Shown here one piece after another: positions 1-64,000 of a stretch of 64,000 nucleotides of DNA (the stretch's first letter is position 1; every line of letters begins with the position of its first letter). Under the pieces are notes generated by a model. The model was not told the DNA's origin and did not search any database. It saw only the letters and a list, made by a program, of their open reading frames with translations. The position numbers and the translations under genes were made by a program. Origin of the DNA: Rhizophlyctis rosea (lineage: Eukaryota; Chytridiomycota; Chytridiomycetes; Rhizophlyctidales; Rhizophlyctidaceae). The DNA lies in the NCBI GenBank assembly GCA_027596075.1, contig JADGJC010000131.1, positions 42,338 to 106,337 on the forward strand, given 5' to 3'.

Positions 1-3000
1 CTGAATCGCAAAAAAGGAACTGTGAGGTGGCACTGGGGGATGTCTGGAAACGGTTGCGTATACTAACAAGCATTGGGACTGAAGGTGATTTCTGCCTTAT
101 TCTGGTCTTATGATTTATACCATATAGAGGAACAGCCAGACAGGGCACGACAAAGCAGTGGATCCAGCGGAGTCTCACTCGTTCGACTGGCCCGAGCGCA
201 TTGGCAGGCAGCGCTTGTGTATCGTTACTTGGTTCTTAAGTTCCACTTCCTGATCTGCCGGCGTCAAATTGACCGTTTCCGGCAAAGGGCCAAAACAGGA
301 GTCAAGAAGGAGCGATGAGTTCACTACGCCCCAATGGAGTTGCACCCTGTTAGGCTGCGGCGGGTGAAGATGAATGGTTGCTGAATCGAGCCTGCTTGAT
401 ATGACACCCGCATCTTCTCGCTTACTCACGAACTTGGACGAACATGAATGGATCTCAAAACGGGTGTTCATCCATCAAGAGCGTCGCAACCTTTGCGCTG
501 CCAACTAGATTGCCGATACCTTTTGTGGCGAAGTCTGTCTTGGAGATGTCTGTTAAGTGTATGGTCTCAATGTGAAGGAACGTTCCTGATGAACATAGGA
601 ATCCGACATTGAGTGCGAATCCAATGGTGCAATCAAGAACAAAGAGGCGCCCCTATGCTAAGGTCAATAATCTCAGGATGTGCTTGAGTTATGATAATGG
701 ATCTTCATGTTGCTAATGAGGTGGCACGATCATTCCACAGAGATGCATAGGTTGGTTAGGGATCAGCGATCCTTTTTTCTCTTCCAAACTGTATTTTGCA
801 AGAAATGTACCAACAAGCCAAGGACCCCTTGTTCAATCACCCGGTGGTACCTCATCAAACGATTGAATCCGCCGCGGGACACTGTGCGCGCATCATCGAA
901 CGCGCTGCCGCACACAATATAGCTCAAGCATGAATGACCAAAGCACTGCTTCTGAAGCGTCCGGTAGAGAAGATATGGAGGCCACTCATCAGGTCTTTAG
1001 GCCATTAAAAACACAACGTTTAGCCTTAAAAATACATTCCATGACCCTGTCTCAAAAAAACGTGGGCCGCAATTCACTGTTGATAGTATTGACATTTCAT
1101 TTTGTTGATAATAAGATTTCGAGCTTTGACAAAAAAAGTCTGAAAGTCCAGCGCATATTTGGTACATACAACATGCTGCAGAAGATTACGAGATGTGCGC
1201 AGCAAGTGTTCTGGTGGTGGGTTGATGCCACGAACCGGCACATGAGAGTTTCTGGTGGCCACCCATTCTTTTTCTTCTCTGTGTGGTCCAGACAATGGTT
1301 CGGAATGTGTTGTGGATTCTTCATGACGCTCGCAACATAATTGAAGCCTTTGCTTGATTCAAGGTGCTAAGTGGCTTAAGACATCATCGTCATGCTGCTC
1401 TGCGCTCTGGGGAAACGAAATGACGGTAGAGCCTCAGTGATTTCCTTCTGGAGAGTGTCAACGGGTTTCCAATCTTTTTTGTCATGCTGTTGACCATTGC
1501 TACGAGCGCATGCTTACCGTGAGTTACTGTTCATGTCACGAACAGATCAGGTCGCATATGGAACTGATCAAACAATTGCAGCAAAGACAAAAGAGTTGCA
1601 GAAGATATGGATCCCGATGGCATACTTAGCGTGGTTCATTGAGCATGCTACAATTCCCTGCCAAACATTTGTTGAGATGTGGCTTCTCGACTCCTTTGAG
1701 AGTTAAAACAGACGGTCTGCAAACGATGACATTGTTCAGTTGTAAGAGTGCAAACACTGCTGCGCGAAAGAAAAGGTTAGTACGGCTACCAAAGGCGCAA
1801 CAAGGACTCACGATCCGACGTTTTGCGATGCGAGAATCTCCTGCCTCAAACAATTAATAGCCAGTGCTGTATCGCTTCATCATTTTTACTCTTGTGATTT
1901 GAGTCTGAGAAAGTGCTCTTCGGGAGGGAATCTGGATCGGGGTCAAGCGGATGGGCACGGCTTTTGGATGCCCAACGTAGATGTCAACACAAGTGAAACC
2001 AAAGTTCCACCCTTCAATACTTTCCAATCGTGAGCTGTCGATGGAGAAAACAAGTAGAGCCCAAGGAACTGAAAGAAATGAAGGTAAGTCGCGATCGTTG
2101 GTCAACTTCCCTTTCCACATGGACAACGTCGATATATGTGGAAGATTGGTGAGCGGGTACCGTTGTCCTCAAAGCTCCTCAACAGCCACTCGCTGGCTAT
2201 TTACATATGGATGGACCCTCGGGTTGTCTGGGTCATCGTGAAATGCCGGTCGGGGACGATGCCATTTTTAGCCTTTGAGCTTTAATAGGTGATTCTTCAA
2301 TCACTTTGCAGATGAATTCATTGGCTCGATCTGTCAAGAACGGAAGGATGCGATGGACTGCATGTGGTGAACAACTCGTTGCCTTCAAGATGCATGTCGC
2401 CCATCTCGGAATAATGCCGAATTGGGCTTGACGGCTGATTTGGCATATGCCTGGGAGAACAGATCATAAGTTTTTCTATCGCAGAAAAAGATGTTGATGG
2501 AGACTTTGGATCCAAATGTAGGGCCAGCTGCACTGTCCACTTTGCCCTGTCCTCTGCACTTTTGCCTACTTTACTTACTTTGCATTGTCCAGTATGATCA
2601 ACTATGATCGACGAGAGCTTCATTTAAGTTGGCGGGCAAAAAGGCAGGCAAGCACTACCAAAAGTGTAAGACTGCAATGTTGTCATATTCGGAGGTTGCA
2701 TGAGTGGGAATTGATTATCATGAGCCGGTACATCCTCAATCATCCCATTGCTTACTAAGGTGATGCCCTACGGTACCCTTTCAGAGTGCAGATCTTTGTT
2801 TCTTGTTCAGTCGGCTTCCACTGCCCATTCTCATGCGGTAGGATTCGAGGTTCGGTTCCTTGGTCATGGTGGCCGGACTCGGATCCTGCGCCTAGAGAGT
2901 GTCTACGGTCAATGAGACATTGGGGTTTGATAAAAAGGAATCCTAAGGCGCCGCGTTGAACAAAGCCTCGTGAGCAAAACACATGATGATGGCCAAATAC

Positions 3001-3618
3001 GGGGTTGCAGGCAGTTCATCATCATCGGTCATTTTGTTCGATTGTTTTGATCGCATGTTGTGATTCATTAGTATACCACGCTTGAGTGTGCTGTCAACTA
3101 CAATCCACTCAACCCCTCCTTCTTATATGCACGCGCCTCCGAAGCTTTGATATGTAATTTTCATTCACGCGGCGGCGGTGGAGTGTCTCCGTATGATTGC
3201 AGATGTGTGTGGTGTGCGCTGTTATATGAATTCCAGTCACGCGACGTGCCTGCTGCTTACCCTCAACCCTTCCCACCAGCGAAGACCGCAGATACGGAAC
3301 GTTCGTGGTGAAGAAGAGGGGATCGCCAGAGCAGCAGCAGAGCGAAAGCAAGAAGGACCCTTCACTTGCTCTCTTTTGTGTTCTGTGCTTACACCAATTT
3401 AGTTGTATCCATCCGTTCGGACGCGTTTCTTGCTGTGACGACTGCGCGCAAACTTTTCACACTCAAACACCCCCAAAACGGGTGATCCTTTCTTCTTTGC
3501 TACTCTACGCGTCACTCTCACTCTGTGACAGCCCTTTCCCACGCTCCCATCAACTTTCCCACACTACAATCTCATCTGGCATTCATCCTCAGCCCATTCC
3601 AGACGTACTGATCACAAC
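1..3618. other. Gene-poor stretch and upstream region of the zinc-knuckle gene
   Basis: Only short reading frames occur on both strands, with no family similarity, no convincing splice-linked exon chain and no tRNA or rRNA that I can see. The last 250 bases are C/T-rich, as expected for a promoter and 5' leader of the gene beginning at 3619. I see no transposon protein or terminal repeats. Confidence 0.5.
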
Positions 3619-5669
3619 ATGATCAGCGTCTATCCCCACCACCGTACTGTAGGGCAGCCATCCGCGGATCTGCCCCACCATCCTTCACACTTCGATGCTT
3701 CCCTCACTGGCTGGCCTAGATCGCCCGCCCGGGACCAAAGTCAGCAACCACACCACCTACCAGATCGTCATCTCCTTCCGCAACCGCTCATGCCTACACC
3801 CCACCTTCCCTCTGTACCCGCATCTCAGTCTTACCTTCGTGCACCACAACCGCCAGATCATCTCCAACCGCCTCACCACCACCAGCAATATGCCCACTCA
3901 GACTCGATAGTGGACTTTTTGCTCGGTAACGGTGACACGCAATTTGAGAACGACGAAAACCTTGGCGATGTAGGGCTTGGAGGACGGGTGGGCACCATGC
4001 ACACTGACGGCAGAGGAAAGATGCCGATTGGGGAAGGAATGAACGGTGGAGGTGGCGGCATGGTAGGGATGGGACTCGAATCCCACGGCTACGGCGCATC
4101 CCATCCGCACGACACAATTCCCACCTCTCATCCACATCTCAACTCCTACATTTTCCACGATTCCCCTTCTCCACCACCTTCACCCCACCCACTCTCCTAC
4201 CCCGCCCACATCATGTCCCGACGCAGCGAAGCGCCCATCCCAGCCTTACATCCCGCATCTTTCGATCACCACCAGCACCACCACTACCTCCACCACCATC
4301 CCACACGCGCATTCGAAGACCAACTAAGCGCAAGGTTTGCCGGGCTGGATCTGGAAACAGGCAGCGGCGGCTCAGTCAGAGAAGAACAAGCCCGTGCCGC
4401 CATCCGAGACGCACAGGGCGACTTCGGACCCTCAGACCATATCCCCTTCCCCTTCGCACCACCCGACCACCGCCCACCCACATCTCCACCCGACCCGCTA
4501 GCCGACACCGCCACCTCCGTCATCAAACCCTTCCTGATGGACTCACCCATGCAAGTCCGATCCCGCAGCTCCTCCGCCGCCGAAGACCACCACGACCACG
4601 TGCTGCATAAGCGGTATAGCGATAGCAATCTTTCCCGCCAATCGCAGCAACAGTCGTACTTGGCGTTGCTGGCGCATGAGGAGAGGTTGCATGGCTTGAA
4701 AGGCGGGAGGAACTTGGCGGGTATGGGGCCGGGAATTGGTGGTGGGTTGGATGTGGACGATTTGTTGGGGGGTTGGTATTCTAGACCGTGGAGAGAGGTG
4801 CCGCCGAGTGGATATGTGTGCAAGTTGTGGTATGTAACATGGGTCTCTCTGGACTTGACAGAGTTTTCCACTTTCTGTTTTAGTCTCGCCCATTCCATGA
4901 GCCCATCCTAACATCCTTGGAACATCACGCAGCATGGTCGAAGGCCACTGGCTCAAAAACTGCGCCCTATACCGCGAACGAAGGCGAGAAAACATCCAGC
5001 AGTTTGGGCTGTTCCCGCCGGGACATAACCCGCATCATAGGCATCATCATCATCATGGCCACCATTCGCGGGAACGGGCGTTTTCGTTTGATGCGGGGCA
5101 GGGGCATCGTGGGGAGCGGGAACGGGAGAGGGAGAGGGAGAGGGAACGGGAGAGGGGTGAGAGGGATAGGGAGAGGGAACGAGGTGGGGGCAGTCCGACG
5201 CCGCCGCCGAAGGGGTATGTGTGTCGAAAGTGTTGTACGCCGGGGCATTGGTGAGTTTTTCCGAAAGTCATTTTTGAGTGGTAAAATGTGAGTTGACGGC
5301 GATGCTAACTGGATTGAATGGATGAAATTGAATGTAGGATCCAACATTGCCCGTACTCGAAGCATTCGACCCCGCCGGAGGGGTATACTTGCAAGGTAAG
5401 CACCATCTTTGAGACGAAGCCCCTAATGCAAGACTTGCAAGGCTATAAAGAGGGAGGGATAGAAAGATGGGAGGAGATTGTGAAAAATCTTTCAGGACGA
5501 GGCCGGGGGCAAAAGGAAAAAAAGAACATCTGGCCGCATCTGGTCAAATTCAATCTCATGGGCTTTCCCCTTCCATCTTTTGCGACTTTTCATCTAGATC
5601 TGCGCAGTGAAAGGTCACTGGATCTACCAATGCCCTAAACGTCTCCCGCGGTCGCTCATGAATTATTGA
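3619..5669 (+). CDS. Protein with three CCHC zinc knuckles and a His/Pro-rich N-terminus
   Basis: Exons 3619-4829, 4933-5250, 5338-5395 and 5598-5669; 552 residues. Splicing restores three knuckles of exact form C-x2-C-x4-H-x4-C: CKLCMVEGHWLKNC, CRKCCTPGHWIQHC and CKICAVKGHWIYQC. Each is preceded by P-P-x-G-Y-x-C. Intron 1 splits the second Cys codon of knuckle 1, intron 2 splits the Trp codon in knuckle 2, and intron 3 lies between the first Cys-Lys of knuckle 3 and the rest. Residues 1-390 are low-complexity, rich in His, Pro and Ser, and the stretch between knuckles 1 and 2 has a His run and a long Arg-Glu repeat. PPxGYxC knuckles are known in RNA-processing proteins (Mpe1/RBBP6, CPSF30 relatives), so single-stranded RNA binding is likely; the precise role is unknown. 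The gene converges on CBP20. Confidence 0.85.
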
Positions 5670-6307
5670 TTGGGTGGGGGTTTTTAGTTTGTTGGGTGGG
5701 GCGAGGGGAGTGTGTGTTGCCTGCGTTTTTTTTTTTTTTGCTTCGATGACAGAGAAGTTCTCGCTTTTTTTTTTCCTCCTTTTTTGGCGGTCGGGCGGTG
5801 TTCAAGCATACAGTTTAATCCTTTCTCCATACTTTCCTCTTCTATAATGGCTCTTGCACTGAAAAAAAAAACGTTAATACACGCTTTTTTGTTTTTTGTT
5901 GTTTGTTTTTGTTTGTGCATTTTTTTTTATTTTTTTTTTTGTTTTAGTCATAGTATTAGTCGGGTGCTTTTTTGTGTTTCATTTTTGCGTAGTTAGTGTG
6001 TCTTTCCATTTGTTTTTTGCGTCATGGTGTGTTGTTGTTTGCTTCTGTTTATGTTTTCTCATTCCCGAATCTTTTTCTAATAAGAGTTGTTACACATGCT
6101 GGTGTTTTTGATTCTCACGTTTATCATCGAATGGCGTCTTCCGTTCCGGATGGGAGAGTCCGCATGCAAAGCCTTCAATCCTGGTTCATATTTACAAATT
6201 TCCCCATCTTTATTTTGTACAAGCAATAAGCGGGACGCCAATAAGCTGCCGAGCACCGTACTCAATGGTGTTTGTTTTCGGGTATCATTTTCCAAAGAAG
6301 GGGGAGA
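5670..6307. other. T-rich convergent intergenic region
   Basis: This separates the ends of the zinc-knuckle gene (+) and CBP20 (-). From about 5725 to 6080 the + strand is dominated by T-runs of 8-12 bases broken by G. It probably holds the 3' UTR and terminator of the zinc-knuckle gene and, on the other strand, the 3' UTR of CBP20. The frames here are low-complexity artefacts. Confidence 0.55.
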
Positions 6308-7633
6308 TCAATCCTCGTCCTCGTCGTCGCCGTCTCGGTCTCCGCGGAAACGCGGGTTTTGTCGCTTTTGATGTGGAGAAGGTTAATGGGAATGAAAAGT
6401 TTTCTTGACTGAGAAATGCAGAAACTTACGTCCGTGTCCCGTGCCCGCTTGGACGGTGTGTCATGCGGCGGGGGGGACTGGCTGTCCGGGCGCCGTCCTC
6501 TCTTTTTCGCAGCTGTTTGACCGCGCGTAAGCAAGAGTTCTAAGTCCACGCCAACAAAATGAATTCCCATACTCACATCCACCACCACCCCTTACACCCG
6601 TCCCCACATAGTAGTCCCCCTCCGCACCCTCGGGCACCGCGCCGTGGCCCCCTGCGTCCCCAGCATACCGATCGTACTGATCCTGCTCCCTCTGCTCCTC
6701 CTCCGCCTGTCTCATCGCAGCATTGGCGCCGTACCCGCCCCGACCCGCGTCGTAGTCCTCCCGGTGCTCGTCGCGCACTTGCCCGCCCGATTTCCCGCGC
6801 CCGTATTGCCGGCCGGCCGTGAATCCCGGGTCGATGTCGGTTCGGATGATGCGTTCGTCGAGCTTTGTGCCGTTGATGAAGGACATGCAGTCGAGGGCCG
6901 ATTGGCGGTGGTAGTATCTATGTGTGTGGGTGATTATAAGTAAGGCTCCTTGCACATTGCGGTCGCTCATTCGACAGTCATCCGCAACCCAACCCTACCC
7001 CCCATCCAACCCAACCCAACTCAGCCCAATCCAACACAACCCTCCCTACCCTTCCCTTCCCACCCCACCCCACGAACCAACCCCACCCAACCACCCCAAC
7101 TCCAGCCCACTCCAACTCAATCAACCCAATCCACCCAATCCAATTCTTCCAACTTCCCGCGACACTAGCCAATCCTACTCAAGCGTCCAACCCAACGCAG
7201 CCCACACCAACTCAGCCCACCCAAACAAGGTCTACTATTCAATCCACCCGACTCACCCAACCCAGCCCCACCCGTTCACCAACCCTACCCTGAGCCCAAT
7301 ACCAATACTCACTCAACAAAACAAAACCCACAGGGCGTATGTTTATTCCTATCAAGACCCATGATGATTCTCTTTATTTCTCCGGTCTTTGAGAAGAGTT
7401 CGTATATTTGTTCTTCGGTAGTGAAGAAAGAGAGGTTTCCTACGTAGAGGGTTGTTGAAGCAGCTAGGGCTTTTGAGAGGGAGGTTGAGTCGCCCTGGAG
7501 TGAGGATTATCGAGTTAGTATGATGGACGAGAGAGGGGGAAAGGGGGAAGGGGACGGGACGTACACCGTATTTTTGGTCGCGGTAGGTGGAGGGTGCGCC
7601 GAGGGCTGGGACTATTGGTTTGAATTTTGACAT
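6308..7633 (-). CDS. CBP20: Nuclear cap-binding protein subunit 2 (CBP20)
   Basis: Exons on the minus strand: 7565-7633, 7313-7494, 6577-6917, 6430-6512 and 6308-6364; 243 residues. The product is the small, cap-contacting subunit of the nuclear cap-binding complex, which binds m7G-capped transcripts with CBP80. One RRM spans about residues 37-115, with RNP2 [11 protein letters not shown] and RNP1 CGFCFVEYY. It is followed by the diagnostic C-terminal clamp: [19 protein letters not shown], then [20 protein letters not shown] and YDAGRGGYG. The conserved Tyr residues and the Arg/Asp set that contact the cap are present. The tail is longer than in animals: an acidic stretch, a KKRGRRP segment and a final D/E-rich end. 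Three introns are 64-70 bp; the second is 395 bp and made of G-rich repeats on the coding strand. The family call is secure; the last two splice sites are inferred from frame. Confidence 0.92.
6985..7305 (-). repeat. Degenerate TTGGG-type repeat filling CBP20 intron 2
   Basis: The plus strand reads as CCCAAC/CCAACC/CCCAAT words for about 300 bases, so the transcribed (minus) strand is a string of TTGGG and GTTGGG units with drifting spacing. It lies almost exactly within the 395-bp intron (6918-7312). The units are irregular, so this is a decayed microsatellite or a strand-asymmetric G-rich intron, not a clean tandem array. Confidence 0.8.
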
Positions 7634-9123
7634 CGTTTTGGTGTGTTGCTTTGGTGGAGGTGGAGGTGTGGGAGTGGTTTCGAGAGTGTGGTGAGCTGGG
7701 ACGCAGATGCTGATCGTGGGAAGAGTTGAGGATGTGTGGGAGCATGGGAACAGAGAGATGAGACATCGTGGACGGTGGCTTGAAGATTGGTGGCTTCAAA
7801 ATTTGTGGCTTTCAGCGGCAAGGCGCGCGGCAAGAGCCTGGCTGACTTGAGTCGGCTGCAGTGAGGACCCCACAACCAGAACCGGGCACACGGTACGCGG
7901 AAAAGCAAACAACAAAAGGCCTTGACCGCATCCGAGTTGTCGGCGCTGGGATAAACAGAGTTTTCCCGTCGTTTTGTGTTACGGTGTGCACTCCAACATC
8001 ATGTGAAATATCCACCATGCGGATCAAAGTTTATCCCACTGTGTGCTCGACCAATAGAAATGCTCGCATATCATGGTGAAGGGGTCGCGAACGACCGTAA
8101 TTTTGGTGGGAGATGATCAATGGGTCCAGCCCGCATTTGGAACATTTGAGATCAGTATGCCACATATGGGCAAGGGGGGCGTGAATCAGTCTGAAACGGG
8201 CTGATACGGCCAAACGCCCATTTGAAGATGGGTGGCTTGTATATGGTTGCCATGATGAGATTGTTTACATCCATTCACAAGCCCCGAGGCAGCCTCAAAA
8301 TGTTACCACTGGTAAAGACGGGGACCCTGCTGAGAACCCTGAGCAGTCGCCCGCCACACTGGTATGGTTACTTTTACCCCCCACCCCACAGGGCCCACAC
8401 GCACTTGGTCCGCAGGTGCCCCTCTGGTACTCCCTCTCGTTTCTCACTCGTCCTTGTTCTTCGCTTCATTCAGCTTTGCGTTCACACACAGGCAGTGTTT
8501 TGCCAAGGTCAGTATTTCGCCGCAACCGTGTGGGCATGGGACTTCGGATTTGTCAACTTGTCAATGTCGGGCGAGAAGAAGGAAGTCCGAATGGCGTGGG
8601 ACTGGAGATGGCGATGGTGGTACAGCGCAGACCTCTTGTATTGCCAGTGGAGAAGTGGAGGCGGATGAAATTTGGATGTGGGTGAGGCAACCTTGGGCAA
8701 CTTTGGTGCGGCTTGCAACCCACAAATCACACCGAGTGTGTGCCCGCGTTGCTGGGTCGTGGAATGGGCACACTCGCAGAGTCGGTCCCACTGACCCAAC
8801 TGCCAAATTGTAATAGCAACAACATTCCCATTCACCAAAAACAATCTGCACCCTTCCATCTATGATTGATAACAGGAGAACTCACTCAACACCCCTTCTC
8901 TCTTTGTTCACGCAGATTTGCATTTCGGACACTCGACTGGAAGATCTGTTGCGTGCAGTCCCAGAGCGCATACCACATATTACTTGCACAGTATCGGCGA
9001 TTGACATATAGGTGAGTAGTGAAGCCTGAGCAACCCCTCTTCGTCTCGGTGAATTCTGACAATTGCATCCTTTTCGCAGGTCGCACCCACGTCATATACC
9101 TACTTTACTGATTCGTTGTTAAA
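7634..9123. other. Divergent intergenic region between CBP20 and ALAS
   Basis: The two genes diverge from this 1.5-kb region, which should hold both promoters. Some frames exceed 140 codons (8222-8813, +) but they overlap each other and have no family similarity or codon pattern that I trust. The region just before 9124 is pyrimidine-rich with AG dinucleotides and could contain a 5' UTR intron of ALAS; I cannot fix it. Confidence 0.4.
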
Positions 9124-11101
9124 ATGGAGGCCTTCCTAACCCAAGTCTCACGTAACTGCCCTTTCCTTCGCCGCACTCCGACATCTGCCCTTAGGCAGTT
9201 GTCTACCATGCCGGCAAAGCCCAAGGAGCAGCCTGGTCAGCTCGGCCAACCCAAGAACGCTCTTGTCGCGGCCGCGCACCAGTGCCCTGTCATGTCAAAG
9301 GCCATCGCCTACAAACAGGCCAACGAGGCTGCTACGAGGAACATTTCCACCTCGCCCAAGTGCCCGTACGCTGCTGCTGCCGCCACTGCCATGCCGGAGC
9401 CCCCGGTGCACCCTGGTGTTTACCTTGGTCACTCTCACTCCTCGGCCGCGCACACTGAGCAGGTCGTTCATCCCACCTCGTACCCTGTTCCTCAACCCAT
9501 GCGTAAGTCAACAGTTTCTTTCAATCAATTTTCTTGGCAGAAGGGAATCTCATAGATATCCTTTTCCGACAGCCGCTCGTCCTGCAAAGGAGAAGGTTGT
9601 TCATCCGGTCCAGCCAGCTACAGCACCCTTTGACTATGAATCTTTCTACCAACACGAATTGGAGAAGAAACATAAGGACAAGAGCTACCGGTACTTCAAC
9701 AACATCAACCGATTGGCAAAGAGGTTCCCCACAGCACACACCGGAACTGGCGAACACGTCACAGTATGGTGCTCAAACGATTACCTGGGCATGAGCAAGC
9801 ATCCGAACGTCATTCAAAGCATGAAGTGAGTATTCGACCAGATGTGCACAGCAGTAGCATTGCGCAGATTCCTTACCTCTGCATCCACTCAGGGACACGC
9901 TCGACAAATACGGTGCCGGCGCCGGGGGCACGCGCAACATCGCCGGCAACGCCCAACTCCACCTCAGCCTCGAAAACGAGCTCGCAGCCCTCCACAACAA
10001 ACCCGCCGCCCTAGTCTTCTCCTCCTGCTTCGTCGCCAACGACGCCACAATCTCCACCCTCGCCTCCAAACTCCCCGGCTGCGTCATCTTCTCCGACAGC
10101 TCCAACCACGCGTCCATGATCCAGGGTATCCGCCACTCGGGCGCCCAGAAGAAGATCTTCCGCCACAACGATGTTGCTCATTTGGAGCAGTTGTTGCAGA
10201 GTGTTGATATCAACACTCCGAAGTTGATTGCGTTTGAGAGTGTTTATTCTATGTGTGGGAGCATTGGGCCTATTAAGGAGATTGCGGCGTTGGCGAGGAA
10301 GTACAATGCGATTACGTTTTTGGATGAGGTGCATGCTGTTGGGATGTATGGACGTCATGCGGGTGGTGTTGCGGAGTACATTGATGCGATGGATGAGATT
10401 GATATTATCACGGGGACGCTTGGGAAGGCGTTTGGTGTTGTTGGTGGTTATATTGGTGAGTTTTTCACTCTTTATTGCGTCAGGTGTAAATTTCATCAAA
10501 ACAAGAACGTCAAACTTATTCCGTCATTACGCACAACCCCCCAGCCGCCTCCGCCGCCCTCGTCGACATGATCCGCTCCTACGCCCCCGGCTTCATCTTC
10601 ACCACCTCCCTCCCTCCCGCCGTCGTTGGCGGCGCCCTAACCTCCATCCGCCACCTCCGCTCCTCCCAAGCCGAACGCACCGGCCAACAACTCAACACCC
10701 GCGCCCTCAAATCCCGTCTCGCATCCCTCGACATCCCCGTCGTGCCCAACCCCTCTCACATCGTGCCCGTGCTTATCGGTGACGCCGAAACCGCCAAGTC
10801 GGTGTCTGACGAGTTGTTGTATAAGTACAAGATTTACGTCCAGAGCATTAATTACCCGACGGTCGCGAAGGGAGAGGAGAGGTTGAGGATTACGCCGACT
10901 CCGGGGCATACGGAGGAGCATATGGAGTATCTTGTGGGTGCGTTGCAGACTATTTGGCATGAGAGGGATTTGAAGATGGTTGGGGATTGGGAGAAGGAAG
11001 GTGGGAGGGCTGGTGTTGGGAAGGGGTGCAGTGTTGAGCAGTTGGTTGTTGAGAGGGATCTTGGGTTGGGTGAGCCTGAAAGGTTGGTTGCTACTGCTTA
11101 G
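9124..11101 (+). CDS. HEM1: 5-aminolevulinate synthase, mitochondrial
   Basis: Exons 9124-9502, 9573-9825, 9893-10455 and 10545-11101; 583 residues. A PLP enzyme of the alpha-oxoamine synthase family that condenses glycine and succinyl-CoA to 5-aminolevulinate, the first step of haem synthesis, in the mitochondrial matrix. Seen: an Arg/Ser-rich presequence with no early acidic residues; then the catalytic core with [54 protein letters not shown] (PLP-ring aspartate) and [13 protein letters not shown], whose Lys forms the Schiff base. Three Cys-Pro dipeptides, of the haem regulatory motif type, lie at about residues 12, 54 and 80 (NCPF, QCPV, KCPY), upstream of the core. Feedback of haem on import or stability is known for such motifs in other ALAS enzymes and is an inference here. 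Introns are 67-89 bp. The C-terminus extends past the usual end with a Glu/Gly-rich tail. Confidence 0.96.
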
Positions 11102-14100
11102 ATAGGGGATGTGGTAGTGGTGTGATAATCGTTCATGTAGTTTTTTTAGTGAGTTTCCATGATTTGGTTTTGTTTTATTGTTTTTGTTTTTGTTTCGTTT
11201 GGTGCCGACCACGATGGTCTTTCTGGTCGTGGCTTTGTGGGAAATATATGGCTTGAAGTGTGTTGTTATGTCAGATCAACAAGGTTGTTTGTGATGGGGG
11301 ATTGGGACTCGTGACGATTTGGTACATGCGTCTTGTGTGCTGGCTGACGGGGGGCCAACCGCACATCCCTTGGGATGTCGTATTTTCTCTTTTTTCTCCA
11401 GACTATGGTATGATATCATATTCCAACGTGTGTCAGTCATGAGATAAAGGAAATCGGTCCGATAGGGTGGTGGAATGTGCATTCTTCCCCGCAGGTGTTC
11501 GGAGTCGGGAAGGCACAAACAAATCCCCCCACAATAGCCCCACAACACCGAAAAAAGGTTCATGCAATCGTTGAGGAAGGGGTCTCAATCCATTGATTAC
11601 ATCCTCCATTCCTGTTGTCATGAACAAGGAATTTCCAACTGACATCCAATTGCGTACACCGGGGTTGTTTTTGGATGACCACGATTGGTGAGGTATATAT
11701 TCCGTCCCTTCGGAAACTTCTTGTTTTTTGTACACTGGACTGGGTGATGGGAATGTGTGTTGTCGTCATCCTTGGAGGTGTTGGCTGATTTTCCCCTGCG
11801 AACCTGCCCTCCGTGTCCTTTTTCCTTCCTGATATTGTGTCAGGATGCAATTGATACTTTCGGGTCCTGAACTGCTGAAGACCTTGGGCGCATGGCGGAC
11901 ATTGTACAATGGTACCCCCCGGATTTTCGATGTCCGGGTGGCAAGTTGGCAACTCCAGATTCGGGTCCATCATTCACATTGTTGGTAGAATATCTTTGCC
12001 ACGCCGAGGTGGGAACCCGCCATGGGCTGAGTTCGTATGCGTTTGTCCTCGCCGTCTTTTTTTGGTCAGATGACCTCTATTACACACGGAAAAGTAAGCA
12101 GGACGATGACACACGAGGTGGGGATGGAAATGGCCAGACAGATGCAATGTCCTGGATTTCGTCGAATTGATTCACCTCACTAGATCGTGAGACGCCAGCC
12201 CTTCAAAGTGTTCAAGGACACATACTGGCATGGTATGTTCAGACCGATGGAACGCTGCGAAGGAACTTTATGGTCGTCCCCTTGGCGTACAGTCCATTGA
12301 GAAGCGGGCGCCTGCCATTGGTGTGAATAATGCACCATGCGGTCGGCATATTCGAGTATGTAGGACCTCCCGTTTTCCTTTTTTCATCATATTTTGGCGC
12401 TATGAAAGTGTTTCGCATCTGACCTGATATACAAAACCGCAGCCTATCAAGCCTCGAAAAAAAGCGTCCTTGGGTCGTCGGATCTGCTCAAGAGGCTCAG
12501 CGCATCTAAATAGGCTGCGACAATGGAAGATTTGCCATATCCGCATCTTGCATGACCGACATTTCACTGCAAGGAGAGACTTGTTGAGGACGGAGTCGGG
12601 TAAGGGCAACTTGGTGCCAGTTGCGTGAGAGGTCAGAATCTATTATGGAGTGGAAAGGACACGGGCAGTTAGCTCTCCCGATTTGCCCCAGGTACACGGA
12701 CAAAAAAAAACACCAATGACATGTGGCCAGAATCCCCCCCTATACCAATGTGGGACGGCACAATCCCTGAAATGAACACCTTTATCATTCATTTGATCAT
12801 TTGTGAAGATCAGGCTGCAACCTTGAAGCTGCCATACCAGATGGCGATGGGAATGCGAATAGATACAGAAAAAGGAAAGCACATACATCGAATACCATAC
12901 GGACATGATGATGCTTGATCACATTTACATGTCCAACCCCTACTGTAGCCGCTCTGCAAGTATTCAGACCGATGGTATCTTAGAAAGCAAATCAGGGTTG
13001 CCATCCCGAGACTGACCATTCTGACCCTTCCGCTGAAATGTATTTCTATACACTTATGCATGTTAAGCACTCTTGCAAGGAGTACTCCTAAACTGTATTT
13101 CATCCACCTTTGCACTGATTTTTTTGTGTGTGGCAGATCAAAACCCCTTCTTTCTTCTCTCCCGTCGGTGATGGGTGGTTGAGAGCGTAGGAATCCTGTA
13201 TTTTGCTTGGTTGCGCGCACGGTTCTTATGCCCAAAGCACCAAATAGCCTGCCATTGAGAGCTGGTTTGTCTTTTTTGGCGGGGTTTCTTTGGCTCGTCA
13301 GTCTCCCGTGAGGGACGATGCATTTAGGACTTTTGGGGAACTTTGCATGATCGAGTTGATTGTGTCAGGCATATTTGTCAGTGAAAAAGAGAGCATACAT
13401 GTAGAATTTTGCGGTGAGTGGTCAGTATGCGCTTTGAAGCATCGGCCGTCGAGACTTACTGTAGACATGACCGCCGACTTCCACAAAACGAGAGCCAGGA
13501 ATTGAGATTATTTTCAACGCCCTGATCTTGATGCCCAAGGATTTCTCCAGAAGTAAGATCGCGAAATGATTTCGCACATCACGTTGAGTATATACTCACA
13601 TCCCAGTTGGTCAGCTCCATTTTTTGTTTTTGCCTGCCGTGGTACCTGTGGTGCAACGGCAAAGACAGTATTTTGTACAATGGACAGGTGACAGTCGGCG
13701 TATTGGTGCTTGTGTGAGATTGGGGGAAAGATTAGCAACAGCATGGGGGAAATGGCCAAGAGTCGAAGGTGGATTGATGTACCTTTAAATCTGCCTTTGG
13801 AATGCGTTTTTTTCTGCAAAATGTATGGACCTGCTTGACATTCTCTGCATTAAAGTGATGTGAATACTTCCAAAAACGCGGTAGCACGCACAATCCCTGA
13901 TGTAAGATGTCAATTAGTTCAATTTCCTTACTTGCAGATCACGCAACGTATGGATTTTGACGTGCGGCACTTCTGTCGGGTCTGACTTCAAGTGCGTAGA
14001 GCAATATCAACGCGATAGGAAGCTTGAGTCGTTTCCATCTTTTTTCTTTGGCTTGTTGCAACGCCTACCTGTCATATAACAGGAAATCCTAATGTGATGT

Positions 14101-17100
14101 GCAATGAAAGAGGGTGCATCTTAGCACTTATTTGATTCCAGACGAACTCCAGCATGTTCAGGTTCAAGGCGGACGAACTCCAGCATGTTCAGGCTCAAGG
14201 CATTCATTCGTGCACATGAGGGGACTTTTTGTCGCTTTTTTTGCATCGTTTACTTGGCGGTAGTCGTATTTTTGACAGATTAGACTGAATTTGCGACATG
14301 TATGTCAACCTAACAAATGACGGTTCAGACCAACCATGTCAATGGCAGTTGTGGCAGCTTCCCAGTCTGGCATTGATAGCATCAAGGACATTAGCTGCAA
14401 TCACCAAAGTGAACAACAACGAAAAAGTAGCATGACGCGCGAAGACCGGCGTTCTAAAGTTCCCATGTCCCCGGCGACTATTCATATATGTTACTGGAGC
14501 CCATTTTTCGAGTGTTCTCGTGCATCAGCTGCAAACCATATGATGATTATCCTCAATGGACCCGGCTGAGAAGGCAAAAAGGACGAGTAGGAGCGGATCA
14601 GTGGTGATGGACGTATTATATGCCCACCCAAATTGTTATTGACAAGCCCTTTTCCAATGACGACCTGACAGTTTCATCGCCGTTAGTGGTGAGGTTAAAT
14701 GCATGACATTTGGGCACACTGCTGTTACTACATCCTTGATGCAAGCCGTCCCTCAATTCAACAATCAATGAATACGAAGCCGATTGATCTGGAAGGTCAG
14801 GCTTGAGAAAATGGTCGACCAAATCGTGTGAAAACTGTACGACAGCGTATCCTTTTTGAGGTTTTGTCACGACTCTGCTTTGATCATATACCGTTGGAAA
14901 TGAAATTTCACTCACAAGCAAAAAGAAAGCATATTAGTCGTTGGGTCTGAAACACAGTGTCTAGATGCCAACTATGTCAGCATGAGTAGGGCTTTGGGCT
15001 CCGTCATGTGGATAATGAGGACTTTTCGAATCCTCTTCGCACAATGCTGGACTTTGGTGATGGTGCCGGCTAAAACTCAGCTAGCGGGATATTGGGCCAA
15101 CGCCAAAGGCCTGGCCTATCCATCGACAGCATTGTAGATTGTAAAAGTTGTCGATCGAATGATGCCGCAGAGAAGCAAAAAATTGACTTGCGGCGGCATT
15201 GAAAGGATTAAACGCTTTGGATTTGCATAGAGATGCACTCTTTGATATGGGAAGTCGCTTTATCATTCCTTTGATCAGAGCGACAATGATGCTATAGCAG
15301 GCGGTCTTTTTTCGACCGTCAGACCAAAAAAACGACCAAGACATGAAGAACACGATATGAGAGGGAAAAACCTGAAACAAAAATATACTCATGTATATAT
15401 CATCCAGAAAATGTGATGCATAGTCAATCTTTGACCTCGAATCACAAAATAGCATATAAGTGTGGGGTCATGGTCGAATATCTTCATTGCATGACTCAAA
15501 CAGGTTCAAATGGAAAATCAATGCTTTGTTGAGAGTCTTTACAGATTGTTGCTCCGTGTTCCTGATTCACATCCTTCGGCAATGCTGACAAAAAGAACTT
15601 CCAGAACACGAGGAACTGGCGCCCAAAGCCTTGAAGGCACCTTTGGGAGGCTGGTTGTGATTTGAAGTAATGCCGCCAAAATTCCACCATTGTATGACCT
15701 CAGCATGAAGATTTAAATGACCTACTGCTACTCGCGATCGTTGAAAGCTTTTTGGAAGTGCACTGTGACTCCAGTATCTGATAAGCAGAGTAGAACTTTC
15801 TATATCCCGTCATTCTCTTGAATGTGCAACATGGTTTGCATACCCCTTCCCTGACTTGCGACTCAAGAATGTTCCAACCTCATCAGTGCTTCCAAACAAA
15901 AGTGGTAGCATTTCCAATTCGTGGATGGTGTGCTTCTTGCAGCAAACATCTCACTTCAATACAGTCCACATCCGGTTTTTATCCTGAACTTTCTGCAGAA
16001 ATGAAGACCGGCAAAGTGTCAGGACTTACGGAGCGTTGGTGGTCGAAGGACTGCACCACTCGTTTGCAATGGAAGCAAGGCGCTTTTTCCCACCTTTTGG
16101 ACCAAAAAAAGTCGACGGTCGCGATCAGCACAGAACCATATTCATGACAACTGATTCAGCACAGGGATCAATCATATCCCAGAGAGAACCGCCCGAAGGT
16201 GGATCATGTAGAGAGAATTCAACCTCCACGTTCCATTCAATCAAGAAGAGAATGACCGTCGCTGTCAAAAGCTCATTTGCCTCACGCATCGAAAGTCGGA
16301 GCAAAATTTTCCAAAATATCGTGGTACTCTTTTTGCCAAAGTCTGAGAGCTTCACGGTCCAGGTCTGTCGTTTGAAGGACGAGTGCGGGTTTGGGAGTTG
16401 TCTGACGCAAATGGGTACTATCAGCGTGCAGCATGAAAACAGAACCTACAGGCACACGGAAAGTCCGAAAGTAATGAAAGTCATGACTGGAGGTGAGAGG
16501 AAATGAGGAATATAATTGAGTCGACTGCGACTGCGTGATCCTCCTTATTGCAACCCTACCGTGCACTACGACTGCATTGGCAAAAAACAAATTGCACGAG
16601 GGGAGCAGGCCACAGGTCCCAAAGGCATCAACCACCACTTTGGGAGCATGGTTTTGTCACATTCCTTTCAGTAGCTTTGCCATTCAAGACGTGATGTGGT
16701 CGTAAACATTTTGGGAAGATAGTTGAAATGGGAAAGTGCTTGATTACTCAATACCTTTGGTGCAGAGGTTTGGAACGATGGGTGCGCTGGCACTCTTTTG
16801 AATGCCCAATATGCCGTTCTTGTGGTTGACCCACATTATTGCCTCTCTCAGTTTTCTCGATCCCATCGACGACCTCTCACTATGACCAGCGCGAAAAGCT
16901 GTACCATGTGAATGGTAAAAAATAACATTTTCCTTCCAAGTGTTGAACTCTCATCACCAGTTCCGAGCTTCTGTGATGCTCAACATTGATAATGACGACC
17001 ATTTTGTTTTGTGGGTAGTACTGTATACTGAGGCAACTGCCCATGATACGATCTGCAAATTTGAACTTTGCTACGCAGCAAGCCTTGAGGATCGCGGAGC

Positions 17101-17790
17101 AATCGCATTGGTGTAGGTGCATCATTCTTGCCCCTGGGTGGTAGTATATCACTTATATCTCCCTGACTTTTTACGGTAACTACCGAACTACCCATGTGGG
17201 GAAAAAGGGCACTGCGAGCGATCTCGACAAATATTCTTCTAAAGGGGTCATTCTTGCAGATACCCGGACTAAACAAGTCGCCTTACTGTTGCAGGATATG
17301 GTGATCCAGGTATGCAAGCTGCACGCATCAAGTCGGTAGCTGTATTCAAAAGTGAATTTCGTCTGCCTGGCCGGTTTGGCTTTTCCAGTCAAGTGTGGCC
17401 ATTTTTGGTCAATCGATATCTGAATTGATGTTGCTGATGTTTGTACGAAAATGCACTGAAAAGTCACGCTCAAGTCTATGCTAACTTATGAAGCCCCAAA
17501 ATATCGATAACAGAGCAAACGAGAGGACGCACAGGGAGAACGCCTGATTCCGATCAATCACAAATGTAAGATGATTGGCTTATTGGCCATAGTCCGCAAT
17601 GGGAAGTACCATCGATGGCACCATAGAAACGCTAACTCCTTGCCGCGTAATGCCGGATGATCGCACCATCATTTGTCTCACAACCTTCACCCGTCCAATA
17701 ACAAGCGAAAGCGTATACGATATCCGTTTGATGATTTTCATACGACCCCTATCTTCGTCTCTTACCTACATCTGCATCCTTGCATCAACC
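11102..17790. other. Long gene-poor region
   Basis: About 6.7 kb between ALAS and the dynein chain gene, in which no reading frame on either strand shows a recognised motif or a credible exon series. Frames longest near 13514-13819, 15081-15455 and 16036-16506 have random-looking composition. A duplicated 31-base unit occurs at 14141-14201. I found no transposase, reverse transcriptase, rRNA or tRNA. It could be decayed mobile DNA, or hold non-coding transcripts; the sequence alone does not decide. Confidence 0.45.
14141..14201. repeat. Two-copy tandem repeat, 31-base unit
   Basis: The unit beginning GACGAACTCCAGCATGTTCA is present twice head to tail. Copy 1 is 14141-14171 and copy 2 is 14172-14201; they differ by one internal T/C. 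A recent local duplication in otherwise unremarkable sequence. Confidence 0.9.
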
Positions 17791-20700
17791 TCACCCGTCA
17801 ACCTTCCCCCCACTACATATCCTCTTCAGTTTCCCTGCTTCATCCTCATCACCCGCCCGTCCCGCCGGCTTCTTTCGCAAATTCGGACTAAGCTTCATTG
17901 ATATCACATTCCCCCTATCGTCTCCCGCCAGCAAAATCGGCTCGAACGCATTGAAAGATACATGCGTCAGCTTAGCTTTGCGAACGACGGGCTGTTCGCA
18001 GATCGGGTCGTATTTGTTTTCGTTTAGGTCGAAGACGAAGACCTGAAGTAAAGGAATGCGCAAAAAGTCAGAACTACCGGGTGAGGTATCAGGAAGAAGT
18101 TCATTGAGACGGACCTTTCCATCTGCTGTTACGGCGGCGAACACCGTACTTGAGTAGGGTGCCCATGCAACGTCTCCAACCGAACTGCCAAGATCGAATG
18201 TCATGATTGGTTTGGGGTTATCATGGTCCCAGAGCTTAACCGTCCAATCTGCTGAAGCGGATAGGAAGACGGAAGGAAGGAAGGCGTTGTATCGAACGGT
18301 GTAGACGGACATTTGGTGACCCTGAAGAAGGCCAAAAATAATCAATAATCATCTCGGACATACGTTGCACATTACAGTCGAACGCAGCATGTGAACAAGG
18401 AGCAGGACGCCTATACCGACCTCAAAACTCAAGAGGTACAAACTATTATACTCTTTCGAGCACTTATGGATCCTTCCTTCCTCCGTGCCCACCACGAACA
18501 CTGGATCCGTCTTCTTGTTGAAGTCAAAGCAGCAGCCTCCTGCTAGACCAAAGAGTTTCTGATCTTCCCCTACTGCACCGTTCTTTTGCTGGGAGGTGAA
18601 GTAGGGGTCCATGTCGTAACGGAGTTTCAGCGCGTCCTGTAAAGCGCAAAAAATGAAGGTTGCGAACAAAGAGGTATGGATCTCAGTAAACGTACGGTGT
18701 ACATCAACTCGTTCTTCGTTAGCGTCCATTGTGTGACACGGCCGTCGGATGAGATGGAGAAGAAGTTCATGTTGTCGTCCAGGTCGTCTTTTTGCCATGC
18801 CACCTATCCTCGTTTGCCCCTGTTAGCCGCGTGCGACAAGTTCTTCAGCGCGCGGGAAACAAGCAGAAAGCCTTACCTGCCACACCGGATCGGTGTGCTT
18901 CCCAGCTCGTGATGATGACCGGAACACAGGTACATCCGCCTTCTTCTGGATGTTGTAGACCAGTACCGTACCATCATACAACCCCACCGCAAGCATTGAC
19001 GAATGCTATGGGACCATCAAGAAAATCCGTAAGATCATCTCACTCCATCTTGACACCAGAGGCAACCACAACCACTCCCTCACCTGCGGATGAAACTCCA
19101 AACACATAACCCCACTCTCCGTCGTATACAAAAACTCCGGATAACTCGAATTCTTCAACGTAAAGCACGCGATCATCCCCGCGCCCTGTTTAGAGAAGTC
19201 GTAGGACCCGTACCCCACGGCGAATAGGTCCGGGAAATGGGGGTTCCATCCGAGGGAAGTGACCATCTTGCGTTTGTCTTTGTCGTGGCAGAATTTCCAG
19301 AGGGGGAGGAGTGTGCCGCCTGTGTTTGTGGTGGGTCGGGGTTTGTCAGAGGGTTTTCCGTATGTGTTTGCTGACGTTCATGCAGAGGGGTCTTTTAGGC
19401 AACTTACTCTTCTTATCTCCCAACTCATCCGCCGCATCCTCCCAATACTTGTAATCTTGCGCCACCTCATCAAATGTATTCTGGTTCGCCATACGCTCCA
19501 TGATTGTGAGTGCTTTGCGCAGCTCGGGGTTTTTGTAGTACACGTCGTCGCCGTGTGCGTCACGGTCAAGTGGTAATGTTGAGTGAGCATCGTCGCGGTG
19601 CAGTTTGGCGGCTCCGGCGGGTGGCGCCTGTATATGAGTAAACGGTGTGAGGGATCTCTTTCCGAACATGAGGAGTAGATAGAAAAAAGGAGAGGAGACG
19701 TACCTTTGACTTGTCTTTGAGGGCCTTTTCCTTCTGCTGCTGATCTTCCATGTATGCGTCGAAGATGGCCCACTGGCTGACGGTATCGCTGAATATGCGT
19801 TGTGGTGGAGGCTCGGTGTTGGTCCAACGTTCCTGGTTGTATGTATGCGTTAGAATTTGATCCGCTAGATGTTAGATGTTTGGATTCATGTGTCATTCCA
19901 TTGCCCATTTCTATAGTCACTACTGCTCCCTCATGGTTTACAAAGTTCCCATCATCCGGGTGGTGCCAATCTCCAAGTCTTACGATAGGATTTTCATCCT
20001 CCTCCAGTAAGATCAGTCTCTGCATTTCATTTGTCAGAAACTCTCGGCTGTCTCATTTCCACCCATACCAGCCTCTCCATAACATGCCACGCATCCATTT
20101 CGAACAGCACTACAATCATCACCCACCAGAACCTACCCGATACGGATTATTCACAGTCTGCGACGCCCTTTCACTGAAATTGAACTGATTCCGTAACGGT
20201 CCTTTGGGTTTCTTCTCCTCCTCCACCGGTGCCTCTGGTGCCCCCTCGCCAGTTGGTGCTGTATCCGGTTTGACTGGCGTCTCACCTCCTTCTCCACCCA
20301 CCGCTCCCTCTGCTGCATCTCCTCCCCCTTCTGCTCCAGCTTCTCCTTCTGCTTTGACAAGTGCGGCGGGTTGAGCGAGGTCGTCGGTGTTTTTGTAGAT
20401 TAGGTAGCTGTGATATATAAGAGGAAAGGTATTAGTCGATTGCAAGATATAGTTTATTTGAAAGCAGACGCACAAAACCACTATTCACAAATCGCTCGCA
20501 TTCCCCCCTCGAAACCCCTTTTGCTCTGTCCGATATATTCCATTACATACTTACCCATCAAACTCATAATGCACAATCAAATGATCCATATTCGGGCTGG
20601 CTTTAAACACTTGCTCCTTATAGTTATACCGAGCAATGTTCTGCGGTGCATGCGGGTTGTTGGCGTTGAGGATGCGGGTGAGTTCTTCGTCGAGCTCGGC

Positions 20701-21018
20701 TTCGGTGAGTTGCAGTTGACCGGGGGGTTTGAGGAGGACTTTGGGCTGGCGAATGCATGGCGGAAGTATGTTCCATTAGTATGGGGAATGGTGGAGAACT
20801 CAGATTGCCAACTTACGGGTAGCCAGTCGTCGGCGCCGCTTGCTGCACCTGCGTCACCATCAGGCGGATTTGACCGGAGAGAATGCGTGGACATAGTGCG
20901 GCCGCCGAGGGCAGCTTCTGGAGCGACCTATTCAGGGAATATGTTGAGAAGCTGCAGATAATGTGAATTAGGGCTGAGCATCGTATCTTTTCACCTTTGG
21001 TCGCCGAATGGACTTCAT
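17791..21018 (-). CDS. DNAI1: Axonemal outer-arm dynein intermediate chain 1 (DNAI1/IC78 type)
   Basis: Twelve minus-strand exons: 20995-21018, 20817-20927, 20555-20745, 20137-20407, 19704-19832, 19408-19627, 19084-19319, 18877-19005, 18696-18803, 18421-18636, 18115-18321 and 17791-18042; 697 residues, the usual family length. It is a WD-repeat subunit of the outer dynein arm, joining heavy chains to the flagellar doublet. Family landmarks: [14 protein letters not shown] and [18 protein letters not shown] near the N-terminus, [22 protein letters not shown] with [32 protein letters not shown], then the WD region with [63 protein letters not shown] and [17 protein letters not shown]. The protein ends with the family's [18 protein letters not shown]. 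An Ala/Glu/Gly-rich insertion lies at about residues 115-165. Intron 4 is longest (304 bp); intron 11 is 72 bp, in frame and open, so retention would add 24 residues. Confidence 0.95.
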
Positions 21019-21397
21019 TGTGACGACAGTATATGCCGGACGATTTTCGTGATCAGGGGCAGGACAGATGCTGTTTGGTGGATGTGATGCTGGACGGACG
21101 CAGCAGAAAGGATGGGTGCACTTGTGAGGGGACAAAGATAGTGAAGCGATGTCAGAGTAAGTATATCCTTTTCCAACATTGCTGCCCTTGCAAGGATGAG
21201 TAACATGTCCGAACTCCTTCCTCCTCGTCCTGGATAGATGGATGCTTGACACGCGGGTTCAGGGTCCGATCGATTCGGCTTATGTCAGCATATGATCATC
21301 ACCTCCGATTTCATCCCACCACCCAGTCCCTTTCCCAAAAAACACCCACATACGCCTTTCCGCAAAACGCACTAAACGACTGCAAACTACCAGAAAC

Positions 21398-21813
21398 ATG
21401 GCCTCTAAAGAAAATGAAGAACCCCACCCAATCGAACTCAAAGCCCACAACCTCCTCTCCAATATCTCGCCGTCCGAAGCCCTAGCCTACATCGCAACAG
21501 TGTCCACAGACTTTATCCACGGCACCATCGCCACAATCGAAGAACTATACCTCCCGGAAACAAAACTCGTTGTCAACCGCGACGGCGGCCAGATCAACAT
21601 TTTTAAATGGGAAGAGGGTCCAAGATTGTTGATCAAGGCGACGTTGAGGGGTGACCCTTTTCCGTCGAGGAATTTGAGAATTGTGAAGGTACCTGAGGAG
21701 GTGAAACGGGCTATTGGGAAGTTGAGAGGTCCAGGGATGTGTTGCAGGGGTTTTTTGGCAGGTTGGAGGGAGGCAAGGTGGAGTATCATGATGACTTGGA
21801 TGTGGGAGAGTAA
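21398..21813 (+). CDS. Small uncharacterised protein divergent from DNAI1
   Basis: Exons 21398-21688 and 21748-21813, giving 118 residues. The 59-base intron starts GTACCT and ends TTGCAG in phase 0; skipping it replaces a junk-like tail with one ending in an acidic, tidy C-terminus (KVEYHDDLDVGE). The reading frame also stays open through the intron, to 21829, so an unspliced form is possible. The N-terminal half looks helical (residues 10-50), followed by a short beta-rich segment with FKWEEGPRLLIKA. No family is recognised. The ATG lies 379 bases from that of DNAI1 on the opposite strand, so the two may share a promoter and a flagellar role is conceivable, but that is inference from position only. 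Confidence 0.6.
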
Positions 21814-22081
21814 GATGCTGGCCGTGTGACAGTGTATTTCGTGAATAGTCCTACATGTCCAATCCAAAAGTAACGCGTTTTCACAAAATCGACAATCCGT
21901 ACTGTTCACATGCATCGTATGCATTATCTTGCTATTGAAACAACTGCATTGACAACTACCCCTCAGACTGCTAAAATCAAGAAAAGCACCACCTTTGACA
22001 CCTTTGAGCCACGTCCACCTACCACCCTCCCAAAGAAACCCAAACAGGCGTCCCTTTCGGATCCATCAATCACACGGTCCA

Positions 22082-23714
22082 TCACAAACTAGTACAGGAT
22101 CCCATTTCCTTCAGCGCCATCTTGCTCTTCGGTGAAACGGGAGTGTTCTTCGCTGGAGGAGCGGGACGCAGGATGGGCGTGGTGGGCTTGAACCATCGTT
22201 GAGCCACAAGCTGTGATGTATCAAGGGTTGAATCTTACCTCTTGCTCCTGTACACCTTGCTCTTGCACTTCAGGTACGAATCTGACGCGCTTTGGAGTCC
22301 TCGTCAGCGGTTCTTCGTATTCCTCATCTGAGGGGTAAAAGTGACCATGATATGTCAATGCAATGTGCATCATTGAATTGACGTGAAGCAGCTTCGTCCG
22401 CAAAGTTCGTACCCTCGTCACCTCCATCCCCATCTTCAAAAGTCATCCTGCTCTTTCGCTTCTTCGCAGTCGATCGAGTTGGCGAATTGCCCGCTGAAGG
22501 AGTAAGGTCGACTTCGTCGTCTTTGTAATCCAACCCACATTTCCGTGATGTTTTTGGTGTGTGATCAACGGGAGTTGGGGATGGAGTACGCAAGTCGTTT
22601 CCCCCTCCATCATGTCTGCTCTTGCCGCCGTTTGCCCCTTCGTCAGATAGGGAAGGAGAGTTTTGAGGTGTGCGGTCGTTCTCCTCTTTGTCTTCATCTG
22701 TTGTCCGTTTCCTCTTCGTTCCAGGCGTTCCATTGATTGGAGTTGAGATTGAAGAGTGAAGGTCGTTTTCATCATCATTGTCCGCCTTGCCTTTTCCCTT
22801 TTGCAAGTTTTGTCCAGTGAGGGATTCTAGGTGCAAGAATTGTACATGAGTGAAATTTCGTGTCGATAATCGATGTCGTGCTCGAAGCAGGACTCATACC
22901 TTCCTCATTTTCATCGCCATCTGATGCGATGTTTGCGCGGGCCTGCGGAACATCTGTTGAAATACAATATCATCGATCTTGAGAATGTAAGACCGCCCTT
23001 TATGATCAATCTTACCTTCATTTTGGTATCTGAATGTAAAGGACGCGTAACATTCAGGATCAATCTCTTTGAAATGGTATGTTTCCGTGCGTGTGTCCAC
23101 TTGCGTGGCCTCTCCGAAGCTGTGTGGAACATGAACTCATTAGTGGGTTGTGAGGACACATTTGACAGAAACGATACTTGCATGCTCGTATTCTTCGCCG
23201 CCGTCATTGCAGCGACACGTTCAGAGAGCGGCACATCATCAGGATCCAAAACGTCTTCTGCATCCGAGTCGATGCCGTCATTTTCATTTTCAGGTTCGTA
23301 TGATTCCACATGCTTCACAAGCTTCACCCTCCGCATCTCAACATAAATTTCTCCAATTCGAGGCTTGCTGTTCTCTTTGTCGGTCTCCGGTCCTTGAATG
23401 TTGAACATGAACGGCTGCAGCATGTTGTTCCCGAATTGTCGTCCCGATATCATGCGGGGCTCTTCGTACGGAAGTATGGCGGTGTCGATGATTACCGACC
23501 CGTCCACAGAGAGCATGCCGTCGATAAGAAGGTGGGCAAGGAAGCTTTCGTGTGGGTTGGTCTCGCGTGCATGGTTGATGAGCTTCAGGCTGTATTGTTT
23601 CCTGTCTTCCGCTGCGATACGGCATTTGGCGTGAGGTCCTTTCTTTCTGTGGTGATGTTCTTCGAGATGCTGGTCATCCACGACCACGAAGCACTCAAAG
23701 TCGTTGTGACGCAT
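22082..23714 (-). CDS. DUF7918-like protein with long charged C-terminal tail
   Basis: The N-terminal part, from the ATG at 23714, resembles the fungal DUF7918 fold: FECFVVVDDQHLEE, a HLLIDGMLSVDGSVIID strand pair, LQPFMFNIQG, GEIYVEMRRVKLV, and further on FGEATQVDT and YASFTFRYQNE. An acidic, Lys-rich low-complexity tail follows, with several T-P and S-P dipeptides and KKRKSR/KRVRF stretches, suggesting a nuclear protein. Exon joins near 23053-23040, 22897-22830, 22408-22330 and 22255-22211 are inferred. Two problems: the obvious donor near 23180 with the acceptor near 23126 does not keep frame, and the last intron is either 28 or 45 bp, giving two different ends (22082 or 22089). Function unknown. 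The gene may be intact with odd splicing or slightly damaged. Confidence 0.5.
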
Positions 23715-24305
23715 TGGTGGAGAGGAACTTCGACGTGTGTGCAGCGTCACAGGTGATTGTGCTTCCTGTAAGACGAGCTGATCTTTACGTCTCGGATGTG
23801 GATAGCGATGATAAAAGGACGTAACGATTTCAAAGCAGTTTGCAGGATCACGAAATATGGAGTGACGTTGTTTGAGGCAAGCTCTCCACGCGACGTTGAC
23901 TGCAGAGCTGATACTGACGGAATGTGGGTTGATCAACCTTCGCGAAAGACAAAAGTGTATGCGACGAACGTAGATCTGTGGGAACTGGAATCTGGGATAG
24001 CCTTGGGAAAGTGTGGGAAGCACAGTGCACTGGAACTTGGCAGACACACCCACAAAATCCAGCTGCGCCTCCCAGAGTCCCAGACTCGAAGGTCATCACT
24101 TCGCCAGAATGGCCGCACGGGTCCATACGACACCCCGCGCCTTGTGGGGAGACCGAGAAAACAATCGACAATAATCCGTCATAACAAACTCCAATATATC
24201 ACGAGCAAGCGCAAACCTAACCTATGCTTTTATTTACAGTTACAGCTGAGTCGCTATTTACACACTGCTACAAGCACTTGGTGGTTTACTATCACTAGCT
24301 ATCCA

Positions 24306-25297
24306 CTAACGGATTGCAGGACGCTTCGGGGTGAAGGTCCGCATGCAAATATCTATAAGAGTTTTGAACACTTCCGGCGGTACATTTGACGCTTCTTCTG
24401 GATGAACCTTCATCCAACAATCAACAAAGGTGATGAGGTTCAACGTACAGCCACAGTTGCCGTAAACATTCTGCTCAAGGTACTTCTCTATATATGCCCC
24501 CTCAACAACCTTGACCAAAGTGCTAGCATCACGAATGATCATTGCGCAATTCTGCATATATTCTGAGAAGTGCTCAGGCAGTGCATACCCTTTGCCGCCG
24601 TAGTTGGCAGCCTGCCCTGAGGGTGCAAGTGCTTCTGGATCGTCCCGGAGATATTTGGACAAGAGGGGAATGATTGCTTCGTTTAAGGGGTTCAGGCTGG
24701 CGAGTTCTATGTTGCTGAACCAGTCTTGTTTGGTTTGCCAAGTTAGGGACTCGAACCTCTGCACGAAGGCATCACTCAAATCTGTGATTCCTCGCCGGAT
24801 GAGGAGATAGTCAAGGGCTTTGTACAGGTTGATGACGAAGTTGACAGTTGTAAGCTGGCGGGTGGATAACAGACACCAACGAGCACATTATTAACTCAGA
24901 TGACGTCAGACATATGCACATGAACGACACAAACCTCCGGCAAAGTGTCAGAATACATACACTGAAGGACGGCCTTGAAGCCGTCAACCGTTACAGGAGT
25001 GTCGCTCAGGTCTATCTCCTGCGTTGCCGCTTCTCTCCAAAAGGTCTTGCCGTCTGAGCCCGAAAGCATAGCACTGAAGTATTCCGAACGTGCAATGATG
25101 ATGGCCTTATGAGCGTGGAACTTCTCGTAACCAATGGTGATAGTGACATCCGCTCCATCGCCAGTGTGCAACAGTTGGAGAAGGGCGGCTGGTAGGGGTT
25201 TGGTAGATGGAGGACTCGGAGGAGTTGTGACTGTCATGGTACTTTTGAGGGTTCGTAAAACTTTCATAATGGCGCTGCTGAAATTGGGAGAGGCCAT
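24306..25297 (-). CDS. BTB/POZ domain protein, cluster copy 1
   Basis: Exons 24935-25297 and 24306-24854; 303 residues. The BTB/POZ domain occupies about residues 37-125: GDGADVTITIGYEKFHAHKA, then IIIARSEYFSAMLSG, EIDLSDTPVTVDGFKAVLQ and CMYSDTLPE. BTB domains dimerise and often recruit Cullin-3, but no Kelch, MATH or zinc-finger partner is visible. The C-terminal ~180 residues form a helical region with FVDCWMKVHPEEASNVPPE. The single intron falls directly after LPE in all three cluster copies, showing common descent. The start chosen (25297) has an A at -3; a Met 10 residues in is an alternative. This copy lies on the opposite strand from copies 2 and 3. Confidence 0.85.
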
Positions 25298-26028
25298 TTG
25301 CGATTTGTTCGGAAACGATGGGGGAAGGGAGGGAGAATTCAGTGGAAGAGGGAAAGGACTGCGAAGGGCAATCAACAGATTCGCCAGCGATGGCCGCCGC
25401 AAATCTGATTTGTACCAAACATTGTCCATCAATTGCATCAGCTTACGTTGATCCTGTCTGATACATTGGCTAACGTAAACACATGATGGGGCTGCTGACG
25501 TGCAAGTACAAGTTGTGTTGGAGGTGGGGTTGGCTGTCGATTCAGGAGAAGATCTCAAACTAGGGAAACCTCAGCAATGAAGCTGAAAGTGCAATCTTTG
25601 AGAGAAAGCAAGATCGACCCGAAGGCATTGCGAAATGGGTATGCCCTCACTTGAACTGGGCGTACGATGTGGAGCCATGCACAGAACTTCAGTAATGGAT
25701 GGAAGAGCTACGACAGAGTGGCAGCTCATGCACGTATGACTTCATGGGTTTCAGGTATGCGACATCGCCTGAACTCATGATGCGGCCCATGATGCGTTTC
25801 ACAATTCCATTGCATTCCCTACCGCCTTATGATCATGTGAGGCATTCTTGTTTCACACCATTGTCGAATTGGTAAGCCAACAAGAAGAAACCGTCCCCTT
25901 CGTATACATATCAATCGTTCAGTTTCGTGCGCCCTCCTCTTCCATTCTTCCATCCTTGATTTGCTCTCGTTCCCACTTTCTGTCGCTCACAAGTCAGAAC
26001 AACACAATTTTAGGTCTGCACCTTGGTC

Positions 26029-26995
26029 ATGTCAACTTTGCGCATGCTCAACTCCGACAGCCAAAAAGGAATGGAAGACCCTCCCCCAAGGCATAAGTCC
26101 GACGCAACCCTATCACCCGTTCTCGCCTCATTGCATCAACCTCTCCAGACAGGCGACGGTGCAGACGTCACTATCATCATTGGTCCCAAATCATTCAAAG
26201 CTCACAAAAGTATCCTCATCGCCCGCTCTGAATATTTCAAGGCTATGCTGCTCAACTCCACCTGGCAAGAAGCAAGCACAAATGAGATCAACCTCACCGA
26301 TAGACCAGTCTCAGCGCAGAGCTTCAAACTGGTTCTTGAGTATATGTACTCGGCCTCCTTGCCGGAAGTAGGTATTGTGGTGATTGGGTATTCATTGTGG
26401 TACCAAATCACTAACCTTGAATACCTATTTCAGCTCACAGAGTCCACCTCAGTTGACTTTTTTATCAGCCTTCACCAGGCTCTCGATTACCTCCTCGTAC
26501 CCACCGGCGTGAAAGACTTGGCTGCGGCATTCGCCAATCTCTTTTGCAAAGCTTCCCTGGGACATCATCCATCAATGGTTCAAGAACACCGACCTTCCCA
26601 ACCTCGCCCCTTTCATGGACGCGATTGTCCCCATCCTGTCCGAGTGGCTCAGATATGGAAGGCCACCGCCCGATGACGTACCAGGATCAGTCATGCATGG
26701 ATTGTACAAGTATATAGAAAACGCTTATCTTGAAGAGCTTGAGAACTACGCAAGGCTGGTCCGTGACCCCACTCTTCTGATGAAGATTGCTGAGTTGGCA
26801 TGGATGGGCAAAGATAGGACTGATTACTATGGTTACACCCGTGGGATTGAAGGGAACGTGGGGAAATTCATCAACCTCATGCACAGGTGGAGGAAACATC
26901 ATCCTAGTGAAGCTTGTGGTGTTCAACCTGAGATTTTTCACAAGTTCTTAGACCTTTGCCGCTTGTCTCTTGGCGGTTCGGTGACAGAAGATTGA
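26029..26995 (+). pseudogene. BTB/POZ domain protein, cluster copy 2, frameshifted
   Basis: Exon 1 is 26029-26367 and exon 2 is 26434-26995. The BTB domain is complete: GDGADVTIIIGPKSFKAHKS, IARSEYFKAMLL, EINLTDRPVSAQSFKLVLEY, YSASLPE. After ANLF in exon 2 the frame breaks: a T-run (TTTT, 26542-26545) has one base too many compared with what the next frame and copy 3 need. The homologous continuation (KLPWDIIHQWFKNTD, then FMDAIVPILSEWLRYG) resumes in the following frame and runs cleanly to a stop at 26995. Read as it stands, the protein would end after 47 foreign residues. Everything else is undamaged, so either the inactivation is very recent or this is a homopolymer sequencing error. No restored product is asserted. 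Confidence 0.8.
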
Positions 26996-27613
26996 TAGCA
27001 ATAGTTTCACCAAGCTTGATCACTAGCACCGTCGCGTAGTCTAGATTGTAGTGTAGCTTAAGCAGTTGTAACTATTTCAAGGCAAATCGTGAGCAAGTGC
27101 AGAAGCAGTTGAACTGGGCCTCACGCGAAGTGTAGGATTTTGGGCCGGACGGACTGGAAATCTGACGGTTGGGGATGGTTAGGATGAGACCCAGAGGATA
27201 TGATACACTATAGTCTTGTGAGATATAGTGAACTCTATGTTTCGGATATTGATATGCAAAGATTTCAGAGAATGCTCCGGAGCATACGGCGTACGCGTTG
27301 TATGTACCGACGGCAACGGTATTCAAGACAAGATCAAGTGGGAGAACAAGACAAAACCAAGTAAACCGATTTCCGGTTTCCACTGTTTCCACTGTTATGC
27401 AAAAAGCCCTTATTGAGTGAGCGTACTTGGAAAGGATAGAGATGGGCACGGACCTAATTTTAGATGAATTCCGTCATCTTTCGAGGTGATCAATTTGATT
27501 TTTGGGGGTTAGATTGGTCGACACCCGACAGGCTTTTTTGCCCAACTCAGAGCAGCTTCTTTCTTTCCTCCGTTGCTCAAATATTTCCCTCCCTTTCATT
27601 CCTCCCTGCCAGC

Positions 27614-28665
27614 ATGACTTCAAAAGTTTCCCCAAGCTATCTTCCAAATACAGCTGAAGAACCTCCCCGCCCCATGTCTACCAAAGTCCTACCAAAATTG
27701 TCGTCCTCACTGCTCCAGCTCCTTCAGAGTGGTGATGGAGCGGACATCACCATAACCATAGGCACAAACAAATTCTCAGCCCACAAAACCATACTCATCG
27801 CTCGATCAGACCACTTCAAAGCCATGTTGCTATCCAGCTCGAAGATCTCTTGGAAAGAAGCATCCACGAGTGAGATAGACCTCACCAATGCACCCGTCTC
27901 CGCCGAAAGCTTCCAGGCCGTACTCGAGTACTTGTACACTGAGAACTTACCTGAGGTTGGTGTAAATTGTCCTGATCAATGTGTTGAGCTCTGGTGGTAT
28001 TCTTAGGGGCCTAGCTCATTATCTTCCACGTCATGCAGCTCACCGAAACCACCACAGTGGATTTCATAATAGGTCTTTATGAGACCCTCGACTACCTCCT
28101 TGTTCCTTCAGGTGTCACGGACCTTACCACCGCGTTTGCCTCCCTATTCCAACAATTACCTTGGCATACCATCCACGACTGGTTCAACAACCCCGAATTC
28201 ACCAAACTCACGTCCTTCACCGAAGCAATCATCCCCATCCTCGCAAAATGGCTCAGAGACGGCCGACGCACCCCCGCGCAATCGACTCCACTCCTGAGCA
28301 AAAATGCGGGCCATACATTCAGGACTTTCGATGCCGGGCTAGTCCCAGCCTTGGGCTTCCCACCATCACAACAGGAAATGCAAAACGTCGCTCAAATCAT
28401 CCATGACCCGAACGTGTTAATGAGGGTTGCAGAACTTGCGTGGATGACGGAGGCTGGATTAAATTTCCAAACTGGCACAAATACCATGAAAGTCATTACT
28501 TTTGTGGACTGTTGGAGGAAGATGCATCCGGATGAGGCGTCGTCGGTGCAGTCAGAGATCTTCAATAAATTGATAGATATATGCATGAGGTCACCTGCAT
28601 CAAACAATCCGGAAGGTACGGGAGGAGAAGGACCATTTAGAAATCGTAGGGGCATTTTCCAGTGA
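27614..28665 (+). CDS. BTB/POZ domain protein, cluster copy 3
   Basis: Exons 27614-27955 and 28039-28665; 322 residues. The BTB domain is GDGADITITIGTNKFSAHKT, ILIARSDHFKAMLLSS, EIDLTNAPVSAESFQAVLEY, YTENLPE. The helical C-terminal region includes LPWHTIHDWFNNPEFTK, AIIPILAKWLRDGRR and FVDCWRKMHPDEASSVQSE, matching copies 1 and 2. The intron is in the same place as in the paralogues, after LPE, phase 0, donor GTTGGT. The start ATG (27614) is the first in a frame that aligns with the paralogues; the open upstream extension from 27464 does not. Intact in this window. Role unknown beyond a likely homo- or hetero-dimerising adaptor. Confidence 0.88.
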
Positions 28666-28916
28666 TGAGATTCTAGCATGTAGGCGGAGCAGGTGGACTT
28701 TGGGTTGAATGAATGTTGCTTCCGCGGTGGCAGTGAGGCTGAAGTTTACGTGAATAGCACACAATCACAGACCAAAAGTACAGACATTGAACACATTAGG
28801 AATGGTAGAGAACTGGAAGATTGTTGGTGCCGACCGATTGTTTTAGGGCAGTACCCAGTTTTACGGAAACCTATACTGACAGACATCTCACATGTTGTGA
28901 GTCTGTAAGGACAAGC

Positions 28917-30113
28917 CTAAGCCCTGAACCCAGTATCCCTTCTGAACTGCCATGACCCTCCATCCTGCCATGTCATTCGGTAGCCCAACACGCCCTCCAC
29001 GAAGGCAATAATCAGAGCAGGAGTCAGTCCATGTTGGTGATTGTACGTGTCCAACTCAAAATGCAACCGATCGAATAGGATGTTGACGCCGAAACAAGAC
29101 TCTTTGAGTGTGATGATTGTTGCTGGAGGCTGGTTTGTGAAGTAGGATTAGATATTGTGTTACAAATGAGGATGCTGACTAAGCCCTGAATGCAGGAGGA
29201 TGGATGTGCCGTACCTTGGTCGTCTTGTTATGATTCGTCTTCACCCATTTCTTGAAATATGCTGCAATGAGCTCAAGAGATGGTTGATGACTGCATTCCA
29301 CAGAAATCTCCTTCCCCGGAGAAGTGTTGTAAATAACCAAGTGGTACGGAGCCCGTTTCATCAGTTCCTCTGGACGCGGAATGGTGTTCAAAGACGGCAA
29401 CGAGTCCAACGATTGAGCAGAACTTGACCGGACGTGGTCGGCAGGCGCTGGTGTTGCGATGCTGAGCATGTCGAATTCAGAAGTATCCAAATCGTCGGAT
29501 GTGTCGACGCTGGTTGAAGTGGTGGCGGACGGGTTGAAGACGCGAAGGAGGTCGTTGTGGAGCTTTGAGAGATAGCTTGGGTCTTTGAATGCGCCGCTCT
29601 TTGGGAGGGTGATTGTGAAATTGTTTTGGGAGTCTGACCAGGTTGTTGAAGAGGTTTCATCTCCGACCTGGATGGGCCCAGAGTCCCTCGCTTAGTCATG
29701 CACCGGCCGATTAGCATTCCCCAACACCATACCCTCACCTCAAGCAACACCCTGACACTCTGCGTCCTCGCAACCCTCTCAAGCATCTGTTCCGTCCACC
29801 CACCCTCATCTTCATTCTCCGCCAACTTCCCAACAAGTCGACACCACTCAACAACAACTTGCGTAATCAAGGGTATGAACGTATCCTTGTCAGCAGCACA
29901 CTCTTGCAACTCGTTCCATAGCAATGGCCATTCCGGCTCAATTTGCACAGGGTAACCGATGATGGCCTTCAGGTCGGTGAAGGCCTTTTGGACGTCAGAC
30001 GTTTCGCTAGTCCATAGGTCGCGGATGTGGACCTTGAGTTTGAGGGGTCTGGAGGGGGTGTGAGGATATCATCTTCGTGTGGGTATGGGGAACATCCTTA
30101 CTTACAGCGTCAT
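28917..30113 (-). CDS. Uncharacterised protein, four exons
   Basis: Exons 30106-30113, 29739-30048, 29215-29667 and 28917-29129, all phases consistent; 327 residues. Exon 1 is only 8 bases (Met-Thr plus two bases), followed by GTAAGT and an acceptor CTCCAG, which gives a protein starting MTLPLKLKVHIRD. The first third is helical with Trp-rich stretches (PEWPLLWNELQE, VVVEWCRLVGKLAE); a Ser/Thr/Asp-rich linker occupies about residues 140-190; the last third has mixed strands (HLVIYNTSPGKEISVECS, ATIITLKESCFGVNILFD) and ends GSWQFRRDTGFRA. No domain recognised. The end of the plus-strand BTB copy 3 is 250 bases away, convergent. Confidence 0.7.
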
Positions 30114-30934
30114 TATTGGTCTGATTAGGGGTTAGAGAAGTAGGAGCGAAGGAGGTGATTCGTATTTCGTAAGGTAAAAGGGTTTTGAAAACCTAGATCT
30201 TGGCAGGGAGACTGTGCAAATTCCGCCTGATACATGAATAGGTTGTGGGGCTGGAGCAGGGGTGACTGGTTTCATGGTGAACACACAGCCCTCTCGAACT
30301 CCGTGAGCCCGTGATGGTTGGTAATTGCTGCACAATACAACCCCATTGAATAGTCGTGTGTTTGTTAGTGGGGCGTGGATATGAATCCACTTCCATGAAG
30401 CTTCCTTCCTTCCGCATCGCCTACCTTGTGGCCGACTGGTGTTCAAATACCGGCAAACAGAGTTGAAAGCGGCTGGGGTTGCTCAACCCCTCCGTTCGCG
30501 CCACGACGCGTGTCCCTCCGAATCCAATTCATTCGGAATATTCGGAGCGCCTCATTACTTCCTCAATCGGTATAATTCAGACACTTGTGTAACATCGGAG
30601 GAGCCATAGCGCCACGCACGCGTCCAAAAGTCTATCGAGTGTTGATCCGAACGTTTCCCTTGGCGGGTGAATACCGGACTCCTCATTGACGGGGTTGGTA
30701 CGGTAGTAAGCAGGGAGTACGCATTTGGTCTAACAGCCTGGAGACTGGGGTGAGCGCATGGACCCGTTGTGGGGCGTGCTGTAATTCACCAATCTGCGTT
30801 CTCAAAGATTGGGGCGTCGAAGGAGGGCTTTTGTATAAAACCACCGTGGTTGGAATGAAAACCCCGGTCTTCACACTCCCACGATCGCATCCATCCCACC
30901 AAATTACTAAACTGCTCGCCCCAGTCTCTCAACA

Positions 30935-32067
30935 ATGACCGTCCTCGAAGTCAAGCAACCCATTGAAAAGCTCCCCCTCGCGGCCCGCAAGAACTGTACG
31001 TACCAATTGCAACGCACTTTATCCCGAACGCAACAGCATTGCTGACTTTACCCCTCAAGTCCGCGACGAATTCGAGAACCAGCGCGCAGACCTTGAGAAG
31101 CAAATCTCCGACCTCCTCGGCGAGCAATGGAAGATCGACATCAACCCCAACCTCATCTACGTCTACGCCGAAAAGGACAGCTGGGGTCAGACAAGCCCAG
31201 GAGACTGCATCAAGGGGTTTGTATGAGAAACCCCACCCCATCCCATCAATCCCTCAACATTAAATCTCACTCTCTAACACCCCAAACAGCTACGTCGAAG
31301 GCGCAATCTACCAACTCAAATACCTCACCGAATCCCACGGCCCCATCCTCGCCCAAGAACTCAACACCCTCGTCTCAACCCACACCTTGACACTGTACCC
31401 CGACCTCGAAAAGAAAAACACCTACTGCGGCGTCGACGTCCACGATGGCGTCCTCCGCCTCCTCTTCGCAGAAGGTAACCTCGGCACCAACACCTCCTAC
31501 GCCCTCGAAAAACTCGAAGCAGCCCTCAACGACGCCTCCAAGGCCACCAACCCCACTTCCCTGTCCTACCGCGTCCGTCTCGGTATCGAACGCGACTGGA
31601 CGCAAAAGTTTGACGCACTCAAGGCTTCGCTTGTTGCGCAAACCCACAATGACTCCCTAGAGCTTGTGCCGAACTTTGAGGCTAATGCAGAGGCGTTGAA
31701 GAACGGCGGCAAGGACGTGCGTGATGACTGGGAAACGAACCTTGGTGATTTTACGAGGCAGTATTTCGAGGGTCTTGAGTGGATTATGAGGGGGAAGGGG
31801 TTCAAGGATGATGATATGTTGTGGGAAGGTTTTGGGGAGGCGGTTGAGAAGGGGAAGGTTGAGTTTAGGGTTGTTGATAAGATTGAGAAGAGTTATGGGG
31901 AGGCTGTTATTGAGGATGGGGTTTTGGTTTTGAAGGTATGTTGATCTTTGATTTCATAGTTGAGATGGGCGGATGATGTGCTGATGTGTGGGTTCTTGCA
32001 GGTGAAGCCCGATACCTTTGGTACCAACATCAGCTACATTGCGGAGAACATTGTGGATCTTTTGTGA
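30935..32067 (+). CDS. Uncharacterised protein with an internal duplication
   Basis: Exons 30935-30995, 31060-31216, 31290-31935 and 32002-32067; 309 residues. Acidic, soluble, no signal peptide or membrane segment. Two segments resemble each other: VDVHDGVLRLLFAEGNLGTN with SYALEKLEAAL at about residues 115-150, and AVIEDGVLVLKVKPDTFGTN with SYIAENIVDLL at the extreme C-terminus. The shared pattern is D-G-V-L-x-L, six or seven residues, G-T-N-x-S-Y, then a short helix. The N-terminal region is a charged helix (RDEFENQRADLEKQISDLLG). Intron donors are GTACGT, GTTTGT and GTATGT. I do not recognise the family. A TATA-like element (tataaaa, about 30834-30840) lies 95 bases upstream of the ATG. 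Confidence 0.78.
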
Positions 32068-32457
32068 TCATACGGTCATCAGATTGTAGATATGACAATA
32101 TAGACATAGATGTTTTCAAATGACTATCGTTATTTGCCCCAAGGTCCTTGACCGAGCTTTGAAAACGTGAAACTTTGGTTATCGTCATGGGGACTGGCTG
32201 ACAGATGCACCACGTTTCAATGCAAGTAGTGTGTGAGCCGCCTCAGCCACAGTTGTGTGGTTTGTTCCACACTACGAACGGCCAAGCATTTTGCATTTCC
32301 ACTCATATGAACGTTTTCACACTTGACCATCTCCTCGAACTTGGTTGCTTTTGACCATTACTCTGGCTTCTGTCCCCATTTCATGACTGGTTAGTGAGTC
32401 CGATAATATCACATCTACTCGTACCTTCCTTTGGTGGAAGTTCCTGCGCTCGGCACC

Positions 32458-33514
32458 ATGTTTAAATCCACCCAGATGCACTGTAAGGTCCAGAGACTCC
32501 CATATGCGCGTCTCTGCACTTTCGTAGCTGACTTGTCACTCCACCCACACCCCACTCGACGCTTCAACGTCAACACTTCCTTTGTTCTCTCCCCGCGCAC
32601 GCGTTTGCACTCCGCCACAACACACTCGTTCAACAACGCTCTCAATGTACAAGCTTCTGAACCTGACGGCTTTGTTCCGTACGAGCTTACAATCCCTCTT
32701 TTGCGGAAAAAGAAGTTTCGACCAGAGGAGGATGAAATAATTCGAGCGGAGGTGACTGCAGCAAAGGTAGAGGGTAGAGTACCGAGATTTAGTTATGTAG
32801 CGGTCTACCTGAAGAGATCGCGCAGTTCTGTCCGGAAGCGGTGGCCATTGATCAATCCAGACCTTCGTCGAGGACGGTTTACACCAGATGAGAACCACAT
32901 CCTTGCATATAGTGTTCGCCGGCAAATGCAGGAAGGTGGCGGGCAGATCTTGTGGGCATTGATAGCTGGTGTTCTACAGCGTCCGGCCAGCCACGTGAAA
33001 GACCGTTGGGTCAACGTGCTCGATGATGGGCTCAAGGTTGGATTATGGACGCAGGAAGAGGATGCCGCCATCGAAGAAACTCAGCTTGAGTCTGGGAAGG
33101 GGTCCCAACAGGGTTTCGAAACGTTGGCATCATGTCGTGAATCCTACATTGAAACGACGGGGGTGGCAGTCGTTTGAGGATGATGTGATCAGGCAGGAGG
33201 TAGCAGAAGCTAGGACGAGTGGGCGCCGTGTAAACTGGAACGAAGTGGCATTTAGGCTTGGGCGGTCACAAAGTTTGGTTCATAACAGATGGTGCAATCA
33301 GCTTGACCCTACGTTGAAGAGGGGCCGATTCACACAAGGGGAGGATGTGGTGTTGAGGGCGTTGAGAAAAGATGGCGCAACTTGGGCCCACATCGGTCGA
33401 ATGATGTGCCGTCGACGGTGGAGTGTAGCCTGCCGATGGGCCGTACTGGAGAATAAGAATCAGGAGTTGCGTGGGGATGGAGGAGGGGGAGGAATGATGG
33501 CCGGATGTAGTTAG
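32458..33514 (+). pseudogene. Myb/SANT-repeat family copy A, internal deletion with frameshift
   Basis: From the ATG at 32458 the protein starts with an Arg-rich, nearly acid-free stretch resembling a mitochondrial presequence, then the family signature VPYELTIPLLRKKKFRPEED. Repeat 1 (KFRPEEDEIIRAEV to WPLINPDLRRG) and repeat 2 (RFTPDENHILAY to VKDRWVNVLDDGLKVG) are complete. Repeat 3 starts LWTQEEDAAIEE, but some 20 residues that paralogues have before LGR are missing, and the frame changes at about 33079-33095; LGRGPNRVSKRWHHVVNPTL then continues in another frame, followed by repeat 4 (GWQSFEDDVIRQEV to VHNRWCNQLDPTLKRG) and a fifth partial repeat to 33514. As read from the start, translation ends at 33177. 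No GT-AG pair explains the break. Confidence 0.8.
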
Positions 33515-34189
33515 CATACAAAGCTGGTAGCACACCCTTTATTCAGTTAGGTGAAACAGGAAGCAGGTGTCGTTAGTACGCATGGCGGGCAACGCAACGC
33601 AGAAATGTGTATAGCTGAAGGTTTTGTTAAGTCAATCGATCGTAAAATGTTATCGAATGTTTGGACCAGATATCGGCAGCAATCAATATCAGCTACATTA
33701 GGGAATGCATAACGGATGCCTGTAATGATGATGATGAATGGCAGCCTGTGCTCGGAGTCTGTACGCGTGTCGAAGCGTCTAGCCACACCAGTTCTGTTCC
33801 GTAGTACTGGTCGGGCGCGGTTAGTTGATGGCTTTGACAAAGGCAGAGAGGCAGTGTAGCAGGCCCACCGATCAGCCGATGTTATGATTCTTATCACCCG
33901 GGCGTTGCAGAAATGAGTGGCGGGGTACACCGTACCACGCGCTGAACCCACGCGCAGTCACCGTCTTACTGTAGCCTCGGATACCGGTAAATCAACGTGA
34001 AATCGATGGGGGTTGGTTGAGTGGGCTGGCAAAGGCACCGCGGCAGCATCGCATCTTGCCCTTTATCTTCTCCCTTGCCACCTCGAAAGTCTTCCACTCA
34101 AATTGCATTGTCAAGTCCTTTGACCCGTGAAATTGTGTACAACCCGCCTCTACATTACCCAAAATCTATATGGGGCTACCCGAAGCGAA

Positions 34190-34480
34190 GTCGACCTGAT
34201 TTGTCTCTGATCTATTCAGACACGCCACAACAAACTTCCACCTCGGCCTACGGCATTCTGCCCCTAGCTGCTCTGACTTCCTCCCCAATTCCCTCATCCT
34301 GCTCAGGCCAATACTTCTCCGTTTCTCGAGCAGAGGAACCGTAAGTTCGTACGGGACGTTTGTTGCTTGTTTGTTGATCACGGTACGATACGGGAAGGAT
34401 GCAGTGTGCAGACTGCTTGGTGGGGAGCAAGAAGTTTGGGGTCGTACGGGTACAAACAGGAAGGAGGCCATGAGTTTCAT
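34190..34480 (-). pseudogene. Myb/SANT-repeat family fragment B
   Basis: A remnant of the N-terminal end of the same family. In one frame it reads VPYELTVPLLEKRR, matching VPYELTIPLLRKKK of copy A. The next piece, KYWPEQDEGIGEEVRAARG, matches KFRPEEDEIIRAEVTAAKV but sits in another frame, and RPRWKFVVACLNRSE follows in the first frame again. So at least two frameshifts lie within 80 bases, and no second repeat follows. It is on the opposite strand to copy A, 0.7 kb away. Confidence 0.75.
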
Positions 34481-34829
34481 TGGGTGAAGCAGCTGTCAGG
34501 TTTGGGTGATATAGACGGCCGCCAACAACGTGGGCAAAAGGAAAGGGCTTCTGGTGATTTGGAAAGCTTTAAAGAAAGGATTGCGGGTGGGAAATGGCAT
34601 TGTGGATGGGGAAGTTGTGAGTGATGTGGGGACAGAGTTTTGAGACCTTCCGTTGATGTTGAGCAATGTAATGAAAAAGTTTTCAGTAAAACGTGTAAAA
34701 AGTGAAGGAAGGCTTCGAGTTGAAAGTGGCAGTGTGTGAAAAGCCTTTTGAATCCAATAATCATCCACTGCGTTCAATAATAGAGCACCCACAACCACCA
34801 CAACCACCACAACCACCCCTCACCAGCCA

Positions 34830-35948
34830 ATGTCTCAAACCTCTCTCCCCGGCGAACTCCTGGACACCATCCTGCTTCTCCTCGCCCCCATCCGATGTTT
34901 CCGCGCAGCCGTCCACCTTCGCCGCACATTTCCCCGCGACAAAGTCATCCCCCTCATCCCATCCGCAAGCATGAACGCCGCCTCCCAACGAGGTTTAGTA
35001 GACTTGCTGGACTGGTGGTACCGGAGTGGGCTAGACTTGACATGGACAGAAGCCGCCATGGACCAAGCTAGTTACCGTGGACATTTATCCGTGTTAGAGT
35101 GGTGGAAGGCGAGCAAACTGGATTTAGTATGGACTGACGCCGCCATGGACAAAGCTAGCTGGCAGGGACATGTATCTGTGTTGGAGTGGTGGAAAAATAG
35201 TGGGTTATGTGGGTTGCAGTGGTCTTCCCAAGCAATGGACTGGGCCAGCATGGACGGGTTTATCTCTGTTCTGGATTGGTGGAAGGGAAGCGGGTTACAA
35301 CTGTTGTGGTCCGAGGGTGCGATGGACCGCGCGTCCGAAAGGGGTCATACCTCTGTTCTGGATTGGTGGAAGGGAAGTGGGTTGGAATTGAAGTGGTCAT
35401 ACCGCGCAATGGACGATGCAAGCAGAAACGGCCATGTCTCGGTCCTGGAGTGGTGGAAGAGTAGTGGGTTAGAACTGAGGTGGGGGTCGCCAATGGAATC
35501 TGCAAGCAAGGGTGGCTGTGTCTCTGTTTTGGAATGGTGGAAGTTGAGCGGGCTGGAAGTGGAGTGGTCGGATGAGGCGATGGACAGTGCGGGAAGTACT
35601 GAGGTGCTGGACTGGTGGCAGGGAAGCGGGTTGGAACTGAAGTGGTCTGATGAGGGGATGTATATGGCGAGCGAGTACGGCTTGGTACATATTCTTGAAT
35701 GGTGGGAAAGGAGTGGGCTGGAGATGAAGTATACTGCCAAAGCATACGAGAGAGCCTGCCATTTGGGTCACTTTGAAGTTATGGACTGGTGGGAAAGTCG
35801 GTTGGAATTGGGGTCGGAATCGGAAGGTAGTGAGTCGGAATCGGAAGGTAGTGAGTCGGAATCGGAAGATAGTGAGTCAGGTTCCGAGGACGGTAGATCC
35901 GAAACAGAAGATAGTGAGTCAGATTTGAAGGATGGTATGTCGGAGTAA
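34830..35948 (+). CDS. Ankyrin-like repeat protein with Glu-Trp-Trp repeats and acidic tail
   Basis: A single exon of 372 residues. The N-terminus (LPGELLDTILLLLAPI) looks like a short F-box-like or cap helix. Ten or so degenerate repeats of 31-33 residues follow, of the pattern A-M-D-x-A-S-x-x-G-H-x-S-V-L-(E/D)-W-W-K-x-S-G-L-x-L-x-W-S. This is the divergent ankyrin-type repeat, with VLEWW replacing the usual helix, seen in large families of chytrids and in some giant viruses. One repeat is shortened (MDSAGSTEVLDWW), consistent with a deletion within the array. The last 50 residues are a Ser-Glu-rich tail encoded by a 21-base tandem repeat near 35815-35880. Likely a protein-interaction scaffold; partner unknown. 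Confidence 0.85.
   Translation: MSQTSLPGELLDTILLLLAPIRCFRAAVHLRRTFPRDKVIPLIPSASMNAASQRGLVDLLDWWYRSGLDLTWTEAAMDQASYRGHLSVLEWWKASKLDLVWTDAAMDKASWQGHVSVLEWWKNSGLCGLQWSSQAMDWASMDGFISVLDWWKGSGLQLLWSEGAMDRASERGHTSVLDWWKGSGLELKWSYRAMDDASRNGHVSVLEWWKSSGLELRWGSPMESASKGGCVSVLEWWKLSGLEVEWSDEAMDSAGSTEVLDWWQGSGLELKWSDEGMYMASEYGLVHILEWWERSGLEMKYTAKAYERACHLGHFEVMDWWESRLELGSESEGSESESEGSESESEDSESGSEDGRSETEDSESDLKDGMSE
35815..35885 (+). repeat. 21-base tandem repeat coding Ser-Glu tail
   Basis: The unit TCGGAATCGGAAGGTAGTGAG is repeated about three times in frame, giving S-E-S-E-G/D-S-E blocks at the end of the ankyrin-like protein. The copies are nearly perfect, so tail length is probably polymorphic. Confidence 0.8.
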
Positions 35949-36024
35949 TATGAACTGGTAATACATATGAAATGCTATTTTCATATTCATATTATGCAGC
36001 GGCCAGTTGGGAAGTGTTCGACAT

Positions 36025-36048
36025 NNNNNNNNNNCCCCCCCCCCCCCG
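36025..36048. other. Assembly gap (10 N) followed by a C-run
   Basis: Ten unknown bases (36025-36034) precede 13 C and a short GC-rich stretch. The true distance is unknown. The gap lies 80 bases after the ankyrin-like gene and 250 bases before a Myb/SANT remnant, so missing sequence could include part of either locus. Confidence 0.95.
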
Positions 36049-36280
36049 CCCGCGCCTTTCTGGCTCAACCCAGGCACAACGGGGTGCAATTGCAGGGTCG
36101 TTGGCGCAGCAAGGTAGTACTCAAAACCCGGCTTTGCAAAAAGGGATGTTTGGGAAAAAGCTTTTGAAAGATGGGTTTTCATCACGGGGAAGAGTGGGAA
36201 ATTGCTGAGTGGGGTGTGGGAGGGCGGGTTGGAACTGGAACGAAATAAGTTCTGAGGCTTCAACGATTGATCAGTCATCA

Positions 36281-36462
36281 TTTGGGCTAGATGGCGTGAT
36301 CAGCTTAATCCTACCTTGAAGAAAGGCCCGCTTTAGATCAGAAGAGGATGCACAATTGAAGGAGCTGTGCAGGAATGGCAAAGTGAGGACCTATATTGGT
36401 CGTATCATGAACCGTGGTCTTTGGACCATACGCCAAAGATGGGTTGCTGTGCAGCGGTAAAC
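36281..36462 (+). pseudogene. Myb/SANT-repeat family fragment C
   Basis: A C-terminal remnant of the same family. WARWRDQLNPTLKKGPL matches VHNRWCNQLDPTLKRGRF of copy A. After a frame break (a TAG in the first frame), RSEEDAQLKELCRNG, TYIGRIMNRGLWTIRQRWVA and a stop match copy A's last partial repeat (GEDVVLRALRKDG, AHIGRMMCRRRWSVACRWAV). The upstream portion is missing and the assembly gap lies 230 bases away. Confidence 0.75.
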
Positions 36463-37048
36463 AACAGAAGTCGTTGGGACAGGGATCAAAATAAGTCGCT
36501 AGCTCAGGAGAGCAAACGGGCAAAGTCAAAATCTTCCAGTTAGATTACATAGAATCAAAAAAAAAAAAAAAGAGCGGTAGCTTTCTTCACAGGCCAATAT
36601 TTCTAAAGTGATTAAGACCCTTCACACGAGCAGCAGCACAGGCTTTCGTTCAAATCTAATCACCTTCACACCCCATTGCAGACCGGATGGACGAAATCAA
36701 TCTCCCCAAGAGCAAAAACACAGACTGCAATAGCTTTTCACAACGATCAAAGCAAGGCAGAACATCCATTCCAAGGGACATGATCCAAACAGAAAGTCCA
36801 AATCATTTCCCTCCCAAGTCACTTTCCAATTCAAAATGATAAATCTCGCACCGGTTGTGAAAGACACCGTCATTGAGGGACGGATGCCTCTGTCTGAGGT
36901 GCTTAACAAGATGTACGCTTCTCATTCCAACAACAACCCCCCTACAGACGCCCCGAATCACATCAAAGCATAATCCGCATTCCCCAAAAACAACTGCCCA
37001 AGCACCAAAAACAAAAGCAAGAACGAAGCAAGAAAAGCACCTGGCATT
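36463..37048. other. Intergenic region before PAK1IP1/Mak11
   Basis: Contains an A-run (about 36558-36572) and a possible short + frame at 36837-36971 (MINLAPVVKDTVIEGRMPL) with no recognised similarity. It should contain the 3' UTR of the minus-strand WD-repeat gene. I see no supported gene. Confidence 0.4.
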
Positions 37049-38575
37049 TTATTTACGTTGCTTCTTCGCAGCCTTGACAGGCGTCGTCCCCGCCTTCTTC
37101 ACCGGCTTCTTTAAAATAGACTTCGGTTTCGATTTTGGTTGTGACGGTGACTTTACCGGCGTGGACTTCACCGGCTCGACGACCTCCTCCTTCTCCTCCT
37201 CCTCCCCAACATCCTCCCTTCCCTCCCCCTCCTCCTCCGCCTTCCTCTTCTGCCCAGCCTTCACATCCCCACCCGCCGCCTTCTCCCCCTTCTTTTTCTT
37301 CTTGATCTTCTTCTTCTTCCCCGCCGCCCCGCCACCGTTTGCACCTCCCTCAAAAGATACACTAACAACAGGCTTCTCCCTCTTCCCAACCCCATTCCGT
37401 CCCGCCCCCGCCGGCTCCTCATACTCGCTTTCCCAATCGCTTGCGCCTTCTAGTCCCTCCTTATCGTCATTCGCTGACGGCAATGGACGTCCCCCGCGTG
37501 TCGATTCGGGAGGCGCAATGGCGAGACATGTTAGACGGCACTTGGCGTCGTAGGTTGTTAGAGGTGTTGCTGCAGGTGGGGGGATAGGTTTCGGGAATTT
37601 GGTCGGTTGGGCGGGGACTGTGGGTGGAGGTGGAGGTGGGAGGGATGCGAGGTGGGTGTAGACAGAGGCGAGGTCCCAGACGTTTATTGAGCCGTCTGAT
37701 GCGCAGGTGACGAGGAAGGTTTGGGGTGATGGTGTTGTGGGAAGGGAGATTGCGTCAAGGTCTTTGATGCGATTTCCGTGGGGTGTCATGAAGCGCATGA
37801 TTTTTGTACCGTCGGTGTTCCAGACTCCTACTGAGCGGTCTTCATCGCCGGTGACGACGACTTCTTTTTCTGACGTGCCATCTTCGCTGGGTATTGTTAG
37901 GGAAGTAAAGGTAATGCAGTTCACTTTCCCTACACCCTCCACCTTCCCGACCACCTCCCCATCAGCCGTTGTATGGATTTGCACTGCGCCGCCATCAAGT
38001 AGAACCGCATGGAAGTTCCCTGACGGACTCCAACAGACCCTGTCTGCGATCTTCGGCAGTTTCATACTGTAAGCACACAACCCCTTCACCAAATCCCAAC
38101 ATTTGATCGTCCCATCCCGTCCAACACTCAGCATGACCTTCCCACTAGGATGCACATCCACCCAATTGACCGCCCGCTTATGTCCCGTCATAGTCTTAAG
38201 TACTTCCCAGTCGCGCGTTCTTACGATGGCGATGGTGCCGTCTTCGCTAGCGGTTACGAGGTGGGAGGTTTTGTAGAATTTTAGGCAGGTGACGGTGCCG
38301 TTGTGGTGCATTAGCGAACCAATTTCTTTTCGGAGGCGGAGGTCGTAGAGTTTTACGGTTTCATCAGTGGAGCCTGTGGCAAGGTAGCGTGGGGAAGTCG
38401 AGAGAGATTTGATGCAGGAGATGTGTGCGGGGTACATGAATGCGGGTGTTATTGTTGCTGGCGTCGGAGTGACGTCCAGACCGTACAAGATGCGTTCATA
38501 TGCACCAGCTACCACCCGGAAAGTGGGAGAAGGAGCCTGTTGGGCCTCCCCCGTTGTTGTGTCGGCCGTTGCCAT
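37049..38575 (-). CDS. MAK11: PAK1IP1/Mak11-type WD-repeat ribosome biogenesis protein
   Basis: A single exon of 508 residues. WD repeats run over about residues 40-300: ISCIKSLSTSPRYLATGSTD with ETVKLYDLR, TVTCLKFYKTSHLVTASEDG, GHKRAVNWVDVHPSGKVMLS with GRDGTIKCWDL, VTGDEDRSVGVWN and VTCASDGSINVWDLAS. The repeat order and the AGAYERILYGLDV start match PAK1IP1 (yeast Mak11), a nucleolar factor for 60S subunit maturation. The C-terminal 150 residues are a long Lys/Glu-rich, nucleolar-type tail with several KKK blocks, longer than in yeast. No introns, unlike most neighbours. It is head to head with Sas10 (237 bases between start codons), another ribosome assembly gene. Confidence 0.88.
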   Translation of the reverse strand: MATADTTTGEAQQAPSPTFRVVAGAYERILYGLDVTPTPATITPAFMYPAHISCIKSLSTSPRYLATGSTDETVKLYDLRLRKEIGSLMHHNGTVTCLKFYKTSHLVTASEDGTIAIVRTRDWEVLKTMTGHKRAVNWVDVHPSGKVMLSVGRDGTIKCWDLVKGLCAYSMKLPKIADRVCWSPSGNFHAVLLDGGAVQIHTTADGEVVGKVEGVGKVNCITFTSLTIPSEDGTSEKEVVVTGDEDRSVGVWNTDGTKIMRFMTPHGNRIKDLDAISLPTTPSPQTFLVTCASDGSINVWDLASVYTHLASLPPPPPPTVPAQPTKFPKPIPPPAATPLTTYDAKCRLTCLAIAPPESTRGGRPLPSANDDKEGLEGASDWESEYEEPAGAGRNGVGKREKPVVSVSFEGGANGGGAAGKKKKIKKKKKGEKAAGGDVKAGQKRKAEEEGEGREDVGEEEEKEEVVEPVKSTPVKSPSQPKSKPKSILKKPVKKAGTTPVKAAKKQRK

Positions 38576-38812
38576 CGTTGACTGTTATGCCTACCGATCT
38601 CTGAACTCGGCTGCGATGAAATGTGATGGAGTGAAAAAGGGGTGAAGTAGTACGGTGTCAAAAATAAATATGGAATGTGGCGTGTGGCACTGCAGTGGCT
38701 TTTGTGATGCGGCTTGTGCCATGTTTCTTTTTGGCCCAGACAGACACGCTGCTATTTTTGACTTGTTGGAATTTTTATCCCTTCCACACATCAAATTCAT
38801 TAACTTATAGCA
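38576..38812. promoter_or_regulatory. Bidirectional promoter of two ribosome-biogenesis genes
   Basis: A 237-base gap separates the start codons of MAK11 (-) and SAS10 (+). It contains gcgatgaaat at 38613-38622, close to the PAC element (GCGATGAGMT) of yeast ribosome-biogenesis promoters, and A/T-runs such as ggaattttta at 38768-38777 that loosely resemble the RRPE. These short matches could be chance; the shared pathway of the two genes is what gives them weight. Confidence 0.45.
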
Positions 38813-41493
38813 ATGGCACGGAAGAAGGGAAGGAGGACCTTGGAAAGGCCTACGGGGCCAGAGTATGGTGACGATAACTTTGACTATCGGAAGGGTGCTT
38901 CAATGAAGTACAACACCTATGAAGATATTGGGTTGGACGAAGAGGACGAGTGTGAGTAGAAAGTTGGGTCAGCTCTCGATATCAAGCTATGTTCCTCATT
39001 CAATTTGGCAATGCTAGTCCACGACCAACGCGAAGAAATCAGTTTGGATGAGTCGCTTCTTCGCAGACGGAAAGATGGTATGAGTCTCCGTATCATTATG
39101 GAGTCAGAACCACAGCCTTAACCCATGACTTCCAGACCACTCTGACTCCGAAGAAGAAGTTTACGGCTTGGACGTTGATGACTCTTTGGATGAAGATGAA
39201 GAGGAGGGCGATGATGAGCGGCTTCTGGAAAAGCTGACGCGGGATCAGAGAATGAAGACCAGTGATGATGAAGAGGAGGCGGAGGGAGAAGAGGGTGATT
39301 TGGATGATGATCGGGCATGGGGAAGACGGAGAGGGATGTTCTATAATGCCGATGAGGCCAGCGACGAAGAAGAAGGTGTGTAAGCTTGTCGTAAAGTTAG
39401 ACAATCGTTGGCTCTGTCTTATCATCATACTATGTAACAGCTCAAGAAGAAGAGAAAGAAGCTCTTCGCCTCCAACGCCTCCAAACCTCCAAAATGCGCG
39501 CAGAAGACTACATAGACGATTTCGCCGATTCTCTCGGTGCCCGCGCCGCAGCTGACGCCAAATCATCAACACTTGCAACATCCGACACATTAGATGACAT
39601 AGACCACCTTGCCATCTCCTCATCCCTTCCTCTCCATCTCCTCCCATCCGGAACAGCTGCAGAGCTAGAAGTTGTAGAGAAGGGCACGAGTGGGATGAGT
39701 GAAGAAGAGAGGATGCGGTTGGCGGAAAGTATGATTCCGGAAGTCGTGCAGTTGCTTGGAGAGTTTGAACGGCGGTGGGTGGAGTTGCAGACTAGGATTG
39801 GACCGGCGGTTCGGTGGAGTGTGCAGGAAGGAAAACGGAATGGGAAGGAGATTGGAGAGGCGGAGAAGTATTTGCAGTTGAAGTATCGTACGTATCATTT
39901 GTCACATCGCCTATCGTGACATTTCAGGAAACTCACACTTCTCCCGAATCTCAGGCCTCCTGATATCCTACCTAACAAACCTCTCCTTCTACCTCTCCCT
40001 CCGCGCCCACCCACCCCCATCAACCGACATCACCACCCACCCCGTCGTAGACACCCTCGTAACCCTACAAGAACTCCTAGACTCTATAGAAACGAAGATT
40101 GAAGGAAAGATTGCGCTTTCCGACGATGAGAGCGAAGAGGAGGACGGGGAGGAGGATACCGTAGAGCGAAGAAAGCGGCGGAAGAGGAAGAGGAAGGAGA
40201 GGAGGAGGTTGGAGAAGGAGGCGGAGGGGATGAGGGGGTTTATGGAGGAGGTTGAGGACATTGTTAGGAAGGGTGCGGAGGGTGGGGAGGAGGAAGGTGT
40301 GGAGGAGGAGGGTGATGCGGAGGGAATGGAAGTTGACGTTCTTCCTGTCGCTAACGGTGTCAAGAGAGACAAACCAAAACTGAAAAAACGGAAGAAGTTC
40401 GAAGCGGCGATGGCAAAGCTAGAACCATCTAAACCTGCCGTTAAGGTCCGCAAAGGTCTTGCTGAGGCGGATCTTGTTATTCCGGAAGTGGAGTATAAGC
40501 CGGACGCGAAGTTGAAGAAGAAGGGGGAGAAGGAGAAGAAGAAGAAGAAGAAGGATGCTGTGGTGGATGATTTTGGAGATGGGCTTGGATTGGAGGATGT
40601 TGATTATGAGGATAAGTTGGAGAGGAAGAGGGGGTTGCAGTTCCATGTTACTAGGGTTGATCAGGTATGGCGTGATTGGTTTATCCGTTTTCCCTTGGCT
40701 TTAGTATGATGCTTTGGTGACACCCATGTCCGTTTCAATCATTCCAGACTATCGCAGCCCGCCAACGCAAAACGGCCGGTCTAGGAGACGACGATATCCC
40801 CTACCGCGACCGATTCGGTAAAGTCCTCAAATCCACAACAGAAGAGAAACCCGCTCCGTCTGCTCCACTCGACGTCGGAGGCGACGATTCCGCATTAGAT
40901 TACGACGCCATTGCGGCGGCGTTGGCGGCTGAGGATGCTAAGTTGGGCAAGAGGAAGAGGGGTGGTGTGGAGGAGGAGGCGGGTGAGGATGACGTCGATG
41001 GGTGGGGTGGCAGTGATGGAGGGGAAGGTGAAGGTGGAGAAGAGGACGAGGACGATGCGTTGGCGTATTATGAGAGTATTAGTAATGGAAGAAAGGAGAA
41101 GAAAATGCAGAGAGAGAGGGAAGTCTTGGAAGCTAAGGCTGCCGCTGAAGAAAGGTAAACCAAGTTTTCATTTCACATCCGTCATTTTCCCCTCCACTCA
41201 ACTCGCGTTCTTCCTCCCCCAACAGCCTCTACGACGACAACGACTTCACCTCCCTCGCCGAAGGCGCCAAACGCGCAGCATCCTACCAAATCCTCGCAAA
41301 CAAAGGACTCACGCCTCGTCGAAACAAGTTACAACGAAACCCGCGGTTGAAGAAGCGGAGGAAGTTCGAGAAGGCGCAGAAGAGGTTGGGAAGTTACCGG
41401 GCTGTTGCGGTCGATAAGAGTAAGGTTGGGGCGTATGCTGGGGAGAGGAGTGGGATTAAGCGGGATTTGGCTAAGAGTGTTAGGATTAAGTAG
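38813..41493 (+). CDS. SAS10: Sas10/Utp3 family SSU processome protein
   Basis: Exons 38813-38951, 39018-39077, 39136-39375, 39441-39887, 39955-40664, 40748-41154 and 41226-41493; 756 residues. Sas10/Utp3 is a nucleolar component of the small-subunit processome, needed for 18S rRNA processing; the human relative is UTP3/CRLZ1. Seen: an acidic N-terminal third; a helical Sas10/Utp3 domain at about residues 215-330 with LAESMIPEVVQLLGEFERRW, YLQLKYRLLISYLTNLSFYL and LVTLQELLDSIETKIEGKI; a long K/E-rich low-complexity region; and the conserved C-terminal Sas10 domain, ending ILANKGLTPRRNKLQRNPRL, KKRRKFEKAQKRL, then GERSGIKRDLAKSVRIK. That C-terminal block is diagnostic. All seven exon joins keep frame and use standard sites. 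Confidence 0.94.
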
Positions 41494-42194
41494 TGGGTTA
41501 TGGGTTTGTAATATGATTCGGTTTGTGCCAATCTTGGCTTTTCGGGACGATGCGAATTCAGTCCATTTCGCAAGTGGCGCGGGGTTTGTGGTCAGTAATT
41601 GAGATTGATGGTATCTGCATTGAGCGAGTTTTGCGTAAATTACACGAGAGGCTTGGGACGGCGTCCCGAGCATTCATTGAGTCATTGAAGGATATCAATG
41701 CCCATTTTTCCCCCGCACCCTTGACTTGTTTTTAGCCGCCCCCGCATTGACATCGTCTTTTTCTGCATTGCTGAGTGATTCTGGAAACAATCTGGTTCCA
41801 GGATGGCTGTAGGTCACCTCTCAAGATATTCCACTGTGCATGAGGGATAAACTGTACCCTTTGATGGTAGGTTTCGTTGTTGAATTGGTATGACTTCGCG
41901 ACCTCTGGTTTGACGGCCATGAACATTCAAGATGTCTTTGCCAATAAGGACGCTACATGCCGTCACTGTACATATATTTCTTATTCGCAATCAGGATTAT
42001 GTAGAAAATATCTAAAGGAAACCCCATGATCCGAGACAGCAATTCCCCGCCATGTTGCGTGATTGGAATGTTGTAAAGGGCCTTTCGAGCATGCTTCTAT
42101 CTGTGGCGGTCTATGGACCATTCGAAAGGTCTGGATCCAATCCGCCACCGACTCAAAAGTTGCATGGGGAACTCGACCTAAATAAGTCCACCAC

Positions 42195-42626
42195 CTATCT
42201 AAACCCCTCACCCTGACGGCGAGCTGCTTTGACCGTCTCAATCAACTTGGCCTCTTCCTCTGGAGTCCAAGGCTTCCCATCACCTTCCTTCACCATCCGG
42301 TTGAGTCGGTCCGGATTCGGCAGCCGATCTTTTCCCGCTGTTTCTGAGCCACGTGATACAGAGCTTTTCTTGAGTTTCTTGGCAAGCGCACTCCACTTTG
42401 GTGGCCGGCCTTCAGACATTGCCTTCCTTACTTCCTCTCGGATGATCGAGTCTTCATGTGGGAGGTATTTCTCTCTTTTGGGCAGAGGTTTGGTGGGTTT
42501 AGTGGTATGAGGGCGGGTGACCACGTGGGTGGGCGTGGGTGTATTGAGGAGGATGAGGGGTCGGAGTGGAAGAAGCGGGATGGCGGGGAGGGATGATGTT
42601 GAGGCTGGATACGGAAGGGGAGGCAT
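42195..42626 (-). pseudogene. Myb/SANT-repeat family copy D, truncated
   Basis: The minus-strand frame begins MPPLPYPASTSSLP and has an acid-free, Pro/Leu/Thr-rich start. Repeat 1 begins KREKYLPHEDSIIREEVRKA and reads PKWSALAKKLKKSS, where family members continue to a V-x-x-R-W segment; here it passes into KDRLPNPDRLNRMVKEG, an altered end. Repeat 2 begins KPWTPEEEAKLIETVKAARR and the frame stops at once. A weak SRWRIGSRP trace appears in another frame about 90 bases downstream (near 42115-42145), suggesting a once longer gene. It may still make a short protein of 143 residues. Confidence 0.6.
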
Positions 42627-43177
42627 GGCAACTTCTGAAGAAGTGTAGTGATTTGGGCGACAAAGGGGCTGAGCGGATGATGTGAGTCAAATTGGAAGGA
42701 GATCATGTTAGTTAGACAGTTGCGCCATGCGCCTCATGGAGAGGTTTGTAAGTCTTACCGGCACAGCACTGACGACGGATGTGGTGAACCGGAAAAACAC
42801 CAGTAAGGAGAAGATCTGATTATTGACTTGCTTGTGGAGAGTTTTGCGTGCAATAGAGTGAGTGAGAAATCTTGGAGGTCATACGCGCAGAAGTATCTCT
42901 GCTAGATAGGAGACTTACATTTCACTATCAACCTACTCACGCCAGAGGACTGGGCAATGCGGCACTATCAATTTCTAGTGCCTTCGGGCACGTGAAAGCG
43001 ATGACAGCAAAGACAATCCGCCCTTTATGGGAGAACGTCTTCGCAAGGTTGGAAAAACAGGTGGAAAGGCCAAGGAGTTTGGCAGGGAACGGTGTCGCTG
43101 CTCTTGACCCCGACAATTGATAGGTTTGACAGGTACATTACACATACAAATAATATCAATTCCGCACAGGAACCCGC

Positions 43178-44008
43178 CTACTTCCTCTTGATTGCCATCC
43201 ACCTCAACCAAACATCGTAGTGAGATCGACCCAGCCGAAACCCAACCTCATTGAAATTGACACGCCTCTTTTCCCTAATGGCTGAGTTGACCTCCGCCCT
43301 CAATATAACATCCTCATACCCGAGCCAGCTCGTTTTCTTCAAGGTAGGATTCAAGATGTGACGCCAGCGATAGCTCAACGTCTGAGGGTTCTTGCCAAAA
43401 TCCAGAGCAATACTGTTCCAAGCCGGTGTTCGCTTGTTCTTTGCCGCGTCTAAACCCTCTTCTATGATAATCCTATCTATTTCACCGCTCCAAGCATCAT
43501 TCGTGCCCCGTACCGTGAGTACATTCCGCCACCGTCCACGAACCGTCATACTTGGCCTTCGCAGATCAGACCCCATCTCCTTCCAAGAGACTTTTTGTCC
43601 ACGATCGTTGTAATGTCGCACTCTGCTGAGGATATATTCGTCTTCAAATGGAGCAAATGCGCCGCGGACAAGCGACGGGTCAAGATGCAGCCATCGACTC
43701 CTGACCGATACTTCCGGTCTCTGCAAGTGCTTGGCCATCTTTTCCCAGTGGGGTTTGCGATTCTCGTGCTTAGCTTCATGTACCTCGTCGCGTATGTAGT
43801 CATCTTCGACGGGTAGAAACTTACGCTTCTTTACCACGGGGATGGTGTCTTTATACGTCACATCGCTCTTGAATCTGAGAAGGATGGGAGTCCGGGTGGG
43901 AAAGGGTGGTTTGGGCAGGGTTTCAGGATAGGAAGGAGCAGGAAAGCGAGAACGACCGAACCGCGCAAGGATTGCACGTGTCCGAAAGAGGCGGAAAGCA
44001 TGGAACAT
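43178..44008 (-). CDS. Intact four-repeat Myb/SANT-like protein with presequence-like N-terminus (copy E)
   Basis: A single exon of 276 residues from the ATG at 44008 (in-frame codons continue upstream to 44104 but start with a TTG). Residues 1-28 contain seven Arg and no Asp or Glu, typical of a mitochondrial targeting peptide. Four repeats of about 54 residues follow: KFLPVEDDYIRDEVHEAK to SVRSRWLHLDPSLVRG, AFAPFEDEYILSRVRHY to TVRGRWRNVL, DAWSGEIDRIIIEEGL to LSYRWRHILNPTLKK, and TSWLGYEDVILRAEV to GFRLGRSHYDVWLRW. Each has the helix-turn-helix spacing of a Myb/SANT repeat, with E-D near the start, W in the middle and R-W near the end. DNA binding is expected from the fold; target and organelle location are inferences. 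It is the only copy here with no visible lesion. Confidence 0.8.
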   Translation of the reverse strand: MFHAFRLFRTRAILARFGRSRFPAPSYPETLPKPPFPTRTPILLRFKSDVTYKDTIPVVKKRKFLPVEDDYIRDEVHEAKHENRKPHWEKMAKHLQRPEVSVRSRWLHLDPSLVRGAFAPFEDEYILSRVRHYNDRGQKVSWKEMGSDLRRPSMTVRGRWRNVLTVRGTNDAWSGEIDRIIIEEGLDAAKNKRTPAWNSIALDFGKNPQTLSYRWRHILNPTLKKTSWLGYEDVILRAEVNSAIREKRRVNFNEVGFRLGRSHYDVWLRWMAIKRK

Positions 44009-46438
44009 GGTGCACGGAGCTGAAGGTGGTGACAGTCGTGGGGTCAGTGATTTTGCCTTATATGTCTGGTGAGCACAGAAAAGCGTACCATTCAGTACAA
44101 TCAATTAAGATAACGAGTCATCGAAGGTCTGCGAGCAAATGTGCAACATTGGTGCCAATAGTCAGTCTGTTGTATTCAGGCAACTATCTTGGTCAGTTCG
44201 GTCTTCGGGTATGGAGAACTCCAAATTCACTTACGCCTGCACCGTTCTCAATTGATGTTGACGTATATCGAATTATGCTTCAACTTAGGGAAAGTTATGA
44301 CAAGGTTGATTGAAAATTTGAGAGGTTGAAAAACGGAAAGGTTGCGTGCTGGGAGGTGGTTTGACGCATTGACAGGTTGCACAACTGCATTGCCGCAGCT
44401 TTTGACGGCACAGTCACATGACAACAACTCCATTCAACAACTTGCGTGTCGCATTTACACTGTGCACAACGAGGAATGCTTTGGAGCATAATGCATTTAG
44501 GAGTTGGCAGCGATCGACATGATGGGCGAGGGGAGGATCCACGATCATCACAAATACTACACACTTCAGAGGAGTCAGCAACAATCGTTACAGCACAGGC
44601 CGGTTGATGGAGTGGTGGCTCTCACTTATTGTACTTATTGTTCGGACATACCGGTACACTCCCTACATGTGGGCACATAATGAACCCGGTGCACAAAGCT
44701 CGCCTGCTGCGAGCAAAGTCAGCTAAAGTCACCGAGTTTCTTCGAATTCAATGAATTGAATTGTCGGTAAGCCTGGGGCCGGTCATCCTTCCAATCAAGG
44801 CAACTCCCTGCGGGCCATGACGAGTTTATTATATTTGAATTTCAACGGTTGGACCGAATAACTTCACTGTGAAAGCCTCTTATGTTTGGCAGATATGTTA
44901 CGTTAACCAGGAGAGGATCATGTTCCACATCCATACTCACGCAATGCAACAATCGGAAGCTCGATATCGCAAGTGAAGAACCCGTCGAACTGCACTACTA
45001 ACGCTGTAGTGTACGGGATTTCAAATGTCACATTGAGCGGTGAAATGGGTAGGGGACACAGAACTGCGTAGAGAATGTTTGCGCCTGCTGTATAGGTGGT
45101 GTTTGCCGTAGCGACGTGCTTCAATCGAGAGGGCTAGAGGGTAGTGGAAGATCAGAGTCATCAGGGTCGGGCACCTAGGATATGGTATTGTATAGTCCAC
45201 ATTGAGGTTCCCAGAGCCTGTGCAGCGTACACGACCATGTCTACTTAGTGGGCGTACATTCACATACATGTTCAGAGCAAACGCCATTTGTGCCTCCTTA
45301 TCATGCGACCAAAATCTAAGAATCATGCAAAGATGTTGACCATACGCTGAGCAAAAACTCATTATCAGAAATAGCTGAAATCCACTGTGACATCTTCGTA
45401 TACAAAATGGACCAGAGTGCCATTCTTCCTGTGAGCGATCAATGTACCATTCTTGGCCCCACGTAAATCATTCTCTCCACTCGTCCGCCTCATTGCTAGT
45501 CTCCACGAATAGGATGAGCATTTTGGACAACGGAGAATGCAGTGAACTATGGTATATTATAAATCCAGTCCTGATACTGCTAAAGCATTTGAGGACGTCA
45601 TTAGGAAAAAAATCTACTGTTCTAGGAGAAAACTTATTGCATCAAGAGGAAGGCGAGATGAGGTGCCGCCCGGTTAATTTGCCCATCATGCTACTGAGTG
45701 CGATTGCGGTCCGTACCATCTTCGTCGACTTTCACTTTTCAGTCTTACACACCCTCTACCGCCGTCAAGAGCGCAGTATCCGTCAACGACTTCCGTCCGC
45801 CCCAATCCGATCATTCAAGCTTGTTGAAATCAAAGGAAAGCTCGAGCCTTGAATCATGTGCGTTTGATTGTCTGTTTCACAAATTGACGATGAATTCTAA
45901 TAAACAGGTGAATCTACAGTGACGACGGTACTACATGCTTCCAGGACATGCTTTTAGATATATTATGTACATTGGGAGTAAGAAAGCAATATAAGCTACG
46001 CCTGTTCCGGGACACCGCGTTATTTTAAAAGGAGAGTAGTCGATCCGAGTTCCATTTGGATTTGTGATTTGGAGGAGGCGGGTGCGTCTTCGTTACTGAA
46101 TGCGATTTTGAGTGGAAGATGGAGCCTGCTCCCCACCTGCCCAATTTCTGAAACCAAACCTGTGCAGCGTGTACTGCCGAAAACTTATGAGGTTAGCTCC
46201 CGCCATGGTCAAAGCTTGTGCGGAAGTAACGGTGCGGCTAGTTGATGAGGACATGGGGACAGGGGGTGTTGGACTCTGGCGGGTTGACGATGCGTCGGAT
46301 GTGATGATTCAGAATCTTCCACACGCATGTGTACTCATGATCGACAACTTATTTGAAATATTTTGGACATATTTCGAGATGTATACATTTTTACATCGCA
46401 CTTTGCTCGAGATACGCTAGCTCAATGGAATTTCCTTT
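44009..46438. other. Region without a supported gene
   Basis: No gene is certain. On the minus strand, 44918-45470 has protein-like pieces in different frames, e.g. RGAKNGTLIAHRKNGTLVHF, CTGSGNLNVDYTIPYPR and PLNVTFEIPYTTALVVQFDG, with AG/GT sites between, but I could not join them in a consistent frame. They may be exons of an unknown gene or a decayed one. On the plus strand, 46112-46420 is open but unrecognised. Confidence 0.35.
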
Positions 46439-47653
46439 TCACCATGCTCCTGGGGCCCACGCTTCCAAGCATCCCGCGAAACTGGGCATGTTTTTGGACA
46501 TACTACGGATCATTGATTTCCCATCTTCAAATCCCAGTCCAGAGGGTGCGTTTGCATCTTCGCGATTGTCTTTCTCTGCCATTGCATTCCCCTCACCAAG
46601 TCCATCACCCTTTATCTGAACCAAATTTCCAAAAGTTTCAGGATCCACCCCGATTCCCTTCATGTAGTCCCAAGCCTCCGCGTTCCGTTGGGGGCATTCC
46701 ACGGCGTTCCTTTCCAATTTGCTAGCCCAATCATGAGGAATGTTCCTTGCTACCCTCCGTTCCTTTTCCCCACTTTGAAAGAAGTACACTACGATGAGGT
46801 GATGATCAATTCGACCTGGATGCGGAATGGTGGTCAAGGAAGGGAACGCAGAGATATTGTTGGGATGGGGTACCAGCAAGTGAAAGCCTTGCCCCTCATG
46901 GCAAGGTTCGTAGGGTGGAAATGTGATGATGTTGTGACCATTGAGATTGTTGTAAGGGAAAGCGAGCGCTGTAAAGACCAAAGCTGGCGATTCGGGAGCG
47001 TGGGGGAGGTCGACGTATGTCCAATGGCTATTGTGGATGTGCACCGCGGTAACGTGAGGATAGTACCTCCTGAAGAATTTGATTGATTGGATGGAATTTG
47101 GGCGGGTTTTGAGGTCGTTCATGGTGGCGGCGTCCATGGTAGGAGAGAATATCATACCCTTAAATTGGCAGGACAGTCGCGCGCGGGTGTGGCCGAGAAT
47201 GCGGTTTCCCTCATGACGCACGCAAGGATTGCTTACTACCTGATTAAGGGCCGCGTCCCAAATCTTCCGATACCGCTCAAGGTCCGTTTCGTGCACAGAC
47301 AAAACAAACGCACGAGGATTAAAGATTGTTCTCTCCCATTCCAAGTCCCCTGCCAAAACTCGGACAATCATTTTGACCAGCAGATCGGCTTCCGGGTGCA
47401 TTCGTTCGTCTCTTGCATTCAACCGGCTGCGTATTATTCGAAGGGATTGAGGTTGTGTCAGGGGACTAGGGGGTTGATTGCGGGCATCAAATGCCACGGT
47501 GAAGGGGTGAATCGCGAGGAAGAATGGTAAGGAGTTTTGAAAATTGGAAATGTCGAAATCGGGCAAGGAACCCCCAACAAAATCGTCCCAGCTTTTGCCA
47601 TTCTTTAATGCGCACACCGACTGGAGCGCCTGATACCATGCGTCCCCCGTCAT
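46439..47653 (-). CDS. Uncharacterised 404-residue protein, single exon
   Basis: An uninterrupted frame from ATG to stop. The composition is protein-like: rich in aromatic and His residues, e.g. RRYYPHVTAVHIHNSHWTYV, NIITFPPYEPCHEGQGFHLL, IDHHLIVVYFF. The final 60 residues are charged and less ordered (MAEKDNREDANAPSG). No signal peptide or membrane segment; no domain that I recognise. The frame length, absence of introns and lack of known relatives suggest a lineage-specific gene within the Myb/SANT-rich block. Confidence 0.65.
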   Translation of the reverse strand: MTGDAWYQALQSVCALKNGKSWDDFVGGSLPDFDISNFQNSLPFFLAIHPFTVAFDARNQPPSPLTQPQSLRIIRSRLNARDERMHPEADLLVKMIVRVLAGDLEWERTIFNPRAFVLSVHETDLERYRKIWDAALNQVVSNPCVRHEGNRILGHTRARLSCQFKGMIFSPTMDAATMNDLKTRPNSIQSIKFFRRYYPHVTAVHIHNSHWTYVDLPHAPESPALVFTALAFPYNNLNGHNIITFPPYEPCHEGQGFHLLVPHPNNISAFPSLTTIPHPGRIDHHLIVVYFFQSGEKERRVARNIPHDWASKLERNAVECPQRNAEAWDYMKGIGVDPETFGNLVQIKGDGLGEGNAMAEKDNREDANAPSGLGFEDGKSMIRSMSKNMPSFAGCLEAWAPGAW

Positions 47654-48087
47654 CGTCCATACATCAGCTAGGAAGGGTGTTGCATGCGAGGCTTAATGTA
47701 TGAGCATGCCGTTCCTGAAATATGAAATGCGAAGTGGGTGTTCTCTGTCTCCCGCAAACAGAGCTGTGGTATCCTTCTCACTCAGCCGCCGATACCGTCC
47801 TCCTACCGCCGAATCCATCATATACATATGTTAAATAATCTCCGCTGGCATGACCGTTGATAAAGAAGAGAAATTTGCCGCCCTTCTCGCCGTTGCTCAC
47901 TGAGTGGGTACCCGAACCGATCGCACCTGTTTTAGCTAAACATATGGCAAGACCAGAGTTCATATCCTCTGCTTTCATTCTCGTGAAACCCGTCGCCGCC
48001 CGCGCAACAACGCGGAAGATAGCATATGCATTCACGTGATACAAGTGATGGATCATAATCTCACAAAACAACCAATCTCTGTCACTT

Positions 48088-49147
48088 TTATCGCGTTCCC
48101 TTTTCAACGCTTATTTGTTTTTCTAGATAACAAGCTCTCTCCCGCACCGCAAGAGTGGACCGACCTAATCTATGCGCAACGTCGTTGAAATTCAGACGCC
48201 TGCCCGCCTCCCGCGCATTCCTAAGCTCTTCCATGACGACCTTATCTTCATGCCGGTGCCAAAATCCCCTCTCCAAAGTAGGATTCAGCACATTCCGCCA
48301 ACGTTTGCCGACCACACCGCGATGTCTGTATATCTCCTCACCGACACGGAGCCAATTGGGGAGCCTTGGATCCCTCGCTGCCTCCAAGCCCTCTCTTATG
48401 ATTATCATATCTTCTTGAGCCGTCCATGGGCCTTTACGGCCCAAGCTATTAAGGTCGTCGTGCCAGCGGTTCTTGACAAGCACTTGTGGTCTGCCAAGAT
48501 GATTCGCTATTGGAACCCATGTGATTCTCCTGCCACCTAACTCCATCTGCTGTTGAACTGCCTCAATAATGTACTCTGGTGAAGGAGCCCTTGACCATTT
48601 CTGGGTTGAGCAGAGTCCACCTGCTATATACATTGCACGCACGCCGATTCAACAGTCCCGCCAACCAAGCCCAACGCGGCTTTCTGTCCTCCGCTTTTGC
48701 CAATTCCACTTCCTTCATGATTGCCGTATCTTCCTCCGGGCGGAATTTCCGTGGTTTCTTTATTGGAACGGTTAGCTCGAAACGGACGTCGCTTGTTGGA
48801 AGAAGGCTCGGGGACGTGATGGGCGGAGGGTGGTCGGATTGTGCGGGATGGTGGATGCGCATCGTCACATCATCAAGCTCGCTGCCCAAAACTTCTTCTA
48901 TCCAAGACCACACCGGCATCTGCTCCTGCGGTATGCCCTTGCCCTCTTCACTTTTGAGATCCTCTCCTAACATTTTCTGCAGAAGTGCGGTGAACTCTCC
49001 AGAGGGAAAATTGCGTTCTTTGAGGATTTTCGTGGTTGACAGGTAGCGGGGACAGTGAGGCGGGGTTACCCAGGTTGCGCAACTGGTCAGGGAAGCTGGC
49101 CTCCATCCGCGGCGGAGTATCGGGACCAAGTTTGCATTGAGGTACAT
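48088..49147 (-). pseudogene. Myb/SANT-repeat family copy F, frameshifted
   Basis: The frame from the ATG at 49147 has a presequence-like start (LVPILRRGWRP) with the motif PRYLSTTKIL, a conserved MPVWSWIEEV segment, then the family signature VRFELTVPIKKPRKFRPEED. Repeat 1 is complete (to VYSRWTLLNPEMVKG). Repeat 2 starts SFT and breaks at about 48575-48580, where the frame runs into a stop after RVHY; paralogues have K-E-E-D here, so a few bases have been lost. The second frame resumes EYIIEAVQQQMELGGRR and covers the rest of repeat 2, repeat 3 (GPWTAQEDMIIIREGLEAAR to VGKRWRNVLNPTLERG) and repeat 4 (FWHRHEDKVVMEELRNAR to HRLGRSTLAVRERA). Upstream, at about 49428, sequence alignable with copy H's start has GTG where H has ATG. 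Confidence 0.8.
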
Positions 49148-49977
49148 GGTAAAATTTCCTTGGTCATGAAGATAATGATTAGTACTCTGCCCGCTCATTG
49201 TGGTTGACTTTCGGGAGCAACTTACTGTGTGGAAGTTCAGCAAGTGGAGATATTCCGCGTAAACAAATGGCAGTCGCGTTGTTCCCTAATAGAAAGTTCA
49301 AGGTTGAACGTCGAGTTGCTGGAAATGATGAAAGCCGAAGCAACCATCCGGGCAACCTTGTGGTGGGCTTTGATATTTTGATAGCGCCAACTGCGCCACA
49401 ATGTGGGGCACAGATGTTTACCACCGCCACCACGAAAGTTGAAGATGTACATGGGAAAGCCGAAAGCCGAAGATCGCTTTGAATCAACGTTTGCCCCAAG
49501 AAGCACTCAGAAAGCCGGTGACGTAGGCCTGAAACATGAACAAAAAATCACTAATATCTACTAGCCTCTGCCGTTAATTGAATGCCTGAAACCACCAAGA
49601 CGCGACACTCTGTGGTGGCACAGCTGACGGTAAACAAACACTCCCCTTCAATGGTCTTGAGAGATGGGGCATATGTTCACGCAATTATAACAAAACGGCT
49701 TACATTGCATGCACCAAGCAGCTGTTGTTTTCAGCACTGCTGTACCACAACGATGCGATCCCGCTGGCGTCTCCGTAATGGGGCTTTGGAAAAGGCTGGT
49801 AAATCTTTCGTTTGTGGCATGGAAGCCGTGCGGGAGGATATGATGCCAAGCACTCCCATCGCCTTGCTAGTACATACAACAGCTCAAAGTCACAGGGCGC
49901 AAAATCTGCGGCCTTAGTATTCAGTATAGACACGGAATGGAAGGGTTCAACCTCGATCGCAAAAAAACTTCCAATGA

Positions 49978-50394
49978 TCAGATAATGTATGATTCTTCGG
50001 CGCTGTTGGCCACTATCAAAACTGGTCACTTCATCTCGCTTGTAGCGATTCCACATCGCAAAGACTTACCGCTTATCTCATCCCATGCGCTTAGAATCTC
50101 TTCATCGAGCAAGATCAGTAGGGTAGCAAATAGCAAATAAGCACTGCCACTCTCACCACTTTGTGTAAACAGAGTCCAAAGCAACCAATCACGCACATCT
50201 TTCCAACCTAATGCCCACAGTTTCCACACCCTCCGAATGACATCTTCCGTTCTTCGACAAAGTGAACCAAATTGGAAATCACGGGAAGCAGTCTGCAATG
50301 CACCTTCAAAAGCGTACTCAACCCATATTCTCTCCGTGAACCATCTGCTTACTTCCTGCTCCTTCCTAAAATACCTACCTTTCCCATCCACAAC
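49978..50394 (-). CDS. Possible partial gene of unknown function
   Basis: Two joined exons are plausible: 50070-50394 and 49978-50021, with donor GTAAGT and acceptor GACCAG. The translated part has a hydrophobic, Trp-rich helical stretch (VIRRVWKLWALGWKDVRDWL, then LLFATLLILLDEE) and would end SVLIVANSAEESYII. The 5' end is open: an acceptor (GATGTAG) precedes 50394 but I could not place the first exon. No domain recognised. It lies between two damaged Myb/SANT copies, so it may itself be a fragment. Confidence 0.3.
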
Positions 50395-50454
50395 CTACAT
50401 CAGGTGAAAATGAGGGAAAATCTCCAAAACGTCAGGGCTGCGCCATAGCACAAT

Positions 50455-50472
50455 TCTTGTTTACAAACAATA
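50455..50472. repeat. TTGTTTACAAACAAT element, copy 1
   Basis: An imperfect inverted repeat (TTGTTT-AC-AAACAA) at about 50458-50472, downstream of copy G. The same 15 bases recur at about 52908. It resembles a forkhead-type site (TGTTTAC). Confidence 0.5.
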
Positions 50473-50838
50473 CGATCATGTTGAAACTCACACTCTGCTT
50501 CTAAAGGTGAGAGTTTGTTAAACCTATCGTAATTTCGAGGCCCCACAAAATGGAAACAAATGGTATGTCTTTTGCCGGCGCATCTGCGTTGTGTTGACGA
50601 TGGCGGACGTCTCCTTATCAAACGGCAAAAGAAGGGTCATCGCTACATCGGTGCATGCTTTCTGTCAGGTATTTATGGCAGTTGCGAGCTAGCAGGGCGA
50701 AAACTTCTTTATGCCGATGTGAAAATGCAATTCCTCTATGGTCGGAATTGGCCTGTGGTCCGGATTGATGTGATTGAAGTATATTATTTGCAGTACAAAG
50801 TAAATGCCAAGTCCTATTTCCCACTCGGGCCCTCACTC

Positions 50839-51956
50839 TCAACCGCTGGAGTCTTCAGCACCATTTGCTCCCTTCGTCAAGGAGGCAGCCCTCATCCATA
50901 TATCTACAGTGGACCGACCTAATCTATGAGCAACCTCGTCAAAGTTCGCACGCCTGCCCGTTCGTTTCGCAGCTGCGATTTCGTCCAGGATCGACGTATC
51001 CTCATGTGCAAACCAATCACCCTTTTGTAGAGTAGGATTCAAACGGGACCGCCAACGACCACCGACCATAATTGCGCTCCTTCCTATCTGCTTCCCTACA
51101 CTCTTCCACTTTGGTGGTCTTGATCTCTAGCAGCCTCGAGTCCCTCCTTCACTATGACAGCATCTTCCTCCGCCGTCCAAGGCCCCTTCCGCCGGATAAT
51201 TCCCAAGTGATTGTTCCAATGGTTTGCGACCGCGTTCGCCGATCTCCGGAGATGGTTTGCTATCGGGATCCAGTTAGGCCTTCCAGGCTTCAAATGTTTC
51301 TGCTTTTCTACAGCCTGACGGATATAGTCATCCTCCTCTTTTGTGAATGGCCCTCTAACCAATTTCGGATTGATCAAACTCCATCGAATGCGCACAGAAC
51401 TTGGATGCCTGTCAAAAAGGCGGCCTAACCATTTCCAACGCGGCTCTCTACCCTGATCCTTTGCTAAATTTACTTCATTTAAAATTGCTGCGTCTTCTTC
51501 CGGGCGAAACTTACGACGTTTTTGGACGGGAACGGTGAGCTCGAAACGGACTTTGTCTGTCAAAAGGACTTTGTTGGACGGGGTGCGGGAAGGGCGTTCA
51601 GGTAGTTTGATGGGAGAGGTGAGTTCCGTGGCGTTCCAACGGGAGCTCACAATAGAATGTGATCTACCAAGTAGACTTGCCACCGAGGTCCACTGCCGGC
51701 CCACCGTCTTGGCTTCCTTAACGGCTTCTAGCATCGCCTCTTCTTCGTCAGAGAGATACTTTGGAGGCTTGGAAACAGAACCGGCGGGCTCCGAAGGTTT
51801 GTCGCTGATTGGGATGACGAGTGAGGACGCGGGGCGGTAAGCGATGCTCGACGCTTTGACGAGATTGTAGCGGGAGCTAAGGATGATCGGGCGAAACGAG
51901 GCGATGCGCGGCAACCCGCGGACGGTCGCTCGCAGAAAGCTTTGATAGGCGACCAT
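50839..51956 (-). pseudogene. Myb/SANT-repeat family copy G, one-base frameshift
   Basis: From the ATG at 51956 the N-terminus is long, Arg/Ser-rich and acid-free for about 45 residues. It then has a repeat unique to this copy (KYLSDEEEAMLEAVKEAK to SIVSSRWNAT), the family signature VRFELTVPVQKRRKFRPEED, repeat 2 (to SVRIRWSLINPKLVRG), repeat 3 (PFTKEEDDYIRQAVEKQK to AVANHWNNHLG) and the start of repeat 4 (GPWTAEEDAVIVKEGLEAAR). At about 51113-51120 the frame shifts by one base and a stop follows 7 codons later. In the next frame PKWKSVGKQIGRSAIMVGGR, WRSRLNPTLQKG and the last repeat (DWFAHEDTSILDEI to HRLGRSTVDIWMRA) run to a stop at 50839. With one base changed it would be the longest copy; no restored product is asserted. 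Confidence 0.82.
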
Positions 51957-52894
51957 GATAGACGCTGGTTGACAGAGTAGACTGCCTTGTGAGCGCACAC
52001 ACCAAATAGCACGCGTATGAACAACGAACTCACCAGGATCAGGATTACTGGCGTCGAACACTTAAGTGATTACGTCCCACAACTTTGGTGGATAAAGGTT
52101 GCGTCCAGCGGCAAAGCAATGGAACACAAACCTGTTTTTACGGAATCTGTAGTAAATACTGGAATGTGAGCGTTTCATTGGTTGGATATACTCCGACGTC
52201 ACTTACCAGCACCTGCTCTGAAACGCAATCGAGTCAAACTCAAGGATTTCATCCTCGCCTAAACAGATATATAGGATACTTAGTAGAATAGACTGATGGT
52301 CCTCATCAAGGGGTTGGATTGGAAGAACAAACTGACGCCGCTCTTTTTTGGATTTTTTGTGGAGACAAAGGGGAATGCGGCAGGCTGGTGCCTTCCCAAG
52401 TTTCTTCGGTTTGCAGGAGGCGAAGGGAAGTTTGACGGGTTGGGAACACAAGGCGAAAGCTGCGCCATGTTGTGCGGCACAGTCTGGACTCTGCACCCCA
52501 CCAACACCACCACGAGACCCAAAGGAGGAGAGGGACCGCCCCGACATACGGGCAATATTTGCTACAGTAAGAAGTGATCTCCATTACAGAGCTGCAATGA
52601 ATAGCACTACCTCAGCGCGCCGAGTCAAGACACGTCGTTTCCTAGCGGGCCAGACGGTGCAACAAACGGCTCAGCAGCTTTCTGAGTCGGTCTGGCCGCA
52701 AACCCGGCTGAATGTCCAGTCAGTTACTCTCATCAACCTTTTACCGGCCTCAATGATATCGAACGACAATGGTTTGATCTGGCTGGCCTTTACAATGTTG
52801 CCAACTCCCACGTATAAAAAATGAAAAGAGCGGATGAATGCTACATCGCCATTTGAATATGCTTCCAGGACGGGACGAATCATGTAAACATACC

Positions 52895-52910
52895 TTTGTT
52901 TACAAACAAT
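52895..52910. repeat. TTGTTTACAAACAAT element, copy 2
   Basis: Identical 15-base core to the element near 50458, here about 480 bases beyond the 3' end of copy H. The flanking sequences do not match, so it is either a conserved small element or coincidence of an AT-rich inverted repeat. Confidence 0.45.
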
Positions 52911-53377
52911 CCCCTTCTGCCAGCTCGGTTTCCAGGATTCGGATTCTATGCATTTGTTCCCATGAAGCAGCTGTGATGGAGAAATTATATTGAGACGCTG
53001 CATAGTTGCTCGGACTCCAGGTTGTGAGCTCAATGAATCGTTCAGTGATGCAGGAGGTAACAGGAAGAAGCTGGCATCATAAAAGATACCGGTAGTTCAA
53101 GGATTGATATGCTGGAAAGTCATGCGGCGCCAGTTGGGAGTGAATCAAATGTACGCTTCATGTGGAAACTTTCCTTTCAATGAAGGGAAAGAGGTGATAT
53201 CATTATATCCAGGAAATGCCTTGCACCCATGTATCAGGGTGCTGTCCGGACTCAAGTGTAAAAAAGGCAACGAAGTTGCAGGGTTTTTGCACAAGAAGAT
53301 CATTGGACGCCACGGATCAAAGCGGTCTTCTGACACAGATGCAATTGACTAAGCTACTTTATTAAATTACAACGACT

Positions 53378-54361
53378 TTATACATATAACCGTCTCCAAC
53401 TGCTACCCCAGCACACGTATCGACGTTTCCGTTTCACCATACGCATCGCCCTTCCCCAAACTTGATCGATGGACCGACCCAACCTCAATGCAATGTTTTG
53501 CATTTCTACACGTTTTCCGGTCTTCCGCGCACCCTTCAGTTCTTTGAGAAGTACCTTCGTTTCCTCAGGAGTCCAAGGCGTTTGGAAGCGTAACAACCTA
53601 CGTCAGCGGATCACTACATGTGTTGTCGGCCTCCGTAGGTGCTCCGCTATCGGATGCCAATCCACCCTTTCAACCCCTGACTGCTTCTGTTTTTGGACGG
53701 CTTAAATGATGTAGTCGTCCTCCACTTGTGTGAAAGGACCCTGGACCAGCCCACGGTCTAACATACTAATCCACCTCATACGCGTAGTGCCCGCAGTTTT
53801 GCCAAGCTGGCCCGCCAACGAAAACCACCGTGGCACTTGATTCACCTTTTGAGACAGCTTCACTTTCCGCATGATTGCGGCATCCTCCTCGCGGGTCCAT
53901 TTTCGGCGGAGAATGGGAATGGAAAATGGGCCGCGACTGAGGACGGGAAGTGAGAGTCTGACGCGAGCGTCGCAAACTGGAAGGATTTCGGAGTATCGGC
54001 GGCGGGAAAGAGGATGGAAGGGAGCGGGGGGACGGACGCGCATTGTGACAGCAACCACTTTCCTGCCCGACACTCGTTCCAACCAAGACCACACTGGCAT
54101 TCGTTTGCCGAGTATCATTGCTATCTCCGGCCGAATTGGCGCATCTTTTTCCAACATTTGTTGCAGGACTTTTTTTAACCTAAGGGCGGGAGAACTGCGT
54201 TTCTGCAGGATTGCGGTGGTTGAGAAGTAGCGAGGAGGGTGGAAGTGGTTCAGGAGAGCCGCGCGAAGGGGTACGAGAGACGGCCTCCATCCGAGGCGGA
54301 TGGTTTGGACGAAATTTTGATTGAAGTGCGGCACAGATTGTTTTCTCACCACCGCCACCAT
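53378..54361 (-). pseudogene. Myb/SANT-repeat family copy H, two in-frame stops and a lost repeat
   Basis: From the ATG at 54361 the presequence-like N-terminus has HPPRYFSTTAIL, the R-x-F-S type of cleavage motif, and later MPVWSWLERV, both shared with copy F. Repeat 1 (KWTREEDAAIMRKVKLSQ to TRMRWISML) is complete. Repeat 2 begins PFTQVEDDYII and meets TAA at 53702-53704, where copy G has Gln (CAA). The frame then continues with AVQKQKQSG and WHPIAEHLRRPTTHVVIR to a TGA at 53603-53605, where paralogues have Trp. What follows (PWTPEETKVLLKELKGAR to LRLGRSIDQVWGRA) looks like the last repeat, so one repeat between is missing. The two stops are CAA to TAA and TGG to TGA, both single transitions. 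Confidence 0.82.
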
Positions 54362-54812
54362 GAAGTTGGAGCCTCAGACCCTGGATTCCACAGCTAAAAT
54401 GTTCTGACAATCTTTCGGTGTCGCATACAAAACTTTTTCCAATCAGGCGTACAACTCATACAGACGATGGTGAGCATTATGTCATGGGGGCTGAGAAACA
54501 CAAATCACAAGTTAATATCTCAAACTCAAGAGTTTTATAAGCACATTGCAAGCTCTTCTGGCTTTTCAGTAGGCGGTTACATGACAGGTTCTGAACAATA
54601 TCAGCAGCCGGGCAAGACAGGACTATCATTTGTGTTGACTACATAAAGAAGACTCTCATTGCCAGATGGATTGGTACCATTAGTTCCACCCCATCCAACA
54701 TGCGCCCGCCGGTATTCAATTCAATACCCCCCTTCCGCTACTCGCAACACTCCTCCCCAACTTGCGAGCAAGCTCGTCAAAATCGACCAGTTCCTTCTGA
54801 CTTGCGGCAATG

Positions 54813-55301
54813 CTAATTGCATTTCCAGATCGCCACGTCATCAACGCCGATGTTGCTAGCTATGTCCGCCCAGGTGATACGCTTTTCATCCATCTTACGT
54901 GCTGATTTGTTGCTCAGGTTTTGATGTTCTGCTGACCAACGTTGCAACCATTTGGTGACGATACGCATTTGCAGTTTCAGAAAGGTGTTCACAACTTCCT
55001 GTTCAACAGCTTGCATATTCGTCTTGGTGTCTTGCGCGGCGTCGTGACGCTCGTGGTCTTCAAAGACTTTGGCTGGTAACTGATGGCCACTGTTGCTGGA
55101 CGCTCTTTTGCTTTGATGGTCATTTGGCGGAGGGGAAGGAAACATGGATGTAATCAGGTGCGAGGCTTGCAGGTGAGACGAATCATTGGTTGGATTTGTT
55201 TGCAGTAGTACATGATGAGACCTAGTCAATCCGCAGCCGATGAAGTGAGCAAACTTGGAAACCTTGCTGTGACCAAATGGATGTAAGCGTTCCTGTTCCA
55301 A
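54813..55301 (-). CDS. Possible small protein, uncertain
   Basis: An open frame of 162 codons. The second half is helical and protein-like (VVNTFLKLQMRIVTKWLQRW, DEKRITWADIASNIGVDDVA), faintly recalling a helix-turn-helix, while the first half is His/Ser/Pro-rich. A further open frame (55222-55611) overlaps upstream and could supply a first exon, but I found no consistent join. No family recognised. Confidence 0.25.
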   Translation of the reverse strand: MEQERLHPFGHSKVSKFAHFIGCGLTRSHHVLLQTNPTNDSSHLQASHLITSMFPSPPPNDHQSKRASSNSGHQLPAKVFEDHERHDAAQDTKTNMQAVEQEVVNTFLKLQMRIVTKWLQRWSAEHQNLSNKSARKMDEKRITWADIASNIGVDDVAIWKCN

Positions 55302-55736
55302 GGGCGCTTTTCCAATGCTTATTGTGATGGAACTTATACAATTTGGTTAGCGCAACAAGTGGACGCTGAGTGAAGCCGAAGGAAAGCGGAATTTTGAAAG
55401 TTACGTTCAAGGAATCCGGAAGTGAGTTGAAGAGGAGAGTTGGCGTAGGACTAAAACATCGTTGGCTAACATTACAAAGGCATTTACGAGTCGAATTGGG
55501 GTTTCTCCTGACCAACTCATACCAAAACGGGACTCTTGCCGCCCGCTGTGTTGTGGCACGGCAGACAATCCTCAAAGTCATGTAGCAAGTCTCGGAACTT
55601 TCATCAAGCAAGTTCGGTTACATTAGCAAATAAGCAAAAAGAGCAATAATACAGAACAAGCACTGCAATTCTCGCTTCGCATCACCGCCTTTCATGAGCA
55701 AGATTCGCAACTACAATCAACGAACGGGTATGAGGC

Positions 55737-57110
55737 TTAACTATGATGCCCACCACACCCACCACACCCACCACATCCCCCATCCTCCCTTGCAATCAAC
55801 CAAATCTGAAACCACGGCGAACCCCTTTTCAGAATCTCCCTCCTGACCGCCAACTGCCCTTCCTTCGGAACCTTCCCACCACCAACCCAAAACACCAACT
55901 GATCCACCCCAGTAGCGACGGACGAGGCCTTAAGAATCGCATCCGTGTCCCATCCCTGCACATGAATCGCCAACGCAACCAGGATCTCTGGACGCGGCAA
56001 GCTCTTGATCAATGCTGGAAGGCGTTCAACGGGGAAGAGATACCATGTTTCGAAGAACGCCTTCCGGGACACCGGTCCCAGAGTCAGGCGTTTCAAGCTC
56101 TCCAGGGAACTCATTGAGACGGCCAACTGTTCGTACACCGCATCGGGGTGCGGCGATGTAAGCGACATCAACTGGATGTCGAGGATCGCGACGTTGCGAA
56201 GGGTCGTTGCTGGAATGGTTTGCAAGACGAAGGTGTAATCCATGTCGGTGATGCTGATCTTCTTTAACGACGCATGCGTGAGGTAAATCGGTGGGAACGC
56301 GCCGAACTCGATGCGGAAGTCATTGTTGCCGAACAAGGTGAAGGATTTCAGGTTTGGCGCGGCGGCGGCGAGGTCGGCAATGATGATGTCGTGGTTGATC
56401 CAAAGTTTTTCGAGGTAGCGGGCGGTGCCGAGGGGGATGATCCACGGCTGTTGCATACGGTGGTGGTTGAGAGTGATGTCGAGGGCGAGAGAGGTCAGAG
56501 GGCAATGCTGAAGGAGGAACAGCAAGTTCGCCAGCCCAACGGCATGTGCAGCAGGAGTTGCTTCCTTGAGTGTGAAGTCAAACTCTCGCAAGCAAAGACT
56601 ATCACGAAGCGTAAGAAGCTGCGGAACGAACTCAACCAGGAACAAGGACGAAACACAATCCCCAATAGTAAGCTGACGCAGTTTCGTCACATCAACAGAG
56701 TTGAAGACATGCTTGTACGTAAAAGCCGTAGCCGGCGGTCCCAAGTACTTCCACGTATCACGGAACGTCAACGTCCTCACGGCCGCCACGCGTTTGGGGT
56801 CGTTCAGGAGGAGGTGGAATCCGCTGTCGAAACTTGGAGCGTGGGGACGGGCAAGTTCTTTCTGGAGTCCGTATGGACGCAAGGGGAGAGGGTTGAGACA
56901 GTCGCCGTTGCGGAGGGTGAAGGATACGTCTCGCCAGAGTGCGCAAACTTGTGCGAGGTGGATTTCGATGGGTCGGTTGGGGGTTTCAGGGTTTGGTGTT
57001 TTGTTGATGGGGTAGACTGTCTTTAAGAGCCCGGTGGGTGGTTGCAGATGAGTGAAGATTGCCTCTAGGACGTGACGAGGCAAGTTGTTGATGTGCAGTT
57101 GGTCGTTCAT
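55737..57110 (-). CDS. F-box-like protein with leucine-rich region
   Basis: A single exon of 457 residues from the ATG at 57110; the upstream open frame to 57227 is less likely coding. Residues 4-50 fit an F-box-like start: INNLPRHVLEAIFTHLQPP, and HLAQVCALWRDVSFTLRN after a short insertion. The rest has irregular leucine-rich strands: LRQLTIGDCVSSLFLVEFVP, LREFDFTLKEATPA, CPLTSLALDITLNH, LEKLWINHDIIIADLAAAAP with NLKSFTLFGNN, and LKKISITDMDYTF. F-box proteins of this kind usually present substrates to SCF ubiquitin ligases. The C-terminus ends in a GGCGGCGGCGG tail coded by the CCACCACAC tandem at about 55746-55775. Substrate unknown. Confidence 0.75.
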   Translation of the reverse strand: MNDQLHINNLPRHVLEAIFTHLQPPTGLLKTVYPINKTPNPETPNRPIEIHLAQVCALWRDVSFTLRNGDCLNPLPLRPYGLQKELARPHAPSFDSGFHLLLNDPKRVAAVRTLTFRDTWKYLGPPATAFTYKHVFNSVDVTKLRQLTIGDCVSSLFLVEFVPQLLTLRDSLCLREFDFTLKEATPAAHAVGLANLLFLLQHCPLTSLALDITLNHHRMQQPWIIPLGTARYLEKLWINHDIIIADLAAAAPNLKSFTLFGNNDFRIEFGAFPPIYLTHASLKKISITDMDYTFVLQTIPATTLRNVAILDIQLMSLTSPHPDAVYEQLAVSMSSLESLKRLTLGPVSRKAFFETWYLFPVERLPALIKSLPRPEILVALAIHVQGWDTDAILKASSVATGVDQLVFWVGGGKVPKEGQLAVRREILKRGSPWFQIWLIAREDGGCGGCGGCGGHHS

Positions 57111-57729
57111 GTTTGCAGTGCCTTTTTGCTGCTGTCGCGTTGTTAGTGCTTGCGCTGATCTGCGATGAGATGAGTGCGTGGGAAAGTCTGGAAGGGAATG
57201 GGAGAAGGGGTCTTTTATGTGTGGCACGCTGGATTGCTCATTAACCCTTTTGGGGAAAATGGCTGCGCCACGTTATTGGGTGGAATGGTGCCCAGGCCAT
57301 GACGAGTGAATGTGAACTTCAATCAACTTATTCTCCAATTCGTCGGATGATGCAGACGGTGAGGCTCCGACAATTCGACGACTTCATACTGTACGCACTG
57401 CGCAATAACACATTGCACATACAGGTTTCATTGGGTGCAGAAGTACCAATACAACATAATTCAATCGAGGCATCATGTATAAACAGAAACGCATGATCCA
57501 CTTCAGTATATTCAACAAACATTACAATGAACCAAATCTCGCCAAGCAGTCGAATAAACCACTTGCCCAGGCCACACCACGGGGAGGTGAAGGTTCATCG
57601 TGGCCCGTCTAAATACCCTGTCCTATTCTACATACTCTATCCTTCTATCCTACTAATCACACGCCAAGAACAAAAAGAAAACATCAAAAAAAGAACACAA
57701 ACATCACGCCAATCCATCGTTCATTCGCA

Positions 57730-57945
57730 CGCCAAAAGGACCCCATGTGCCAGGGTCGAAACTAGCCCCATCTGCCAGGGCAAAGAAAGAAAAGGAAACT
57801 AGCTCCATGGACCAGAGCGAAGAAAAACGAGCCCCATGTGCCAGGGCGGAGAAAGAACAGGAAACTAGCCCCATGTGCCAGGGCGACGAAGAAAGGAAAC
57901 TAGCCCCATGTGCCAGGGCGAAAAAGGGAACCGAAGCCCTGATGT
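57730..57945 (+). repeat. Minisatellite with GCCCCATGTGCCAGGGC units
   Basis: Five or more degenerate tandem copies of a 36-40-base unit. The unit begins AGCCCCATGTGCCAGGGC and ends in an A/G-rich part (GAAGAAAGAAAAGGAAACT). Unit length varies by a few bases, and the last copies carry changes (GATGTCCAGG). Frames passing through it code for KLAPCARAKKEKETS-like repeats, but I see no start, stop or context that marks a gene. Confidence 0.85.
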
Positions 57946-58520
57946 CCAGGACGACGGAAGGAAGCTTGTTGGTGTCAGTGTTGCAATGTCGCCGGAAGCG
58001 TGAGTTGATCTAGAAGACAAGCATGAGTATGTGTTTGTGTGAGTAGGCCAATAGTTGGTAGGACTCACTTGAGTTGAGAGCGAACAACGTTCGTCGAGCC
58101 TTTTCTTTCTGATTGGATGAGCCAATCTATGCTAATTCGTCCGATGTTCGATGCCGTCCGGTTCGGTCTCGTTACTTGAAGGCGGCAGATGGTCGGGTGG
58201 ATAGCTCTCGTGACACCAACATACAAAAACAAACGTAAAACCCAACATTTAGTATCCGAGCCTGAGGTTGATGAGACTCGATTGGAAAACTCACATTCAG
58301 GTCTTGTTATGTTTCGTCGCGCAATCGACGTAAGACCTGTGCTGAATACAGCAGTTAGTATCAGTTCAATCGAAATACCAAAGTCCGATTTCCAAAATCA
58401 TCAACCAAAGGCGCCACCAATATCGCACGGTACCGTAAACAGTACCGACCAATGATAAAAGCCCGATGCAAATATCAAAGGCGGAGACCGACAACAACCA
58501 CATGCCCGATATGCCCTAGA

Positions 58521-59075
58521 CTATGCAGCTATAATTGTGCTTCGAATTTCTCCGGGCGTTGCGGCTGGTGGGTTAGGAGGGGTGAAGTACTTGGGGTAAT
58601 AGGAAGAGGAGATGTCTTGGCGTGGGGAGTAGAGGCGTGGGTGGGCGTTTTGCTTGATAATTGAATCGAAGCGGTCGAGGAGGTAGGGGGTAGGCGGTAC
58701 GAGGGATGGCGAGGGAGGACGACGGCGATAGGGACAGGACCACGGAGAAACGACCAAGAAAATCGAAGTCGACGGCCCCGTTGGGGGCGTGAGCTTACTG
58801 AAACGGAATAGAATGAGTCCTATGAAGAAGATGGATGACGAGCCGGAAAGGACACCGAGATGATACTGCAGGTGCTCCAAAAGGCAGCAACCATGTTTTG
58901 TGGAAGAGGCCTGAGACCCGTCACCCTTCCGGGGCATCATGGTAGAATAAAGTATCCCACTCAACCCTTCGAGCTCATACCGGAACACCGTTGGCACCAC
59001 TCCCCTGTCATATGCACAACCCCGAAAGTGCCCGTCCTGACTTTGCCACCCGCGGAATAAGAAGCTGCAAAACAT
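58521..59075 (-). CDS. Possible single-pass membrane protein
   Basis: An open minus-strand frame preceded by a good acceptor (TTTTATTTCAG, about 59078-59088), so it may be a second exon. It has one clear hydrophobic segment (VLSGSSSIFFIGLILFRF), a Pro/Ser-rich, Tyr-containing tail (SSSYYPKYFTPPNPPAA) and Cys residues before the membrane segment. The first exon was not found; frames between 59089 and 59390 are unconvincing. It diverges from the UBX gene at 59398. No family recognised. Confidence 0.3.
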   Translation of the reverse strand: MFCSFLFRGWQSQDGHFRGCAYDRGVVPTVFRYELEGLSGILYSTMMPRKGDGSQASSTKHGCCLLEHLQYHLGVLSGSSSIFFIGLILFRFSKLTPPTGPSTSIFLVVSPWSCPYRRRPPSPSLVPPTPYLLDRFDSIIKQNAHPRLYSPRQDISSSYYPKYFTPPNPPAATPGEIRSTIIAA

Positions 59076-59397
59076 TGAACTGAAATAAAAATGGGTGATT
59101 CAATGATCCAGACAATGACGTGGTTCGGCTCGAAGGTCTCTTGTGGAGAAGGGTAGGTGGGTGGAAAACAAAAGATGGAAAGGGAGAGGAAGAGGGATTC
59201 CCATTGGGGATGGCCGGGGATGGACAGGTCCATCCATCGAGTGACGATTGACACGTCACTGGTTGTGATGAGAGGGTGATTGCGTTCCTGATGGCCGGGA
59301 TGCCCTCTCAGTGAGCCGCCCTCCAACCCTGCCCTTCCTCCAAAGTGGCCAATAAACCTCCATCGCCAAAAACTGATCGGAAATAATAACTGAAGGA

Positions 59398-61552
59398 ATG
59401 GACGCACTAGACGACTTGACAGACGCCCAAAAGGAGACCCTGCAGTCCTTCCAGGTATGTGCGTCCGACGTGGGTGCTGCTTTTGCACTTTTGAAGGGTT
59501 CCAGGCTGGGCGAGTATCCCCAGCCGCCCCCTTTCCCGGCTACGCCCCCACCGACGTTTCAAGTTCAAGGCGAAACCGGTTAACGGACAGAAACTATGCA
59601 ATAGACAAACGCTAATAGGTATCTTTTTTTCAGGCTGTCACGGGTCTAGACGATATCGAGGTCGCTGTGAGCTTCCTAGACAACCACAACTGGAACTTGG
59701 AGGTGAGTTTGGACGGTTCTTGTGTTTTTCACAAAGGTTCCCACCCTCCGCCACCTCCGCTGACCGCGCTGAACTTTCAGCCCGCCGTGCACGCCATACT
59801 GGATCCACCACAGCCCACTCCGCAGCCTCAGGTGTTTGAATATGAAGATGAAGACGGGATTGGTTCCGGGTCTGGCGCGTCGTCACCCGCGGGAACTTCA
59901 CGACCGGCAACGCCACCTCGAACCGCGTCCAGAGGTGCTTCTGTAACTGCTGGGACATCGAACACCAATGGAACGGGAGGCAATGTACAAAGATCGGTAT
60001 GTTTTGCATGCATCTTTCAGTCCGTGGGATAAGTTTGACAACCTAACGTTTGTACAAATTTAGACAACATCACCCCTGACGATGCTGCTGTTCCCATTCA
60101 TATTCAGCTGGAAACTCGGATGGAAGATCGTATGGACGCTATGGTCATTCACAGGTAGCTTAAGACACAAGTTCAACTCAAATGATACATCATGTCGCTC
60201 ACATCACGATTGCACAGTAACTCTCCTCCCATTTTCCTACCGCCCTCTGCCACGCACCGCAACACCACCCCGCTCTAACGATCCACGTGCCGCAGCCGCA
60301 CGGTTCCTCCTCAACTACGAGCAAACATATGGAAACAAGCATCCCGACTTCTTCCAGGGCAGCTATTCGCAGGCACTAGAAACTGCGAAGAGAAATCTGA
60401 AGTACTTGTTGGTTGTGTTGCATTCGAGCGAGCATGATGATACGGATGGGTTTTGTCGGTATGTGTCAGGCCAGAACTTGATTTCTACAACTTCGAAGTG
60501 TAAATCTGAAAAATCTTTTTGATCATAGGAACGTTTTGAACTCGGATGACCTTCTGAATTATTTGCGGGAGAAGGAAGTTACGGTTTGGGCGGGTGATAT
60601 CCGGGAGCCTGAAGCATTCAAAGTCAGCAATGTTTTGTCGGCGACGCGGTATCCATTTTTGGGCATCATCGCGCCACAAGGGTCAAGAATGGTTGTTGCG
60701 GACAGGGTTGAAGGTCAGTTCCGATTATGTTACAGCAATCATTGATCTTAGCCACATTCCAAAACGCGATACTGATCAAATTTATGTTCACCCACAGGAC
60801 CGAAATCCGCAGCAGAAATCACCGCAGCAATCACACGAGTCATGGACCGCATGGACACCCAAATCGCTTCCATTCGGGCGGAGCGTCGGGCGACAGAGTC
60901 GGCGCGGAGTTTGAGGGAGCAGCAGGACGAGGCGTACCAGGCTAGTTTGAGGGCGGATGAGGAGAAGGAGAGGAAGGCCCAGGAGGAGCGTGAGCGGCAG
61001 GAACGGGAGAGGGAGGAAGCGGAACGGAAGGAGAGGGAGAGGACGAAGCGGAGAGAGGTGGGTTGATTTCTTTTATGGTGGAGTTTGGTGATCAAAATGC
61101 AAAAGAAGACAGATGCTGACCAGACCCATGATGCAATAGGACAAGCTGCTAAGAAAGCAAACATTGAAAGAGACGATGCCACCCGAACCAGCTGTTGGGG
61201 AAGCCGAAGTTGCTAAGCTTGGCATCCGGTTACCGAGTGGAGAACGTCTGGCGCGACGCTTCAGGGCTGAAGACAAAGTTCAGGTATGGTGATGATGGCA
61301 GCCAGATGCTCGTCGTTAAATCTTCATCCTTTTCCGTTACTTATATCATATCGTTCACAGCTCCTCTACGACTACATCGAAACACACGATCTGTCGCCGT
61401 TGGATCTTGAGGTAGAGTTTGTGGTTGTGAATACGTATCCGAGGAAAGTTATTGAGGAGAGGGGGAAGTCGTTGAGGGAGGTTGGGTTGTATCCTAGTGG
61501 AAGTGTGGTTGTGGAGGAGAGGGATGATGGGAGCGATGGTGGGGATGAGTAA
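59398..61552 (+). CDS. UBX-domain protein of the FAF2/UBXD8 (Ubx2/Ucp10) type
   Basis: Exons 59398-59454, 59634-59702, 59781-59996, 60064-60154, 60218-60458, 60529-60713, 60798-61057, 61140-61283 and 61361-61552; 484 residues. The order of domains matches FAF2: a UBA-like domain (residues 1-45, ending DDIEVAVSFLDNHNWNLE), a Ser/Thr-rich linker, a hydrophobic hairpin-like segment (LLFPFIFSWKLGWKIVWTLW, about residues 120-140), a UAS thioredoxin-like domain (FLLNYEQTYGNKHPDFFQGS, NLKYLLVVLHSSEHDD, FLGIIAPQG), a long coiled coil of Arg/Glu repeats, and a C-terminal UBX domain (AEVAKLGIRLPSGERLARRF, DLEVEFVVVNTYPRKV). In other organisms this ER and lipid-droplet protein recruits Cdc48/p97 to ERAD substrates. 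Introns are 58-179 bp, all with standard sites and consistent phase. Length agrees with the family (about 445 in animals). Confidence 0.92.
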
Positions 61553-61880
61553 TGAGGTTTTTGGTGGGGACGAGGTTTGGGTGATGAGATTTTTGGGTGC
61601 AAATAAAATTTGGGAGGGAATGTGGTTACATAAGCTTTGAGGTGTGGCTTGGCGTGGTGTTGGGGGTCCTATTGATCGCATGGATGTATGAATCATACCG
61701 TCTGATGAACTGATCCTATATTTTGGCACGGCTTGACGTTTCGTTGGGAGTTATTTATGGTCGTTGCTTCATGGCCTGACAGACCTTCAATCACCCTTCA
61801 GCCCCGTCAATACGGCAAACATCTCAAATGCACGCAGGCTGCTCGACAACCCCTTTGATTCCCTTCCTTGTCAAAAGCCA

Positions 61881-63210
61881 ATGAGCTCGACACCTTCGAC
61901 ACAACTATCATCGTCGTCTGCTAAACCCCATCTTCTTTCCCAATCCATGTCCGCATATGCACATACATCAACGTACGCCGATAACACAACGTCCAAGGTT
62001 GGCGGAGGGGCAACGACGAGTAGGAGTGGAGGTATACCACCGACTCCGCCTAGGATCCCGCCATTATTGTCGAAACGGTTCCAGCATTGGACTGTGTTGA
62101 CGGGACGGAAGCGGGGGGAGAGGAGTGGTGGTGGGGAGAAGGTTGGGGAGAAGGTTGGAGAGAAGGAGGGCGGTGCAAGTACTGGTGGGGGAGCAGCAGG
62201 AGGAGCAGGCACATTACCTGCCTTACCCGGAAGTGCGACGTCGTATAGAGGAAGTCTCATACCTCCCGGTGCTATTGCTCCACATATCGGACGAACGCGT
62301 CGAATACGACGAAGCACGATCGGTAGCGGGAGGGGCGAAAGCGCCGATAGTGGTGGAAGGGATATGGGGTCTGACGAGTTGGCTGTTCCCACATCCGCTT
62401 CTGCCCGCGGAGGAGGTGGTGGTATAGCCCCACCACCCCCAGACCTCTCCGACCCCTCCCTCCTCCCCGACACCCCCTCCACCCCACCCCACAACGCCCA
62501 CCGCCGCAACCCCCACCACCTCCTGCGCCCCCCTTCCACCCCCCCACCCCCACCAAAACCCTACATCCCCTTCCCCCTCCACCCCTCCTCATCCTACAAC
62601 CCCTCCACTCTCACACCCCGTAAATTGCGCTCCCTAGATCCCCACATAAAAGCAAAATACACCGCCTACGAAATGCCTGCAGCGGAAGTTGTCAAGGAGG
62701 TTGAAGCTAGTGCTGGGCGGAGTGCTTGGTGGCGGAGGGAGGAGAGACGGCGGTGGGAGGAGTGGTGTTTGGAGAGGAGGGGGGAGGGGAGGAGGGAGGT
62801 TAGAGGGGTTTTTAGAGGGAGTGGGGAGGAAGGGGCTAGGAGGGCTCGGGAGAGGATGAGGGAGAAGTGGAGGAGGGTCAAGATGAGTCGGGTGAGTCTT
62901 GTTATTTTTCGAATTGTTTCTCGGTGTGGGGGTAAAATGGAGAGAACGATCCGTCATAATGCGAATGGGCGGCCCCTTTTTCTTGGCCCTTTCTACGCAT
63001 CGACTGCTAACTTCAACCCTCACATGTATATGTCATCCATTTCTGAACAAACAGGACCAAGAACTTCAATTTTTGGTCGAAGGACAACGGAATGCTATCG
63101 ACGCCATCAGGTTGAAAGAGTATCTCGCCTCCCCGCCTCTGACGCACAAACTCGGCAAGATGTACACGGAGAAGGACCGGTTGAGGGTTGAGGAGTTATT
63201 AGCGGGGTGA
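61881..63210 (+). CDS. Uncharacterised Pro/Ser/Gly-rich protein with Arg-rich helical C-terminus
   Basis: Exons 61881-62891 and 63055-63210; 388 residues. The start is the first ATG of a frame that extends upstream without a start. Residues 1-260 are low-complexity (Pro runs, Gly/Ser stretches, VGEKVGEKVGEK). The remainder is helical and charged: SRKLRSLDP, KYTAYEMPAAEVVKEVE, WWRREERRRWEEW, RERMREKWRRVKM, and after the intron ELQFLVEGQRNAIDAIRLKE and LGKMYTEKDRLRVEELL. The C-terminal part is probably the functional domain; I do not recognise it. Intron donor GTGAGT, acceptor AACAG, phase 0. Confidence 0.65.
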
Positions 63211-64000
63211 AATTTTTCCGCGAATAGTTGATCAACGGGGTGGGGGACTAGAAGTAGGTAGAGGAGTGAACGAAATGAAAAATCTTGGTAGAAGTAGATT
63301 TTTGATAATCTAGGTAATAGATTGTGCTGAGGAATGGTATGATCCATTGTGATTTTCTGAGAGAACACTGGATGGAACGAAAAGATGAGGCGTTTGCTGG
63401 GGAATTGCTTATAGACAAAGGTTACGACAGCAACGTCTTCATGCTACCAGGAGAGGAGCTTGAGCGTGTTTTTATCAAGATGATCAAGTTGTTTTGGAAG
63501 GGTTGCAGTAGGGTGGCCCGCGGAAAAAAACAGCTGCAATTTGTTAAGTACTTGGCGCGTTCCGCGGCATTATGAATCCATGATTTGATGTTTCAGTATC
63601 ATAGGTACATGCCGTCTTTGTTGAAGATTAGGTTAGGTACTGGCTTGTAGGGTGGGATAGTGTTGTGGGTTGGATTGGTCACCGAAGGGCATGTGGAGTG
63701 GAAGATGGTACATACCCAAGAATAGTATGCACGGTGATGACAGACGTCAGAGCTTTCCTCGGCAGGCTGCCACACAAGTTCCGTCTACGGTCCGTAGCAT
63801 CCCGTAGTGTGTCCAACATCGTTTCTGCTCGCTTGATTTCAATTGAGTTGTGGCGAGGTGGGATTGGCGAGAGTGCATCATGACGTTCGTCAACCTAGGT
63901 ACGGCTCGTCAACACCCCCCCACACACAGAGAGGCTACTTTATCTGCAAGCCTCGAAGAACAGAGGAACCTCGAAGAGGAACAAGAATAGCCTTGATAAG
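63211..64000. other. End of window, no supported gene
   Basis: Open frames at 63324-63575 and 63665-63883 are short and have no recognised similarity or splice context. A TACA-rich stretch and a C-run occur near 63910-63930. Nothing further seen. Confidence 0.4.

Follow-up and report, generated by a model that had tools for sequence, protein, structure and literature searches.

The genome of Rhizophlyctis rosea carries an expanded family of genes encoding proteins with four to ten tandem Myb repeats behind a presequence-like N-terminus, which is probably a nuclear-encoded set of mitochondria-targeted DNA readers with diversified specificity. The proteins share a Myb fold and a common repeat architecture, their N-termini have presequence-like statistics, their DNA-contact positions are variable and poor in acidic residues, and their expansion has left many pseudogenes. 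By this explanation they would be imported into mitochondria, bind duplex DNA at targets that differ from copy to copy and thereby exert a physiological effect.

The window, a 64,000-nucleotide stretch of one contig, contains Myb repeats at or close to all eight coordinates named in the preliminary description, distributed as follows.

32407..33511, plus strand: copy A, with Met at 32458, a presequence-like N-terminus, the ELT linker and about five repeats
34169..34495, minus strand: copy B, a relic with the linker VPYELTVP and part of a single repeat
36320..36457, plus strand: copy C, a relic with a single repeat of the last type
42198..42686, minus strand: copy D, an N-terminus and about 1.5 repeats
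43181..44008, minus strand: copy E, open, with an Arg-rich N-terminus, a linker and four Myb repeats
48566..49285, minus strand: copy F, first part, an N-terminus with RYLSTT, an extra degenerate repeat (by eye), the ELT linker and repeat 1
48091..48648, minus strand: copy F, second part, three repeats in a different frame from the first part
51099..52061, minus strand: copy G, first part, an N-terminus, an extra repeat, the ELT linker and repeats
50842..51126, minus strand: copy G, second part, two repeat pieces in a different frame from the first part
53705..54373, minus strand: copy H, first part, an N-terminus with RYFSTT, an extra degenerate repeat (by eye) and repeat 1
53381..53602, minus strand: copy H, remnant past the stop, a single repeat

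The eight loci had been described as sharing one architecture; the repeats are indeed there, but the loci are not equivalent genes, as only copy E has an unbroken frame and copies B and C are single-repeat relics. Copy E itself has no fifth repeat in frame, whereas its nearest relatives have five. A frame change is needed in each of A (32407-33511, where it interrupts coding near 33070-33110), F (48091-49285) and G (50842-52061); the similarity of copy D continues downstream, interrupted by stops, and the first part of copy H is ended by an in-frame TAA at 53702-53704. In-frame stops in five further loci are TAG, TAA, TGA, TAA and TAA. As the stops are of all three kinds and the frame changes are differently placed, we rejected programmed frameshifting or stop read-through. 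The extra repeat that lies between presequence and linker in F, G and H scored 36 bits in G, while those of F and H were recognized by eye only, unscored. At the contig end closing the window we found no telomere array: of four telomere-like strings, three have no match anywhere in the window, and a 10-mer is seen just once, at ~63627.

Beyond the window, at least 64 loci were grouped in the examined stretches of the 44.1-Mb assembly, at least 30 of which have one open frame encoding four or more repeats and an N-terminal extension; additional loci were seen beyond these 64, for example on contigs C17, C94, C304 and C319. The cluster reported within 22 kb is therefore present, but it is a local sample of a genome-wide family and no peculiarity of that segment. 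The birth and death postulated for it is borne out by the many loci genome-wide, many of them broken, including seven of the eight in the window.

Domain searches placed the repeats in the Myb fold, with PF13921 (Myb_DNA-bind_6) above its curated cut-off in nine of the ten proteins submitted, among them E, G, the first part of A and the second part of F; the one exception, the first part of F, has no Pfam match. At E 0.01 or better, the Pfam matches of these ten proteins are to Myb and other helix-turn-helix models, in addition to DUFs and Rap1_C below cut-off, and neither PPR nor mTERF models appear among them. Some repeats of the FH-clade member C24 match GcrA, HTH_38, HTH_23 and Sigma70_r4_2 above cut-off, so that some repeats are not clean Myb. 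Over the whole data set, 102 of 239 successive repeat pairs are spaced by 54 or 55 residues, in agreement with the ~54-residue unit first proposed. A single-sequence prediction of copy E reached a mean pLDDT of only 34.4; in an alignment-based model, the repeats have three helices like those of solved Myb structures (pLDDT <50 at residues 1-11, 18-20 and 140-170). Its best fold matches are c-Myb and SNAPC4, the latter with the top VIA-align Z of 11.7 (7xur_A), and together with the Pfam result they uphold the helix-turn-helix assignment.

The family resembles c-Myb R1R2R3 and plant R2R3-MYB proteins in repeat length, Trp core, helix-turn-helix and basic recognition helix, but differs from them in its four to ten repeats, its presequence-like N-terminus and its variable base-reading residues, which are near-invariant in those proteins. 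SNAPC4 also has tandem Myb repeats, which in its case sit on promoter DNA; however, it is nuclear and conserved, whereas the present family is multigene, fast-evolving and presequence-bearing. The replication-terminator protein Reb1, also nuclear, is a weaker match.

The N-termini were compared in 41 members, with the first Met taken as the start. Their acid-free run has a median of 44 residues, compared to 8 and 11 in controls, and they are Arg-rich, Lys-poor and amphipathic, more strongly than both the controls and their own shuffles; the Arg-rich, acid-poor and presequence-like character given to them at the outset thus holds. It does so for the members as a group rather than for every one of them, the acid-free run being shorter than 20 residues in 8/41. 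Four cleavage-like motifs, composed after the N-termini had been read, were tried: one is present in 21/41 members against 14.3 in shuffles (26/1000) and another in 14/41 against 8.2 (22/1000), both modest excesses; a third does better, in 13/41 against 5.9 (3/1000), and the remaining motif is the strongest. The single positive control, a probable GrpE N-terminus from the same genome, resembles those of the family; it is read from an open frame that overlaps the 5' side of the GrpE exon and was taken as the first exon. For further controls, no first exon of citrate synthase was seen in the 401 bases examined, and Sod_Fe_C gave no match. The piece considered as a Cpn60 candidate is a CCT-type subunit by sequence. 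The linker (V/R)-F/Y-E-L-T-V/I-P...K-F-x-P-x-E-D, described as shared by the eight loci, is present in the window, but among the N-termini read it marks a single subfamily (the window, C31 and, with a variant, C617); the other members have VPP-rich or very short linkers.

The positions expected to touch DNA are highly changeable. In 26 five-repeat ORFs, the three columns that are fastest on average are the equivalents of c-Myb K128, N183 and N186, and they outpace other exposed columns, the core and exposed column sets being our choice. Yet acidic residues are rare at these three columns (45/684 versus 639/3003) and polar residues are favoured. The opposite holds for 25 plant R2R3 Mybs. Columns 39 and 43 accept many residue types with none dominant, and the conserved base-reading K of R2 and K-N of R3 in canonical c-Myb and R2R3-MYB proteins are not kept in the family. 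The pattern is not uniform: column 46 reaches a rate of just 1.61 in one repeat out of the five, column 38, outside the contact set, is also fast (1.78), and in the long C624, C46, C305 and C101 repeats the contact columns are variable, yet not the most variable. The contact columns were chosen after the entropy table had been seen, which ties the rate test to that table; moreover, the lower bound of the contact rate ratio is 0.94, and neutrality of the contact codons is thus formally possible. The putative DNA-reading residues appear to change faster than most parts of the proteins, a pattern that would fit copies each adjusted to a target of its own.

Three protein searches returned no presequence-bearing relative within their limits. 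One gave three weak matches (two plant, one Trametes), a second gave 29 that are ordinary Mybs by name or domains, many of them from plants, together with some metagenome proteins, and a third gave one from a planctomycete; in six of the 33 matched proteins inspected by eye, no presequence-like start was seen. Distant fungal relatives may have been missed, since the second and third searches scored only candidates sharing most words. COX1 had no match in the assembly. In the literature, covered mainly as titles and abstracts, we found no account of any Myb family in mitochondria.

We propose that the nuclear genes would yield small basic proteins in which four to ten Myb repeats come after a cleavable mitochondrial presequence. 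After import, the repeats would lie along the major groove of mtDNA. Each recognition helix would read a small number of base pairs, giving every protein a composite site. Duplication would supply new copies whose base-reading residues change while the fold is kept, many of them ending as pseudogenes. The likely outcome would be site-specific control of mtDNA, whether through transcription, through termination or a block to replication, or by silencing certain segments. We liken this working mode to that of plant Rf-type PPR proteins, with duplex DNA as the substrate. Plant RFL PPRs are reported to be organelle-addressed tandem repeats in clusters littered with broken copies, and their diversifying change falls mainly on the positions that contact nucleic acid (PMC7380019, PMC5075784). 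The comparison concerns only how the proteins might work, as the folds are unrelated, and PPRs bind RNA whereas Myb repeats typically bind duplex DNA. By extension of the analogy, though we consider this rather doubtful, the family could be a repertoire of mtDNA readers engaged in an arms race against mtDNA that is selfish or rearranging, a duplex counterpart of Rf-PPRs whose contact residues would form a specificity code.

Characterised Mybs are typically nuclear, and the family might accordingly be a lineage-specific expansion of nuclear transcription factors, with Arg/Ser/Pro-rich N-termini that are simply disordered tails and helices serving nuclear promoters or repeats. NLS-like K/R runs do occur in the N-terminus and linker of 9/41 members, including the KKRK of copy E, which would be compatible with a nuclear or dual location; but these nine include no member of the FH clade, all six of which keep the FH site, and the acid-free, amphipathic, GrpE-like N-termini with their cleavage-like sites make a purely nuclear family unlikely. 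Within mitochondria, the proteins could instead coat DNA without sequence preference, like Abf2/TFAM-type HMG proteins, leaving their contact residues free to vary. Their high basicity and the formally possible neutrality of the contact codons would suit such a role, and acid avoidance alone fits nonspecific binding too; we nevertheless regard it as improbable, as dozens of strongly diverged copies would seem unnecessary for coating, polar residues are favoured at the contacts, and these outpace other exposed columns, although relaxation could contribute.

That the Myb repeats were recruited for mitochondrial RNA, with a PPR/OPR-like function, gains some credit from the CDC5/Cef1-type spliceosomal Myb repeats, which also score well in the fold comparison. 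It is nonetheless quite improbable, given that the diversified residues are the DNA-reading ones of c-Myb and that sequence and fold comparisons both point first to DNA-bound c-Myb and SNAPC4. Dispersed single-frame and many broken copies in an intron-bearing genome could also point to genes borne by mobile or viral elements, as could two ~400-base stretches of C624 (79154-79545 and 90830-91215) that are 84% alike, mostly outside Myb frames. By contrast, blastn of 53 loci (39 rows of at least 80 bases) gave between-contig matches below 80% identity that are confined to Myb frames by coordinates, many loci having little flank; the best protein identities are 28.7-59.0%, and the FH clade has no relative in viral contigs. 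As far as these sampled loci show, carriage by mobile or viral elements is very unlikely.

If mitochondria-targeted DNA reading is indeed the function of the family, a fungal lineage would have evolved diversified, organelle-addressed readers built from Myb repeats, applying the logic of PPR restorers to DNA. The family would then offer naturally evolved, modular mtDNA-binding proteins that might yield a recognition code for addressing mitochondrial DNA, and conflict between nucleus and mitochondrion could be put to the test in flagellated fungi.

The Myb repeats that the preliminary description had placed at eight loci of the window (copies A to H) were found there by six-frame reading together with an iteratively built repeat HMM, and the proposed repeat length of about 54 residues also held: over the whole data set, 102 of 239 successive repeat pairs are spaced 54 or 55 residues apart. 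The architecture said to be common to all eight loci stood only in part: the repeats are present, but most copies are broken, and copy E, with four repeats, is the sole open frame. Copies A, F and G contain frame switches, copy H has a TAA in frame, and copies D, B and C are truncated. Pfam Myb_DNA-bind_6 matched over its curated cut-off in E, the first parts of A and G and the second part of F, and gave no match in the first part of F. Copy G carries an additional repeat upstream of the ELT linker, the segment with F/Y-E-L-T-V/I-P ahead of the repeats, and a similar one is apparent by eye in F and H. The window itself is chiefly a graveyard of Myb copies.

Several other features of the window were observed. 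A weak Myb-like fragment (54719-55301, 16 bits) adjoining copy H is a possible ninth relic; the ORF within it (54813-55301) gave no match in a Pfam scan. Between copies B and C lies an ORF of 372 residues (34830-35948) with Trp-rich ankyrin-like repeats (Ank_4), whose repeat DNA units are 67-71% alike. Relic C is flanked by an assembly gap, with ten N at 36025-36034 followed by a C homopolymer, and the segments 24927-25183 and 27710-27963 are 66% alike over 260 columns in inverted orientation.

The Myb family is real, extends across the genome and is of greater interest than the window alone implies. The window forms the end of contig C37 in an assembly of 44.1 Mb and 634 contigs, in which five matches to flagellar IFT57 (over the cut-off) and 44 to chitin synthase are consistent with a flagellated fungus. 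Pfam searches gave at least 132 and at least 88 Myb matches in the assembly. The 329 repeats scored in the fetched stretches fall into 64 loci: 30 open (a single open frame with four or more repeats, preceded by over 35 residues), 28 broken or partial and six single-repeat, the latter two classes including ordinary-Myb-looking loci (on contigs C1, C65, C148, C389 and C603) and the grouping merging neighbouring genes in places, most of all on contig C624. Five repeats occur in 24 of the 30 open copies and four, seven or nine in the rest, and one frame with ten lies inside a group of merged genes on C624. The repeat part stands in one piece, whereas other genes of the same genome match in several. 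As the best local protein identities between copies are 28.7 to 59.0%, the copies are old; in-frame stops of all three kinds in five further loci look like ordinary pseudogene formation. Giant Myb proteins, with as many as ten repeats in a single frame, cluster at C624:69001-109000 (stretches L023, L024, L025 and L026), intermixed with broken copies. Two segments of about 400 bases in this cluster (L024:154-545 and L025:1830-2215), mostly outside the Myb frames, are 84% alike, representing either a recent duplication or an element.

The N-termini were compared in 41 members (first Met as start, 35 or more residues preceding repeat 1), a set that takes in window pieces regardless of repeat number or later breaks. 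The median acid-free run is 44 residues, against 8 in 55 long control ORFs and 11 in 760 short ones, and the median net charge of the first 60 residues is +6 against +1 in the long controls. The best basic amphipathic segment scores 0.47, compared to 0.35 for the short controls (756 ORFs) and 0.21 for the long ones (53 ORFs), a value of 0.47 being attained by the members' own shuffled N-termini in five of 200 trials. As a group, the N-termini are thus presequence-like, as had been claimed. Four cleavage-like motifs, drawn up after the N-termini had been read, occur in 21, 14, 13 and 12 of the 41 members, compared to 14.3, 8.2, 5.9 and 3.9 in shuffles (26, 22, 3 and 0 of 1000 shuffles attaining the member counts) and to 15, 6, 3 and 5 of 55 control ORFs. 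In the FH clade, six copies on six contigs, the N-terminus is variable except for an invariant F-H just before the first repeat. GrpE is a mitochondrial protein in fungi; its probable first exon in this genome, our single positive control, starts with 49 acid-free residues and contains seven Arg but lacks Lys over the first 48, ending in RRLYST, much like RYFSTT of copy H and RYLSTT of copy F. Against the presequence reading, the acid-free run is under 20 residues in eight of the 41 members, and NLS-like runs occur in nine.

Alignment of the repeat HMM with c-Myb places contact columns 39, 42, 43 and 46 at K128, K182, N183 and N186, the last of these presumably a base-reading residue. PMC3240579 names K128, K182 and N183 as key recognition residues. 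Over the 246 of 329 repeats that are full, entropy is highest at columns 39 and 43 among 47 columns. In a tree built from 26 five-repeat ORFs, columns 39, 43 and 46 have the top three mean site rates (2.07, 2.14 and 2.02), followed by column 38 at 1.78, with contact column 42 at 1.30; the rate is at least 1.9 in all five repeats at columns 39 and 43 and in four of five at column 46 (1.61 in the remaining one). Omitting 12 core columns, the mean rate is 1.88 at the contact columns (20 sites) versus 1.07 at other non-core columns (130 sites). This order is reversed in 25 plant R2R3 proteins, those returned by searches rather than a random sample (0.28 over eight sites versus 1.13 over 48); one of the eight, column 46 of the first repeat, is at 1.13. 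Within the FH clade, differences number 289/450 at first and second positions of contact codons, 523/911 at fourfold sites and 1313/4020 at other non-core positions, giving corrected ratios of 1.34 (0.94-1.94) for contact and 0.39 (0.30-0.53) for other non-core positions.

Despite this variability, acidic residues are rare at columns 39, 43 and 46 (45/684, versus 639/3003 at 13 other exposed columns of our choice), and these three columns favour N, Q, H, S and T. Acids are likewise rare at the contact columns of the long-repeat subset (14/236 versus 260/1041), although there the most variable columns are others. Simple loss of function would not hold acids low, and one target common to all members would not allow these residues to vary. 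Diversified DNA specificity, which we infer from the variable yet acid-poor contact columns, explains both.

Structure and sequence alike identify the family as Myb, and Pfam PPR models had no match in the ten proteins scanned. The repeats of one FH-clade protein (L017:2434-3369, on contig C24) also match the bacterial-type HTH models GcrA and HTH_38 over their cut-offs. Searches found no FH-clade relatives in viral contigs, no presequence-bearing relative among the six examined of 33 matched proteins, and no earlier description of such a family in the literature searched. Neither COX1 nor Sod_Fe_C (for which introns could conceal a match) was matched in the whole assembly, suggesting that the mtDNA was left out of it. 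Two studies on plant RFL-PPR proteins describe diversifying selection on RNA-contact residues and fragment-littered clusters (PMC7380019, PMC5075784), and in evolutionary behaviour the family resembles these proteins. Mitochondrial import and specific mtDNA binding of the Myb family are supported by the data, and we infer them rather than state them as fact.
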